From NCBI RefSeq assembly GCF_000003815.2, contig NC_049981.1:33169318-33233317 (forward strand): a stretch of 64,000 bases of DNA. The letters run 5' to 3'. Source of the stretch: Branchiostoma floridae. Lineage: Eukaryota > Chordata > Leptocardii > Amphioxiformes > Branchiostomatidae. This document shows positions 1 to 64,000 of the stretch, in pieces. The notes below the pieces were generated by a model. The model searched no databases, was not told the origin of the DNA, and saw only the letters and a list, made by a program, of their open reading frames with translations. The position numbers were made by a program, and so were the translations under genes. The stretch's first letter is position 1. The number at the start of each line of letters is the position of its first letter.

Positions 1-39
1 TTTAAGGGAGAGTAACCAGTAGATGAAGATAAAATAGAC

Positions 40-225
40 ATTGTTGTTGTTTACGAGTTGTTTTCCGGCTTTTTTCGGGTTCTGATAGGTTTTTCATGAT
101 TGCTTTGACATTTTTTAGGTGGCTTCGAGTTGTTTTCGGTATTTACCGAGTTGTTTTCGGTTGTTTTCGAGTATATTTCAAGTTGTTTTCGGGTTGTTTT
201 CGGTTGTTTTCGGTATTTAGTGAGA
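40..225. repeat. Degenerate short tandem repeat in gene A intron
   Basis: This is a run of imperfect GAGTTGTTTTCGGT-like units (about 14 bp). It lies downstream of the CARD exon on the minus strand, in the intron before the missing Roc exon. It is not seen in the equivalent intron of B or C. Confidence 0.7.
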
Positions 226-320
226 CCGCGCAACATTGAGTGAAAAATTACTTATTGTCTATCAATAGTATATTGTGTATTGATATCTAGAAAATAACAT
301 AAGATCCTAGTTCTGCCTAC

Positions 321-561
321 CTTGATTTTGCTGTGTGAAATGTCCCCCCTGTGCGGTTTGTTGACCAGGTTGTGCCGCCTGCTGTTCCCCGATGCCGAAG
401 AACCGCTCCCGGTGCCGCTCCCGTTCCTCCATCTCCTCCGCCAGGAAGTCCTGTCCTTCCTCCCGCAGGACCCGCGCTAACCAGTCGTACGGCTCCTGAC
501 GCCTCCTGTCCCGCAGCATCATTACCAACCGCTCCCCCCTGCTTACTGGTGTCGGCTTCTC
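321..561 (-). CDS. Gene A exon 4: CARD C-terminal half and Gln-rich tail
   Basis: The exon starts after a CCCTCCCCCAG acceptor and ends CAAG before GTAGGC. It encodes RGERLVMML, RQEPYDWLARVLREEGQDFL and AEEMEE, which match CARD helices 4-6 ('R..kL+.LL..+g..a+..f...L+e.gq..La..L'). A Gln/Ala-rich tail (GEQQAAQPGQQTAQ) leads to the Roc exon. Splitting a CARD across two exons is seen in all three copies here. Confidence 0.75.
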
Positions 562-3500
562 CTGGGGGAGGGAACATCGGCAGGGGTGGTTTCATATACT
601 TTTGTATTTTCATCCTTTATCTGTGCCTGTTAGGTTTTAATCCTGGAGGGAGGGAACATCGGCAGGTGTAGCGAGACAGGAGACAGGAGTGAACAGGAGT
701 GGAGAAGAGCGTATCCAAGATCATCCAAAGCTATTACAAACTTTACAACTGGGAGGTACTAACTGTGGGGCGAGCTCAGGAGACAGGCGGTGCTAGGTAT
801 GGCGTTCAATACAACATAATGCAACAACAGGAGCTCCTTTTGTATACCTAACTTTTATATAGATGAATACAACTTATAACAAGAGTTCGTAGACCTCAGG
901 CCTGCATGAAATGTATTGGGTTTCTGTAGACCTATTGTGTATTTTTGCCTTTTTGTCTGTGGTACGTGGTTGGAAAAATGAGCTTTTTACCGTGTTGGTT
1001 GTGCACCATGCAAAAGTCTGACTCTGAAATTCCATTTTCTGAATTTGTAAGTTTGCACATGGGTGAACATTACTTATTTTGGATTTCTTAAGTATGTAAC
1101 CAACCACAGTACTTTGAAGTTGTTGAGACGCTACCTTTTTTTGTCTCAGATGGCCCATGCACATGTACTTACTCTGTCACATGATATACTAATATCTTCC
1201 TATTTCAATGTACTGACCTAATGCAGCTGCTAAGTCTCCTTGGTTTGTGTTCTTCCAATGATATTCATTAAAGATTTATTTCTGGGGTGTTATTCACTTG
1301 ACATCGGAATGTTACTTGCATAATTTGACCAATGATACTTTTATCTGTAGTTCCATAGACATTAGACAATATGAATAGTGGTAGCCCCCATGCAGCAGCA
1401 ACAGTTAGTCCCCAGGGTGGTATGATATTTTCATTCAATCCATCCAACCCAAACCTAAATCTCCTGTAGTATCTAAGCCAAATTTAACAGCACAATTTAC
1501 TATGAAAAATGTCCTTGTCAATCCCATTTATAGATGGCAAGCTGCTGGCAATGGAAGCTTTGAAAAGTTCAGAAGCTGTTGTAGTCAGAGCAAACACCCA
1601 GCAAACATCCCCGCAAACCAATGAGCAGTTGCTTAGAAGGGGAATTTCATCATATATTTGCCGCGACAAAATGCAACAAACGATACTGAATTCAAAACAG
1701 AACAAAGCTAAGCCTCCGCCACTTAACCCTGCCTGTACCATAGATTAAGCAGGCCCAAAAACCAAGCGAATATGACTAGCCCAAAACAACAAATTACCTG
1801 TATACAGTATGGAAATGGCATTACCAAAGAAACAAAAAGAAACACAGGACAAATCATACACATACCTTTCTCTTATGCCCACACTCTATACAGTTCTCCT
1901 CCACATTAGAAAATTGCATCTTCTTCTGTTTAAGTTCAAGTTCAACCATGATTGCCAACAGGGTAAAGGAACTTGTACCGGAACTTAAAACTCAGTACTA
2001 TACAGCTCTAGAAACACCACAAAGAGTAATAAGCAAACTCCAATTATACCTGACCAACAGATATATAATCTTGTACACTCCCGTCATCTGGCAAACTGTC
2101 AGTGCCACAAAGTAACCTGATACATTGAAGGTGGCCCAGGCCAGATGATGGTTCTACACCCAACCATAATCTGTTTTTAAAACCAAGCAGATATTGGGAG
2201 GATGCCCCAACCACACAAAAACAGGGTCAACCTATACAGTATCAAGTTCAAGCACTAGGAGGCCCAAAATCAAACCTGACCACCAGGACACCACAAACAA
2301 CTCACGTACCAAATAGCAACACAATGGTACCTTGCGTTCCGGAGATACAGCGCACGCCCCATGCCCGCACAAAAGGTAACCTAAAATGTCAAGTTCAAGC
2401 ACCAAGGGCGCCCAAATCAAAATTGAGCATTATTCAGCCACCGCCGACACATGTGCCAAATATCATCGCGCCAGCACCAGCCGTTCAGAAGATATAACTC
2501 CGGAAACACCCCTCCCGGACACAAAATTCGACCTGCCGGGTCAAGTTCAAACGCGACAAGGCCCAAAGTCAATCCTAGGCAACAGGCAACAACCCCCCAC
2601 CCATGCACCAAAAATCGTCGCAATCGCGCGTATCGTTCCGGACACACAGCGCCAAAAGTGCCCAAAAAACACCAAAAATGCCACCTGCAATGTCAAGTTC
2701 AAACGCCAGGAGGCCCAAAATCAAACCTAAGTGTTAGGCTACCACCCCCAACCCACGTACCAAAAATCGTCGTGCTCGCACCATCCGTTCACGAGATACA
2801 GCGCCCTACATCCCCGGCTACCGAAAAGTTTCCACCAGCATCAAAACCATACCTGCATACATGCAGGTAATGACTTTCACCTTTTATGGCAGAAGAGACG
2901 GATCTATGCACACGTGTCATACCAGTACAATGCACACCTTAGGCGCTAATAATGGACGCCTTTGCGTTTACTTGATATGGTAAGAGTAGAAACATATCAT
3001 GACACATGGTGTTGTGTGTTGGGAACCTCCGAAACAAAACTTATTCAGAGTTTTCGTCAGAAGTGTGTGCTGCCGCGGAACATGTAGTGAAATTTTGTTG
3101 AATACAAATTAGGACGGGCATATTGAAATCCAATAACACTGTATGAATGTGAAGTGCAGGTGGCAGTGATGTTGTTATCCAAACTCTGACAACTGTAGCT
3201 TCCATCCTGTACCTTACCTGGATATCCCGGACCTCAGCCGGACTCAGCTGGTTCTCCTGCTCCAGCCGTGTGAGAACAGCTTGGAGGTTCATGTTGTCAG
3301 CCAGGAACGTACTAGTCTCGTGCAAGGCCTGCCGGCACGGCCACCTCAGTTCACCTGTGGAGATGGACAGACAAACGGCACACGTCAGTCTAACGGGGTC
3401 GGTCTATATGTATGTTAGGGACACCGTGTTAATTCATAAAGTATCTGAATGTCTATCATTAATTACTACAATAAAATACATACACGACAATACTACATGT

Positions 3501-5263
3501 TCTTCAAACGAAACAAACGTAGCATCTATTCTGCAGGAGCAGCTATTATTATGTTGTAAGCCTTCAATCAGTGCAAAAAAGACGCTCCAAATTGCATTTC
3601 GGTTAAAAAGTTGTCCACATATTTAAGCAAAGACATCCCACATGTATTTCTCAGTGTTCATATGAGTGTGTAGATTTATGTTATAAGCAAGTAGTCTGTT
3701 CATTCTGGATTTGTTTCGCATTGTACACTGCGTTTCTTTGAGTATTTCATATCCCTAAATCTACATCTATTGTTATGTTTTTAGTTTAATTCTACCATGT
3801 CTTATACAATATACCTATGTTTGCCTTACATTGTACCTGTTTTACAAATGTTGCGAAATGAACCTTCACTTGACTATCAGATGAAAATGACTTAATTACA
3901 TCACAGTCCGCTGATTGCATTATGTAACAGCCATGATATGTCCATCCTCACCTGCTTGTCTGCAGAGCGCGTCACACACATCCCAGACGATGCCTCTCAT
4001 CTCACTGCTAACACCTCTGCTGGGCATCGTCTCCTCAACCCTGTCCCGCTGGACCCGCCTGGCCGGCGCCTCCAGGGTTGGGTACTGCCGGCTGACTAAC
4101 GTGCCGAACTCACGGAAGTCATCCTTGTTCTGATCCAGCCAAATGACGTATCGAGGCTTGTTGTTCCTCACGGCAGTTTCCAGTCCGACCGTGAGCGAGG
4201 ACTGGTCAGCAAGCAGGTGTCTGCTGATCACGGGCACGACAAGTTTCACGCTGCCGAGGGTCAGTGTGGACGTGAGCTGTGCGCGGCTGCCGTCACCAGG
4301 AGTGCCTGTGACCTGCTGACAGGAGATGGCTGTCTGGGGTAGGCTGTAGCTGCCAAGATCCATCAGCTGCTCCACCAGCCTCCTGACGAACTCCCCATCC
4401 TCTGCTGCGTGCAGGAGGACAACACAAGGACCTGGTAGGGAACAACAGGTTCACAATGTCAATATGTTTAATTCAAACATACTTCAAAAGTGCGAATATC
4501 TATATCTATATCATATCATATCATTGTTAAGAATGTGCCGTGCGTATAGAAACTAGGCCAGACAATATTGTTTAAAAGTTAACCTAACCAATCCTAGTAC
4601 CTATATGTAAGCTACTAATATAAGTAAAAGTACCTAAACCAGCCTGCAGGAATTTGCAAAAGTGAAAGTAAAATTGCACAATATAAAGGCTCATCCTGAG
4701 GGAAAATGGATACAATGTTGAAATCTCATTTACCGGTATTTATAATATGCTGATATATTAGTCATTAATGGTGAAATCAAGACATAATCAATACCACAAT
4801 GTAAAAGCTTGTCAATGACAGACGCAGTGTAAGCTCGGACCTAAAGCTATATAATAAGTTTGAAGACTATCAGCACTGGAAGATAAAATCCATTATCATA
4901 TAGCCAGGCGCCGCGGACCAATCAGAAGGCCCCGTTCCACGTTGGTTATGACGCCATCTACGTGTTACGGCGTCATGCGTCAGCAGAAAGGAATGCTTTG
5001 TACAGTGTGAAGTCCATGTTAGAGTTACATGGGGACCAAGTCTCTTGTGATGGTCCAGTTGCATTTAACAAGTAACATTATGAATCAACATCTTTGTTAG
5101 TATTTAAAGCCTTGAAACCGACCTTGATCCAAACATTATTACTGTTCACATTCCTTCAAATTTATTGAATATGTACAACTATTACTACGCTCACTCGGTG
5201 GTTTATTCGGTGGTTATCGCACCTGACCAGGGATTATCTCACCAATAACTCACCTGTGTCCAT
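321..5263 (-). CDS. Gene A (5' part only): TIR-CARD receptor of the array
   Basis: Spliced gene that runs off the left edge. Coding exons, 5' to 3' on the minus strand, are 5254-5263 (ATG GAC ACA G), 3952-4431 (TIR), 3218-3354 and 321-561 (CARD). All junctions are GT-AG and the phases fit (1, 1, 0, 1). The next exon by analogy with B and C, a Roc-COR GTPase, lies beyond position 1. The start is supported by the same ten-base first exon in genes B and C, a G at +4 of the ATG, and a conserved TGACGTCA just upstream. The visible part has no frameshift. I infer an intracellular innate-immune-type signalling protein. The gene name and its ligand are unknown. Confidence 0.8.
880..2868 (+). mobile_element. 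1,989-bp Helentron/Helitron2-like non-autonomous element, copy 1
   Basis: Comparison with gene B and C introns shows an insertion between CTTATA and ATGACT, in the intron between the two CARD exons of gene A. A second copy of the same length lies at 41473-43461. The right end is a perfect hairpin, ACCTGCATACATGCAGGT. The insertion lies between A and A (T/T on the other strand), with no target duplication or at most AA. The interior (2242-2860) has four degenerate ~150-bp tandem units, each starting TCAAGTTCAA. No transposase or Rep/helicase ORF is present. Hairpin, AA/TT target and internal tandem repeats fit non-autonomous Helentrons. The class is inferred; the insertion itself is seen directly. 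Confidence 0.7.
2242..2860. repeat. Four degenerate ~150-bp tandem repeats inside the element
   Basis: Units begin near 2242, 2388, 2540 and 2694 with TCAAGTTCAA followed by an AGG(A/C)GGCCCAAA-like block, then ACCAAA and CCGGA(G/C)ATACAGCGC-like blocks. The units have diverged from one another, but the array is nearly identical in the second element copy at 42830-43450. The array therefore predates the transposition of these copies. Confidence 0.7.
3218..3354 (-). CDS. Gene A exon 3: CARD, N-terminal half
   Basis: This 137-bp exon runs from phase 1 to phase 0. It encodes GELRWPCRQALHETSTFL, then NMNLQAVLTRLEQ and QLSPAEVRDIQ. The pattern of helices 1-3 (a Leu-rich helix, then 'L(T/S)PxEVxxIQ') is typical of CARD domains, and the domain continues in exon 321-561. 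Length and phase are the same in genes B and C. Confidence 0.75.
3650..3890 (+). repeat. Old retroposon 3' tail in gene A intron
   Basis: The sequence ends TTGCGAAATGAACCTTCACTTGACTATC. In B and C the same position reads GCGCAATAAA(C/T)... followed by repeated CTTGA units, a typical LINE or SINE 3' tail. It is shared by all three units, so it was inserted before the array was duplicated. Confidence 0.5.
3952..4431 (-). CDS. Gene A exon 2: TIR-like domain
   Basis: This 480-bp exon follows an acceptor ending CCTACCAG and ends GCAG before GTGAGG. It encodes a TIR-like fold: strand A CVVLLHAAEDGEFVRRL, strand D LVVPVISRHLL, a helix with the Glu of VGLETAV, and strand E YVIWLDQN. In TIR families the Glu in that helix is the NADase residue or its structural equivalent. 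The usual WC-x-x-E signature is absent, so enzymatic activity is uncertain. The reading frame is intact, unlike the same exon in gene B. Confidence 0.7.
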
Positions 5264-5276
5264 AGTGATTGACGGA

Positions 5277-5301
5277 TGACGTCATATAAGTGGTGACGTC
5301 A
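5277..5301. promoter_or_regulatory. CRE/ATF-type palindromes upstream of gene A start
   Basis: Two perfect TGACGTCA palindromes (5277-5284 and 5294-5301) lie 14 and 31 bp upstream of the gene A ATG, next to a TATATGACG context on the minus strand. The proximal site is conserved at the same distance in genes B and C. TGACGTCA is the full consensus for CREB/ATF bZIP factors. Promoter function is inferred from position and conservation. Confidence 0.45.
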
Positions 5302-6932
5302 GAACAGGAATTTCAGACTGCCGATCTGACAAGACGGACAGACGACATCCCGGACTGCGGAGTTATACTGGAGGGACAGGTAAACAGGACCGTTAACGAT
5401 GTCATTTTCTTTTTCCCTAAAAGTAGTGCCATGTAGGGTCAAAGGTGAAGTACTTTAGTGTGAGTTGCTCACTACGATAGCGCTTCGTCACGTGGAAAGT
5501 TCTGTCACATTTCTACTCACTCGATGAATATTGTTGACTTTACTTGGTAACAATGTTTGTACTTGTGTGATTATGGATCTGTCTTCGGAAAAGAACAGTC
5601 TATATATATAATATCATCAATCCATCCAAGTACAGCTGCCGACAAGCTATTTGAAAAAATCCCAATTTAACTTACAAAGGCGCTACTTACCTGGCTATGA
5701 ACGGTATATAGAGGCACCCAAGCAGACGTGGAGATGACTAACAAGTTTAGCTTGCTAACGAACGTTGTAAAGTCGTTAAATACGTCTCCAAACCCCAAAT
5801 AGATATATAAAGATTAAGGTTCACCCAAAGATACGCTAGTGGACTGAGAAGACTCTATTGTGCTCACTTCCGCATTAATTGTCACGTATAAAGCTTTGCC
5901 ATACAAGTAGACTGTTACACTTAGATGGACCCAAAGTCTTGAAATCTACCACTCTGACCTACCTTTTCTTTTTAGTTTCCTATTTCTCCATAATCGTTCA
6001 TATAAAGGTCCTTCTGGGGTTGGGATTATCGGTAAAACCGTTGACACGGAAGTAAGATGAGGTCGGTCTCATTAAACTGAAAGGGGTGTGCGTTTGTAAC
6101 GGCGTGTAATCAATACCCCTATATTGCACCGTAAGGTCAACTAATGTTCTGACAACTCATTAACGTCAATCTAAACCTAACGTTGTTTTTGTTAAGACTG
6201 TTTGAAATCTGTTGCACAGAAAACACCCTCGTATATGCCACACTTGGTTTCGTCCCTGTGCACGCCATTGGTAAACACCTGTCGCGCCATTAGCGGTCCG
6301 ACCTTTGTTCCGTGACGACACACCTGTGGTGACCTTGGGGTCAACCTACCAGAATTGCGGGGCGTTCTTTTGTTGCCGCAACCCTTGTAGTTTTGACGGT
6401 AGGTCCGAACGGCTGTCTTCAGTCGTTAATGCTGGCATGTTGAGATGTATACGGAGCGCAACAAACTGCTGGTGATACTGAGGATGCTCCGTTTAACCTG
6501 TGACGACAATAGAACACATTAAGCCTATACAAGATTCGCTGGTAGTGAGAATTGTGTTGATGAAAACTGATGATTTCATGAGGTAAACAATGCAAACAAG
6601 GAGCAAGAAACGCATCTGAATAGTTAATCAACATCTGTGGGTCTTGTCTTTTTTATCAACAGGTCTGCATTAATTTGTCACTACCTTTTGTTGTTTGATG
6701 TAATGCTCATGTACTCTAGAGATAAACGTACAAATACAACTCAAACACATCTTTGTGGTCAACAGTTCGTCCATTTTTCTTACCCTATTCGTGTTGCAAC
6801 AAACTCACACATCCCCCACATACACACGTACAAATACATCCAACCCAAACACTGCTGCAGTGGCGTTGTTAACGGAAGTTTATTTCCAAAGTTTTGGTAC
6901 ATGTGCCAGGGCAATTCCATCCCTGCTTCCAT

Positions 6933-7004
6933 GGGGGGGGGGGGGGGGGGGGCTATGTGAATGCAGTGTTCTTGTATACCGTATACAACACTGCATTCAC
7001 ATAG
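6933..7004. repeat. G20 tract followed by a near-perfect palindrome
   Basis: Twenty consecutive G residues (6933-6952) are followed directly by CTATGTGAATGCAGTGTT and its inverted copy ending at 7004, with arms of about 24 bp and a 3-nt bulge around GTATACCGTATAC. In the homologous regions near 25530 and 45280 only the right arm exists, so the left arm is an inverted duplication specific to this copy. Confidence 0.75.
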
Positions 7005-7267
7005 GCGACCACGGTACCACCTTAGAGTCTCCGGATGGTACGATCATGACCAAATTCCGATATTTGAGCTTTCAACTATCTCCATGCTTTTAAGTGAGCA
7101 GCTTTTTTAACAGAGCTGATGGAAGTCTGTGGCAAATGTTGACATCTTCAGAAAGTTTTACATATTAGCAGGACAATACTGAGTATATCCATTCACATTA
7201 AAATGGAACCTTACCTAAACATGGTATTTTTCAAAAGTTGTTCATTTAGTTAAAGGCGCGTTTTAAT

Positions 7268-8033
7268 GAACCCTTCCAGCCGAACGACATATCGAACAAA
7301 TAGAATCCCCTGTTCTATTTCGAATACTCGGTCACAAACAGCCCTTGTGGGACAGAAATGATCAAAGAAAAATGCTATGCCTTATTTGTTGAAGACTACA
7401 CCCGCTGAATATAGTTGTTTTGGGAATGGTAGATGATTACTTTGTTCGTAGACAGGATGCACATATAAAGCAATGTGCGTAGAAGAGACGGGACTCTGCA
7501 CTAGCGGACTTTGTAGTAGGGTCTTATGTTTGTCATGTGGTACAAGCTCCCTCTCCGTGAGTGACCGAGCTGCTTTCTTCTTAATTTGTTTTTTCTCCTG
7601 AGCATGTGTGCACATGCCATGTATGCAACAAACGCGGTAGAAAACCAGATATACGTACCCAGCTTTACACCTGCATCGACCGCATGTCAGAAACCGGGCA
7701 CTCTTGCCCACCAACAAGGTTATATTATGGAGCGCCTCCCGCTTCCGCTTTGACTGAAATTATATCGCCCTTACCGCAAATATATACGCCCCCTCCTCAA
7801 ACGACTGTACCCAGTGGATGTAGCCTTCCGCAAAGAATGCATAGCATTTTTCTTTCGCCCGTTCTGAAAGGATTTCAGGGCCCAAAAAGCTAAACCGAAG
7901 TCTGTCGGTATCCTCAGCTTAATAGCGGCGGCGGCCATGTTTTTGCAACTCGCGCCGTTTTTGACCGAGGTTTTGAAATAGAACCCGAGATCGAACAGGG
8001 GGCGGGGCTTATGGTGCTGGGCTGGAAGGGTCC
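7268..8033. mobile_element. 766-bp MITE-like DNA transposon with long inverted repeats
   Basis: It begins GAACCCTTCCAGCC and ends GGCTGGAAGGGTCC. Inner inverted blocks continue the arms (TGTTC..TATTTC..CTCGG and AAAAATGCTATGC/GCATAGCATTTTT). The homologous site near 25829 reads GTTTTAATTCCTTG without it, which proves an insertion, probably with an AT duplication. No transposase frame is present. The superfamily is not assigned. Confidence 0.75.
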
Positions 8034-10081
8034 ATTCCTTGTCGTTGCTTTTTTCAAGTTTATCATTAGCAATATGATTATTTAGGAAGCAGGGCTATTA
8101 ATTGACACATAAAAACTACCATATGAGACCTGCTTCAGAAAGCAAGAAAATGGTGTGGATTTCAATGGCTTCTGATAAAAACTCACCTCGTAGAAAACGA
8201 CGTCCTCTTGATAATAAGATAGGGCATTTTCTTATCTCTATGGATAATATTTCTTATCTATATGGATAATATTTCTTATCTCTATGGATAATACTGTGAT
8301 GCTGCTGACATAGATCCCGTCTGGTGTCTCAAAATGTTCTGATTTTTTGCCGACTGGGTGTGAAACGAGCAGAAAATCGCCCTGACAGCGACAGGCTTCA
8401 CCACGTCTGTGTTTATTACCAGGAACGTCGGTCTGAGATCTTCAGCTAAGTTGCGAAAACCCCGAATGTACGTTGTAACTGTTTGGCGTTGTTGTTTATT
8501 TGCGGTAGATTTGTTTAGATCGTGCTCGGCAAGTAACTTTGTTAGAGAGGGTTTGGATGAGTGATGCAGTCAGGTGAGTACTGACATCTCTTTTCGTAAC
8601 ACAGATTAAGAGTTATGACGCCCAACGTTAGATACGGGTGGGCAGATCAGATGTTGCAGAAAGTTATGATGTATAAACAGTGTGACTGTTTTTTCTTCTA
8701 CAATTTTCCTACTCGAAGTGAACCAAGTTATCGGCAATATTCACTATTTATACCCGGTGTTTTGTGTGATGTCTTTTATCACTGAAAACAAACATGGTTG
8801 TCCACGATTCTCTTAGTGTATCCGGTAGCCATGGCAACGGCAAATACCCGTTTTGTGCCTATATAAACAATTCTGTGAAACAGCTGACATAAACCCCGCC
8901 TGGTATCTAAAAATAAGTGTAATGGTTACTGACTGGGTTTGGGGAATCCATAGATTCACGTTTTCAGCGGCAGGTTGTTTAGCCTGTCTGACGTAACCGT
9001 TGAGTTTTCGTTACAAATCATCATGGAAGCATATGTGTGTGTTGGTAACGTTAGTAATCATAGTACAATCATGATGAACTTTCTTCCAACACAAAGGTAT
9101 AACGTTACAAGGATCAAAACCGGTTGTTGTTGAAAAAAATTGATCTCTGTTTATTTTTTATCATTGACAGTCTTCAATCCTGAGCACAAATAACATCGAG
9201 GAATGTCTTTCGTCAATAAATTGAAAATTTTCAACAATTGTTTGCCATTAGTTAGGAAGGGCGTGCGGAGTTCTGGAGCGGAAGGGTGTAGTGATGACAC
9301 GAGCAGAAGAAGAAGACAAGTTAGGTTATATTTTATGCAAAGACCCTTTGCCAACTTTCAAACATTTCCAGCCGCAGTGAATTGCCACACACCGTTTTTT
9401 TTAAAGTTCGAATGGAGTCCTGTTCTCTCACTTATCCGAGCAAAGGCAGAGAATACACAAAAACGGCGATCACACACAAACTGGAGTTTAATATGACATA
9501 TTGACATAAACATTTGGTCAAGCGTTTAGAGAGTTTAGGCTTAACTCAGATCCACAACTCGCATGGCAAATATTTGTGTTGTATCAAACAGCTTTGCAGG
9601 TCATTGGTTGTCATTTATAACCGATATATTAGCATGTTATATCTATAGGCTGTTATCGAAACACTTGTGGGACTGTTGGTGGTGTATGAGCCTACATGTT
9701 AATGACTTACAGTATAAAATTGATACATGACTTACAAAAAAATGGTTTTTGCACGAGCTGGCAAGTTGTTAAAGCATTTCTATGATCAACAAATGAAAGG
9801 TAAAAAGAAAGACTCTTAGTGACAAAACATTTGTTCCTTATCGAAAGCTTTCTTCCGCAACATGCAAATATCATTGTGAAAACACACAAGCATAATCATC
9901 ATACAGATTAGATGCCCACAACAACGTGATTCCTTGTGTCCATTATAACTGCATTGTTTCAGATAAACCTGTAGAATTAAACAGCAGCGTCATTACTGAT
10001 TCTGGTCATAAACTCTCACCATTGTTCTGAAAGTCTCTGCTCAGAGCGCTGGCATAGTGTCAGAGATGGGAGCCTACTGCA
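8034..10081. other. Intergenic region A-B, downstream of gene B; repeated modules
   Basis: No gene is supported. It holds copies of a dispersed ~120-bp module (near 8286-8410 and 8870-9000) marked by GCTGACATA and CCGTCTGGT. It also has a conserved stretch around 8540-8580 ending ATGCAGTCAG before GTGAGTAC, which looks like a plus-strand splice donor. The homologous segment downstream of gene C is 25840-27890. Confidence 0.5.
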
Positions 10082-10083
10082 TT

Positions 10084-10212
10084 ACATGGCATTAGTATTT
10101 ACAATTACATGACGTCAGCATTTACAATTACATGACGTCAGTATTTACTATTACATGGCGTCAGTATTTACAAGTACATAACGTCAGCATTTACAATTAC
10201 ATGACGTCAGTG
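10084..10212. repeat. 23-bp minisatellite carrying TGACGTCA, gene B 3' region
   Basis: Six units of the form ACATGACGTCAGTATTTACAATT lie just beyond the proposed gene B stop codon, within the presumed 3' UTR. Most units carry the CRE/ATF core. The gene C counterpart at 28470-28550 has about four units, so copy number varies between paralogues. Confidence 0.75.
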
Positions 10213-10233
10213 GTCTCTGGTGACGCCAGATCT

Positions 10234-10289
10234 TCAGTCCGAGTCATCAGCCTCAGCACCCCCGCCCTCCGCTTGGGCACTGCCGCCGT
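10234..10289 (-). CDS. Gene B proposed last exon: acidic tail
   Basis: Acceptor CCCCCGCACAG, then 56 bp encoding GGSAQAEGGGAEADDSD and a stop. The same 56-bp frame with one substitution exists for gene C at 28577-28632. The donor for gene B is hidden in the gap. An unspliced alternative would end the protein a few residues after the glycosyltransferase, as seen for C and D. Confidence 0.5.
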
Positions 10290-13200
10290 CTGTGCGGGGG
10301 TTTAGATTATGAGCAAAATCAGTAGGGAAGGCAACGGATCGAGTATTAAAAAGACGTTTGCCATAGAGAATCTACAGGAATCTAAGAACTTAAATAGCAG
10401 ATGCCGTATGAAAGCTTCTCGCCAACGTCAAACTTAGTCGGGAGTATCAGTTTAGATTTCTAGATACCTAAGTAATGGGTCGTTGGATATAGTCAATATG
10501 CAATAGGCAAAATCATTACTATCATCCGATTGAATAAAACAATAAATTATACGAGGGCGGTTCAAAAAGTAATGCCACTGGTTTTATAACAGGCTCATGT
10601 TTCATCGAATGAGTCAATATGNNNNNNNNNNNNNNNNNNNNNNNNNNNNNNNNNNNNNNNNNNNNNNNNNNNNNNNNNNNNNNNNNNNNNNNNNNNNNNN
10701 NNNNNNNNNNNNNNNNNNNNNNNNNNNNNNNNNNNNNNNNNNNNNNNNNNNNNNNNNNNNNNNNNNNNNNNNNNNNNNNNNNNNNNNNNNNNNNNNNNNN
10801 NNNNNNNNNNNNNNNNNNNNNNNNNNNNNNNNNNNNNNNNNNNNNNNNNNNNNNNNNNNNNNNNNNNNNNNNNNNNNNNNNNNNNNNNNNNNNNNNNNNN
10901 NNNNNNNNNNNNNNNNNNNNNNNNNNNNNNNNNNNNNNNNNNNNNNNNNNNNNNNNNNNNNNNNNNNNNNNNNNNNNNNNNNNNNNNNNNNNNNNNNNNN
11001 NNNNNNNNNNNNNNNNNNNNNNNNNNNNNNNNNNNNNNNNNNNNNNNNNNNNNNNNNNNNNNNNNNNNNNNNNNNNNNNNNNNNNNNNNNNNNNNNNNNN
11101 NNNNNNNNNNNNNNNNNNNNNNNNNNNNNNNNNNNNNNNNNNNNNNNNNNNNNNNNNNNNNNNNNNNNNNNNNNNTACGGAAGCAGGGTGGGTTTGACCC
11201 GGCCGGATCTCAGCTTCTCCTCCAGGATTCTCTTGCTATCCTTGAAGTCGTTCTCATCGATGCCGCGGACTCTCAGCCTCAGTGTGTACTGATTGTCAAG
11301 CCGCTGTGCCGCCATGTCTATGGATCCTGCGGCCAGGTCGTGACCTTTCAGCATCTCCACATTCCGCACCCTGCCGATGGACAGAATAACTCTCTCTGGC
11401 TTTCGGACAGTATCATCTTCAAAGGTCACATTTGCTTCACGGAACACCTTTGAAGGCTCCGGTAGGAAGATGTGGTGAGTCACGTGACGCTGACGGAGGA
11501 ACCTGTCGTAATGGCGGTGAATGCGCGGTCCTACCGAGAAGACGACATCAGCCTTGCCAATGTCGTCCTTGATGCTGGCTTCCTTCCTCCCCACACCCAA
11601 GGCCTTCTCGTCACTCTTGTAGTGCTCTGTCTCCTCTGGTGCCACGTGACCAAACATGGCGAGTTTGGCGTATGGAAATCGCTCTCCCTTAATATTCCTG
11701 GCTGCTCTGCTTGTGACGTCAACATGGCCCACAATGCAGCAGATATCTGATGGGATGTGTGGAAAGTGATGTTTGTGGTACACAGTCAGCCACTCTAAGG
11801 ACGGCTTCGCGCTGCTGTCAGGATGAAGATGAGGCTTGAGGAGTCTCACTCCGTCTCGTTCTGCATCCCTCTCGTCTTGTGGACTTGCCTCCAACACGGT
11901 AGCGTAGACCTTGGCACCCGCGGCGGAGAGCACGCGCGCGGCACTTAGATTAATTGTGGAGATTCCGCCCTTTGACGTGCAGTACTCGTCACTAACCAAC
12001 AGGACTGAAACTCTGGCTGGAATAGAAAGCACAGGTAAACTTCAAATAGATTTCAACTTAGAATTACAAGATAGTTCATACCATTTTGTACTTTTCTTGT
12101 GGTAAAAGTTTTTTTATTCGAGATAGAACTGGAACAATTAAACAATGACAATACAATACAATGACTCCTTAAGAATTTGTCTATATGTCAAAGAAAATGA
12201 GAACTTATACGCCACGTAGTATATCATAATTTTGTGAATAACTATACAAAACTTTGAATACATTGCAGTATAGCCATACTTTGAGTGCTGCAACTACAAC
12301 GTCTCTTTCTGGAAGAAAACATTGGGTGTTTTTTTTTTTCAAAACGATCCCTCCTGATTGCCAAAGATGTTGTCAATAATTTGTGAAGGGAAGGGGAATC
12401 TTAGGTTATTTCCGAGACATTCCTTCCAAACTCTCACCAGTTGAACTTTCCTCTTTCCTTCTTTTAGAGGGCACATCTGCGCCTCTCTGGTCTCTGCCTT
12501 TCAGCTTCTTGCCTGTTGGGAAGACATCAGAAAAAAATCATTTACATCTTTATACATAATTGTAAAGTCGTACGAATTAATTTGGTCCTGATGCCTCACG
12601 CGTATGCATTATAAGTAACGACAAGGAGGAAACAGCTACAGACTAAAAGGGCACTAATTTATTTTTTTTACGTTCAGGCAAACATTAAAGCTCTCCAAGT
12701 TTATAGACAAAGCGTTTTGGGTATCGATGTTCTCACCTTTTGCCGACGTCCGGCTGGACTTCCTCTTCCTGCGGGTGTGAGCGCCTGGCTCTGTGGCACG
12801 TCCGCTATCAGCACGTCTTCCTGCTGGAGGGATATTGTAAACAAGCGTTTCCAGCTTTTGTAACTTTTGGGCTTAAAGTTCTCATCTGGGAAAAACGAAG
12901 CGACATACCGTCTTGCCTTTCGGAAGATCGTGTGCTGTAAATAAGTTATGACAACAACAGGATACAGAGAACAGCCAGTAATAATATTCCAAAGATATAC
13001 AGTTATCACATATATGTTGTGAAACATGATGTTAAATCCTTATATTATCCCCATGTGACACGAGGTTTAATATATACCCACTACGGCTCTACCTGAATTT
13101 TGACAAACAAGAAACACCGAGTAGATTATAACATTTGTTGCTGCATGCCTCACCGAGAGATAAGTAGATAGATAGCTGATGGTTTCATGGATAATACTTA

Positions 13201-16200
13201 AAGATAAGTAAGTAATTAAGTTAGTTACTTATTTCAGAAAAGGCAGTGCTTACAGATGCCTGGATCGTGACCTTCATCTCTCAGGAATGCTGTGCTCGCA
13301 GGCTCAGAGGACAACCCGCTGTCACTCTCACCGCTGTCGGTGTCTGAAAACTGCAGTCGCTGCCCTTTGGGGGGGAAATTGTAGAAGCAGTGATCAAATC
13401 TGGTGTCTCTGGTCTACAGAATCACTAATGTATATGTTCTGATGATGCAATCAGAGTGAAACTCTATTCTCGTGTGACTGTAGCTCAAGACTTGTTTTGC
13501 AAAAACCTTACAAACAGCAACCAATATATGCACCAGTAAACATCGAAGAACGACATTTCTTATTAACCCAAATGTCTCCCTACCTTTGGTGGTGATGAAC
13601 TGACAAACCGTCGTCCCGGCAGCATTCTTCAACAGCATCTTGAACGCCGGCTGATACTTCTTCAATGGCGTAACTTTCTTGAGGTCAACTTCCACCCGAA
13701 ATTTCTTGTAGAACTTGTCCGTCTCCAATGTGTCATAGAAAACGAGACCCTGTGAAAATACCCAGAGATATTTCTTAGATACACATTTCATTTCATGGGC
13801 ATTGATATTGATGCACATGGAATTATAAAATTAAAGTAGCAAAGTTTGATAAACGGGGATGAAAAGAAATACCATCATCAAAAGAACTGGTAAGTACCTC
13901 AGGATTTGTAGGCATTGTGGCGTCTTCTCCGTTTCTGACGGACACCTCAAGCCGATACGTCTCTCCTGACTGCAGCACACACTGGTCCTGATCCCACCTG
14001 ATGTACCCGTCTAACGCTTCCAGATCCTCCAGAGTCTTGATAGATAGGGAAGAGTTCAGTTAGAATCTTAACAAAGCACAGAGATGGAATACAAGCTGAA
14101 ACAGCAAAATCTCATATCCTACTTTTTAAGGAACTAATGTATAACACGCGAAGACACATCTAATTGGCAGGGCTCGGTGCATAGTCACGTACATTTGTGC
14201 ACGCAAAACTAGAGCAGTGAACCTGAATTTTGACAATGGGTGCACCGATCGGTGCTCATATATATTTGTGTAGGGTTACGTACATTACAGCATATTCTTA
14301 AGTCCTCTTTAGTTGTGCGTCCTTTTAATTCTTTTCACCAGTACACCTATTCCCAAAATTAATTTCGAGCCATTGTAAGTAATGGGTTCGACCATTTGAG
14401 CTGAATCCCTCACCTGAAGAGCTACCAGGGCGTTGGAAGCAATGTAGACATGGACTTGACATTCCGGCAAGAAGTTTCGTGGTCCGAACACAACACAAAG
14501 ACCATTCCTTGGATAGAACTTGGCAGCAATCTTCTTCATCACAGGACCAAACAGGCTGCCCTTCTCGAATCTGGTGCAGATGTGGGTTGAAGTGATCGAA
14601 GAGACGGGCAGAAACTCAATTTCACCTCCGACAACATGGACGACCCGCATGTCTGCTAGATTAGCCTCTGAAGTAAGGATTTAAATCACGACAGCCGTTG
14701 TAAAACTGCATCAAATCTATTTAGATTTGCGGGTAATAGTTTGGCGAAAACATGTAGTATTGGCACGAAACGATATGATGATGATCAATGAGAAATTCAT
14801 AATAAAGATAATTAAAGGAAGAAGTCAGGATTGAAATGGTGAATGGCTATAAGTATATACTTCTTTGTAGTTTTGTGGGCCAGAGAAGATATCATTCTGA
14901 AATATATACTGACCAGCATCGTTTGTAACGTGCAGCACGTGCGGCAGCATGATGTCCACCGGCCCCTCCACATCCTCACACTGGATGGAGAAGAGCGGAC
15001 CCACCGGCATCCATCCCTGGTCCTGCTGCCAGTTGTCGGACCAGTTCGCACTCCTGTAGGTCACGTGCAGCGGGTAGGGCGTCACCACGCCCAGGTCGGT
15101 CCGTCTGCACAGGTACTTTCCTTCACCTGGCAGGCGGAGGGACCTGAGGAGATAAACACAGGTATTGTAGCCAGGTGTTCAAACATACAGGTGTGACACG
15201 GCGGGTAGGGCGTCACAATGCCCAGGTCAGACCTTGATACGTTCCAACTTAGCAGAAGTGTATGGCAGATGGACGATGCTTGTTCACATTGGACATGCAG
15301 ATGTAGGATGAACGCCGAACCTGATGACGTATATTGTCTATGTGTCTGTTGGAATTGCTACCAATAAGTTCTGTAATTTCTGTAAATAGAAGAGTAATAT
15401 TTCAATAATAACATTACCACTGTCTTAACGTCTTAAAATTATACCGTATCATTACCATTGCTGGTGGTTGCATGTTCCTAGCTGCATGTTTAAACGGCTA
15501 CTCACCATTCGGTGTCTTCGGTCATCTCAGGACTGATCTCTTGTAACGGCAAGGGATCACGGTAGTCCTGCATATATGTGATATCGGTGTAGCTGATCAT
15601 ATACATGTATGTGGAGGGTTCAGTACCAAGTACAAGAGAATCATACATGTTTATATGTGAATATTCATGTTATTACATTACTAATTACATGTAGGTCTAA
15701 ATAGCGAAATAACAAGTGTGACATCCTGACCATACGTTAGACAAACTCTAAGACATTTCAAATACGACATATCGATCGAGCTCCATCGAGGGAATGGCTA
15801 TCAATGACGTCACTCCTGACTGTGACGTCAGCATCTGAACGTTCTTACAGGCATTATCATTCCTAACAGCGTCATTGAGATAAATCGATATCATCCATTC
15901 GGTTATGGAAATGCGGGCATTGCCCCCCATACCAAAATTCCTGTTTCAGAAATTCTCCTCTCCTGTAATCTGCCACAAAAGTTATACTTTTATTCATCAA
16001 GTATAAAAGAATTCACCTTATACACCCCCTGTACAGCTGCAGCCAGGTCCGGTTTGCCTATGTTCTGCAGTGTTTCCTCCAGCTGCGGCAGGTAGTGGAG
16101 CGGTCCGTGGGGGGTCTTGGTGCGCCACGCCTTCAGCATCTGGAACGCCTGCTGGGTGTCCTTACCAGTTAAGATACCGTACTTCCCATCAATGATGTTG

Positions 16201-19200
16201 TCCAGCACGGCCCTGTTCAGCCCCAGCTCCTGTCCCAGCCGGGTCCACTCCTCACCAACAGCCCTGCTGATCTGGAACAGTCTGTTGTCTGGACAGGAGG
16301 ATGTCATGTATCTTACATAAGAGTTGGCACATTGGGGCACACTTGAAGTAATAGTACTTTTTAAACATTAGAGGTGAGCAGGAGTATTTTTCAAAGTGAA
16401 TCTGTGACATTAAGATAAGATAGAGTCGAAAATAAGATGAAGAAACAATTACGGTAACTGAGTGATGCCTTTATCTATTATGTATCCACTATGTAGTATA
16501 TATCTAAGACCTACTTTTCTTACGCGCGTAAAAAGCAATAATGTCCCTTAATTACTCTAGATAAAGACGCATGTCGTACTTACCGATGAAATATTTGCCG
16601 ATGACGTCCTCAGGCGTTTTGACGTCAGTAATATTAAGTGGCCGTTCCCAGTTTCCTTCCGACATTCTCAACAAGTCACCCGGCACGTGACGCCTCACAG
16701 CTTCTATAGTGAGCGACTTTGTTGTTTCTCCGCTTCCAACACTGTTACTGAAGTACAAGGCAGGAAACTCGTCCCAACAGGCCTCCATCACCTTCGCTAC
16801 CGTCTGAACCTGGCGCCACGCCTTCTCCGGCTCTCCCCGGATCCGGATTTCTTCTCTTGTAGGGAAATGGCGGTACATGACGTCTTCTGAGTTCTCTCCA
16901 ACATGAACGACAACTGTGTCCTTGGTGAGGAGGCTGCGTGTGGTCTGCTCCATGGACAGGATACGGGAGACCATGGTTTCCGGTAGACCCAGAGGCGGCT
17001 CTTGGCTGTACTCTGTAGTAACAGAGATCTCCTCTCCGCCTGATGGCACAACCTCTGGCCAGCAGCGCGTCACCTCGTCAGGCTGGGCGGCAGGAAGCTC
17101 TGTTGGAAAGATCACCGACCCTGAGTAACACAGGCCGAAGTGCTTCATCAGGGGAAGAAGACTGTTGAAGGTGGCAATGTTGTCTCCAAGCAGGTTCTTC
17201 ATGAAACTGTCGCTTGCCCTGCCCGTCTTCAGGAAGGACGACCTGTCTTCAGCAAACTGCGCTCGGGTATGTTCAGAGAGAGACTCGGCTATGTTGTCCA
17301 GATATGCCGATAGGTCATGCCTGAAAATCTGCTTGAAGAGTGTGAGGATGATGGTTGGGTCCGGGAAGACCAGATCTTCCATCCCCCTGATGTGGTTGTA
17401 GAACAGGATCTGTCCGGTCACGTGCAGATAGCTGAGCGCGTTCAGGACGTCTGACTCCTTCATCCCTGCAGCTGCTCCGACGTCCTGACAATCCCTGACA
17501 TGAAGGTACGGCCGTCCTGAAGTCTTGATGTTTTCTGTCAGTTTGGTCCAGGAAGTCGGCAGCTCTTGGCGGGCAGCAGGGAACAATCGCTCGTCCTTCA
17601 CCATTTCTGCCATCTTGTCGCACAGAGCTTCGATACCCTGGAACGTCTTGCTGCTGACCGGGATAACCTGCACGTTTAACAGACCTTTGGGTCGTCCGTC
17701 AAGTAACTTCTCCAGTGACACTTTCTTGGCCAAGATGTCGTCTCTAGTGAGACCGTAGAAATGTCCAGTCAGGTTTGATCCACCGTTCGCTGTATCCACC
17801 GCCTTCTGACAGAGTTGAATCTCTTCGTTCAGCTTGGTTTGTATTTTACTCTCAGCGGCCTGGATGTCTCTCTGGATGGAGGAACAAGCTGCTGCTATCA
17901 TCTCCTCGGCCTTGTCTGGCGGGAACAGGTCGACTTTGGTCCCTACAACAAGGATAGCCGGGTTGAACACGTGGGAAGTCACGGATGTTAGCCACGTTCC
18001 CACTCGTTCCTGGAACTCTTCAGACTTGTATCCTGGCAGGTCTACATTGAGGATGTGCAGGGCCTGACGTGTCAGGAAGAACCGGTGCGTGTAGTGGTAG
18101 ATCTGGTGACCTCCGAAGTCGTACATCTCGTACTTGACGTTATTCTTGGTGTCATGGTACGTGATGACGTCAACACCTATGGTCCTGTCAGTTTCAGCCT
18201 CCACGTGACCTTGACCCTTCATCATACAGTTGAGCAGACTGGTCTTCCCTGCCTCCGTCTGTCCCAGAATCACACACTTGACTTCGGAAGGTGTTGTGGT
18301 GTGTGTGTGCGCACGCGCGTCGGGATAACGTAGGTGTTTCTGCATCATATCTACAGCAGAACGGTTACATAAAGTATGATTACTATATTACACCACTAAT
18401 TTATCACACCAAAAATTATAACTGCCGACGTTAAATAACTAATTTCTAACTGATTTCACCAAACTGCCGACGTTCACCGTTAGGTGGCCATCTATCACCT
18501 GTTTCATCAGGTGGCAATTTCCACCTGATGAAAAACTTCGCGTACTGCAGATAGTACACAGACGTCTGACATAAAATTGGTTGTTACCTCTAATATAAAT
18601 TACTGCTTCCCTCTTTCAAATCACAATGTAATTGGCCCGATTTTTAGATGTAACAAGAAATGTAGCAGGAAATGAAATAGAATTAGTCAAATGATGACTT
18701 AATTTCCCCCAAACGAGTATAATTTCCAACCGCAACATTAAATGTATTTACAGTACATATCCTAATTCATACATGGATGGAAACTAGAAAAATAACATAC
18801 TGTCTATCGGTAGCATGTTGTGTATTGATATCTAGAAAATAACATGAGATCCTTGTTCTGCCTACCTTGACCTTGCTGTGCGAAATTTTCCCTCTGCACC
18901 GTTTGCTGACCAGGCTGTGCCGCCTGCTGTTCCCCGATGCCGAAGTACCGCTCCCAGTCCCGCTCCTGTTCCTCCATCTCCTCCGCCAGGAAGTCCTGTC
19001 CTTCCTCCCGCAGGACCCGCACTAACCAGTCGTACGGCTCCTGCCGACTCCTGACAAACAGCAGCATCCTTACCAACCGCTCCCCCCTGCTGACTGGTGT
19101 AGGCTCCGCCTGGGGGAGGGAACATCGGCAGGGTGGTTTCATACATATACTTTTGTATTTTCATCCTTTATCTGTGCCTGTTAGGTTTTGATTCTGGGGG

Positions 19201-22200
19201 GAGGGAAAATCCTGGCAGGGATGGTGTGACCTTAGACCAACAACTGGTAGATAGTTTTGTACTACTGTTATTGTGTGCTTCCTCTGTGCACGTTGGTTGT
19301 CAGCGTTTTAACAGAGAGTGTTAAGAATTGAACTAGATAAGTTTATACATGTTCCCATGCAAGATGTGTTACTCCTATACAAGTATATGCCAATCGTTGC
19401 TGCTCGATACAATTTCATTTCTCAATATCACACTATTTCTTTCAAATTTTGTCAAATAAACAATAAATAAAAGATATCCAGTGCGAATCATCACCTTGTG
19501 GTAGACAATTAATACAATAACCCCAGTCATCCATAAACTAAGTAACACACATTTTTTCTACATCGGAACATCATCTCATAATGTAATGTACCTAAACGTG
19601 GTATGTACCATGTATTCTGTACATAGCACGTATTTCAGTAGGTACTGCATTTTGTAGTAGACTGATCTAGACTATATTTTACCACATTGTTAGAACATGT
19701 AAGTTGAATAATGAATTATATTCTCAAGAATGAAACCTTCATGTGACAGACCCATGCGGCAACTTTCATTATTTCGTTCTTCTAGTCTTCGTGAACCGTG
19801 TAAAAACAAGCTGCACAAGGTCTGCTGGGTTAGAGCAGAGTGCTGAGCTAAGTACACCGGTATGGGTTACTAAAGGAAAATTCACGCTTTACTCGATATA
19901 AAGAGTAGACACCTGTAGGCACGTCTGTAGTGTATCGGGTTGCGGCTCCGAAACATATATTTTCGTTGTTTCCCAAGCAGTGCGTGCGGCTGCAGCTCAT
20001 GCACATGGTGACCATTATGTGAACAGAGATGGGCGATGGGGAGCGTGTCGAAAGCCAATACAAAGTTTACTAATGGGAGGTACTCAGGTATTGACTGTGT
20101 AGCGAGCTCGAGAGACAGGAGTGGAGACGGGCGATGGCGGGCATATCCAAAGCTATTACAAATTTACAACTGGGAGGTACTGACTGTGGGGCGAGCTCAG
20201 GAGACAGGCGGTGCTAGGTATGGCGTTCAATACAACATAATGCAACAACAGGGGCTCCTTTTGCATACCTAACTTTTATATAGACGAATACAACCTATTA
20301 TGACTTCCACCTTAATGGCAGAAGAGACGGATCTATGCACACGTGTCATTCCAGTACAATGCACACGTTGGGGGGCTAATAATGGAAGCCCTGGTCGTTA
20401 CTTGATATGGCAATAGTAGAAACATATGGTGTTGTGTGTTGGGAACCTCCGAAACAAAACTTATTCAGAGTTTTCTTTCGTCAGTGTGTGCTGCCGTGTG
20501 TGAAATTTTGTTAAATACAAATCAGGACGGGCATATTGAAAGCCAATAACGCTGTGTGAATGTGATGTACATGTGGCAATGATGCTGTTATCCAGACTCT
20601 GATCATGACAATTGTCGGTTCCATCGTTTACCTTACCTGGATATCCCGGACATCAGCCGGACTCAGCTGGTTCGCCTGTTCCAGCCGTGTGAGAACAGCT
20701 GGGAGGTTCATGTTGTCAGCCAGGAACGTGCGAGTGGTGTCCAAGGCCTCCCGGCACGGCACCCTCAGTTCACCTGTGGAGATGGACAGACAAACGGCAC
20801 ACGTCAGTCTAACGGGGTCGGTCTACATGTACGTTAGGGACACCGTGTTAATTCACAAAGTATCTGAATGTCTATCATTAATTACTACAATAAAATACAT
20901 ACACGACAATACTACATGTTCTTCAAACGAAACAAACGTAGCATCTATTCTGCAGGAGCAGCTATTATTATGTTGTAAGCCTTCAATCAGTGCAAAAAAG
21001 AGGCTGCAAATTGCATTTCGGTTAAAAAGTTGTCCACATATTTAAGCAAAGACATCCCAATAGTTTTTCTCAGTGTTCATATGAGTGTAGTATGTAATAG
21101 ATTTATGTTATAAGCAAGCAGTCTGTTCAAACATTTTGGATTTGTTTCACATTGTACACTGTGTTTCTTTGAGTATTTCATATCCCTAGATCTACATCTA
21201 TTGTTATGTTTTAAGTTTAATTCTACCATGTAGCTAGTTGTCTTATACAATATACCTATGTTCGCCTTACATTGTACCTGTTTTACAAATGTTGCGCAAT
21301 AAACCTTGACTTGACTTGACTATCAGATGAAAATGACTTAAATACATCACAGTCCGCTGATTACATTATGTCCCAGCCATGACATGTCCACCCTCACCTG
21401 TTTGTCTGCAGAGCGCGTCACGCACATCATAGGCGATGCCTAACATCCACCTGACACTACTGCCGGGCATCGTCTCCTCAACCCTGTCCCGCTGGACCCG
21501 TCTGGCCGGCGCCTCCAGGGTTGGGTACTGCCGGCTGACGTGCCGAACTCACGGAAGTCATCCTTGTTCTGGTCCAGCCAAATGACGTACCTAGGCTTGT
21601 TGTTCCTCACGACAGTTTCCAGTCCGACCGTGAGCGAGGACTGGTCAGCAAGCAGGTGTCTGCTGATCACGGGCACGACAAGTTTCACGCTGCCGAGGGT
21701 CAGTGTGGACGTGAGCTGTGCGCGGCTGACGTCACCAGGAGTGCCTGTGACCTGCTGACAGGAGATGTCTGTCTGGAATAGATCGCCCCAGCCCAGACCC
21801 ATCAGCTTCTCCACCAGCCTCCTGACGAACTCCCCATCCTCTGCTGCGTGCAGGAGGACAACACAAGGACCTGGTAGGGAACAACAGCATCGCAATGGCA
21901 ATATGTTTAATTCAAGCATATTTCAAAAGTGCGAATATCTATATCATGCTATTGTTAAGAATGTCCCACGCGTATAGAAACTAGGCCAGACAATCTTATT
22001 TAAAAGTTAACCTAACCAATCCTAGTGCCTAGATGTAAGCTACTAATACAAGTAAAAGTACCTAAACCAGCCAGCCAGAATTTGAAAATGTTAAAATAAA
22101 AGTATTGCACGATAGAAAGGCTCATCCTGAGGAAAAATGGACAAAATGTTGAAATCTCATTTTACCGGTATTTATGATATGCTGATATATTAGTCATTAA

Positions 22201-22384
22201 TGGTGAAATCAAGATATAATCACTGCCACGTAGTAAAAGCTTGTCAATGACAGGCACAGTGTAAGCTCGGACCTAAAGCTGTCAAGTTTGAACAGAATCA
22301 TCCAAGACTATTAGCAGTGAAAGATAAAAGCCATTGTCAAACTCTTTGAAGTAAAAGTGCCCAATGTAACTCACCTGTTTCCAT
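10234..22384 (-). CDS. Gene B: TIR-CARD-ROCO-Death-ZU5/UPA-NLS-glycosyltransferase (TIR frameshifted)
   Basis: Sixteen-exon model on the minus strand: 22375-22384, 21398-21870, 20637-20773, 18866-19109, 16584-18350, 16017-16288, 15506-15567, 14914-15143, 14414-14667, 13898-14035, 13584-13749, 13254-13364, 12737-12823, 12438-12512, 12016 into the gap, and 10234-10289. All visible junctions are GT-AG. Phases agree from the CARD exons onward, and exon sizes match gene C except where stated. Gene B is probably not functional from its first ATG because the TIR exon has lost 4 bp near 21539, giving a stop at 21440. This could also be an assembly error. Domain details are in the exon entries. Likely cytosolic or nucleocytoplasmic signalling by domain logic; no name is assigned. 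Confidence 0.8.
10550..10621. mobile_element. Terminus of a mariner-like element, cut by the gap
   Basis: After AATAAATTA the sequence becomes TACGAGGGCGGTTCAAAAAG, which resembles mariner-family termini flanked by TA. The homologous site downstream of gene C (near 28990) continues AATAAATTATATTCTACTG with no insertion. The rest of the element would lie in the adjacent gap. The family assignment rests on recognition of the terminus only. Confidence 0.55.
10622..11175. other. Assembly gap (554 N)
   Basis: Unknown bases. By comparison with gene D, about 385 bp of glycosyltransferase coding sequence from gene B (including the catalytic E-x7-E region and C-terminal helix) should lie here, together with some 3' sequence and the rest of the mariner-like insertion. 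Confidence 0.95.
11176..12016 (-). CDS. Gene B exon 15 (part): GT-B glycosyltransferase, N-terminal two thirds
   Basis: Starts after acceptor TTTCTATTCCAG. It encodes a Rossmann strand VSVLLVSDEY, then SKGGISTINLSAARVLSAAG (Gly-rich donor loop), GHVDVTSRAAR, MFGHVAPEETEHY, KADVVFSVGPRIHRHYDRFL and ILSIGRVRNVEMLKGHDLAA. This is GT4-type architecture, where the R-x-x-x-x-x-K-G region contacts the sugar nucleotide. The remainder of the exon is in the gap, so intactness cannot be judged. Confidence 0.88.
12438..12512 (-). CDS. Gene B exon 14: basic linker, NLS-like
   Basis: 75 bp encoding GKKLKGRDQRGADV, then PSKRRKEESST. Together with TRRKRKSS in the previous exon it forms bipartite-type basic clusters. 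It joins in frame to the glycosyltransferase exon (ST-A-R-V-S-V-L-L-V). Nuclear targeting is inferred. Confidence 0.72.
12737..12823 (-). CDS. Gene B exon 13: Arg/Ser linker (single repeat unit)
   Basis: 87 bp encoding SGRRADSGRATEPGAH, then TRRKRKSSRTSAK. It has one 19-residue unit where gene C has seven. The basic end runs into the next exon as G-K-K-L-K. The frame is fixed by phase 1 junctions on both sides. Confidence 0.7.
13254..13364 (-). CDS. Gene B exon 12: acidic Ser/Asp linker with DSGLSS
   Basis: 111 bp encoding GQRLQFSDTDSGESDSGLSS, then EPASTAFLRDEGHDPGI. It is disordered-looking, with repeated S-D pairs. DSGLSS fits the DSG-x-x-S phosphodegron pattern. Gene C has the same motif and gene D has DSGLST. 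Confidence 0.72.
13584..13749 (-). CDS. Gene B exon 11: UPA-like segment 2
   Basis: 166 bp, the same length in C and D. It encodes GLVFYDTLETDKFYKKFRVE, YQPAFKMLLKNAAG and CQFITTKG. Conservation of strand pattern with diverged gene D (FRVEV..LSLELL..) indicates a folded segment that closes the UPA-like module. Confidence 0.7.
13898..14035 (-). CDS. Gene B exon 10: UPA-like segment 1
   Basis: 138 bp, phase 0 at both ends, the same length in C and D. It encodes TLEDLEALDGYIRWDQDQC, LQSGETYRLEVSVRN and MPTNPE. It is a beta-rich segment that fits the UPA part of a ZU5-UPA module by position and strand pattern. Confidence 0.7.
14414..14667 (-). CDS. Gene B exon 9: second FIIND-like segment
   Basis: 254 bp, the same length in genes C and D. 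It encodes VVHVVGGEIEFLPVSSI, THICTRFEKGSLFGPVM and CQVHVYIASNALVALQ. It corresponds to the segment after the ZU5 half of FIIND and to the start of UPA. In FIIND proteins autocleavage occurs at a Phe-Ser bond near here. This copy reads G-S-L-F-G-P, with no Phe-Ser pair at the aligned place. Confidence 0.72.
14914..15143 (-). CDS. Gene B exon 8: ZU5 domain (FIIND-like, first half)
   Basis: 230 bp. It encodes SLRLPGEGKYLCRRTDLGVV, YPLHVTYRSANW, WMPVGPLFSIQC and VDIMLPHVLHV. The pattern P-x-x-G-x-Y-x-C-x-x-T-x-L, then a GPLF strand, then LPH matches the ZU5 half of FIIND modules in NLRP1, CARD8 and PIDD. Upstream in the intron (15192-15235) there is a degenerate partial copy of this exon. Confidence 0.8.
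15506..15567 (-). CDS. Gene B exon 7: linker into ZU5
   Basis: 62 bp encoding DYRDPLPLQEISPEMTEDTE, then W across the junction. The I-S-P-E motif just before the first ZU5 strand is typical of FIIND-type modules. Length is the same in gene C (34564-34625). Confidence 0.75.
16017..16288 (-). CDS. Gene B exon 6: Death domain
   Basis: 272 bp, acceptor CTCCTGTCCAG, donor TATAAG before GTGAAT. It encodes about 90 residues with the Death-domain pattern: ISRAVGEEWTRLGQELGLN, a long helix AFQMLKAWRTK, then LPQLEETLQNIGKPDLAAAV. The conserved Trp of helix 2 (EEW) and the W-x-x-K of helix 5 are present. It contains an insert (DGKYGILTGKD) that is shorter in gene C. Death domains form homotypic signalling complexes. 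Confidence 0.92.
16584..18350 (-). CDS. Gene B exon 5: Roc GTPase + COR domain (ROCO family)
   Basis: A single 1,767-bp exon (589 codons) with acceptor TTCTGCTGTAG and donor TCATCG before GTAAGTAC. The Roc part has a P-loop GQTEAGKTSLL (G1), DFGGH (G3) and GTKVD (G4), with KCVILG as the first strand. It binds and hydrolyses GTP in ROCO proteins. The COR part follows with LSYLHVTGQILFYNH, VFPDPTIILTLFKQIF and LLPLMKHFGLCY, the dimerisation module of LRRK, MASL1 and DAPK-type ROCO proteins. No kinase or LRR is fused. Key GTPase residues are intact. It differs from the gene C exon by scattered substitutions only and has exactly the same length. Confidence 0.92.
18866..19109 (-). CDS. Gene B exon 4: CARD C-terminal half
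   Basis: 244 bp with acceptor CCCTCCCCCAG and donor CAAG before GTAGGC. It encodes RGERLVRMLLFVRS, RQEPYDWLVRVLREEGQDFL and AEEMEE, helices 4-6 of the CARD, then a Gln-rich spacer before the Roc exon. Confidence 0.75.
20637..20773 (-). CDS. Gene B exon 3: CARD, N-terminal half
   Basis: 137 bp, phase 1 to 0, encoding GELRVPCREALDTTRTFLAD, NMNLPAVLTRLEQ and QLSPADVRDIQ. CARD helices 1-3. Acceptor CTCCACAG, donor CAG before GTAAGG. Confidence 0.75.
21060..21323 (+). repeat. Old retroposon 3' tail in gene B intron
   Basis: It ends GCGCAATAAACCTTGACTTG with repeated CTTGA units, a retroposon-type tail. It sits at the same intron position as in genes A and C. Confidence 0.55.
21398..21870 (-). 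pseudogene. Gene B exon 2: TIR domain with frameshift
   Basis: The same TIR-like exon as in A and C, but 473 bp instead of 480 or 483. Genes A and C read CTGACTAACGTGCC on the plus strand; here CTGACGTGCC lacks TAAC (near 21539). The frame is lost after REFGT and ends at a stop at 21440, before the exon's own donor. The first part is intact: CVVLLHAAEDGEFVRRL, VVPVISRHLLA, VIWLDQNKDDF. The break may be real or a sequencing error. Confidence 0.7.
22375..22384 (-). CDS. Gene B exon 1 (start, 10 coding bases)
   Basis: ATG GAA ACA G is followed by a GTGAGT donor. Joined to the TIR exon it gives M-E-T-G-P-C-V-V-L-L. Genes A (5254-5263) and C (41135-41144) have the same micro-exon. The conservation of a ten-base coding exon with flanking promoter motif supports this start. 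Confidence 0.7.
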
Positions 22385-22397
22385 AGTGATTGACAGA

Positions 22398-22405
22398 TGA
22401 CGTCA
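22398..22405. promoter_or_regulatory. CRE/ATF-type site upstream of gene B start
   Basis: A perfect TGACGTCA palindrome lies 14 bp upstream of the ATG, the same spacing as in A and C. Function is inferred. Confidence 0.45.
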
Positions 22406-22703
22406 TATAAGTGCTCCGTTTCAGACTCCCGATCTGAAGCTAAGAGACGGACAGACGACATCCCAGACTGCGGAGTTATACTGAGGGGACAGGTAAACAG
22501 GACCGTTATGGATGTCATTTTCCTTTTCTCAAAAAGTAGTGCCATGTAGGGTCAAAGTTGATGTACTTTAGTGTAAATTGCTCACTACGATAGCGCTACG
22601 TCACGAGGAAAGCTCTGTCACATTTCTACTCATTCGATGAGTATTGTTGACTTTACTTGTTAACAGATGTAAACCGTCCAGGCAGCTAAAATCAGGAGAA
22701 ACC

Positions 22704-22865
22704 AGACTGATGCTCATGGCACAAGAAAAGCGGATCTTGTGAAAAGAACTCTGCAACAGACTTGAGTCAGCTTACAGATGTGCCCTGTGTGGCAGGGACT
22801 GTCATTCTCGTATAGGACTGTTTAACCACTGTGTGAGTCAACGCTGTAGGGCTGATATCAATTAG
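22704..22865 (+). mobile_element. LINE 3' fragment (C-terminal zinc knuckle)
   Basis: One frame reads YRCALCGRDCHSRIGLFNHC and shortly afterwards reaches a stop. The C-x-x-C-G-R-x-C-x-S-R-I-G-L-x-x-H pattern is the usual end of non-LTR retrotransposon polyproteins. A better-preserved copy is at 43464-43621. Broken and non-functional. Confidence 0.65.
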
Positions 22866-23840
22866 GATTTTACCATGGTCAATATTGACCGAAGGAGGCC
22901 ATATACATAGTACTTGTTAACAATTTTTGTACTTATGGTGTGATTACGGATCTGTCGTCGGGTAAAAACAATGTACATTCACTCGTGTTTGCACGTGCAA
23001 TTACATGTACTGATCTTTCTTCGGTACGGAAGTCTATAGTCATAACTTCAATCCTTTCAAGTACAGCTGTTGAGAAGCTATTTCACGATCTTCGAAAGTC
23101 TAGATCTGGGCTTTACTACTGAACGATAACACAGGCGTGACCTAGCTTGGCTATGTACGGGGCATAGAGGCGCCCAAGCAGACCTCAAGATGACTGACAC
23201 GTTTAGCTTGCTACAGAACGTTGTTCAGTCAATATAGACGTCTTCAAACCTCCAGATAGATCTATAAGGATCAAGATTCCTGCAACGTTACGCTCGTGGA
23301 CTGAGAATCTATTGTGCCCACTTCCGCATTATTTGTCACGTATAAAGCTTTGCCATACAAGTAGACTGTAACACTAAGATGGACCAGAAGTCTTAAAATC
23401 TACCACTCTGTCCTACCTTTTCTTTTTAGCTTCCTATTTCTCCATAATCGTTCATATAAAGGTCCTTCTGGGGTTTGGATTATCGGTAAAACCGTTGACA
23501 AGGAAGTAAGGTGAGGACGGTCTCATTAAACCGAAAGGGGTGTGCGTTTGTAACGGCGTGTAAAAGAACACCCCTATAATGCACCGCAAGGTAAACATAT
23601 GTTCTCACAACTCATTAACGTCAATCTAAAGATAACTTGTTTTTTGTCAAGGCTGTTTGAAATCTGTTGCACAGAAAACACCCTCTTATACGCCACACTT
23701 GGTTTCGTCCTTGTGTGCGTCATTGATAAAGACACGTCAGCGGTCCCGCAACCGACGACACACCTGGGCGTGACAGGTAGGTTAACCTGCGGGGCGTCCT
23801 TTTGTTGTCGCAGCCCGAATGGCTGTCTTCAGTCGTTAAT

Positions 23841-24076
23841 AAAAAATGTGCGCACCTGACGAAGGAAGATCTGTTCAAATGCCTTATGTCATCATCTAAC
23901 TACGACATACTGGAAAAACTCTGTAAGCTCGTCCACGCATGTTTTAAGAAGAGAGAAGAAGCATGTAAACTGTAATATATATGTATAGCTTTCCGATTAC
24001 TTACTATGTACCAAACTGACTGCATTTAGCCCCAATGGGGCATGAATATGCAATAAACTTCATTGTCATTGTCATT
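23841..24076 (+). mobile_element. 5'-truncated LINE insertion with GTTAAT target duplication
   Basis: A 236-bp insert flanked by GTTAAT (23835-23840 and 24077-24082). The empty site is seen near 6425 and 44635. The 3' end, GCCCCAATGGGGCATGAATA then AATAAACTTCATT and repeated CATTGT, resembles the LINE tail near 59100. Confidence 0.75.
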
Positions 24077-24166
24077 GTTAATGATGGCATGCTGGGAGCT
24101 TATGGAGCACAACAAACTGCAGATGATATTCTGGAAGGTTCCGTTTAAAACACACCTGCAAAATAC

Positions 24167-24352
24167 ACCCGATATTATCATTATTATTATGATGATGATT
24201 ATGATTATTATGATGATAATAATAACAATAATGATAATAGTAATAATGATAATAATAATGATATAATAATAATAATTATAATAATGATAAGAATAATGAT
24301 AAGAATAATGATAATAATAATGATAATAATAATGACAATAATAATAATAATA

Positions 24353-24427
<75 letters not shown>

Positions 24428-24647
24428 GTAATAATAATAACAATTATTATTATTATTACTAAAAACATTATTCTAATTTTTCTTCTTATTATTATTATTG
24501 CTGTTGTTATCATCATAATTAATATAATTGCTGTTGTTATTATTAGTATCATTACCATTATTATTATTATTATTATTATCATTATTATTATTATTGTTGT
24601 TGTTGTTATCATTATCATTATTATTGTTATTATCATTGCTGTTGTTA

Positions 24648-24700
<53 letters not shown>

Positions 24701-24702
24701 AA
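24167..24702. repeat. AAT/ATT microsatellite forming a large imperfect palindrome
   Basis: About 535 bp of trinucleotide repeat. The left part is mostly AAT/GAT on the plus strand and the right part ATT/TTA, with the switch near 24352, so the halves are complementary. It is specific to this intergenic region. Long open frames of Ile or Asn here are artefacts of the repeat. Confidence 0.9.
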
Positions 24703-24892
24703 CTGTGACGACAATAGAACACATTAAGTCTATACAAGATTCGCTGGTAGTGAGAATTGTGTAGATGAAAATTGATGATTTCATGAGATAAACAATGCAA
24801 ACAAAGAACTGGTGTTCAAGTACCGCCTATCGTCCTTGCCCAACGGCTCTAGAGCTTTTGTGGCGACAGCGATAGCGGTCACGATTTGTAAT

Positions 24893-25339
24893 CCGGGGTG
24901 GGGGGCGGAGGGTCATCACATTTCTTCCAAATGTGATGACTTTTCAGAATATAGTCGACCTCTACAAGCGGCAACACACTTCGGATATGTTCAGCGTGGA
25001 AACAATTAAAATATCTCACAAACTGAACCGAAGGGATTCTATACCAAAGCAGCTCAGTCGCTATATATACTTATATAGATACATTTATACCCAGTAACAT
25101 AGAACTCTTTGAATGTTTTAGATCCTCTCAGAGGAGCCAGTTGCTTCTCTCAGTGTTTCCTGTCAGGTTTGACTGGCTATAGTTTCCACAGTTTGAAGCG
25201 ACGATTGCAGCCAGGAAACCTGCACGAGAATAAACCCGTACATGTGACGTCACCCTCCGGACATGGTCCTAACCAACAGCCGTTTGGAACACCAGAAGGT
25301 AGGACTGGATATAACGTTACAATCAAGTCCATCCCTTAA
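24893..25339. repeat. Repeat segment shared with 45737-46440
   Basis: It begins with a perfect 10-bp hairpin CATCACATTT-CTTCC-AAATGTGATG (24912-24936) and is followed by sequence nearly identical to 45760-46040 and 46230-46480. No coding call is made. Confidence 0.6.
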
Positions 25340-27896
25340 ACACAGGAACAGTTCAGCTGTAACATGTATGTTTGGGCACGTAGTATCCACTTTATAATAC
25401 ATGTACATGTACAATATAGGCAAGTAGTACCCACTTACACTGCAACGGTTCTATGTGATCGTGTTGAAATCTAACAGTTCTTTCTGTGTACGTTTAAGGT
25501 GAGGTAATTAATGCATGTCATAACTTACTGTTACCGTATAAAAGAACACTGCATTCACATAGGTGACCATGGTACAAATGTACCACCTTAGAGTCTCCGG
25601 ATGGTACGATCATGACCAAATTCCGATATTTGAGCTTTCAACTTTCTCCATGCTTTTAAGTGTGCAGATTTTTTTAACAGAACTGATGGAAGTCTGTGGC
25701 AAATGTTGGCATCTTCAGAGAGGTTTACATATTAGTAGGACAGTAATGAGTATATCCATTCACACTAAAATGGAACTTAAACGTGGCAATTTTCACAAGT
25801 TGTTTATTTAGTTAAAGGCACGTTTTAATTCCTTGTTGTTGCTTTTTTCAAGTTTATCAATAGCAATATGATTATTTAGGAAGCAGGGCCATGACACATA
25901 AAAACTACCATATGAGACCTGCTTCAGGAAGCAGGAAAATTGTGTACATTTCAAAGGCTTCTGATAAAAACTCACCTCGTAGAAAACGACGTCCTCTTTA
26001 TAATAAGATAGGGCATTTTCTTATCTCTATGGATAATACTGTGATGCTGCTGACATAGATCCCGTCTGGTGTCTCAAAATGTTCTGATTTTTGCCGACTG
26101 GGCGCGAAACAAGCAAAAAATCGTCCTCTTCATGATCATAAGATTTTTTTATCTCTATGGATAATATTTCTTATCTCTATGGATAATACTGCGATGCTGC
26201 TGACATAGGTCCCGTCTGGTGTCTGAAAATGTTTTGATTTTTGCCGACTGGGTGCGAAACGAGCAGAAAATCGCCCCGACATCAACAGGCTTCACCACGT
26301 CTGTGTTTATTACCAGGAACGTCTGTATGAGACCCTCAGCTAAGTTCCGAAATCCCCGGATGTACATTGTAACTGTTGGACGTTTTTGTTTATTTGCAGT
26401 GAATTTCTAGGATTTGTTTAGATCGTGCTCAGCAAGTAACTTTGTTAGAGAGGGTTTGGAGGAGTGATGCAGTCAGGTGAGTACTGATATCTCTTCTCGT
26501 AACACGGATTAAAAGTTATGACGCCCAACGTTAGATACGGGTGGGCAGATCAGATGTTGCAGAAAGTTATGATGTATAAACAATGTGACTGTTTTTTTCT
26601 TCTTCAATTTTCCTACTCGAAGTGAACCAAGTTTTCAGCAATATTGGTGTTTTGTGTGATCTCTCTTATCACTGAAAACAAACATGGCTGTCCAGGATTC
26701 TCTCAGTGTCTCCGGTAGCCATGGCAACGGCAAATGCCCATTCTGTGTCGCTATGAACAATACAGTGATACAGCTGACATAAACCCAGTCTGGTATCTAA
26801 AAATAAGTGTAATGGTTACTGACTGGGTTTGGGGAATCCATAGATTCACGTTTTTAGCGGCAGGCTGTTTAGCTTGTCTGACGTAACCATTGCGTTTTTG
26901 TTACAATTCACGGATTTTGTTACAATCCACAAAAAAATCACAGAAGCATATTTGTGTGTTGGTAACGTTAGTAATCATAGTACAATCATGAAAAACTTTC
27001 TTCCAACACAAAGGTATACGGTTACAAAGATCAAAACGACCGTTGAAAATCTGATCTGTGTTTAGTTCTTATCATTGACGGTCTTCAATCCTGAGCACAA
27101 ATAACACCATGGAATGTCTTTCGTCAGTAAATTGAGAAGTTCAACAATTGTTCGGCATTTAGGAAGGGCGTGTTCGGAGTTCTTGAACGGAAGGGTGTTT
27201 GTTTGTGATGACACGAGCAGAAGAAGAAGGCAAGTTAGGCTATATTTTATGCAAAGACCCTTTGCCGACTTTCAAACATTTCCAGCTGCAGTGAATTGCC
27301 ACACACCGTTTTTTAAACGTTCGAATGGAGTCCTGTTCTCTCACTTGTCCGAGCAAAAGCAGAGAATACACAAAAACGGCGATCACACACAAATTGGAGT
27401 TTAATATGACATATTGACATAAACATTTGGTCAAGCGTTTAGAGAGTTTAGGCTTTACTCAGATCCACAACTCGCATGACAATTCTTTGTGTTGTATCAA
27501 ACAACTTTGCAGGCCGTTGGTTGTCATTTATATACCGATGTATTAGCATGTGGTAACGTTATATCTATAGGCTGTTATCGAAACACTTGTGGGAATGTTG
27601 GTGTTAGGACCCTACATGTTAATGGATTACAGTACAAAATTGATACATGACTTACAAAAATGTTTTCCATATCATTTTTACATAATTTGCCAAGTTGTTA
27701 AAGCATTTCTAAGATCAGCAAATGAAAGGTAAAAGACTCTTGGTGACATTTGTTCCTTATCGAAAGCTTTCTTCCGCAACATAAAAAATATCATTGTGGA
27801 AACACACAAGCATAACCATCATACAGATTAGATGCCCACAGCAACATGTTAATTCCTTGTGTCCATTATAACTGCAATGTTCAGTACAGTCAAACC
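25340..27896. other. Intergenic region B-C, downstream of gene C
   Basis: Homologous to 7010-7267 joined to 8034-9960. It carries copies of the dispersed ~120-bp module (near 26033, 26190 and 26760) and the conserved ATGCAGTCAG-GTGAGTAC donor-like site near 26467. No gene is supported. Confidence 0.5.
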
Positions 27897-28307
27897 TGTC
27901 TATAGCGGCCACCCAATGGACTGGAGAAATGTGGCCATTATAGACAGGTGGCCACTATAGAGAAAATGTTGATCAATTGACCATGTGCAAGCTACACATG
28001 ATTTCAGTTCCCACTAATCTTTCTCACCAAGTAACATTGTCTCGATCGGTAAATTCACCGACAAAGACTTGCACTTAAGCGCTCAAGGCTTGCAGACCTA
28101 CTGCAACCGCCAAAATGACACTGTCATGGTTGCACAAGGCAGTGTTTCTGTATCAACGGGACCGGAAATCGTGTGGCCGTGGCCGCGTTGGAAAGGTGGC
28201 CGCAAAGCCTATTTCTTAATCATTACCAATCCAAGGGACCGACAAAAAATGGCCACTATGGCCAGGTAGCTGCTATGCAAAGGCGGCCGCTAATACAGAT
28301 TTGACTG
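27897..28307. mobile_element. 411-bp MITE, TA target duplication (pogo/Tc1-like)
   Basis: Flanked by TA on both sides. The left end is CAGTCAAACCTGTCTATAGC and the right end is the inverted form ending CAGATTTGACTG. The homologous region after gene B lacks it. Short TIRs with TA duplication fit pogo/Tc1-mariner-derived MITEs. No transposase is present. Confidence 0.8.
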
Positions 28308-28469
28308 TACGTCCTTTATAACTGCATTGTCCATTGTTTCAAATAAACCTGTAGAATTAAACAGCAGCGTCAATACTGCTGCTGATTCTGGTCATAAACT
28401 CTCACCATTGTTCTGAAAGTCTACGCGTAGAGCGCCAGCATAGTGTCAGAGATGGGAGCCTACTGCATT

Positions 28470-28550
28470 ACATGGCATTAGTATTTACAATTACATGGCG
28501 TCAGTATCTACAATTACATGACGTCAGTATCTACAATCACATGACGTCAT
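28470..28550. repeat. 23-bp TGACGTCA minisatellite, gene C 3' region
   Basis: Four units of ACATGACGTCAGTATCTACAATT type directly after the proposed gene C stop. Counterpart of 10084-10212. Confidence 0.7.
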
Positions 28551-28576
28551 GAGTGGTCTCTGGTGACGCCAGATCT

Positions 28577-28632
28577 TCAGTCCGAGTCACCAGCCTCAGC
28601 ACCTCCACCCTCCGCTTGGGCACTGCCGCCGT
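28577..28632 (-). CDS. Gene C proposed last exon: acidic tail
   Basis: 56 bp after acceptor CCCCCGCACAG: GGSAQAEGGGAEAGDSD and stop. Paired with 10234-10289 of gene B (one residue differs). In frame if the donor at 29099 is used. Confidence 0.5.
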
Positions 28633-31600
28633 CTGTGCGGGGGTGTTTAGATTACGGGCAAAATCAGTATACGGAAAGCAAATCATCGAGTAAAAGACGT
28701 TGGTGTAGATTAAACTGTCATGGAGAATCCATAGGAATCTAGGAATTTAATCTGGTATGACTAGTTTACTGCTGTAGAGAAGCTGTCATACGGCATCCGC
28801 CATATTTCCTTGATCCTTCAGAGTTAACCTAATATGGCAGATGCCGTAAGAAAGCTTCTCACCAGCAGCGAACTTAGTCAGGAATGCCAGTTTGAATTTC
28901 TAGACACCTGAGAAATGGATCGTTTGATATGGTCAATATGCAATATACAAAACCGACACTATCATCAGATTAAATAAAACAATAAATTATATTCTACTGT
29001 CAAATGAAACATTAATTGTAAAAAAAACATTCTACTGTCAATTGAAACATTAGAAGTTCATCCACATTATCGGTCTTTGATGAAGTTATTTGTTCTTACT
29101 GGTGATGCCACAGGCCTGTAGGAACCTCTGGTGAGACTCTTCCCAGTATTTGGAGGCCAGCAGTTTCTCCCTGAAGGCGCGTGCTTCCGCGAACTCTGAC
29201 TTGGACTTCTTGAGGACGTCCTCGATTCTGTCTGCCCACTTCTCTACATCAGCGTCGGTCGCGGTGTCTCCCGTCATCTTGACGATGCAGTGGCGGAACG
29301 TGGACTGCCCCAGCCTGTCTGATAGCTCCTCTATCANNNNNNNNNNNNNNNNNNNNNNNNNNNNNNNNNNNNNNNNNNNNNNNNNNNNNNNNNNNNNNNN
29401 NNNNNNNNNNNNNNNNNNNNNNNNNNNNNNNNNNNNAGCCGCTGTGCCGCCTTGTCTATGGATCCTGCGGCCAGGTCGTGACCTTTCAGCCTCTCCACAT
29501 TCCGCACCCTGCCGATGGACAGAATCACTCTCTCTGGCTTTCGAACTTTCTTACTTTCTTCTCCATAGGTCACATTTGCTTCACTGAAGACCTTTGAAGG
29601 TTCGGGTAGGAAGATGTAGTGATCCACACCACGCTGTTGGAGGAACCTGTCGTAATGCCGGTGAATGAGCGGTCCTACCGAGAAGACGACATCAGCCTTG
29701 CCAATGTCGTCCTGGATGCTGGCTTCCTTCCTCCCCACACCCAGGGCCTTCTCGTCACTCTTGTAGTGCTCCGTCTCCTCTGGCGCCACGTGACCGAACA
29801 TGGCGAGCTTGGCGTGTGGAAACCGCTCCTCTTTGATCTTCCTGGCTGCTCTGCTTGTGACGTCAACATGACCCACAATGCAGCTGATATCTGATGGGAT
29901 GTGTGGAAAGTGGTGTTTGTGGTACACAGTCAGCCATTCTAAGGACGGCTTCGTGCTGCTGTCTACATCAAGACGAGGCTTGAGGAGTCTCACTCCGTCT
30001 CGTTCTGCATCCTTCTCATCTTGATGACTTGCCTCCAGCACGGTAGCGTAGACCTTGGCACCCGCGGCGGAGAGCACGCGCGCGGCACTTAGATTAATTG
30101 TGGAGATTCCGCCCTTTGACGTGCAGTACTCGTCACTAACCAACAGGACTGAAACTCTGGCTGGAATAGAAAGCACAGGTAAACTTCAAATAGATTTCAA
30201 CTTAGAATTACAAGATAGTTCATACCATTTTGTACTTTTCTTGTGGTAAAAGTTTTTTTATTCGAGATAGAACTGGAACAATTAAACAATGACAATACAA
30301 TACAATGACTCCTTAAGAATTTGTCTATATGTCAAAGAAAATGAGAACTTATACGCCACGTAGTATATCATAATTTTGTGAATAACTATACAAAACTTTG
30401 AATACATTGCAGTATAGCCATACTTTGAGTGCTGCAACTACAACGTCTCTTTCTGGAAGAAAACATTGGGTGTTTTTTTTTTTCAAAACGATCCCTCCTG
30501 ATTGCCAAAGATGTTGTCAATAATTTGTGAAGGGAAGGGGAATCTTAGGTTATTTCCGAGACATTCCTTCCAAACTCTCACCAGTTGAACTTTCCTCTTT
30601 CCTTCTTTTAGAGGGCACATCTGCGCCTCTCTGGTCTCTGCCTTTCAGCTTCTTGCCTGTTGGGAAGACATCAGAAAAAAATCATTTACATCTTTATACA
30701 TAATTGTAAAGTCGTACGAATTAATTTGGTCCTGATGCCTCACGCGTATGCATTATAAGTAACGACAAGGAGGAAACAGCTACAGACTAAAAGGGCACTA
30801 ATTTATTTTTTTTACGTTCAGGCAAACATTAAAGCTCTCCAAGTTTATAGACAAAGCGTTTTGGGTATCGATGTTCTCACCTTTTGCCGACGTCCGGCTG
30901 GACTTCCTCTTCCTGCGGGTGTGAGCGGCAGGTTCTGCGGCACTCCCGCTGTCTGGATGGGCAGAGCTCCTGCTGGAGTGAGCGGCATGCTCTGCGGCAC
31001 TCCCGCTGTCTGGATGGGCAGAGCTCCTGCGGGTGTGAGCGCCTGGCTCTGTGGCACGTCCGCTGTCTGGATGGGCAGAGCTCCTGCTGGAGTGAGCGGC
31101 ATGCTCTGCGGCACTCCCGCTGTCTGGACGGGCAGAGCTCCTGCTGGAGTGAGCGGCAGGCTCTGCGGCACGTCCGCTGTCTGGATGGGCAGAGCTCCTG
31201 CTGGAGTGAGCGGCAGGCTCTGCGGCACGTCCGGTGTCTGGACGGGCAGAGCTCCTGCGGGTGTGAGCAGCAGGCTCTGCGGCACGTCCGCTGTCTGGAT
31301 GGGAAGAGGAACCTGCAGCATCTGAATCAACCCTCAGTGCATGTCTCCCTGCTGATGTGATATTATAAAAAAACTTTTCTAGCTTTTATTTAGCTTTTTG
31401 GCTTCAAGTTAACCTCTAGGGAAAACCAAGGAGGTTATATATTCACAAGGAGGTTATATTCACAGTGAGTGACAAACCTGTCTTGCCTTTGAAGATCATG
31501 TACTGTAAACGAGCTATATGACAAAAACGGTACACGGTATACAGAGAACAGTTAGCCAGTAATGATAATATTCCCAAGATATACAGTGATCACATGAAAA

Positions 31601-34600
31601 TTGGCGAAACATGATGTTAAATACCTCTATTATCCCTAGTGTGACACGGGGGGGGGGGGGATATACGACTCTGTCTGAATTTTGACAACCCAAACAAATG
31701 AAACACCGAGTAAGATTGTAAGATTATAATATTCGTCGCTGTATGTCACTCCGAGAGATAAATAGATAGACACATAGATGATGGTTGGGACAATACTGAA
31801 GATAAGGACATAACCAAGTTAACAAGGATTTAACAAAAGACAGTGCTTACAGATGCCTGGTTCGTGACCTCCATATTCTTGGAATGCTGTGCTCGCAGGT
31901 TCAGAGGACAACCCGCTGTCGCTCTCATCGCTGTCGGTGTCTAAAAACTGCAGTCGTTGTCCTTTTGGGGGAAATGTTCAGAAAACTGGTGACTCTGGTC
32001 TATGTAAGAGATCACTTCTGATAATGCAGTCAAAAATATATAATCTTGTGTGGTGCAAGTTCGAGAATTGTTTTGCAATAACCTTTGTAAAAACACCACC
32101 AAAATATGCAGCAACAAAATATCAAAGAACGACGAACGACTTTTCGTATTGATCCAAATGTTGTTGACAGCCGTCTCTCTACTCTTATCTCTTCTCTAGT
32201 TCGAGACGTCTTTTGTATTAATCTTAAAAACAACAACAAAAATATGTTGTTATATCGACTTTCCTTATTGACCAAATGTTGTTGACAGTCTCCCTACCTT
32301 TGGTGGTGATGAACTGACAAACCGGCGTCCCGGCAGCATTCTTCAGCAGCATCTTGAACGCCGGCTGATACTTCTTCAATGACTTAACTTTCTTGAGGTC
32401 AACTTCAACCCGAAATTTCTTGTAGAACTTGTCCGTCTCCAAAGTATCGTAGAATATGAGACCCTGTAAAAAAGACCGAGAGGTACTGCTAAGATGCATT
32501 CAACTATGTTCATAGAAGACGAGTGTAATTTTGTATTCTTGACTGTTCACTATACAACAATGAGAGAAAAATCTTCTTCAACAGTGTACCAGATAAGTTT
32601 CCATGATTTCGATATTTAGATAGCACAGACAATTACGTTCTTCATAGATGAACCAAATATTTTAATCTCCATCTGACTTTACATGAAGTTGAAGTCTTAG
32701 TTATATATCACACCCTTACACCAATTGTACTTATTATCACTGGGAACTGTATTCTATTCACCTTGACCTGTACTTAGCTTCGTAGAGAGCATAAACGTGC
32801 AGCAAAGGTCTTCATTATCATTTTATCACCATTAATGCAAATTTGCATGGTATTGGCAATGGAACACAGTTAGGTGAACAGAGGGGGAAAGAAAATAAGA
32901 TTATCGTACAGACTGGTGAGTACCTCGGGATTTGTAGGCATTGTCAACTCCTCTCCGTTTCTGACGGACACCTCGAGACGATACGTCTCTCCTGACTGCA
33001 GCACACACTGGTCCTGATCCCACCTGATGTACCCGTCTAACGCTTCCAGATCCTCCAGAGTCTTGATAGATAGGGAAGAGTTCAGTTAGAATCTTAACAA
33101 AGCACAGAGATGGAATACAAGCTGAAACAGCAAAATCTCATATCCTACTTTTTAAGGAACTAATGTATAACACGCGAAGACACATCTAATTGGCAGGGCT
33201 CGGTGCATAGTCACGTACATTTGTGCACGCAAAACTAGAGCAGTGAACCTGAATTTTGACAATGCGTGCACCGATCGGTGCTCATATATATTTGTGTAGG
33301 GTTACGTACATTACAGCATATTCTTAAGTACTCTTTAGTTGTGCGTTCTTTTAATTCTTTTCACCAGTACACCTATTCCCAAAATTAATTTCGAGCCATT
33401 GTAGGTAATGGGTTCGACCATTCGAGCTGAATCCCTCACCTGAAGAGCTACCAGGGCGTTGGAAGCAATGTAGACATGGACTTGACATTCCGGCAAGAAG
33501 TTTCGTGGTCCGAACACAACACAAAGACCGTTCCTTGGATAGAACTTGGCGGCAATCTTCTTCATCACAGGACCAAACAGGCTGCCTTTCTCGAATCTGG
33601 TGCAGATGTGGTTTGAAGTGATCGAAGAGACGGGTAGAAACTCAATTTCACCGCCGACAACATGGACAACCCGCATGTCTGCTAGATCAGCCTCTGAAGT
33701 AAGGATTTAAATCACGACAGCCGTTGTAAAACTGCATCAAATCTATTTAGATTTGCGGGTAAAAGTTTGGCGAAAACATGCAGTATTGGCACGAAACGAT
33801 ATGATGATGATCAATGAGAAATTCATAATAAAGGTAATTAAAAGAAGAAATCAGGATTGAAATGGTGAATGGCTATAAGTATATACTTCTTCGTAGTGTT
33901 GTGTGCCAGAGAAGATATCATTCTGAAATATATACTGACCAGCATCGTTTGTAACGTGCAGCACGTGCGGCAGTAGGATGTCCACCGGCCCCTCCACGTC
34001 CTCACACTGGATGGAGAAGAGCGGACCCACCGGCATCCATCCCTGGCCCTGCTGCCAGTTGTCGGACCAGTTCGCACTCCTGTAGGTCACGTGCAGCGGG
34101 TAGGGCGTCACCACGACCAGGTCGGTCCGTCTGCACAGGTACTTACCTTCACCTGGCAGGCGGAGGGACCTGAGGAGATAAACACAGGTATTGTACCCAG
34201 GTGTTCAAACATATAGGAGTTTCACAGCGGGTAGGGCGTCACAATGCCCAGGTCAGACCTAGATACGTTCCAACTTAGCAGTAGTGTATGGCAGATGAAC
34301 GGTGCTTGTTCACATTGGACATGCAGATGTAACAGACTAGGATGAACGCCAAACCTGATGACGTGTATTGTCTATGTGTCTGTTGGAATAGCTGCCAATG
34401 AGTTCTGTAAATAGTTCTGTAAATAGAAGAGTAATACTGCAATGATAACATTACCACTGTATTAACGCCTTAAAATGATACCGTATCAAAGTGAAGTGAT
34501 GACGTACCATTACCATTGCTGGTGGTTGCCTGATCATGGCTGCATGTTAAAATAGTTACTCACCATTCGGTGTCTCCGGTCATCTCAGGACTGATCTCTT

Positions 34601-37600
34601 GTGACGGCAAGGCATCACGGTACTCCTGTATATATGGGATATCGGTGTAGCTTCATATACATGTGGAGAGTCCAAGAGAATCATACATGTATATATATGA
34701 ATATTCATGTTATTATATGACTAATTAAATGTAGGTCTAATTAGCAAAATAAGAAGTGTGACATCCTGACCATCCGTTAGACAAACATTTCAAATACGAC
34801 ATATAGATCGAGCTCCATCGAAGGGAATGACTATTAGTGACGTCACTCCTGACTGTGACGTTAGCATCGGAACGTTTTTATTACTTTTATGATTCCTAAA
34901 AATGTCATTAAGATAAATCGCTATCATTCAGTCTGTTATGGAAATACGGAAATTGGCACAAAACAAAAATTCCAGTATGAGAAATTCTCCTATCCTGTAA
35001 TCTGCCACAGAAGTTATACTTCATGCATCAAGTATAAGATGATTAACTTCATGCATCAAGTATTAGATGATCACATGAGCACCAGAGCCAACCACTCTCA
35101 CAAATACCGAACCCTACGATGTAGGTGTGACACAGCAAAGTATGCCTACTACGACAGGACAATTCCTGAATGGAACAGGCTCTCCGCCCACATTGTCGAC
35201 AGCCCCACACTGGACACTTTCAAGAACAGGTTGCTGTCATCGCATACGTAGTCCAGCCGCTGCGCCTCCTCCATCCGCGTGATATTCCTATGGGAAGTTT
35301 GCGGATTACGAACTAGAACTAGAACTAGAACCTTATATATCCCTTGTATAAGAAAAGTCACCTTATACATCCCCTGTACATCTGCAGCCAGGTCCGGTTC
35401 GCCCATGTTCTGCAGTGTTTCCTCCAGCTGCGGCAGGTAGTGGAGCGGTCCGTGGGGGGTCTTGGTGCGCCACGCCTTCAGCATCTGGAACGCCTTCTGG
35501 ATGTCCCCGATTCCCGAAATGTTGTCCAGCACGGCCCTGTTCAGCCCCAGCTCCTGTCCCAGTCGGGTCCACAGCTGCTCCTCCTCACCAACAGCCCTGC
35601 TGATCTGGTACAGTCGGTTGTCTGGACAGGAGGACATCAAGACAAAAATAGTCATGTATCTTACATAAGAGTTGGCACATTGGGGCACACTTGAAGTAAT
35701 CGCACTCTAAAAACATTACGAGTGAGCAAGGGTATTTTTCAAAAGGAATGTAAATGGCTCAGGGACATTAAGATAAGATAGAGTCGAAAATAAGATAAAG
35801 AAACAATTACGGTAACTGAGTGATGGAATTATAGCATTTTCTCATTAATTATGCAAATTTGGTCATTTGCATAATTTCCATCAATCAATGTTTTCCTGGA
35901 CAGGAGGACACCAACACGAAAATAGTCACGTATCTTACATAAGAGTTGGCACATTGGGGCTCACTTGAAGCAATAGCATGCTAGCACTTAAGGATATTAG
36001 GAGTGAGCAGGGGTATTTTTCAAGGTCAATATAAATGGGCTCAGAATTCAGGGACATTTAAATGAGAAGATAGAGCTGAAAATGAGATAAAGAACAATTA
36101 CGTTGAATAAGTCAATAATTTATCTATTATGTATCCACTATGTAGTATATATCTAAGCACTACTTACCTTACAAGCGTAAAAAAAACAATGATGTTCCTT
36201 CGATTACTCTAGATAAAGACGCCTGTCGTACTTACCGATGAAATATTTGCCAATGACGTCATCCGGCGTTCTGACGTCAGGAATATCGAGTGGCCGTTCC
36301 CAGCTTCCTTCAGACATCCTCAACAAGTCACCCGGCACGTGACGCCTCACAGCCTCTATAGTGAGCGACTTTGTTGTTTCTCCGCTTCCAACACTGTTAC
36401 TGAAGTACAAGGCAGGAAACTCGTCCCAACAGGCCTCCATCACCTTCACTACCGTCTGAGCCTGGCGCCACGCCTTCTCCGGCTCTCCCCGGATCCGGAT
36501 TTCTTCTCTTGTAGGGAAATGGCGGTACATGACGTCTTCTGCGTTCTCTCCAACATGAACGACAACTGTGTCCTTGGTGAGGAGACGGCGTGTGGTCTGC
36601 TCCATGGACAGGATACGGGAGACCATGGTTTCCGGTAGACCCAGAGGAGGCTCTTGGCTGTACTCTATAGTAACAGAGATCTCCTCTCCGCCTGATGGCA
36701 CAGCCTCTGGCCAGCAGCGCGCCACCTCGTCAGGCTGGGCGGCAGGAAGCTCTGTTGGAAAGATCACCGACCCTGAGTAACACAGGCCGAAGTGCTTCAT
36801 CAGGGGAAGGAGACTGCTGAAGGTAGAAATGTTGTCTCCAAGCAGGTTCTTCATGAAACTGTCGCTTGCCCTCCCCGTCTTCAGAAAGGACGCCCTGTCT
36901 TCAGCAAACTGCGCTCTCGTGTGCTCAGAGAGAGACTCGGCTATGCTGTCCAGATATGCCGGTAGGTCATGCCTGAAGATCTGCTTGAAGAGTGTGAGGA
37001 TGATAGTTGGGTCGGGGAAGACCAGATCTTCCATCCCCCTGATGTGGTTGTAGAACAGGATCTGTCCGGCCACGTGCAGATAGCTGAGCGCGTTCAGAAC
37101 GTCTGACTCATTCATCCCTGCAGCTGCTCCAACGTCCTGACAATCCCTGACATGAAGGTACGGCCGTCCTGAAGTCTTGATGTTTTCTGACAGTTTCGTC
37201 CAGGAAGTCGGCAGCTCTTGGCGGGCAGCAGGGAACAATCGCTCGTCCTTCACCATTTCTGCCATCTTGTCGCACAGAGCTTCGATACCCTGGAACGTCT
37301 TGCTGCTGACCGGGATAACCTGTACGTTTAACAGGCCTTTGGGCCGTCCGTCAAGTAACTTCTCCAGTGACTCTTTCTTGGCCAATATGTCGTCTCTTGT
37401 GAGACCGTAGAAAGGTCCGGTCAGGTCTGATCCGCCGTCCGCTACATCCACCGCCTTCTGACAGAGTTGTATCTCTTCTTTCAGCTTGGTTTGTATTTTA
37501 CTCTCAGCGGCCTGGATGTCTCTCTGGATGGAGGAACAAGCTGCTGCTATCATCTCCTCGGCCTTGTCTGGCGGGAACAGGTCGACTTTGGTTCCTACAA

Positions 37601-40600
37601 CAAGGATAGCCGGGTTGAACACGTGGGAAGTCACGGATGTTAGCCACGTTCCCACTCGTTCCTGGAACTCTTCTGACTTGTATCCTGGCAGGTCTACATT
37701 GAGGATGTGCAGGGCCTGACGTGTCAGGAAGAACCGGTGCGTGTAGTGGTAGATCTGGTGACCTCCGAAGTCGTACATCTCGTACTTGACGTTATTCTTG
37801 GTGTCATGGTAAGTGATGACGTCAACACCGATGGTTCTGTCAGTTTCAGCCTCCACGTGACCTTGACCCTTCATCATACAGTTGAGCAGACTGGTCTTCC
37901 CTGCCTCCGTCTGTCCCAGAATCACACACTTGACTTCGAAAGGTGTTGTGGCCTGTGTGCGCGCATGCGCGTCGGGATGACGTAGATGTTTCTGCATCAT
38001 TTCTACAGCAGAATGGTTACATAAAGTATGATTAATATATCAAACAACGTACTATAACTAATCCTACCAAACAGTTATAACTGCCGACGTTTAGGTGGTC
38101 GTCTTTCAACCTGATGAAACTATTCGCGTACTGCACACAGACGTCGGACAAAAAATTGATTTCTTCTAAGATAAATCACCCCTCTTTCAAAGCATAATAT
38201 AATTGACCTGATTTTTAGATGTGACAAAAAATGTACCGGGAAATAAGATTAGTCAAATGATGATTTGATTTCCCCAAAACGCTATAATTTCCAACCGCAA
38301 CATTAAGTGGATTTACAGTACATAGCCTAATTCATACGTGGTGAGAACTAGAAAATTATATACTGTCGATCAGTAGTATATTGTGTATTGATATCCGAGT
38401 AGAAAATAAGATAAGATCCTAGTTGTGCCGACCTTGAGTTTGCCGTGTGAAATGTGCCCTCTGTGCGGTTTGTTGACCAGGTTGTGCCGCCTGCTGTTCC
38501 CCGATGCCGTAGAGCCGCTCCTCCTCCCGCTCCCGTTCCTCCATCTCCTCCGCCAGGAAGTCCTGTCCTTCCTCCCGCAGGACCCGCACTAACCAGTCGT
38601 ACGGCTCCTGACGCATCCTGTTCTCCAGCATGTATACCAACCGCTCCCCCCTGCTGACTGGTGTCGGCTCCGCCTGGGGGAGGGAACATCGGCAGGGTGG
38701 TTTCATATATATACTTTTGTATTTTCATCCTTTATCTGTGCCTGTTAGGTTATGATCCTGGGGGGAGGGAAAATCGGCAGGTATAGCGAGCTCGAGAGAC
38801 AGGAGTGAACAGGAGTGGAGAAGGGCGATGGCGGGCATATCTAAGATCATCCAAAGCTATTACAAACTTTACAACTGGGAGGTACTGACTGTGGGGCGAG
38901 CTCAGGAGACAGGCCGTGTTAGGTATGGCGTTCAATACAACATAATGCAACAACAGGGGCCCCTTTTGTATACCTAACTTTTATATAGATGAATACAACT
39001 TATAATGACTGTCACCTTTATGGCAGAAGAGACGGATCTATGCACACGTGTCATACCAGTACAATGCACACGTTAGGGGCTAATACTGGAAGCCTTGGCG
39101 TTTACTTGATATGGTAATAGTAGAAACATATCATAACATATTTTGTTGTGTGTTGGGAACCTCCGAAACAAAACTTATTCAGAGTTTACTTTCGTCAGAA
39201 GTGTGTGCTGCCGCGGAACATGTAGTGAAATTTTGTTAAATACAAATTAGGACGGGCATATTGAAAGCCAATATATCATAGTATATGTGGCAGTGATGCT
39301 GTTATTCAAACTCTGACAATTGTCGCTTCCACCCTGTACCTTACCTGGATATCCCGGAGCTCAGCCGGACTCAGCTGGTTCTCCTGTTCCAGCCGTGTAA
39401 GAACAGCTGGGAGGTTCATGTTGTCAGACAGGAACGCACCGGTGTATAACAGCGCCTTCCCGCACGGGAGCCTCAGTTCACCTGTGGAGATGGGCAGACA
39501 AACGGCACACGTCAGTCTAACTTGGTTCGGTCTACATGTATGTTAGGGACACCGTGTTAATTCACAAAGTACCTGAATGTTTATCATTAATTACTTCAAT
39601 AAAATACATACACGACAACACTACATGTTCTTCAAACGAAACAAACGTAGCATCAAACTCTGCAGGAGCAGCTATTATCATTTTGTAAGCCTTCAATCAG
39701 TGCAAAAAAGAGGCTGCAAATTGCATTTCGGTTAAAAAGCTGTCCACATATTTAAGCAAAGACATCTCAATAGTTCTTCTCGGTGTTCATATGAGTGTAG
39801 TATGTACTAGATGTTATAAGCAAGTAGTCTGTTCAAACATTCTGGATTTGTTTCACATTGTACACTGTGTTTCTTTCAGTATTTCATATCCCTAAATCTA
39901 CATCTATTGTTATGTTTTAAGTTTAATTCTACCATTTAGCTGGTTGTCTTATGCAATATACATATCTTTGCCTTACATTGTACCTGTTTTACAAATTTTG
40001 CGCAATAAATGTTGACTTGACTTGACTATCAGATGAAAATGACTTAAATACATCACAGTCCGCTGATTACATTATGTCCCAGCCATGAAATGTCCACCCT
40101 CACCTGTTTGTCTGCAGAGCGCGTCACGCACATCCCAGGCGATACCTTCTATCCCACTGTAACCACTGCCGGGCATCCACTCCTCAACCCTGTCCCGCTG
40201 GACCCGCCTGGCCGGCTCCTCCAGGGTTGGGTACTGCCGGCTGACTAACGTGCCGAACTCACGGAAGTCATCCTTGTTCTGGTCCAGCCAAATGACGTAC
40301 CGAGGCTTGTTGTTCCTCACGGCAGTTTCCAGTCCGACCGTGAGCGAGGACTGGTCAGCAAGCAGGTGTCTGCTGATCACGGGCACGACAAGTTTCACGC
40401 TGCCGAGGGTCAGTGTGGACGTGAGCTGTGCGCGGCTGACGTCACCAGGAGTGTCTGTGACCTGCTGACAGGAGATGTCTGTCTGGGGTAGATTGTAACC
40501 CCAGCCCAGACTCACACCCAGCTTCTCCACCAGCCTCCTGACGAACTCCCCATCCTCTGCTGCGTGCAGGAGGACAACATAAGGACCTGATAAGGAACAA

Positions 40601-41144
40601 CAAGGTCACAATAAAATGTTTAATTCAATCATATTACAAAAGTGCGAATATTTATATCATACTGTTGTTAAGAATGTGCCGCGCGTATAGAAACTAGGTA
40701 CGACAATCTTATCTAAAAGTTAACCTAACCAATCCTAGTACCTAGACATAAGATAATAAGTAAAAAGAACCTAAACCACCCAAACAAAATTTGGGGAAAA
40801 TGAAAGTAAAGGAAAAATGGATACAATGCTGAAATCTCATTTCACCGGTATTCATGATATGTTGATATACTTTCTTAAGTCATTTATGGTGAAATCAAGA
40901 CATAAGCAATGCCACATAGTAAAAGCTTGTCAATGACAGGAACAGTGTAACCTCGGACCTAAATATATCAAATTTTAACATGATCATCCAAGACTATCAG
41001 CGCTGAAAGATAAAAGCCATTGTAAACCAAAGGTCTTTGAAGTAAAAATGACCAATGTTACTCACATGACTATTAGCACTGAAAGATAAATCCATTGTAA
41101 ACACTTTGAAGTGAAAGTGACCAATATAACTCACCTGTTTCCAT
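28577..41144 (-). CDS. Gene C: full-length TIR-CARD-ROCO-Death-ZU5/UPA-NLS-glycosyltransferase
   Basis: Most complete unit. Exons: 41135-41144, 40104-40586, 39345-39481, 38433-38673, 36236-38002, 35362-35621, 34564-34625, 33940-34169, 33440-33693, 32924-33061, 32298-32463, 31851-31961, 30881-31351, 30582-30656, 29100-30160 (with a 100-N gap), 28577-28632. Phases fit at every junction, with no stop or frameshift in the visible sequence. Approximate residues: TIR 1-164, CARD 165-290, Roc-COR 291-879, Death 880-966, ZU5/UPA 987-1249, acidic linker 1250-1286, repeats and basic linker 1287-1468, glycosyltransferase 1469-1878, tail to about 1896. I infer a receptor or scaffold in which GTP switching and death-fold assembly control a glycosyltransferase effector. 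No transcript evidence is available here. Confidence 0.83.
29100..30160 (-). CDS. Gene C exon 15: GT-B glycosyltransferase (internal gap)
   Basis: Begins RVSVLLVSDEYCTSKGGIST after acceptor TATTCCAG, followed by the same motifs as gene B (GHVDVTSRAAR, FGHVAPEETEHY, SIGRVRNVERLKGHDLAAG). The 100-N gap at 29337-29436 hides an estimated 270 bp, including the E-x7-E loop. The C-terminal part after the gap (KWADRIEDVLKKSKSEFAEA, YWEESHQRFLQACGI) matches gene D. It either splices at A-GTAAGAAC to the tail exon or stops at 29086. Confidence 0.88.
29337..29436. other. Assembly gap (100 N) in gene C glycosyltransferase
   Basis: Placeholder gap. Alignment to gene D (53466-53736) predicts about 270 missing bases. 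Confidence 0.95.
30582..30656 (-). CDS. Gene C exon 14: basic linker, NLS-like
   Basis: 75 bp identical to gene B: GKKLKGRDQRGADV, then PSKRRKEESST. Lies in the tract that is identical between B and C. Confidence 0.72.
30881..31351 (-). CDS. Gene C exon 13: seven 19-residue Ser/Arg/Ala repeats
   Basis: 471 bp, phase 1 to 1, against 87 bp in gene B. In the spliced frame it encodes units such as HSSRSSAHPDSGRAAEPAA, seven times with small changes (R/H, S/R, H/P), ending TRRKRKSSRTSAK. The DNA unit is 57 bp, so length changes keep the frame. The sequence is open in several other frames on both strands; the spliced frame is chosen because it alone joins the basic exon and the glycosyltransferase. 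Low complexity, probably disordered. Confidence 0.72.
30910..31315. repeat. 57-bp coding minisatellite (7 units)
   Basis: Units contain GGGCAGAGCTCCTGC(T/G)GG and GTGTCTGGA or CTGTCTGGA blocks on the plus strand. One unit only in gene B (12737-12823). Confidence 0.9.
31851..31961 (-). CDS. Gene C exon 12: acidic linker with DSGLSS
   Basis: 111 bp: GQRLQFLDTDSDESDSGLSS, then EPASTAFQEYGGHEPGI. More acidic than gene B. Phase 1 to 1. Confidence 0.7.
32298..32463 (-). CDS. Gene C exon 11: UPA-like segment 2
   Basis: 166 bp: GLIFYDTLETDKFYKKFRVE, LKKYQPAFKMLLKNAAG and CQFITTKG. Confidence 0.7.
32924..33061 (-). CDS. Gene C exon 10: UPA-like segment 1
   Basis: 138 bp, phase 0: TLEDLEALDGYIRWDQDQC, SGETYRLEVSVRNGEEL and TMPTNPE. 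Confidence 0.7.
33440..33693 (-). CDS. Gene C exon 9: second FIIND-like segment
   Basis: 254 bp, nearly identical to gene B: VVHVVGGEIEFLPVSSI, RFEKGSLFGPVMKKIAAKF and VHVYIASNALVALQ. The intron that follows carries the perfect palindrome GCACCGATCGGTGC (33268-33281), also present in B. Confidence 0.72.
33940..34169 (-). CDS. Gene C exon 8: ZU5 domain (FIIND-like, first half)
   Basis: 230 bp encoding the same protein as gene B here, with a few changes (VDILLPHVLHV). A synonymous GGA to GGT change creates GAAGGTAAGTAC inside the exon, a perfect donor consensus that gene B lacks. Confidence 0.78.
34564..34625 (-). CDS. Gene C exon 7: linker into ZU5
   Basis: 62 bp encoding EYRDALPSQEISPEMTGDTE, with W across the junction. 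Keeps I-S-P-E. Confidence 0.72.
35040..35332 (+). mobile_element. 5'-truncated LINE, C-terminal RT tail
   Basis: The frame RCDTAKYAYYDRTIPEWNRL, then DSPTLDTFKNRLLSS, ends in a stop. This is the usual C-terminus of CR1/L2-like reverse transcriptase ORFs ('fp+ti.eWN.Lp...v...sl..Fk..l'). The 3' end carries repeated AACTAG units. It sits in the intron between Death and ZU5 linker exons of gene C and is absent from gene B. Confidence 0.75.
35362..35621 (-). CDS. Gene C exon 6: Death domain
   Basis: 260 bp encoding ISRAVGEEEQLWTRLGQELG, AFQMLKAWRTKTPHG and LPQLEETLQNMGEPDLAADV. It has two extra residues before the helix-2 Trp and a shorter inter-helix loop than gene B. Length still keeps phase 0. 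Confidence 0.92.
35625..36095. repeat. Tandem duplication in gene C intron around a hairpin
   Basis: The block at 35625-35825, which includes the Death-exon acceptor CTGGACAGGAGG (plus strand), is repeated at 35896-36095. Between them sits a palindromic piece, TGATGGAA...ATGCAAAT/ATTTGCAT...TTCCATCA (35821-35885). Gene B has one copy. A decoy 3' splice site results. Confidence 0.65.
36236..38002 (-). CDS. Gene C exon 5: Roc GTPase + COR domain (ROCO family)
   Basis: 1,767 bp, exactly the length in gene B. Roc motifs: GQTEAGKTSLL (P-loop), DFGGH and GTKVD. COR signatures: LSYLHVAGQILFYNH, DPTIILTLFKQIFRHDL and LMKHFGLCYSG. The end TRE-EIRIRGEPEKAW to YFIG leads into the Death domain exon. It probably dimerises through COR and cycles GTP/GDP as in other ROCO proteins. 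Confidence 0.92.
38433..38673 (-). CDS. Gene C exon 4: CARD C-terminal half
   Basis: 241 bp encoding RGERLVYMLENRM, RQEPYDWLVRVLREEGQDFL and AEEMEE. The donor is GTCGGC where A and B have GTAGGC, a weaker match at +3. Confidence 0.72.
39345..39481 (-). CDS. Gene C exon 3: CARD, N-terminal half
   Basis: 137 bp encoding GELRLPCGKALLYTGAFL, then NMNLPAVLTRLEQENQLSPA and ELRDIQ. CARD helices 1-3. Same length and phases as A and B. Confidence 0.75.
39790..40028 (+). repeat. Old retroposon 3' tail in gene C intron
   Basis: Ends GCGCAATAAATGTTGACTTG with a second CTTGA unit, at the same place as in A and B. Confidence 0.55.
40104..40586 (-). CDS. Gene C exon 2: TIR-like domain (intact)
   Basis: 483 bp, phase 1 to 1. 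It shares CVVLLHAAEDGEFVRRL-type strand A (first residue region Y-V-V-L-L), VPVISRHLLADQSSLTVGLE and YVIWLDQNKDDF with gene A. It keeps the LVSRQYPTLEEPARRVQRD segment that is lost by frameshift in gene B. It is one codon longer than in gene A. Confidence 0.7.
41135..41144 (-). CDS. Gene C exon 1 (start, 10 coding bases)
   Basis: ATG GAA ACA G then GTGAGTTA, identical to gene B. Confidence 0.7.
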
Positions 41145-41157
41145 TGTGATTGACGGA

Positions 41158-41165
41158 TGACGTCA
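41158..41165. promoter_or_regulatory. CRE/ATF-type site upstream of gene C start
   Basis: TGACGTCA palindrome 14 bp upstream of the ATG, conserved in all three genes. Confidence 0.45.
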
Positions 41166-41472
41166 TATAGGTGATGGTGTCAGAACAGGAATGTCAGACT
41201 CCCGATCTGACGAGACGGACAGACGACATACCAGACTGCGGAGTTATACTGGAGGGACAGGTTAACAGGACTGTTAAGGATGTCATTTTCCTTTTCCCAA
41301 AAAGTAGTGCCATGTAGGGTCAAAGGTGAAGTACACTATTAGTGTAAATTGCTCACTACGATAGCGCTTCGTCACGAGGAAAGTTCTGTCACATTTCTAC
41401 TCATTCGATGAGTATTGTTGACTTTACTTGTTGACAGATGTAAACCGTCCAGGCAGCTAAAATCAGGAGAAA

Positions 41473-43461
41473 CAAGAGTTCGTAGACCTCAGGCCTGCAT
41501 GAAATGTATTGGGTTTCTGTAGACCTATTGTGTATTTTTGCCTTTTTGTCTGTGGTACGTGGTTGGAAAAATGAGCTTTTTACTGTGTTGGTTGTGCACC
41601 ATGCAAAAGTCTGACTCTGAAATTCCATTTTCTGAATTTGTAAGTTTGGACAGGGATGAACATTACTTATTTTGGATTTCTTAAGTATGTAACCAACCAC
41701 AGTACTTTGAAGTTGTTGAGACGCTACCTTTTTTTGTCTCAGATGGCCCATGCACATGTAGTTACTCTGTCACATGATATACTAATATCTTCCTATTTCA
41801 ATGTACTGACCTAATGCAGCTGCTAAGTCTCCTTGGTTTGTGTTCTTCCAATGATATTCATTAAAGATTTATTTCTGGGGTGTTATTCACTTGACATCGG
41901 AATGTTACTCGCATAATTTGACCAATGATACTTTTATCTGTAGTTCCATAGACATTAGACAACATGAATAGTGGTAGCCCCCATGCAGCAGCAACAGTTA
42001 GTCCCCAGGGTGGTATGATATTTTCATTCAATCCATCCAACCCAAACCTAAATCTCCTGTAGTATCTAAGCCAAATTTAACAGCATAATTTACTATGAAA
42101 AATGTCCTTGTCAATCCCATTTATAGATGGCAAGCTGCTGGCAATGGAAGCTTTGAAAAGTTCAGAAGCTGTTGTAGTCAAAGCAAACACCCAGCAAACA
42201 TCCCCGCAAACCAATGAGCAGTTGCTTAGAAGGGGAATTTCATCATATATTTGCCGCGACAAAATGCAACAAACGATACTGAATTTAAAACAGAACAAAG
42301 CTAAGCCTCCACCACTTAACCCTGCCTGTACCATAGATTAAGCAGGCCCAAAAACCAAGCGAATATGACTAGCCCAAAACAACAAATTACATGTATACAG
42401 TATGGAAATGGCATTACCAAAGAAACAAAAAGAAACACAGGACAAATCATACACATACCTTTCTCTTATGCCCACACTCTATACAGTTCTCCTCCACATT
42501 AGAAAATTGCATCTTCTTCTGTTTAAGTTCAAGTTCAACCATGATTGCCAACAGGGTAAAGGAACTTGTACCGGAACTTAAAACTCAGTACTATACAGCT
42601 CTAGAAACACCACAAAGAGTAATAAGCAAACTTCAATTATACCTGACCAACAGATATATATTCTTGTACACTCCCGTCATCTGGCAAACTGTCAGTGCCA
42701 CTAAGTAACCTGATACATTGAAGGTGGCCCAGGCCAGATGATGGTTCTACACCCAACCATAATCTGTTTTTAAAACCAAGCAGATATTGGGAGGATGCCC
42801 CAACCACACTAAAACAGGGTCAACCTATACAGTATCAAGTTCAAGCACTAGGAGGCCCAAAATCAAACCTGACCACCAGGACACCACAAACAACTCACGT
42901 ACCAAATGGCAACACAATGGCACCTTGCGTTCCGGAGATACAGCGCACGCCCCGTGCCCGCACAAAAGGTAACCTAAAATGTCAAGTTCAAGCACCAAGG
43001 GCGCCAAAATCAAAATTGAGCATTATTCAGCCACCGCCGACACATGTGCCAAATATCATCGCGCCAGCACCAGCCGTTCAGAAGATATAACTCCGGAAAC
43101 ACCCCTCCCGGACACAAAATTCGACTTGCCGGGTCAAGTTCAAACGCGACAAGGCCCAAAGTCAATCCTAGGCAACAGGCAACAACCCCCCACCCATGCA
43201 CCAAAAATCGTCGCAATCGCGCGTATCGTTCCGGACACACAGCGCCAAAAGTGCCCCAAAAACACAAAAAATGCCACCTTCAATGTCAAGGTCAAGCGCC
43301 AGGAGGCCCAAAATCACACCTGAGTGTCAGGCTACCATCCCCAACCCACGTACCAAAAATCGTCGTGCTCGCACCATCCGTTCACGAGATACAGCGCCCT
43401 ACATCCCCGGCTACCGAAAAGTTCCCACCAGCATCAAAACCATACCTGCATACATGCAGGT
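41473..43461 (+). mobile_element. 1,989-bp Helentron/Helitron2-like element, copy 2
   Basis: Nearly identical to 880-2868 and of identical length. Inserted between GGAGAA and ACCAGAG; gene B upstream (22695-22710) shows the empty site GGAGAAACCAGACTG. Same terminal hairpin and ~150-bp internal repeats. No ORF for a transposition enzyme. Confidence 0.7.
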
Positions 43462-43463
43462 AA

Positions 43464-43621
43464 CCAGAGTGATGCGCATGGCACATGAAAAGCGGATCTT
43501 GTGAAAAGAACTCTGCAACAGACCAGAGTCAGCTTACAGATGTGCCCTGTGTGGAAGGGACTGCAATTCTCGTACAGGAATGTTTAGCCACAGTCGACGC
43601 TGTAGGGCTGATGTCAATTAG
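43464..43621 (+). mobile_element. LINE 3' fragment (C-terminal zinc knuckle), copy 2
   Basis: Frame YRCALCGRDCNSRTGMFSHS, then RRCRADVN and a stop. Homologue of 22704-22865, so it was present before B and C separated. Confidence 0.7.
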
Positions 43622-45022
43622 GATTTTACCATGGTCAATATTGACCGAAGAAGGCCATATACATACTTGTTAACAATTTTTGTGCTTATTGTGTGATTAC
43701 GGATCTATCGTCGGGTAAAAACAATGTATATCGACTCGTGTTTGCACTTGTGCAATTACATGTACTGTTCCTTCTTCGGTACGGAAGTCTATAGTCATAA
43801 CTTCAATCCTTTCAAGTGCAGCTGTTGAGAAGCTATTTCACGATCTTCGAAAGTCTAGATCTGGGCTTTACTACTGAACGATAACACAGGCGTGACCTAG
43901 CTTGGCTATGTACGGGGCATAGAGGCGCCCAAGCAGACCTCAAGATGACTGACAAGTTTAGCTTGCTACAGAACGTTGTTCAGTCAATATAGACGTCTTC
44001 AAACCTCCAGATAGATCTATAAGGATCAAGATTCCCCCAACGTTACGCTCGTGGACTGAGAATCTATTGTGCCCACTTCCGCATTATTTCTCACGTATAA
44101 AACTTTGCCATACAAGTAGACTGTTACACTTAGATGGACCCGAAGTCTTGAAATCTACCACTCTGTCCTACCTTTTCTTTTTAGTTTCCTATTTCTCCAT
44201 AATCGTCCATACAGAGGTCCTTCTGCGGTTTGGTTTATCGGTAAAACCGTTGACACGGAAGTAAGATGAGGTCGGTCTCATTAAACTGAAAGGGGTGTGC
44301 GTTTGTAACGGCGTGTAATCAATACCCCTATATTGCACCGTAAGGTAAACTAATGTTCTGACAACTCATTAACGTCAATCTAAACATAACGCTGTTTTTG
44401 TCAAGGCTGTTTGAAATCTGTTGCACAGAAAACACCTTCCTATATGCCACACTTGGTTCGTCCCTGTGCACGCCATTGGTGAACACCTGTCGCGCCACTA
44501 GCGGTCCCACCTTTGTTCCGTGACGACAACACACCTGGGGGTGACCTGGGGGTCAACCTGCCAGAATGACGGGCGCCTCTTTGTTGTCGCAACCCTTGTA
44601 GTTTTAACGGTAACGGTTATGGCTCGTCTTCAATTGTTAATGCTGGCTTGCGGAGATGTATACAGAGTCATATTACAGACCACAACAAACTGCCAATGAT
44701 ACTGGGGATGTTCCGTTGAAACTGTGACGACAATAGAACACATTAAGCTGATACAAGATTTGCTAGTATGGAGAATTGTGCTGGTGGGTGAAAATTGATG
44801 ATTTCATAAGAGAAATAATGCAAACAATGAGCAAGAAACACATCTTGAAGGTTATTCAAAATCTGTGGAATCTTTTCTTTTTTTATCAACAGTTCTGCAT
44901 TTTGTCACTACCTTTGTGCTTTGATATAAATGCCCATGATGTACTCTAGCTACAGACAAACGTACAAATACAACTGTGGCAAACAGTTCATGCATTTTTC
45001 TTTAATACTCTATCCGTGTTGC
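43622..45022. other. Upstream/intergenic region C-D, duplicated part
   Basis: Homologous to 22865-24170 and 5540-6720. No gene is supported. Confidence 0.6.
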
Positions 45023-45122
45023 NNNNNNNNNNNNNNNNNNNNNNNNNNNNNNNNNNNNNNNNNNNNNNNNNNNNNNNNNNNNNNNNNNNNNNNNNNNNNN
45101 NNNNNNNNNNNNNNNNNNNNNN
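45023..45122. other. Assembly gap (100 N)
   Basis: Falls in a tandem-repeat region, probably the reason for the break. Confidence 0.95.
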
Positions 45123-46440
45123 CACAAGCTCACACATATTCCATATACACACGTACAAACACATCCAACCCAAACACTGCTGCCGTGCCCTTGGTGTTGT
45201 TAACGGAAGTTTATTTCCAAAGTTTGTACATGTGCCAGGGCGATTCCATCCCTGCTTCATGGGGGGGGGGGGGGGCTATACTGTTACCGTATACAAGAAC
45301 ACTGCATTCACATAGTTTAAACTGTGACGACAATAGAACACATTAAGCCTATACAAGATTCGCTGGTTGTGAGAATTGTGTGGATGAAAATTGATGATTT
45401 CATCAGATAAACAATGCAAACAAAGAACAAGTGAATAGTTACTCAACATCTGTGGGTCTTTTTTTAAATCAACAGTTGTGCATTTTGTCACTACTACCCT
45501 TTGTGCTTGATATAAATACTCATGTACTCTAGAGATAAACGTACAAATACAACTGTAGTAAACAGTTCATGCATTTTTCTTACCCTATCCGTGTTGCCAC
45601 AAGCTCACACATATTCCACATACACACGTACAAACACAACCCAAACAAACACTGCTGCAGTGGCGTTGTTAACGGAAGTTTATTTCTCAAGTTTTCGTAC
45701 ATGTGCCAGGGCGATTCCATCTCTGCTTCCATTGGGGGGGGGGGGGGGCGGAGGGGCATCACATTTCTTCCAAATGTGATGACTTTACAGAATATAGTCG
45801 ACCTCTACAAGCGGCAACACACTTCGGATATGTTCAGTGTGGAAACAATTAAAATATCTCACAAACTGAAACGAAGGGACTCTATACCAAAGCAGCTCAG
45901 CCGCTTTATATACTTATATAGATACATTTATACCCAGTAGCATAGAACTCTTTGAATGTTTTAGATCCTCTCAGAGGGGCCAGTTGCTTCTCTCGGTGTT
46001 TCCTGTCAGGTTTGACTAGCTATAGTTTCCACAGTTTGAAGCGACGATTGCAGCCAGGAAACCTATCCGTGTTGCCACAAGTTCACACATAATCATATTC
46101 CACATACACACGTACAAACACATCCAACCCAAACACTTCTGCCGTGGCGTTGTTAACGGAAGTTTATTTCCAAAGTTTTTGGTACACGTGTCAGGGCGAT
46201 TCCATCCCTGCTTCCATGGGGGGTGGGGTGATCACATTTCTTCCAAACGTGATGACTTTACAGAATATAGTCTACCTCTACAAGCGGCAACACACCATGG
46301 ATATGTTCAGCGTGGAAACAGTTAAAAAATCTCACAAACTGAACCAAAGGGATTCTATACCAAAGCAGCTCAGTCGCTATATATGCTTATATAGATACAT
46401 TTATACCCAGTAACATAGAACTCTTTGAAAATCCTCTCAG
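45123..46440. repeat. Three imperfect ~470-bp tandem copies with poly-G
   Basis: The block CACACGTACAAACACA(T)CCAACC..AAACACTGCTGC starts near 45135, 45600 and 46080 and is each time followed by GTTGTTAACGGAAGTTTATT and a G tract. Two copies continue with the CATCACATTT hairpin segment. A further single copy is at 6800-6960. Confidence 0.75.
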
Positions 46441-49400
46441 AGGAGCCAGTTTCTCTCAGTGTTTCCCGTCAGGTTTGACTAATAAATGATGACGTGACAT
46501 TTCCACAGTTTGAAGCGACGGTTGCAGCCAGGAAACGAGAATAAATCATAGTTGTGATGTATATGATGTAACATGAATGTTTTGGCAAGTAGTACCCAGT
46601 GAAAACATGTACATGGGTACTTACACTGCAATCGGTCGTGTGATCATGTTGTATAAATAAAAATCTTTAAATACTTAATATTTCCTAACATGTTAGATAA
46701 AGGTAACTAATGCCTGTCATAATTTACTGTAAGTTTTACAAAAACATTGCATACACATTAGCAACCGTGAAACCATTTAATATGGCCGGACTGTACAGTT
46801 ATTACTAAACTCCCTACTTTTCTTGTGATTTCAACTTTCTCGTAGTGTATAAGTTTTATGGAAGTCAGTGTGAAATGTTGACATTTTAAAGTTTTACATT
46901 TTATCAGGAAATAACTATTCATCAAAAGATGTTTATCTAAACTTGGTAGCCTTTCATTTTCAAACTGATCTCCCCAAGTTGCTTCGTAGATAGTCCATTT
47001 ACAAAACAAATATTCACCGTAGTGTAGTTGTAGCAGCAACAACCTTACATGAACAGCTCCAGTCAGAAAGTTCAGGAGAATCTTCTTTCTTTAAAGAAAA
47101 CAATGAGTATTCCTTCCTTCACCTGCTTTTCTTCATAAAATCAGATTTTATTCTTCAAAATTTCTGAACGCAAGATTTTTTTCAGATCAAGGCGTCCTCT
47201 GAACTTCATCAAATGAAACCGCCCAATCAGCATGACGGCATTGTTAACCAATGATCGACAGTATTTCAGTCAGCCAATGAAATGACAGCATCAGCTTTGG
47301 CCAATGAAATGAAAGCACTGAAGTTAGCCAATGAAATAATAACACTCCGGTCTATCAACAATGAATCGGGACCGTAATGAAAACAAACACAAAATAACAA
47401 ATACAAAACGACACAACAAAATACAAGGTTAAACTTTTAGAAATGTAACGCAATGATATAATTCTTTTCCGCTATCTACTTGCTACATACTGGTTTTCTA
47501 ATGCGGAATTAAAACAGCAATACATAATTATGTGGAGACAGTAACGTGCATTTTCCCTCTTAAAACATGTTATTCTTAGAAAAGGCCGACATTGACCACT
47601 TGGCCACATTTCCAAAACAAACTAGTTTACAAAATTAGAACAAATGGACGACATGTTAAAGACTTGAAATTAAGTCTGTTTCACCACTCTTTTTGTCTCT
47701 ACGTCTGTATCATCTTATCATTGATGTAAAGCATCGGCACAACCCTAAAGTGTATCACTGTGCAGAAAAATGGTAGGGATGGGGAGATACCAGGAAATCT
47801 ACATTCTGATTGGCTGTAGTTCAGCGGTGTGGACTGCCATTGGTTAAACATAAAGTTGTTTAAGGATAGCTTCACTCTGATTGGTTAAAACGGATTCTGT
47901 ATTGCCCTTCAGTGGATGTCTCAAGTTTTAAAAGAGCAACAGACGAGAAATTCAAAACTTTCTAAGAAATCCTTTCAAACGATGTCGATAGTGAATACCT
48001 AAACCCCTCATTGATAAAGAAAAGACGTTTCAAAGCTAGTCAAAAGCATATTTTGCTTAGAAATGAACTTTCAGCACATCCGCATCAACAGAGTTCTGGT
48101 AATGAGGACGGTTAGCGGGGAAAGCAACACTGTGCAGAGGGCCTGGTGCTTCACCAAACCTCGGCAGAGTCTCTCTTATTTACAGTCAGGAAATGTTACA
48201 TGTTTCTTATAACAACCTAACATCTGTTTTCTGTACACTTGGCAACGCTTAGTCAACACTCAAACTACTCATACTCTTCTGTTATTGGCTGTTGTAAAAT
48301 GGCAGTTAAGGCTTAAAAGATAGTGTAACACGTGATGTGATGACATATACACAGCAGGTATTCCAGCCTTCTTTTTACATGTATTTACACCTTCTTTCTG
48401 CTTTACGGATTCAAATTGATACAAGTTACATTGAATCATTTGTGAGAGATATGCAAAACTATTAATACATAACACATATATATATCTATTCATATATATT
48501 ACGGACATATTTTCCTTTGTGTATCTAAGACGCTATTACTACTGTACTCCTATACAGTGTTTTCCTTTAGGACAAACTGAACATGTGCTTTCAGTAATGT
48601 AACAAAAATATGACTGTTCTACTGCAATAAAATTTGAACATTGCATTGCACAAACAAATCTTTAAAAACTCTGTACAAATAAGCTTAAGGTGGGCCAGTA
48701 AGTAAAGGACAACAAAACAGTATGAGAGAAATCTTAAACAGGATCTACCAAATTCTCTGCTGCTATTGGTTACTTTTATATATATCAGATCTGAATTGAT
48801 TAGAGCATAGGTTAGCTGGGTGTCCTATAACTGCATTCCTGTCCATGTACGCAATTATTTACTCTAATACTGCAGCGTTGAAAGAAAAGGTTTTATTTCG
48901 GGCTTTCTCTAGAATGTCCTGAACACCTGGATATTTGTGCCAGTGGATTAATTAATCTGCACTTAGCATATCTAGTTAATGTTACCTTATTTCTAAATGT
49001 GGCAGTTTCAGGGTACCTACAGAATTATGAGATGGTGAACAAACAGTTACAATGGTATACATTCAACCTAGTGAGGAATTATGATTAAATTTGTTGTTTC
49101 GATGGGTGCAGAGCATTTTGCAGTTGTGCGACTGGGTAAATTGCAGTTTAAATGTATACAATTGCAGAGAACTGACATAAAACGAATCTAAAACATTATC
49201 ACTTTCTCAGCTCCAAAGTGTCATTCTGACCAAACCTGTACCAACTTGCAAAATATCCAACATGCAAACATTTCTTCGGTCTGTACCAAAACATGAATGT
49301 TCAGGTGACCTCAGAAGAGCTTGGATTTTTGATTGTATACACTTGAAAACAATGTTATCCTCTTAGAATTCGATGAAGTTTGTGAAGTCTCACAGTAACG

Positions 49401-51650
49401 AAACAAGGTTGGGAACACACCAGTTGGTCAGTCTTCAGTTGTCTGTGTCTCTGAAACTGGGATTGCTACCTGTATATTCATACATAACTAGACAGTTATA
49501 ATTTTTACAGAATCTTACGATCAATGTGACAGACACCATGTGCTAGCTTAACAATAGTAAAATTTAGCCATGTAGGAAATAATTTGCTGCTCACACTTCA
49601 CTTATTCAGACCTAGGATAAAAATGTTGTTTCCTGTTTCAGTTCTGAAAAATACAGGGTCGATGTCATGGCGTCTCGTGAAAGGCCATATCAATTCCCTA
49701 ATTCATAACTATGACTCAAGTTCTAGTTTCCATACCTCTATACCAGTTACTGAGATACTAATGACATAACCTCCATCTTATACATCAGGAAGGCCACAAT
49801 TATTTCTGATTAGGTGCGGAAGACGCGGAACGTCATGTGACAACAACAGGCTGTAGAACGCCTATCAGAAACTTCGGTCTGAGATCTTCAGCCAGGGTCT
49901 GAAGATCCCGGATGTAACTGTTAGATGGTGTTATGTTCCCTAATGGTTGCTGTAAACTTCTTCATATACAGGTTTGTCTTTTAAGAGCATGCAAGTCAAG
50001 AAGAATGTGTAGAAGAGGCATCGTGGAGTGCAGGCAAGGTTAGTAAGTGAGTAAAGTCATATCCCTTCGCTTAAAACATGTTGGTTAGAAATCATGACGA
50101 TTTAGCATGCCAGAATGTGCATCCATCGGAGTCGTAACGAACAAATAGTCCAGTCAGAGTGTCGGATTGGGTCAGGGTGTTCTTCCAATTCTGTAAAAAA
50201 AAACTCATAGAAACACAAAATCTAGTTGTCATGCCTAAATACCAGGCCTTACTCATTACAAGTGTGTGATGTCATCGCCTTTCTCACCCATGTTCTTTCA
50301 AGATTCTCACAGAACAAGTTTACCATGATAATTATAAAATGCCGTTTTGTTGGCCTCCCTATACAATACTGTGATTCAGCTGACATAACCTCTATCTGGT
50401 ACTTACAAACGGCTGTAACTGTTGTCCACTGGTTGTGAGAAACGCAGAAATTCAGGTTTTCAGCAGCAGGCTGTGCAGTCTGTCTGACCGATGTGGCTAT
50501 TTAGGATATTAACTGTATATCTGAACCCCGTTACCCTGCTGCATTTTCCCATTATTATAAGAATATTAAGTAACAATGTAACGCTACAACCTTCACAATT
50601 TGAAACTTTATCGAGATTCCAAGTGTAAAATAAATAGACACTCGCACTTCCTTCGTGTTGTCAGTTGGAGCGGTATGATATAAACTCTGTCTATACTACC
50701 CTAATGCAGCTGATATATAACATTAGTCTATGCTATAGATAATGTTTTCATAATTGTAGCGGGTTTAACTTTTTTGACGTTTGGGTGGGGACAAAACGCA
50801 AAAAAAGTTACACTGACAGCCAGCAACCAGGCTACATGCAACAAAACCTGCCGAGTCATGATTCACAAAAAACATGGTAACACGGTCGTCATGGTAACGT
50901 CAGCCTTGTGCGCCGCTATGCATAGTATCGTAACGTAGCTGACATAACCACCGTCTGTTGGCAAGGAAGGCTCCAACTTGTTATGAATTTCGTCATACTC
51001 AAGCAGGAATATGTTTCCGTGCGAAACTTGCGGTCAAAGTTTCAACGTTGCACTGTTATTCAGCTTCAGTCAGTCATGATCAGTTTGAATAACATTGTTC
51101 TAACCTCCCCACTCTTTATGCTTGGATATCATGGTGCACCAGGCTTACTGGTCAGATTTGTCCCGCACAAAGACATTTATGTGACAGGCCTTTATCGTTC
51201 CTTTATTGTCTATCTTCTATTTATCCTACAGCTGTTAATGGCCTAGTCTAACATCCCTATATGTTCTATAAAACTGCATGTAAGTCGCTGTAGAACTAAT
51301 GTAACGGCAGGGAACATACAGAAAGGGCATGCGTTCATCGGGCACTCATGGGAATTTAATCAGAAATTTGTAAAACAGTACAAACATTTGAACGTTTAAA
51401 AAGACTGCAATTGGTGTTGTTCCGCATAAAACCTCAACGCAGTAATGTTATCCTAATCATCGTGCATGTCAAAATACACACTTCAGCAACATTTTCCTGA
51501 CATACCAGGTGATCTCTCTGCATTGCGCCCTTTGAGATGCAAAACTCGGAAGCAAACAACGTATGTTACAAATGAAAGATTAACACATTTTGTGACTTCT
51601 ACATATTTACAACTGTCATTTGCTACATTAGTCGCCAATGAGAAGCTACT
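46441..51650. other. Large non-coding intergenic region before gene D
   Basis: AT-rich, with no convincing gene on either strand; the few frames above 60 codons have no recognisable motif. It contains a CCAAT/ATTGG cluster (47221-47890) and further diverged copies of the dispersed module (near 49750, 49870, 50360 and 50930). Confidence 0.5.
47221..47890. promoter_or_regulatory. CCAAT/ATTGG box cluster
   Basis: Four to five CCAAT motifs lie at 47221-47335, several in a repeated GCCAATGAAATGA context, and four ATTGG motifs at 47808-47885. Such clusters resemble NF-Y-bound regulatory DNA. No gene start is seen beside it, so the role is unproven. Confidence 0.3.
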
Positions 51651-51654
51651 ATCT

Positions 51655-51800
51655 GGTTTGTGGGATTTGTGATATATCACGTTACAATACAGAGTATGTA
51701 CCGTGCGGACAGCGATGGTAGCAGGCTCTCCCGAGGGTAGCTTCTCCCGTTTCACCCTGATCAGCCAGCGTCTTTTGTAACTACTGTCCACAGTTCAATA
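51655..51800 (-). pseudogene. Decayed copy of the gene D tail exon 3' end
   Basis: GTACCGTGCGGACAGCGATG and the flanking sequence match 52510-52685 (CTCCATGCGGACAGCGTCGG) with many changes. Likely an old tandem duplicate of the terminal exon. The frame does not extend. Confidence 0.5.
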
Positions 51801-51922
51801 TTTGACAGGCCCGGTGATTACAGAGCACGCATATGCTAGCATGAGATGCAGCAGCATATGGTGATGCAAAGATTATGTGATCGCGAAGAACATGTAATGG
51901 ATGTTACCAATAGAAGGTGCAT

Positions 51923-52432
51923 ACCCGTAGCCAGGATTTTAATTGTGGGACCATCGAGCGCCGCAGCTACCTGGGGGGGTCCGGGGGCATGCTCCCCCGG
52001 AAAAATTGAAATTTTGACCCTCTGAAACGCCATTTCCTGCATTTTGACGGGCAAAATCGCTTGCGAAGTTTAATGGAATTTCTATTAAAGGACAAGGCTT
52101 TTGCGTAAGTCTTTGAGGCCAACTCCCTCGACATATTTTCACCATGTCCGACACCAAAGGCGCGAGGCGTCGCAATGGAGGTCCGGGGAAATTTTGAAAT
52201 CTGGACCCTCTGAAAAGCCATTTCCTGCACTTTCTGGGGCAAATTTTGCAGATAGACTCAGTACTATCGGTTGAAATGTCTATCAGGGAAAAATGCAAAT
52301 CAGTCATGCCTTTGAAAAATCTTGGACATGAAAAAAGTGGACCTTCGAGCCTGAAAAAGCGGACCTTTTGAGCGTGTGTGTGTGTGTGGGGGGGTTCTTC
52401 CGAACCCCACCCCCCACCCCCCTACCTACGGG
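51923..52432. mobile_element. MITE-like element with CCCGTAG inverted ends
   Basis: The left end ACCCGTAGCCAGGATTTT and the right end CCCCCCTACCTACGGG are inverted copies at the tips, flanked by GCAT on both sides. The interior has two similar blocks, each with a GGTCCGGGG-like stretch, (C/G)GACCCTCTGAAA and CCATTTCCTGCA. No ORF of note. Confidence 0.5.
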
Positions 52433-52543
52433 CATGAGATGAACGCATTTTACCAGCTATATTTTCATGATAATGCGCTCAGATGTTTGGTTAGAGTTAG
52501 GCCAGTGTCATGGCATGTTTGTGGGTTTGTGACATCTCACATG

Positions 52544-53031
52544 CTACAACACTGAGCATGCTCCATGCGGACAGCGTCGGCAGCAGACCATCCCCGCGGT
52601 CTCAGCTTCTCCTGTTTCCTCCTGCTCCTCCCCGGCTGGCGACAGGTGAGTTGTCTCTGTAACTGTCCCCAGTTCCTCAAGTTCAATTTCCTCCTGCTGC
52701 AGAAGACGGGGCGAGGTCCTCATGGCACGTGCTCTTTCTGACTGGCTCAACAGGGGGCGCTTTTCTTTCAATGCGCTGGACTCGACGGCCATGCCAGTAG
52801 TCTCCTCTACCGTCTCAGCTGATGGTTCCTTGTCGTCTGTCTGTGGGCACCTGGGCGTGTCCGCTTGCTTACTGGAGGACATGGCGGCTGTTGCTGGGTG
52901 TTCCAGACTGAGCTGTTCCAGCCGACTGACGGGCCCGGCCTCCTCTACCGTCTCAGCCAAGTGTTCCCGGTCCGGTTCGGAGGGTCTCTCGGCTGGTTTA
53001 CTGGGAGGCATGGCGGCTCTTGGGAAGCGAC
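52544..53031 (-). CDS. Gene D: proposed C-terminal tail exon
   Basis: Acceptor TTTTCTTCAG, then about 162 codons in frame with the glycosyltransferase donor: GRFPRAAMPPSKPAERPSEP, HLAETVEEAGPVSRLEQLSL, then a second similar block with SSSKQADTPRCP and EPSAETVEETTG, then KEKRPLLSQSERARAMRTSP, and Cys-rich end VCCRRCPHGACSVL. The S-x-K-x-A...ETVEE block is duplicated internally. Acidic, Pro/Ser-rich, probably disordered. Could also be a separate small gene starting at the Met in FPRAAM. Confidence 0.55.
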
Positions 53032-56000
53032 CTGAAGAAAATGAACATTTCTTAAGTAAAAACAATGTAAAGAAAATTAAGACCGGGTGAAATACTGCTG
53101 CCCAGTGTCCCTATAGGAATGTACATGAAGGTCTAGGTAAGCATGAGCACAACAGAATCATTGAAAGCGCTGCAAGTCACGAGCATATTGATCATGCACA
53201 ATGATTATGAGATGACTATGGTTTCTTACCAGTGATGCCACAGGCCTGTAGGAACGTCTGGTGAGACTCTTCCCAGTACTTGGAGGCCAGCAGTTTCTCC
53301 CTGAAGGCGCGGGCTTCCTCGAACTCTGACCTGGCGTTCTTGAGGACGTCCTCGATTCTTTCTGCCCACTTCTCTGTATCAGCGTCGGTCGCGGTGTCTC
53401 CCTTCATTCTGACGATACAGTGGCGGAACGTGGGCTGCCCCAGCCTGTCTGATAGCTCCTCTATCAGCTCTGCAAGGCCCGAGTGCTCTGAGATAAGGAC
53501 GGGAACTCCTGCCGCGATGGCCTCCAGGCCGACCAGTCCGAACGGTTCGGCCCGGGACGGCATTAGGACCAGATGACAGGCCTCCATGTCTCGGCGAATC
53601 TCCTCTTGAGTGCCGTACGGGAGCAGGGTGGGTTTGACCCGGCCAGATCTCAGCTTCTCTTCCAGGATTCTCTTGGTCTTCGTGAAGTCGTTCTTATCGA
53701 TGCCGCGGACTCTCAGCCTCAGTGTGTACTGATTGTCAAGCCGATGTGCTGCCTTGTCTATGGATCCTGCGGCCAGGTCATGACCTTTCAGCCTCTCCAC
53801 ATTCCGCACCCTGCCGATGGACAGAACCACTCTCTCTGGCTTTCGGACTTTATCTTCTTCAAAGATCATATCTGCTTCACGGAAAACCTTTGAAGGCTCT
53901 GGTAGGAAGATGTGGTGAGTCACGTGATTCCGACGGAGGAACCTGTCGTAATGGCGGTGAATGCGCGGTCCTACCGAGAAGACGACATCAGCCTTGCCAA
54001 TGTCGTCCTGGATGCTGGCTTCCTTCCTCCCCACACCCAGGGCCTTCTCGTCACTTTTGTAGTGCTCCGTCTCCTCTGGCGCCACGTGACCGAACATGAC
54101 AAGCTTGGCGTGTGGAAATCGCTCTTCTTTGATCTTCCTGGCAGCCCTACTTGTGACGTCAACATGGCCCACAATGCAGCAGACATCTGATGGGATGTCT
54201 GGAAAGTGAACGCTGTGATACAAAGTCAGCCATTCTACAGATGGTTTTGCAGTGGAGCCAGCACTAACCGGTTTGATGAGGTTGACTCCGCCCACCTTAG
54301 CATCCCTCTCGTCTTGTTCAGTTGCCTCCAACACGGTTGCGTGGACTTTGGCACCCGCGGCGTTGATCATGTGCGCCACCTGGCGGTTGATGGTGGAGAT
54401 TCCGCCCTTTGATGTGCTGAATTCATATCCAACCAACAGGACCGAAACTTTGCCTTGAAAATAATTTAAGTGTTCTCAGTATCACACATGTTGGCCATAC
54501 TTAAATCGGCCGTCTGACATAATTTGACACAAAACGATCAGGGCGCACTTTAAATGACAAATAATAAACAAGAACTGTTGGTCTTATGGAAGCCCATGCC
54601 TTATGCCACCACTACTCCTTCTGGTTTGCTTTGCTACAAATATTAGGATAGCGAAATTAGAAAGTAATTTGATTCACCAGTCACCATTGTAGTTCACCAT
54701 TATTTTCATTATTTAAACAATGCTTGATTTATTTATTTGTTCGTTCGTTCGTTTAGTTAAAAATTACCCTGAACAGCCAAGGCTGCCCAACTAGCTTATA
54801 GCTATTGTCAAGCGCTAACCTTGAAAAAATATTGAAAAATGATTACACAATCACTACAGAAAAACGTAAAAAAATAGACAATACCTGCAATGTTTGAAGA
54901 TTCCAGTCGTCGTCTCACAGACTCCACCAGCTCCGTGGGTGTGGAAAGACCGCTGTCAATGCCTTCGGTACTGCAGCCTCGCTTGTAGTGGCCTGAGAGC
55001 CGTGAAGAGGGGTGAATGATCAACTTTTTTTAAAAGCAGCATGGCCGAAATCATTTAGCTGAACGCTCAGAACCTTTTCTGAATCCGTTAAGTTGACCAA
55101 TGTTGATAAGTTGCATAAGATATCTGTCCATTTTTTATAACATGATAACGGCTTTTTTTACATTTCTATAAATGCGATATTTTCATTCTAGAAAGATTGA
55201 TCTTACCCAGGGTTAGATCTGCAACAGGATCCTTTGCACCATTTTGGGCCTCCTTAAGCAGTTCCAGGCTTAGTCGCGAGGTGGTGCTGCTATTCCAGAT
55301 GTCGGACGTAACTTCCACCCGGAACGGCTTGTAGAATTTGTTCGTGTCGAACGTGTCCTCAAATAGGAGACACTGCAAGTCAAAGAAATGAAAAAAGGTA
55401 GATGCTAATGTCGAGAATTCAATAAACGAATTTTACGTTTTAATTCCGCACAGACACACTCTTGTCTTCGAAATATCTCTGTGTCTTTGTTTTCCAACAA
55501 CTCTTTTGATTGTAAACGGCCTTGTGTTGACAGCACATAAAACAAACCTGTGGAGATGAAGACACAAACGTGTCTCTGCCGTTTGTAACGCTTCCCTCAA
55601 GATGATAGACAACGCCTGGATACAAATGGCAGGTCGTGGAGTCACAGAGCGCAAAGTTACGCTTATTTTCGTCCTTCTCCAGGGTCTGTGTTGGTGATGG
55701 TGGAAAAAAGAGCAATACGGTTTCAGAACACTAAGCATACAAATCTAGGACATAGAATTAGAAAATGTAAAAGTGTAAAATAATCATCACCAACATCGAT
55801 CCTGACCTCTTGCATGGTCCTTGTGTTGGAGACGATATAAACTTTCAGCCTGGAAATGTCGGAGTCGTCCACACAGACAAAGGCCGTCAGCAGGCCTCTT
55901 CTGGTGATGCTCAATACCTTCTCTGTCCTCCCCACCACCCCAAACAGGCTGCCTTTCTTGAACCTGGTCACGGCATGGGAGGGGGTGAGTTCTGTAACCG

Positions 56001-56356
56001 GCAGCAGCTCGGGGGAATCTCCCACCACGTGCACGACTTGGAGGTCTTCTGGGGTGAGTTCTGGAAACAAATATGGTGGAAGTCCTTAGTGGCAAGGCTT
56101 CATTCTCTTTAAGAGTCAAACGGTTAGATATGCTTTCCTTTACACAATCACAACTCTGCAATACGAAAAATAATTGTTTTATCATATGAGTCAAAAACAT
56201 TGATTTTTGGAGAAACATGGGTATGCCTTTGGTGTCCGAGTCTCATCTTTTAAAAGAGGTATAACGTTAGGTATAACACACAGCGGGTAGGGCGTCACCA
56301 CGCCCAGGTCGGTCCGTCTGCACAGGTACTTCCCTTCACCTGGCAGGCGGAGGGAC
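52544..56356 (-). CDS. Gene D: diverged 5'-truncated paralogue (ZU5/UPA-glycosyltransferase-tail)
   Basis: Exons: 56281-56356 (partial ZU5), 55807-56060, 55548-55685, 55207-55372, 54885-54992, 53230-54453, 52544-53031. The three FIIND/UPA exons have the same lengths (254, 138 and 166 bp) and phases as in B and C although their sequence has diverged strongly, so the model is reliable there. TIR, CARD, ROCO, Death and half of ZU5 are missing; transposon sequence begins at 56457. No start codon is identified. It may be a pseudogene or the surviving 3' part of an older gene, but no stop or frameshift is seen in the exons kept. Confidence 0.7.
53230..54453 (-). CDS. Gene D: complete GT-B glycosyltransferase exon
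   Basis: 1,224 bp, about 408 residues, and the only copy here without a gap. N-domain: KVSVLLVGYEFSTSKGGIST (Gly-rich loop), GHVDVTSRAARKIKEERF, MFGHVAPEETEHY and DVVFSVGPRIHRHYDRF. C-domain: ILSIGR-type VVLSIGRVRNVERLKGHDLA, ACHLVLMPSRAEPFGLVGLE (E-x7-E: E-PFGLVGL-E), AIAAGVPVLISEHSGLAELI. GT4 enzymes of this fold transfer sugars from nucleotide donors. The Arg and Lys of the donor site and both Glu residues are present, so activity is plausible. Acceptor ATTTTCAAG; donor ACTG-GTAAGAAAC, or a stop at 53216. Confidence 0.92.
54885..54992 (-). CDS. Gene D: linker exon with DSGLST
   Basis: 108 bp: GHYKRGCSTEGIDSGLSTPT, then ELVESVRRRLESSNIAG. It is the only linker between UPA and the glycosyltransferase; the repeat and NLS exons of B and C are absent. 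Confidence 0.7.
55207..55372 (-). CDS. Gene D: UPA-like segment 2
   Basis: 166 bp: CLLFEDTFDTNKFYKPFRVE, TTSRLSLELLKEAQNGAK and DLTLG. Phase 1 at the 3' end as in B and C. Confidence 0.72.
55548..55685 (-). CDS. Gene D: UPA-like segment 1
   Basis: 138 bp: TLEKDENKRNFALCDSTTC, LYPGVVYHLEGSVTNG and FVSSSPQ. Phase 0 both ends. Confidence 0.7.
55807..56060 (-). CDS. Gene D: second FIIND-like segment
   Basis: 254 bp: ELTPEDLQVVHVVGDSPELL, RFKKGSLFGVVGRTEKVL and SRLKVYIVSNTRTMQE. Keeps K-G-S-L-F-G, again without a Phe-Ser pair. Confidence 0.75.
56281..56356 (-). pseudogene. Gene D ZU5 exon fragments
   Basis: Acceptor and the first 76 bp of the ZU5 exon (SLRLPGEGKYLCRRTDLGVV) are almost identical to B and C. 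The rest of the exon is missing. A second partial copy (56405-56456) lies upstream and is cut off by the transposon junction at 56457. Confidence 0.7.
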
Positions 56357-56456
56357 CTGAGGAGATAAACACAGGTATTGCGGCCAGGTGTTCAAACATA
56401 CAGGTGTGACACAGCGGGTATGGCGTCACCACGCCCAGGTCGGTCCGTCTGCACAG

Positions 56457-57482
56457 TACCCTATCCGCAGTGACCCCAGGCGAATCTCCGGAAGAAGGTT
56501 AAGGTATGGGCAAAAAAGTCCGGAGTGTCGACCGAAGGGTCACTGAACGGTCTACGAGCAGAGAACGGGAAAAAGGGCGGGAGGGCGGGTGTTTTAGTGC
56601 CCTTACTTCCCCAAACGTCCCACGTCTCTTGTGCAACACATCCATGGCAACGGGGACGGTCTGACATAAGCTACACCAATCTTCTTGTCCGCGGCTGGAT
56701 TAGCGAATGTTCGGCGGGCCGCCCTAAACTCATCCAACATCTTCTTCTTCGCCGCATCCCAGCTACCTCCAAAGCGGGCTACCGCAATTTTCCAATCCCC
56801 GCTATCCAGTGTCTTACCAAAAGAATCTTACTTCATCCAAGCCCCGCCAGACATTCTAGATCATTTGCCGCCCTATCTCTTTTCCCTTTTGGAACCGAGT
56901 TCAAAGCCATCCGCGGTAGGCGTGTACCAGGCCCAGTCACCTCACCCGCGCTTGACGAACGCAACAATAGACCCTTCTCCATGTTCCTAGTTCAAGATGT
57001 GTTGTTACCATCTCCAGGATGGTGTCAAGCTCTTGGTGTCGCTTGACAAGTTCCTAAACCGTACGAAACCTCACAAAGTTAAGACGCATTATGAATTCAA
57101 TTTAGTTCCCAGCTTCATAGGCCTGTCTTTCCATACCCTCCTCATATCTTTATACCATCCACTTAAAATCATACACCCTCAAGTCACTTCCGTCCATGTC
57201 CCTCTACTTTCTAAAGCTCCCCAGCTACCTCCGTCCGACCTCTCCGGCGTAGCTCGGCCAACATATGGGAATGAAAGGCTCTGGGCGTATAAAAGGTTCT
57301 ATGGACAGGTGAGGATGTACAGGTGGTTAATGAGAGCACGTGGACTGCTCCCGACCAGGTGTCGCCTCTTAACGACGCGAAACCCGGTCAGAAGCAATCA
57401 TGTGCCTCATTTGGAATAGTACCCTATCCGCAGTGCCCCCAGGCGAATCTCCGGAAGAAGGTTAAGGTATGGGCAAAAAAGT
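56457..57482. mobile_element. Unclassified element bounded by ~64-bp direct repeats
   Basis: TACCCTATCCGCAGTG(A/C)CCCCAGGCGAATC and the following ~40 bp occur at 56457-56520 and again at 57418-57482. The first copy begins exactly where the gene D ZU5 fragment stops. Frames between the repeats are open but not recognised. Confidence 0.5.
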
Positions 57483-58319
57483 CCTCCGTGGTCCCACCTC
57501 CGTGCGCACCATCTCGGGCTTGTTTCATCACTTAAACCTTTCCGAATCTTACCCACGTCTTGACTTCCACATCTTTCAACTTTCCTCAAACCTCAAACCT
57601 TTTCCCCAAACCTCATTACTTTCCCCAAACCTCAATACTTTCCCATACCTAAACCAGCTATTATCGGAGACTCCGAAGTTGTCTTTATTTCCTTTTGCTG
57701 TCCACAAAAGTACGTCACCGCCTCCCTGCCTAGCACTACGTATGAGCTCGTCTTACTGATATCTTCACCGTCAACATTCTCTCGGATTGTGCATATGTAC
57801 TAGTTCTCACTCATGAGACAAAGCCACCGTCCAGAGTTCTCCTTTTTTTCGGGTTTTATCACACTTGCGGCCGGAAAAAACGACGCATCACAGTACCTAT
57901 CTTTCACGTCCTGCTTTCAATAAACGCCAGGTTGAGCTTCCGTTAACCCTCACCAAAGTTAGTTATAACGGTTTGCCCACGCACTGACGGGAGCACCTCT
58001 TGTCCAGGAGAACCCAAACCGAACAATTCTGCTTACAATCCCAACGAAAAGTCGTTATGAAGTCAATTTTCCTACGGACACGGGCACTGTCTGTCCGGGG
58101 GGATAACCTGCCTTTCATATGGATCTTCTCTTGCAGTTTTTGCAGTCACCGGGTCGCTGTAATACCCAATCCCCATCCTGAGTGGAAGTTGATGGCAAAA
58201 TTCCATACCAAACCATCTGACATTGCCAATTACTTTACCCACAACTAGTGTTATATTGACAAAAACAAAACTTACAGAACAGATATTGATCTTCCAAATC
58301 CAACTGTGACTGAACTGAA
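57483..58319. other. Unassigned, repeat-rich sequence
   Basis: Contains short tandem CTTTCCCCAAACCTCA units (57580-57660). No gene is supported. Confidence 0.4.
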
Positions 58320-59150
58320 TTGATCAACATAATATATCTGGAGGCCTCCCTAAATACCATCAAGTATTCCATTCGACTTTGTAAGAACGTGCCAGCTGAC
58401 AACCTTCAAGCAGAAGCTCTCTTGTGCCAAATGGATTTAGAAGCATCTGGTGCTAAATGTTGGGCTTCTGGTGTACGCAACTCTCTGGAGAAAATGTGGT
58501 TATGCTTTCGTCTGGCAAAAACGCCAAGTCAACAGTCTCAAGTACACCTCAAATTATTTCACTAATCTATCAGGGCTTAAAGGATATTTATTTCCCGACC
58601 TTTCTATCTGAAATCCACAACAATAAAAGAGCTGCTACTACGAAAAATAAACAATCTTATAACGAAGAAGAATATCTTAAGATTACCAATGTATGACACG
58701 GATCTACCATCACAAAACTAAGAATCAGTCGTCACCAATTACGAATCGAATCAGGAAGAAATAACCACACTCCTCTAGAGCAAAGAATCTGCCATTTTTT
58801 AGTTTAGGTAAAGTAGAAGATGAAGTACAATTTACTGTAGAATGTCCTTTGTATGATAGTAATAGGAGCATCCTATTTGACTATGTGTCAAGTAAATATC
58901 CCCACTTCAGACACTTGAACGGCAAGGAGAAATTTTATTCCTGACAGTTTTTGATAAACCAACTCTAACTAACCATACAGCTAGCTACATTTATGCAATT
59001 ACCAAGAAGCAAGAGGAAATCGAAAGTACTAGAATAGATAAGATGCATATCTGCATATGTAGACGTGTGTGATTGTTTCCATTGCTGCATATATATAACC
59101 GTTACTTAGCCCAGTGGGGCAAAAATGTGCCATAAAATTCTTCATTCAAT
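58320..59150 (+). mobile_element. Non-LTR retrotransposon 3' end
   Basis: With frameshifts, it reads LSLGKVEDEVQFTVECPLYD, ILFDYVSSKYPHFRHLN, EKFYF and TVFDKPTLTNHTASYIYAIT, the standard C-terminal region of LINE ORF2. The 3' end TTAGCCCAGTGGGGCAAAAA and CATAAAATTCTTCATT matches the tail at 24010-24070. Broken. Confidence 0.75.
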
Positions 59151-59251
59151 TATGTCACATTAAGAATGCCGTCTGAAATTAATTCAAGACAATTAGTAGA
59201 GATGGCATTCTGGGGCTGCTGACTGACATACCTATACCAGCATCATGCGCT

Positions 59252-59640
59252 GTGGACCATATGGAAAACAGATTAATGAGATTGCCATATTTGTATATAG
59301 CCGCACCTGTGCACCCCATTGTCAATCAGTCACTAATCCCCGGCCTTTTCCCCAGTCAATGGAGAGACACAAAAGTACGCCCCCTCACTAAGAATTCCAG
59401 AACGCGACTGACTGGAAAAAACAGCCGGCCAACCAGCCTACTTTCAGTGTTGAGGTGCGCGCAAAGTGTTCGAAAGAGTTGTTCATGATTTTGCGCTATT
59501 CAAACTTAAACGATATTGTGTCAACTGCATAACCCGCTTACCATCCTAATCGCTCGACCACATCTGCCTTGGTTAATATGAGAGATGACTGGCTGTCAGT
59601 CATGGAAAGAGGGGAGCTTGTTGGAGTTGAATATACAAAT
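59252..59640 (+). mobile_element. LINE reverse transcriptase fragment (palm N-terminal part)
   Basis: VNQSLIPGLFPSQWRDTKVR, then SRPTSLLSVL and VRKSCS.. and, after a frameshift near 59455, MRDDWLSVMERGELVGV. This is the 'FP..Wk.a.v.Pl.K......nyRPiSlL..lsK..E' block of CR1-like RTs. Non-functional. Confidence 0.7.
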
Positions 59641-60535
59641 TCAGCGCTGCGTTTGATCTTGTTACTGACAGTACTCTCCTTGTCGCGGCCAAACCTAACG
59701 TGTTATAAATCATGGCCGACGATTTGAACCCAGAAGGAAGATTATTACAAACAAACCAGAAGCCCACCCACTGAAAACCAAGCAGCGTCCTAGATTCTGG
59801 ATGTATCGAGATGTGGTCGTAGCTCGACTTATCATCGCACTTCGTTTGAAACGTGTTTGGCCTAACATACTTGGTAACGTCGACCAACTTGTCTAAGACA
59901 AACGGGCAATCCTTATAATGAATAAATTCAGATATCACTGATCACAACACAAACGAGGCTTAGCCGAATCCACCGTTAAGAGCAATATTAGGTAGGGTGG
60001 TGCGCCTTCACCTACCTTCCCCCAAAATTTAGATTGCGCCTGTTTCCAGCCTATCCAATAATGGAAAGGAAGCAATAAACTTTACAAAAGATTTACAATA
60101 CACGCTGTTAACAAACACTTGCGGCTCAGGAAAGTCTACCTTAATTCGATTTCCCTGAAACTTGCCTTTAAATGGAGTAAAGAACTTGTACACGTCTACC
60201 CCTTTATTCACCCACTCTAACAGCATATCCTTATCTGGATGGTCGGCCAAAATCAATTTCCACTCCGCAGTATGATGGCCTAATTGGCCTGCTATAAAAG
60301 AATTAGGGTCTGTAAACTTGACCATAGCTGTACTCGCTTGCACAGACCCCGACGCGATATCCTGCATTAGGGTTGGAATCGTCCCACGGCTGACCTCGGA
60401 AGTCGACAAATCGGAGTTGTCGCTGTTGCGCCCGCTGCGCCGCCGACTCAGGGTCGAACGGATCTTGATATTCCCAGTCAGGAAAAAACCAATCGCGTCT
60501 AGCAAGTTTCCGCTCACCGAACTGCTAGATAGCAA
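59600..60535 (-). mobile_element. DIRS-like (tyrosine recombinase) retrotransposon RT fragment
   Basis: Two frames. At 60535-60029, the region before the RT: W-K-L-I-L, DKDMLLEWVNKGVDVYKFF, FKGKFQGNRIKVDFPEPQVF. At 59938-59600, the RT: DCPFVLDKLVDV-type start, KCDDKSSYDHISIHPESRTL and CNNLPSGFKSSAMIYNTLGL. The D-K-S-x-Y-x-H-I and LPxGxKxS signatures are characteristic of DIRS RTs. Stop codons separate the parts, so it is dead. Confidence 0.75.
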
Positions 60536-60586
60536 GAGAGGAAACCCTAACTCTCTTGAAAACTGTAACCAATAACAGCGACAACA

Positions 60587-60697
60587 CTCGAGCCAACCAA
60601 GGTCAGCCCTGAGACGAACCTCAACCCTTGGTTAAGGGCCTACGTAAGTAGAGGGTTGTTAGTAACCCGGCGAAGTTCGAAACAGGATTGAGAGGAA
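60587..60697. repeat. ~110-bp repeat, copy 1
   Basis: ACCAAGGTCAGCCCTGAGACG then AACCCTTGGTTAAGGG. Similar copy at 63338-63440. Lies just upstream of the DIRS-like fragment and may be part of such elements. Confidence 0.55.
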
Positions 60698-61539
60698 GGA
60701 CGAGGCCACGAATACACAAATGGTCACCTTAAAATTATTATGGAGAACTAAGACAGAACCGAAAAATTTTGTTGCACTGCTTTGCCAAAGATCGATTAGA
60801 GTTGCAACTCCAATACCACGCACCCATCCCGCTTCTAAAGCCTGAAGGGGTTCTCAAAAACTGCACAGCCAAGGAATTCCTCTTACTTCCCCTTGCTCAG
60901 CTTAACTTCAACCGATGCCGGTAAACCGACCGTAACATGCACCGTTTCACACAGAGACTTAGCTTCTTTAGTAAATGCCAATGACAGTAAAAAACGAGAA
61001 CGAAGATTTCTTCGTCCTCCTTAGGGCCAAGCGCTCCCAGGACCATTCTCCCTAGATTCGGATGATACTCATAACCAAACGTCTGATTCCATACCTTAAG
61101 TGTCCCAAAGATTCTAAACACCTGAACCTGCAACGGCAGGCGCTCCTCAAACACTGAATCAACTTATCTACATTTGTATTCATAATCAGGGTGGATAAAC
61201 ACTGCTTACCAGGGAGACCCTGAGTACACACATATATAGAGTTTAAACACAATACAAATATTTGTATACTAGTATAACTAACCAAGACAAGTCCACCCTG
61301 CAAGAAACACAATCATACCACTTCTCACAGTTGTTATCCGCACCAAATCGTAAAACAGGGCCTAGGGGTTAAAAGTCGGATTCAGAAGTTTCTTAAATGA
61401 GTGGTGAGTTGTGGCCACTCTAACCACAGCTTGCAATTCCCTCCAAACAAATGCACCTATGTAAGAAGAGTTTTTTTTTTCTACGGCCGGATGCGAGTTT
61501 GACCGTAGGGGCCTGCAATGATTCATTTAAGAGTCTGCC
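60698..61539. other. Unassigned TE-derived sequence
   Basis: No gene is supported; short frames only. Confidence 0.4.
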
Positions 61540-61905
61540 CATTTTTGTACTTCAAACATGGTAGAAGATGACGTGCACTTCACTGTTGATTGTGATATGT
61601 ATGACAAGATAGAAATGCGCTATCTTTTTATCTAGAAAGTAGCTTCCCTCACTTTAGACACATGAATAGCACTGACAAGTTTATAATCCTCATATGCTTT
61701 GACAAACCAACCATAACTAAACCAATACAGTCCTACAGTTTCACAATTACCAAGACGCGAGAAGAAGCCGAACTTCTGTGTAGACTAGATTTGTGATACT
61801 ATTATAGTATACCAATCCATGTTATGTCTTGTTGCGACCTGTACTTGGCTTGTTTAACCAACAATGTACAATAAATGACTACAATCATTCATTCATTAAA
61901 AGATG
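61540..61905 (+). mobile_element. LINE 3' fragment, same family as 58320-59150
   Basis: VEDDVHFTVDCDMYDK, PHFRHMNSTDKFIILICFDK and PTITKPIQSYSFTITKTREE, with a frameshift, then a 3' end AATAAATGACTACAATCATTC. Confidence 0.7.
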
Positions 61906-62526
61906 AAACCACTACCCGATATCTAGCAGAAAACACAAAATTCAAAACTTCTGTTTCTTGACTCGTATCTAGGTACATTAGTTGTCAGTCTGTTCCCATC
62001 CAGCCACCTCTCAGTACTGTTGCAATCAGCATTCAAAACAACATTTCTTGTAACCGATCGCGACTTTGAAGAGTACTATCTGACCTTGGGTTAAGTAGTT
62101 TGGCATGTCATCTATGTACAATAAGAAATATAAAAGTCCGAGCACGGCCCCTTGTAGGACGCCGTCTGGAATGAAAGACAATCACTAGCAGTGCCACCTA
62201 CGACTGTTACCTGGCACCTGTTTGACTGAAACCCCAACAATTTATTAGAGTAGAATAGAATTCTTCTGGCAAAGGTAGGAACCCCTGTTCCGATTTAGGC
62301 CACTCACTCATTCTCAGAACACTGTCATCCCTGATAACTGCAGATTATCCAGGGCTTTTAAGATACAGTGCGCCCTGTGTTGCCTCAAGTGGTTATCCAG
62401 TCTCTCTTCAAAACAGTTTTACGCTTGGAGATGTCACCACAGATTTTGGTAGCTTATTCCACCACGAGATAACCCTGATACAGAAGAAGCGTGTCCTTCT
62501 ATGACTTCTCGATCGGCTCTTTTTTC
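61906..62526. other. Unassigned TE-derived sequence
   Basis: No gene is supported. On the minus strand this may continue the 3' end of the RT fragment at 62527-62976. Confidence 0.4.
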
Positions 62527-62976
62527 TTAATCCGGAGACAGTGTTGTTCGAGTGTTCGTTATTAGCTCAAAATGACATATAGTGTTTATGAGATCTCCTC
62601 TGATTCTCTTAAAGACCAATGTTGGTGATTTCAGAGCCTTCAAACTCTCTTCAACGGTTAAACTACTAGGGCCGAGGACTCTCTTAGTTATTCTCTTTCG
62701 GATCTTTTCAAGTTCCAGGACCTGCTTCCATGTATAGGATGACCATGTTGGAGCCTCGTACTCTTGACTAGTTGAAACCAGTGACTTAAATAGAAGAAAG
62801 AACACCACCTTGTCTATAAATGCAAAATGTTCTCCAATGAGTCCTGCAATCTGATTTGTCTTAATACATATGTTAGATATGTACTTACTGAAACTCAGTT
62901 CCCTGTCAATTGTGATGCCCAAGTGCTTTTCCTGCTGCGTAAACTCCATTAGGGTACAAGTAACATTGCGGTACAT
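62527..62976 (-). mobile_element. CR1/Jockey-like reverse transcriptase thumb fragment
   Basis: About 149 codons: KHLGITIDRELSFSKYISNI, GLIGEHFAFIDKVVFFLLFK, SLVSTSQEYEAPTWSSYTWK and LEKIRKRITKRVLG. This is the 'kdLGv.id..L.f..Hi..i..kan...g.i.r.f' block at the end of LINE RT ORFs. Confidence 0.8.
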
Positions 62977-63337
62977 TAACTATCTCGGGGTGTCCTTTTC
63001 CCAGCTTATCACTGTGTATTTCATAGTGTGGACACATTCTGATGTTTTTTCATCAACACAAACTCTTTGTCTACTCTCTGACAGCAAAGATTCTATCCAA
63101 CTTAAAGTATATTTAATCAACCTCCTGCACGAATTAGAGCAAAGGTTGGAGTCGTCCCAAGACTGACCTTTACGATTGAGCTGCCAAACATTCAACTTAA
63201 CATCCCTAAAAACTCCCAAAAACCAAACACAGACGAGACTTGTCACCAGGTAGGTCTGCACGACCAACGAGAAAACAAACGAAAATGACAATGCAGCTTA
63301 ACCGGACTAACGTTACTACTAGAAACGACACATCGCA

Positions 63338-63440
63338 ATCCAACCAAGGTCAGCCCGGGGACGGAACACCAACCCCTGGTTAGGGGCATACCAACGTAAA
63401 GGGTTTTTAGTAACCCCGGTGCCCGTAGCAAGACTGAGAG
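63338..63440. repeat. ~110-bp repeat, copy 2
   Basis: ACCAAGGTCAGCCCGGGGACG then AACCCCTGGTTAGGGG. See 60587-60697. Confidence 0.55.
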
Positions 63441-63599
63441 GATGGATCCTCATGTGCTAGAGTATAGATTAAACGCAAAAATGCACACAAAAAATGTAAA
63501 TGAATAAGTTACCAACGTTACCAGTATATGGATGTTGCCAGGTGATACGACTTACTTAGCCCAGCGCGACAAAAAATGCAACTAAAGGTTGCAATCATT

Positions 63600-64000
63600 C
63601 ATAACACTGCGAGCACACCCTTCGCCAAATTCACACGACAATCTGCACCATGAAATTTTCAATCAAACCCTTGGCCAATATCCAAATCAAGTTTTACGTA
63701 AAAGATGCGAAGTCGAACTGCCGAAAACACATGCCAAATCATAACGGCGCGAGCACTGCATTTGCCAAAATCAAAAACAATCTGCGCCAATAAAATTGTG
63801 CCTAAACCCTTCTCCAATAACCCCAACAAGTTTGACATGAAAACTGTGAGCCCGAACTTCTGAATTCACACGTCTTCTTCTTCTTTGTGTTCCGGCAGGC
63901 ACCAAGTCAAACCATAACTTTGCGAGCACACCATTCGCCAAAATCACATATCTTCTTCTTCTTTTGTGTGTTCCGGCGGCCACCATGTCAAACCACAACC
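63600..64000. repeat. Degenerate ~150-bp tandem repeats at the right edge
   Basis: The GCGAGCACACC(C/A)TTCGCCAAA-type block recurs near 63608, 63749 and 63920, and TTCTTCTTTGTGTTCCGGC with CACCA(A/T)GTCAAACCA occurs at about 63875 and 63960. The array continues beyond the window. Confidence 0.6.

Follow-up and report, generated by a model that had tools for sequence, protein, structure and literature searches.

A lancelet tandem gene family with a proposed TIR-like, CARD, Roc-COR, Death, FIIND and glycosyltransferase order

Do the minus-strand exons of a lancelet locus encode one protein in which death-fold domains, a GTPase unit and a FIIND lead into a glycosyltransferase, or do they belong to separate neighbouring genes? 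The window (the whole 64,000-nucleotide stretch of Branchiostoma floridae DNA that was analysed) contains a tandem family of four copies, units A, B, C and D, all on the minus strand. Judging from its exons and predicted domains, unit C is probably a single gene with a product of about 1.9 thousand residues that would serve inside the cell as an immune or cell-death switch with a glycosyltransferase output. The domain order proposed for it is TIR-like, CARD, Roc-COR, Death, ZU5-UPA (FIIND), a variable linker and a GT4-conflict glycosyltransferase.

Exon chain of unit C and state of the other copies

Unit C extends from 41144 to 28577 on the minus strand and comprises 16 exons, with all introns of the GT...AG type:

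41135..41144, minus: exon 1, ATG GAA ACA G (MET-G)
40104..40586, minus: TIR-like exon, 483 nt; weak TIR_2
39345..39481, minus: CARD exon a; CARD above cut-off in relatives P0122 and P0124
38433..38673, minus: CARD exon b; donor gtcggc, a weak consensus match (gtaggc in unit B)
36236..38002, minus: ROCO exon (Roc GTPase by Pfam; COR-A below cut-off); omega 0.26 versus unit B
35362..35621, minus: Death domain exon (Pfam)
34564..34625, minus: linking exon E7 (EYRDALPS...MTGDTE); its internal Met starts some published models
33940..34169, minus: ZU5 exon a (Pfam FIIND)
33440..33693, minus: ZU5 exon b; His and G/S site aligned to CARD8; omega 0.10
32924..33061, minus: UPA exon a (profile alignment to CARD8)
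32298..32463, minus: UPA exon b (profile alignment to CARD8)
31851..31940, minus: acidic/Ser linker exon E12; P0006 stretch 72% alike over 25 residues
30881..31351, minus: linker exon E13; a 57-bp unit repeated about 7 times, basic stretch at end
30582..30656, minus: basic linker exon E14 (KKLKGRDQ...SKRRKEE); no difference from unit B
29100..30160, minus: GT4-conflict glycosyltransferase exon; 100-N gap at 29337-29436
28577..28632, minus: last exon; GGSAQAEGGGAEAGDSD, stop

The first 15 exons form a single open frame of 1702 codons from METG up to the 100-N assembly gap. Past the gap, no stop interrupts the frame before 29100, where its phase fits the continuation in the tail exon; the frame inside the gap is unreadable. 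The product would be made up of 1702 codons ahead of the gap and 78 beyond it, a short tail, and a gap portion of about 91 residues taken by analogy with unit D. An in-frame stop lies 7 codons upstream of METG in both C and B, and METG occupies the equivalent place in the B. belcheri model P0124, which itself starts 47 residues earlier. Another acceptor for E12 breaks the frame, and the acceptor conserved in B keeps it open. An extra open stretch (about 35300-35152) was rejected as an exon: it misfits the phase of the Death donor and falls within 35037-35346, which is absent from the B-C DNA match. In a gene-model comparison covering the junctions from the TIR exon onward, no relative spanned E12-E13, E13-E14 was spanned only by low-quality alignments (6 of 16 residues in the best case), and UPAb-E12 was weakly spanned.

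The other copies are laid out as follows:

10234..22384, minus: unit B, exon chain as in C; TIR exon frameshifted, glycosyltransferase broken by 554 N
22384-22375, 21870-21398, 20773-20637, 19109-18866, 18350-16584, 16288-16017, minus: unit B 5' exons
15567-15506, 15143-14914, 14667-14414, 14035-13898, 13749-13584, minus: unit B middle exons
13343-13254, 12823-12737, 12512-12438, 12016 to gap, tail 10289-10234, minus: unit B 3' exons
322..5263, minus: unit A, 5' part only, running past the left window edge
ATG at 5263, 4431-3952, 3354-3218, 561-322, minus: unit A exon 1, TIR, CARDa and CARDb
52544..56356, minus: unit D, 3' part, with a truncated ZU5a from 56356
about 56061-55804, 55688-55202, 54993-54883, minus: unit D ZU5b, UPA and linker
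about 54454-53219, minus: unit D glycosyltransferase, no gap; CaaX-like tail exon ending at 52544

The first-pass annotation had joined the exons of B and C, on GT-AG junctions and phases, into one minus-strand gene each between 10234 and 41144. The ends of that span were correct, 41144 being the ATG of C and 10234 the stop of B, and the single-gene reading remains likely for C, with its open frame to the gap and fitting phase after it. It fails for B, whose TIR exon measures 473 nt versus 483 in C; the frame meets a stop at 21443, inside that exon, so there is no read-through from TIR. Because of this frameshift, B and C are not the equal examples they had been taken for. The E13 counterpart in B is 87 nt long. 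No Death or ROCO exon was found upstream of unit D in the window. Since B carries the TIR frameshift and D a truncated ZU5a exon (lesions in two of the four copies), only unit C looks intact. In units B, C and D, ZU5a is closely preceded by a partial duplicate of its own first portion.

Domains of the predicted product

The domain names given to the chain earlier held in part: in C, the Pfam cut-offs are exceeded by Roc, Death, FIIND and GT4-conflict but not by COR-A or CARD, and TIR is weak. Roc reached 62.8 bits against a cut-off of 27 over the whole profile (1-119) and matched LRRK2 Roc structures; PADLOC weakly matched the ROCO exon to LeoA and found nothing for the unit D glycosyltransferase or the unit A TIR ORF. 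COR-A scored 31.3 bits (cut-off 35.3), with 36.3 in relative P0129, 35.2 in P0128, 33.6 in P0122 and 33.5 in P0126. Death scored 26.4 bits (cut-off 22.6) and CARD 15.4 (cut-off 23.9), the latter rising to 24.0 and 24.6 in P0122 and P0124. TIR_2 matched weakly in three of four sequences (best E 0.003); the C segment alone gave E=0.2 and 12.6 bits against a cut-off of 28, and Pfam detected no TIR in the whole C protein or in whole P0124. A PDB search with the TIR segment at E up to 10 returned only two sequences, both TIR proteins (E 1.5 and 1.6), and a structure model of the exon was uninformative (pLDDT 35.5).

FIIND scored 104.9 bits in C (cut-off 25.8), and its profile matched CARD8 at 2.3e-9 and an NLRP1 chain at 7.9e-8, in an alignment that reaches residue 421, beyond the site where CARD8 is cleaved. 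At E up to 1, Pfam listed no UPA-FIIND for C; the family scored 24.7 bits in P0003 but 16.3 in P0006, both below the cut-off of 27. The predicted P0003 structure contains strands at 141-270, with pLDDT of 70-87 in 12 of 13 blocks and 55 in one. Across six sequences aligned to CARD8, the His at CARD8 position 270 is kept in all six and the Ser at 297 in five, with Thr in P0142, and Gly replaces the P1 Phe in all six (KG/S(T) versus SF/S), so that neither an SF/S nor an HF/S cleavage motif occurs among them. Self-cleavage is uncertain because of this Gly, even though His and Ser are kept. SEA domains self-cut at a Gly-Ser bond. In CARD8, according to passages of PMC3210808, F296H is severely defective in cleavage and S297A abolishes it.

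The glycosyltransferase exon of C matched GT4-conflict (PF20706) at 126.4 bits over the portion before the gap (cut-off 26), and unit D did so at 281.2 bits, where the general group 1 family scored 70. By this profile match, the unit C enzyme falls in a family published as "GT4 in conflict systems" and already known in other coral and lancelet immune fusions. The active-site stretch, about 91 residues in D, falls in N gaps in B (554 N) and C (100 N). These gaps hide the EX7E motif, which we take to be catalytic; it is readable in D as EPFGLVGLE and intact in most relatives, the pattern EXFGX4E occurring in 115 of 121 GT4 proteins (P0001-P0120 and P0142). The top-scoring of the 80 loci kept in a genome scan encodes a STAND-TPR-GT4 protein and has a TIR-NB-ARC gene as its neighbour; 79 of the 80 match at most the second half of the query, and L001 alone matches residues 9-411.

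The basic linker of B and C is NLS-like and might provide a nuclear address. It had been put forward as a family feature, which the other members contradict: no comparable basic stretch occurs in D, P0003 or P0005, and the linker is copy-specific. Unit D has a CaaX-like tail.

Relatives, selection and alternative readings

Lancelet models from other copies and species together overlap most of the unit C chain. P0124 and P0125 read TIR-CARD-Roc; P0122 reads CARD-ROCO-Death-E7-ZU5a and P0121 ROCO-Death-E7-ZU5a; P0003, P0005 and P0008 read E7/ZU5-UPA-GT4, and P0006 ZU5-UPA-GT4. The arrangement recurs in a second subfamily, about 40% identical, which includes P0126, P0128 and P0129, all Roc-Death-FIIND with a COR-A match, above cut-off in P0129 only. 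P0142 is FIIND-FIIND-GT4, and its residues 3-161 are 86% identical to P0126 878-1037. No full-order model was found among proteins up to 733, 1069 or 1827 residues, with about 8000 candidates scored per search, the C product itself exceeding the widest limit of 1827 residues. The P0126 search missed even P0121 and P0122, and little can be read from its failure to return longer models.

Each unit could instead be two adjacent genes on one strand and close together, TIR-CARD-ROCO-Death and FIIND-GT4, whose apparent joining would come from the free choice of fitting splice sites. Several models begin late: P0121 and P0123 at or just before the ROCO exon, P0002 inside UPA, and P0001, P0004, P0007 and P0009 just before or inside the glycosyltransferase (P0010 is partial). 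Apart from P0010, these starts would fit separate genes for those copies. P0003, P0005 and P0008 start at MTGDTEW in E7, and the partial ZU5a-start copy upstream in B, C and D could be an alternative 3' end. P0121 and P0122 also stop inside the ZU5 domain, but a gene break there would cut one domain in two, and with P0006 starting inside ZU5 these ends fit split models better than real gene ends. Furthermore, P0121 and P0122 cross E7 into ZU5a and overlap the first residues of P0003 and P0005, the MTGDT Met in E7 is preceded by an open frame joined from Death, and Death and FIIND occur within single models of the distant subfamily (P0126, P0128, P0129). We consider two genes unlikely.

It is quite unlikely that the array is decaying, with most or perhaps all copies pseudogenes or partial and no full-length product. 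The TIR frameshift in B and the truncated ZU5a in D would suit this reading, as would P0121, which reads unit D ZU5b out of frame, and the TIR and CARD exons, where eight of the nine pairs have an omega between 0.6 and 1.4 and the ninth, with one synonymous difference, has 6.2. Against it, the B-C comparison shows coding constraint, with purifying selection on ROCO (omega 0.26), ZU5b (0.10), UPA (0.19 and 0.16) and the glycosyltransferase (0.36). Overall omega was 0.38 without TIR, whose B-C value takes in the frameshifted portion of B; three comparisons with unit D (glycosyltransferase C-D and B-D, ZU5b C-D) were discarded as out of frame. Between B and C, four of 14 exon lengths differ, three of those by a multiple of 3, and ten of 14 intron lengths differ, three by a multiple of 3 (small numbers). 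Unit C has no stop up to the gap, and B. floridae, B. lanceolatum and a B. floridae x japonicum assembly all have FIIND-GT4 models, which also speaks against decay. That the enzyme end is an ordinary GT4 sugar transferase tethered to a scaffold, rather than an effector, seems very unlikely: by fold it is matched best to glycogen synthase, BshA and MshA, and the effector role is a prediction, but GT4-conflict is its best family by the scores in D, and relatives are fused to Death, DED, CARD, TRADD-N, OTU and LRR domains.

Proposed action and comparison with known systems

Of the earlier hub proposal we retain, as the best reading, a multidomain protein with a GTPase, a glycosyltransferase output and a probable role in immunity or cell death, its enzyme belonging to a family that others have proposed as conflict effectors; that the GTPase acts as a gate, that a target is glycosylated and that the protein has a nuclear address is what we infer beyond this. 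Expressed from a single transcript, the unit C protein would bind partners through its fast-changing TIR/CARD end and its Death domain. GTP might act on the Roc-COR unit to switch the protein, and the FIIND would restrain or present the C-terminal enzyme. Once triggered, the glycosyltransferase may modify an invader or host target. A bolder version, modelled on CARD8 and NLRP1 and in our opinion rather doubtful, is a FIIND-gated releasable enzyme: ZU5-UPA would self-cut at the Gly-Ser bond, be cut by others or be pulled apart, the N-terminal TIR-CARD-ROCO-Death-ZU5 half would be lost, and UPA-linker-GT4 would be freed, with the NLS-like basic linker of B and C and a CaaX-like lipid tail in D as copy-specific tags that address the enzyme to nucleus or membrane. 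If true, the protein would be gated in the style of an inflammasome but have an enzyme as output instead of a CARD.

In bacteria, enzymes of the GT4-conflict family are predicted to act as immune effectors, and the family is expanded in some marine animals. With a GTPase switch and FIIND directly upstream of the enzyme, switch, release and enzyme become testable in one protein. The FIIND is here joined to a non-death-fold output, which bears on its role before NLRP1 and CARD8. If confirmed, unit C would wire an animal immune switch directly to a bacterial-type sugar-transferring enzyme.

Like NLRP1 and CARD8, unit C has a FIIND, with ZU5 and a probable UPA; unlike them, it has a glycosyltransferase after UPA instead of CARD, Gly for the P1 Phe, and no NACHT among the 14 Pfam families that C matched at E up to 1. 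We rejected an NLRP1-type inflammasome as its home because NACHT and the P1 Phe are both absent. It shares Roc and a probable COR with ROCO proteins such as MFHAS1, DAPK1 and LRRK2, and distant lancelet ROCO relatives carry the name MFHAS1 or homologue, but unit C has no Pfam kinase or LRR and is flanked by death-fold domains and FIIND. A 2013 study, as told in the text of PMC4083563, described animal NACHT/NB-ARC fusions with a group 1 glycosyltransferase, many at loci in pairs or triplets; these likewise combine an immune NTPase switch with such an enzyme in an animal, but the switch is NACHT/NB-ARC rather than Roc-COR, and that account does not mention FIIND. A figure legend of PMC11508797 places glycosyltransferase and FIIND among NLR domains. 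The main text of PMC2575513, on novel amphioxus immune genes, contains none of the words glycosyl, ROC, COR, FIIND or ZU5, and among the passages of open-licence PMC papers covered by the search, none describes the full domain order.

Another close parallel concerns the GT4 domains in conflict systems, proposed as conflict effectors in the text of Kaur et al. 2021 (PMC8195603; Pfam PF20706), which also reports GT4-TRADD-N proteins in cephalochordates, hemichordates and cnidarians. Compared with the passages of that text covered here, unit C differs in having TIR-like, CARD, Roc-COR, Death, FIIND and GT4 in one chain. The two are alike in the type of glycosyltransferase and in the effector at the C-terminus, and the bacterial AP-GTPase-COR (Roc-COR) proteins with GT4 or TIR among their C-terminal domains, as given there, would make unit C a link between prokaryotic and animal immunity.

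Exon chain and domains of unit C

The exons of unit C were assigned on the minus strand by domain and by comparison with unit B. We found 16 exons separated by 15 introns, every one GT...AG. When joined, the first 15 exons stay open in one frame for 1702 codons, until a 100-N gap interrupts the last domain. The frame within the gap is unreadable; downstream of it, 78 codons are open and end in a phase that matches the tail exon, which was located via the related deposited models P0006 and P0008. Exon 1 reads ATG GAA ACA G; a stop in the same frame precedes it by 7 codons, and METG stands at the corresponding place in the B. belcheri model P0124, whose start lies 47 residues earlier. The donor 3' of CARDb is a weak consensus match in C (gtcggc) and a better one in B (gtaggc). 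The first-pass annotation had described GT-AG chains with matching phases in both units; this holds for C up to the gap but not for B, where the TIR frame stops early. The palindrome TGACGTCA, a CRE/ATF-type site, immediately precedes the start codon of C (41130-41185), B (22370-22425), and A (5240-5300).

The domain order claimed for this gene was recovered in part: in the joined C protein, Roc, Death, FIIND (the ZU5-UPA pair), and GT4-conflict (glycosyltransferase family PF20706) exceeded the Pfam cut-offs, COR-A and CARD fell below them, and TIR was unlisted. CARD was above the cut-off in P0122 and P0124, and COR-A was above it in P0129 and below it in P0122, P0126, and P0128. TIR was the weakest domain: TIR_2 matched three of four sequences (best E, 0.003), was not listed by Pfam for the whole C protein or the whole P0124, and a PDB comparison with an E limit of 10 returned two sequences, both TIR proteins (E of 1.5 and 1.6). 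For UPA, Pfam matches were below threshold in P0003 and P0006; a profile alignment extending to CARD8 residue 421 and strands at 141-270 in the P0003 structure model (pLDDT mostly 70-87) were counted towards this domain. The glycosyltransferase of the P0003 model resembles glycogen synthase, BshA, and MshA, and the EX7E motif pattern was found in 115 of the 121 GT4 proteins examined; N gaps in both B and C cover the stretch holding this motif in D. Across 384 residues, the D enzyme shares 99.5% identity with Branchiostoma floridae LOC118411879 (P0001).

One gene or two, and the state of the copies

From sequence, we lean towards a one-gene reading in which the protein would be an immune or cell death scaffold: GTP would switch the scaffold, and the glycosyltransferase would act as its output. 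The main rivals are two genes per unit and a decaying array. The chain is covered in overlapping pieces by deposited models of other copies and species: P0124 and P0125 span TIR-CARD-Roc, P0122 spans CARD to ZU5a, P0121 spans ROCO to ZU5a, P0003, P0005, and P0008 run from E7 through ZU5-UPA to GT4, and P0006 runs from ZU5 to GT4. A second subfamily (∼40% identity) has the same order, with Roc, Death, and FIIND in P0126, P0128, and P0129, and P0142 is FIIND-FIIND-GT4, with 86% identity between its residues 3-161 and the FIIND portion of P0126. However, P0121 and P0123 begin at ROCO, P0002 begins inside UPA, and P0001, P0004, P0007, and P0009 begin around the glycosyltransferase start; moreover, junction E12|E13 is supported in B and C only, and E13|E14 is supported elsewhere by poor matches. 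No full-order protein was present among the deposited models matched, an absence that says little since the searches were bounded by length and candidate number. P0121 residues 722-746 match D 56060-55986 at 100% in a frame other than that of ZU5b, which suggests that gene D has been divided between P0121 and P0001, apparently at its truncated ZU5a exon. On balance, we consider two genes in each unit unlikely.

Just upstream of the ZU5a exon lies a partial copy of its start (near 34263-34180, 15237-15150, and 56462-56390). The end of P0122 matches it and continues into the true exon in a different frame; the copy may provide an alternative 3' end or account for breaks in the annotation.

The unit is present as four tandem minus-strand copies in the window, spaced ∼17.4 and ∼18.7 kb apart: B and C span their full extent, A is cut by the left edge of the window, and D is a 3' part only. 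The TIR exon of B is 10 nt shorter than that of C and has an early in-frame stop, and D lacks the second half of ZU5a; of the assessable copies, only C looks intact. An array in decay seems to us less likely still than two genes. The B-C coding-constraint ratio (omega) was 0.26 for ROCO, 0.10 for ZU5b, 0.19 and 0.16 for the UPA exons, 0.36 for GT, and 0.38 in total without TIR, with weaker cases in ZU5a (0.44), Death (0.61), and E12 (0.62); E7 (20 codons) had 4 replacement and 0 silent differences. In contrast, TIR and CARD had values near 1: omega was 0.93 for TIR (C-A), 0.72, 0.64, and 1.38 for CARDa, and 1.08 (B-C), 0.70 (B-A), and 6.2 (C-A, based on one synonymous difference) for CARDb. 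Thus, the N-terminal end evolves fast, which may reflect positive selection or else loosened constraint, and the switch, FIIND, and enzyme are conserved.

B and C do not differ at all in introns E13-E14 and E14-GT (645 bp) or in exon E14 (12736-12017 and 30880-30161), whereas the remaining aligned introns diverge by 1 to 18%; this points to gene conversion or exchange in the recent past. A 2-kb stretch shared by A (878-2870) and C (41471-43463) at 98.4% identity, without counterpart at the matching place in B, looks like a mobile insertion or an exchange of recent date; ORF 41404-41769, the sole ORF scanned from it, had no Pfam match. A C linker exon contains ∼7 units of a 57-bp repeat (30911-31308), and its B counterpart is just 87 nt.

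FIIND chemistry and putative address tags

A profile of six lancelet sequences matched CARD8 (2.3e-9) and the NLRP1 chains 7crw (7.9e-8) and 6x6c (0.0043). At CARD8 His270, which together with Glu279 we take to be catalytic, all six have His; Ser297 aligns with Ser in five and Thr in P0142, Phe296 with Gly in 6/6, Ser295 with Lys, and Glu279 with Leu or Met. According to PMC3210808, conserved Glu and His are important for cleavage, S297A abolishes it, and F296H severely damages it. The substitutions at Phe296, Ser295, and Glu279 make canonical self-cleavage of the lancelet proteins doubtful. SEA domains cleave at Gly-Ser.

The linker of B and C is basic (RRKRK..., KKLKG..., SKRRK...), and may be an NLS; it has a loose counterpart in P0006 and none in D, P0003, or P0005. 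D has in its place a tail exon with the end CCRRCPHGACSVL:

53059-52544, minus strand: D region behind the glycosyltransferase, with tail exon; relic near 51762-51685

Ends of this form are common to P0001 (the deposited model of D itself), P0004, and P0010. CSVL fits a CaaX prenylation box, and the D-type enzyme is a possible lipid-anchored glycosyltransferase. That FIIND gates a releasable and re-addressed glycosyltransferase is a tentative, rather unlikely proposal.

Known relatives

Among the 120 listed of 149 GT4-conflict matches (here P0011-P0120), there are lancelet and hemichordate proteins in which the enzyme is fused to Death, DED, CARD, OTU, LRR, ankyrin, TRADD-N, and Roc domains. 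Judging by these matches, this is a large family with shuffled architectures. A genome scan found an HTH-NB-ARC-TPR-GT4 protein in Amycolatopsis anabasis (locus L001, 4-5383; GT4-conflict, 418 bits), whose gene adjoins a divergent TIR-NB-ARC gene with a sub-cut-off NB-ARC match. We found no description of the full lancelet chain in the published literature searched. PMC8195603 describes GT4 as an effector of bacterial conflict systems and reports that Acropora has >500 GT4 paralogues. It also describes GT4-TRADD-N proteins from cephalochordates, hemichordates, and cnidarians, as well as bacterial AP-GTPase-COR proteins with GT4 and TIR among their C-terminal domains. Both the enzyme and its association with immune domains were thus already known.
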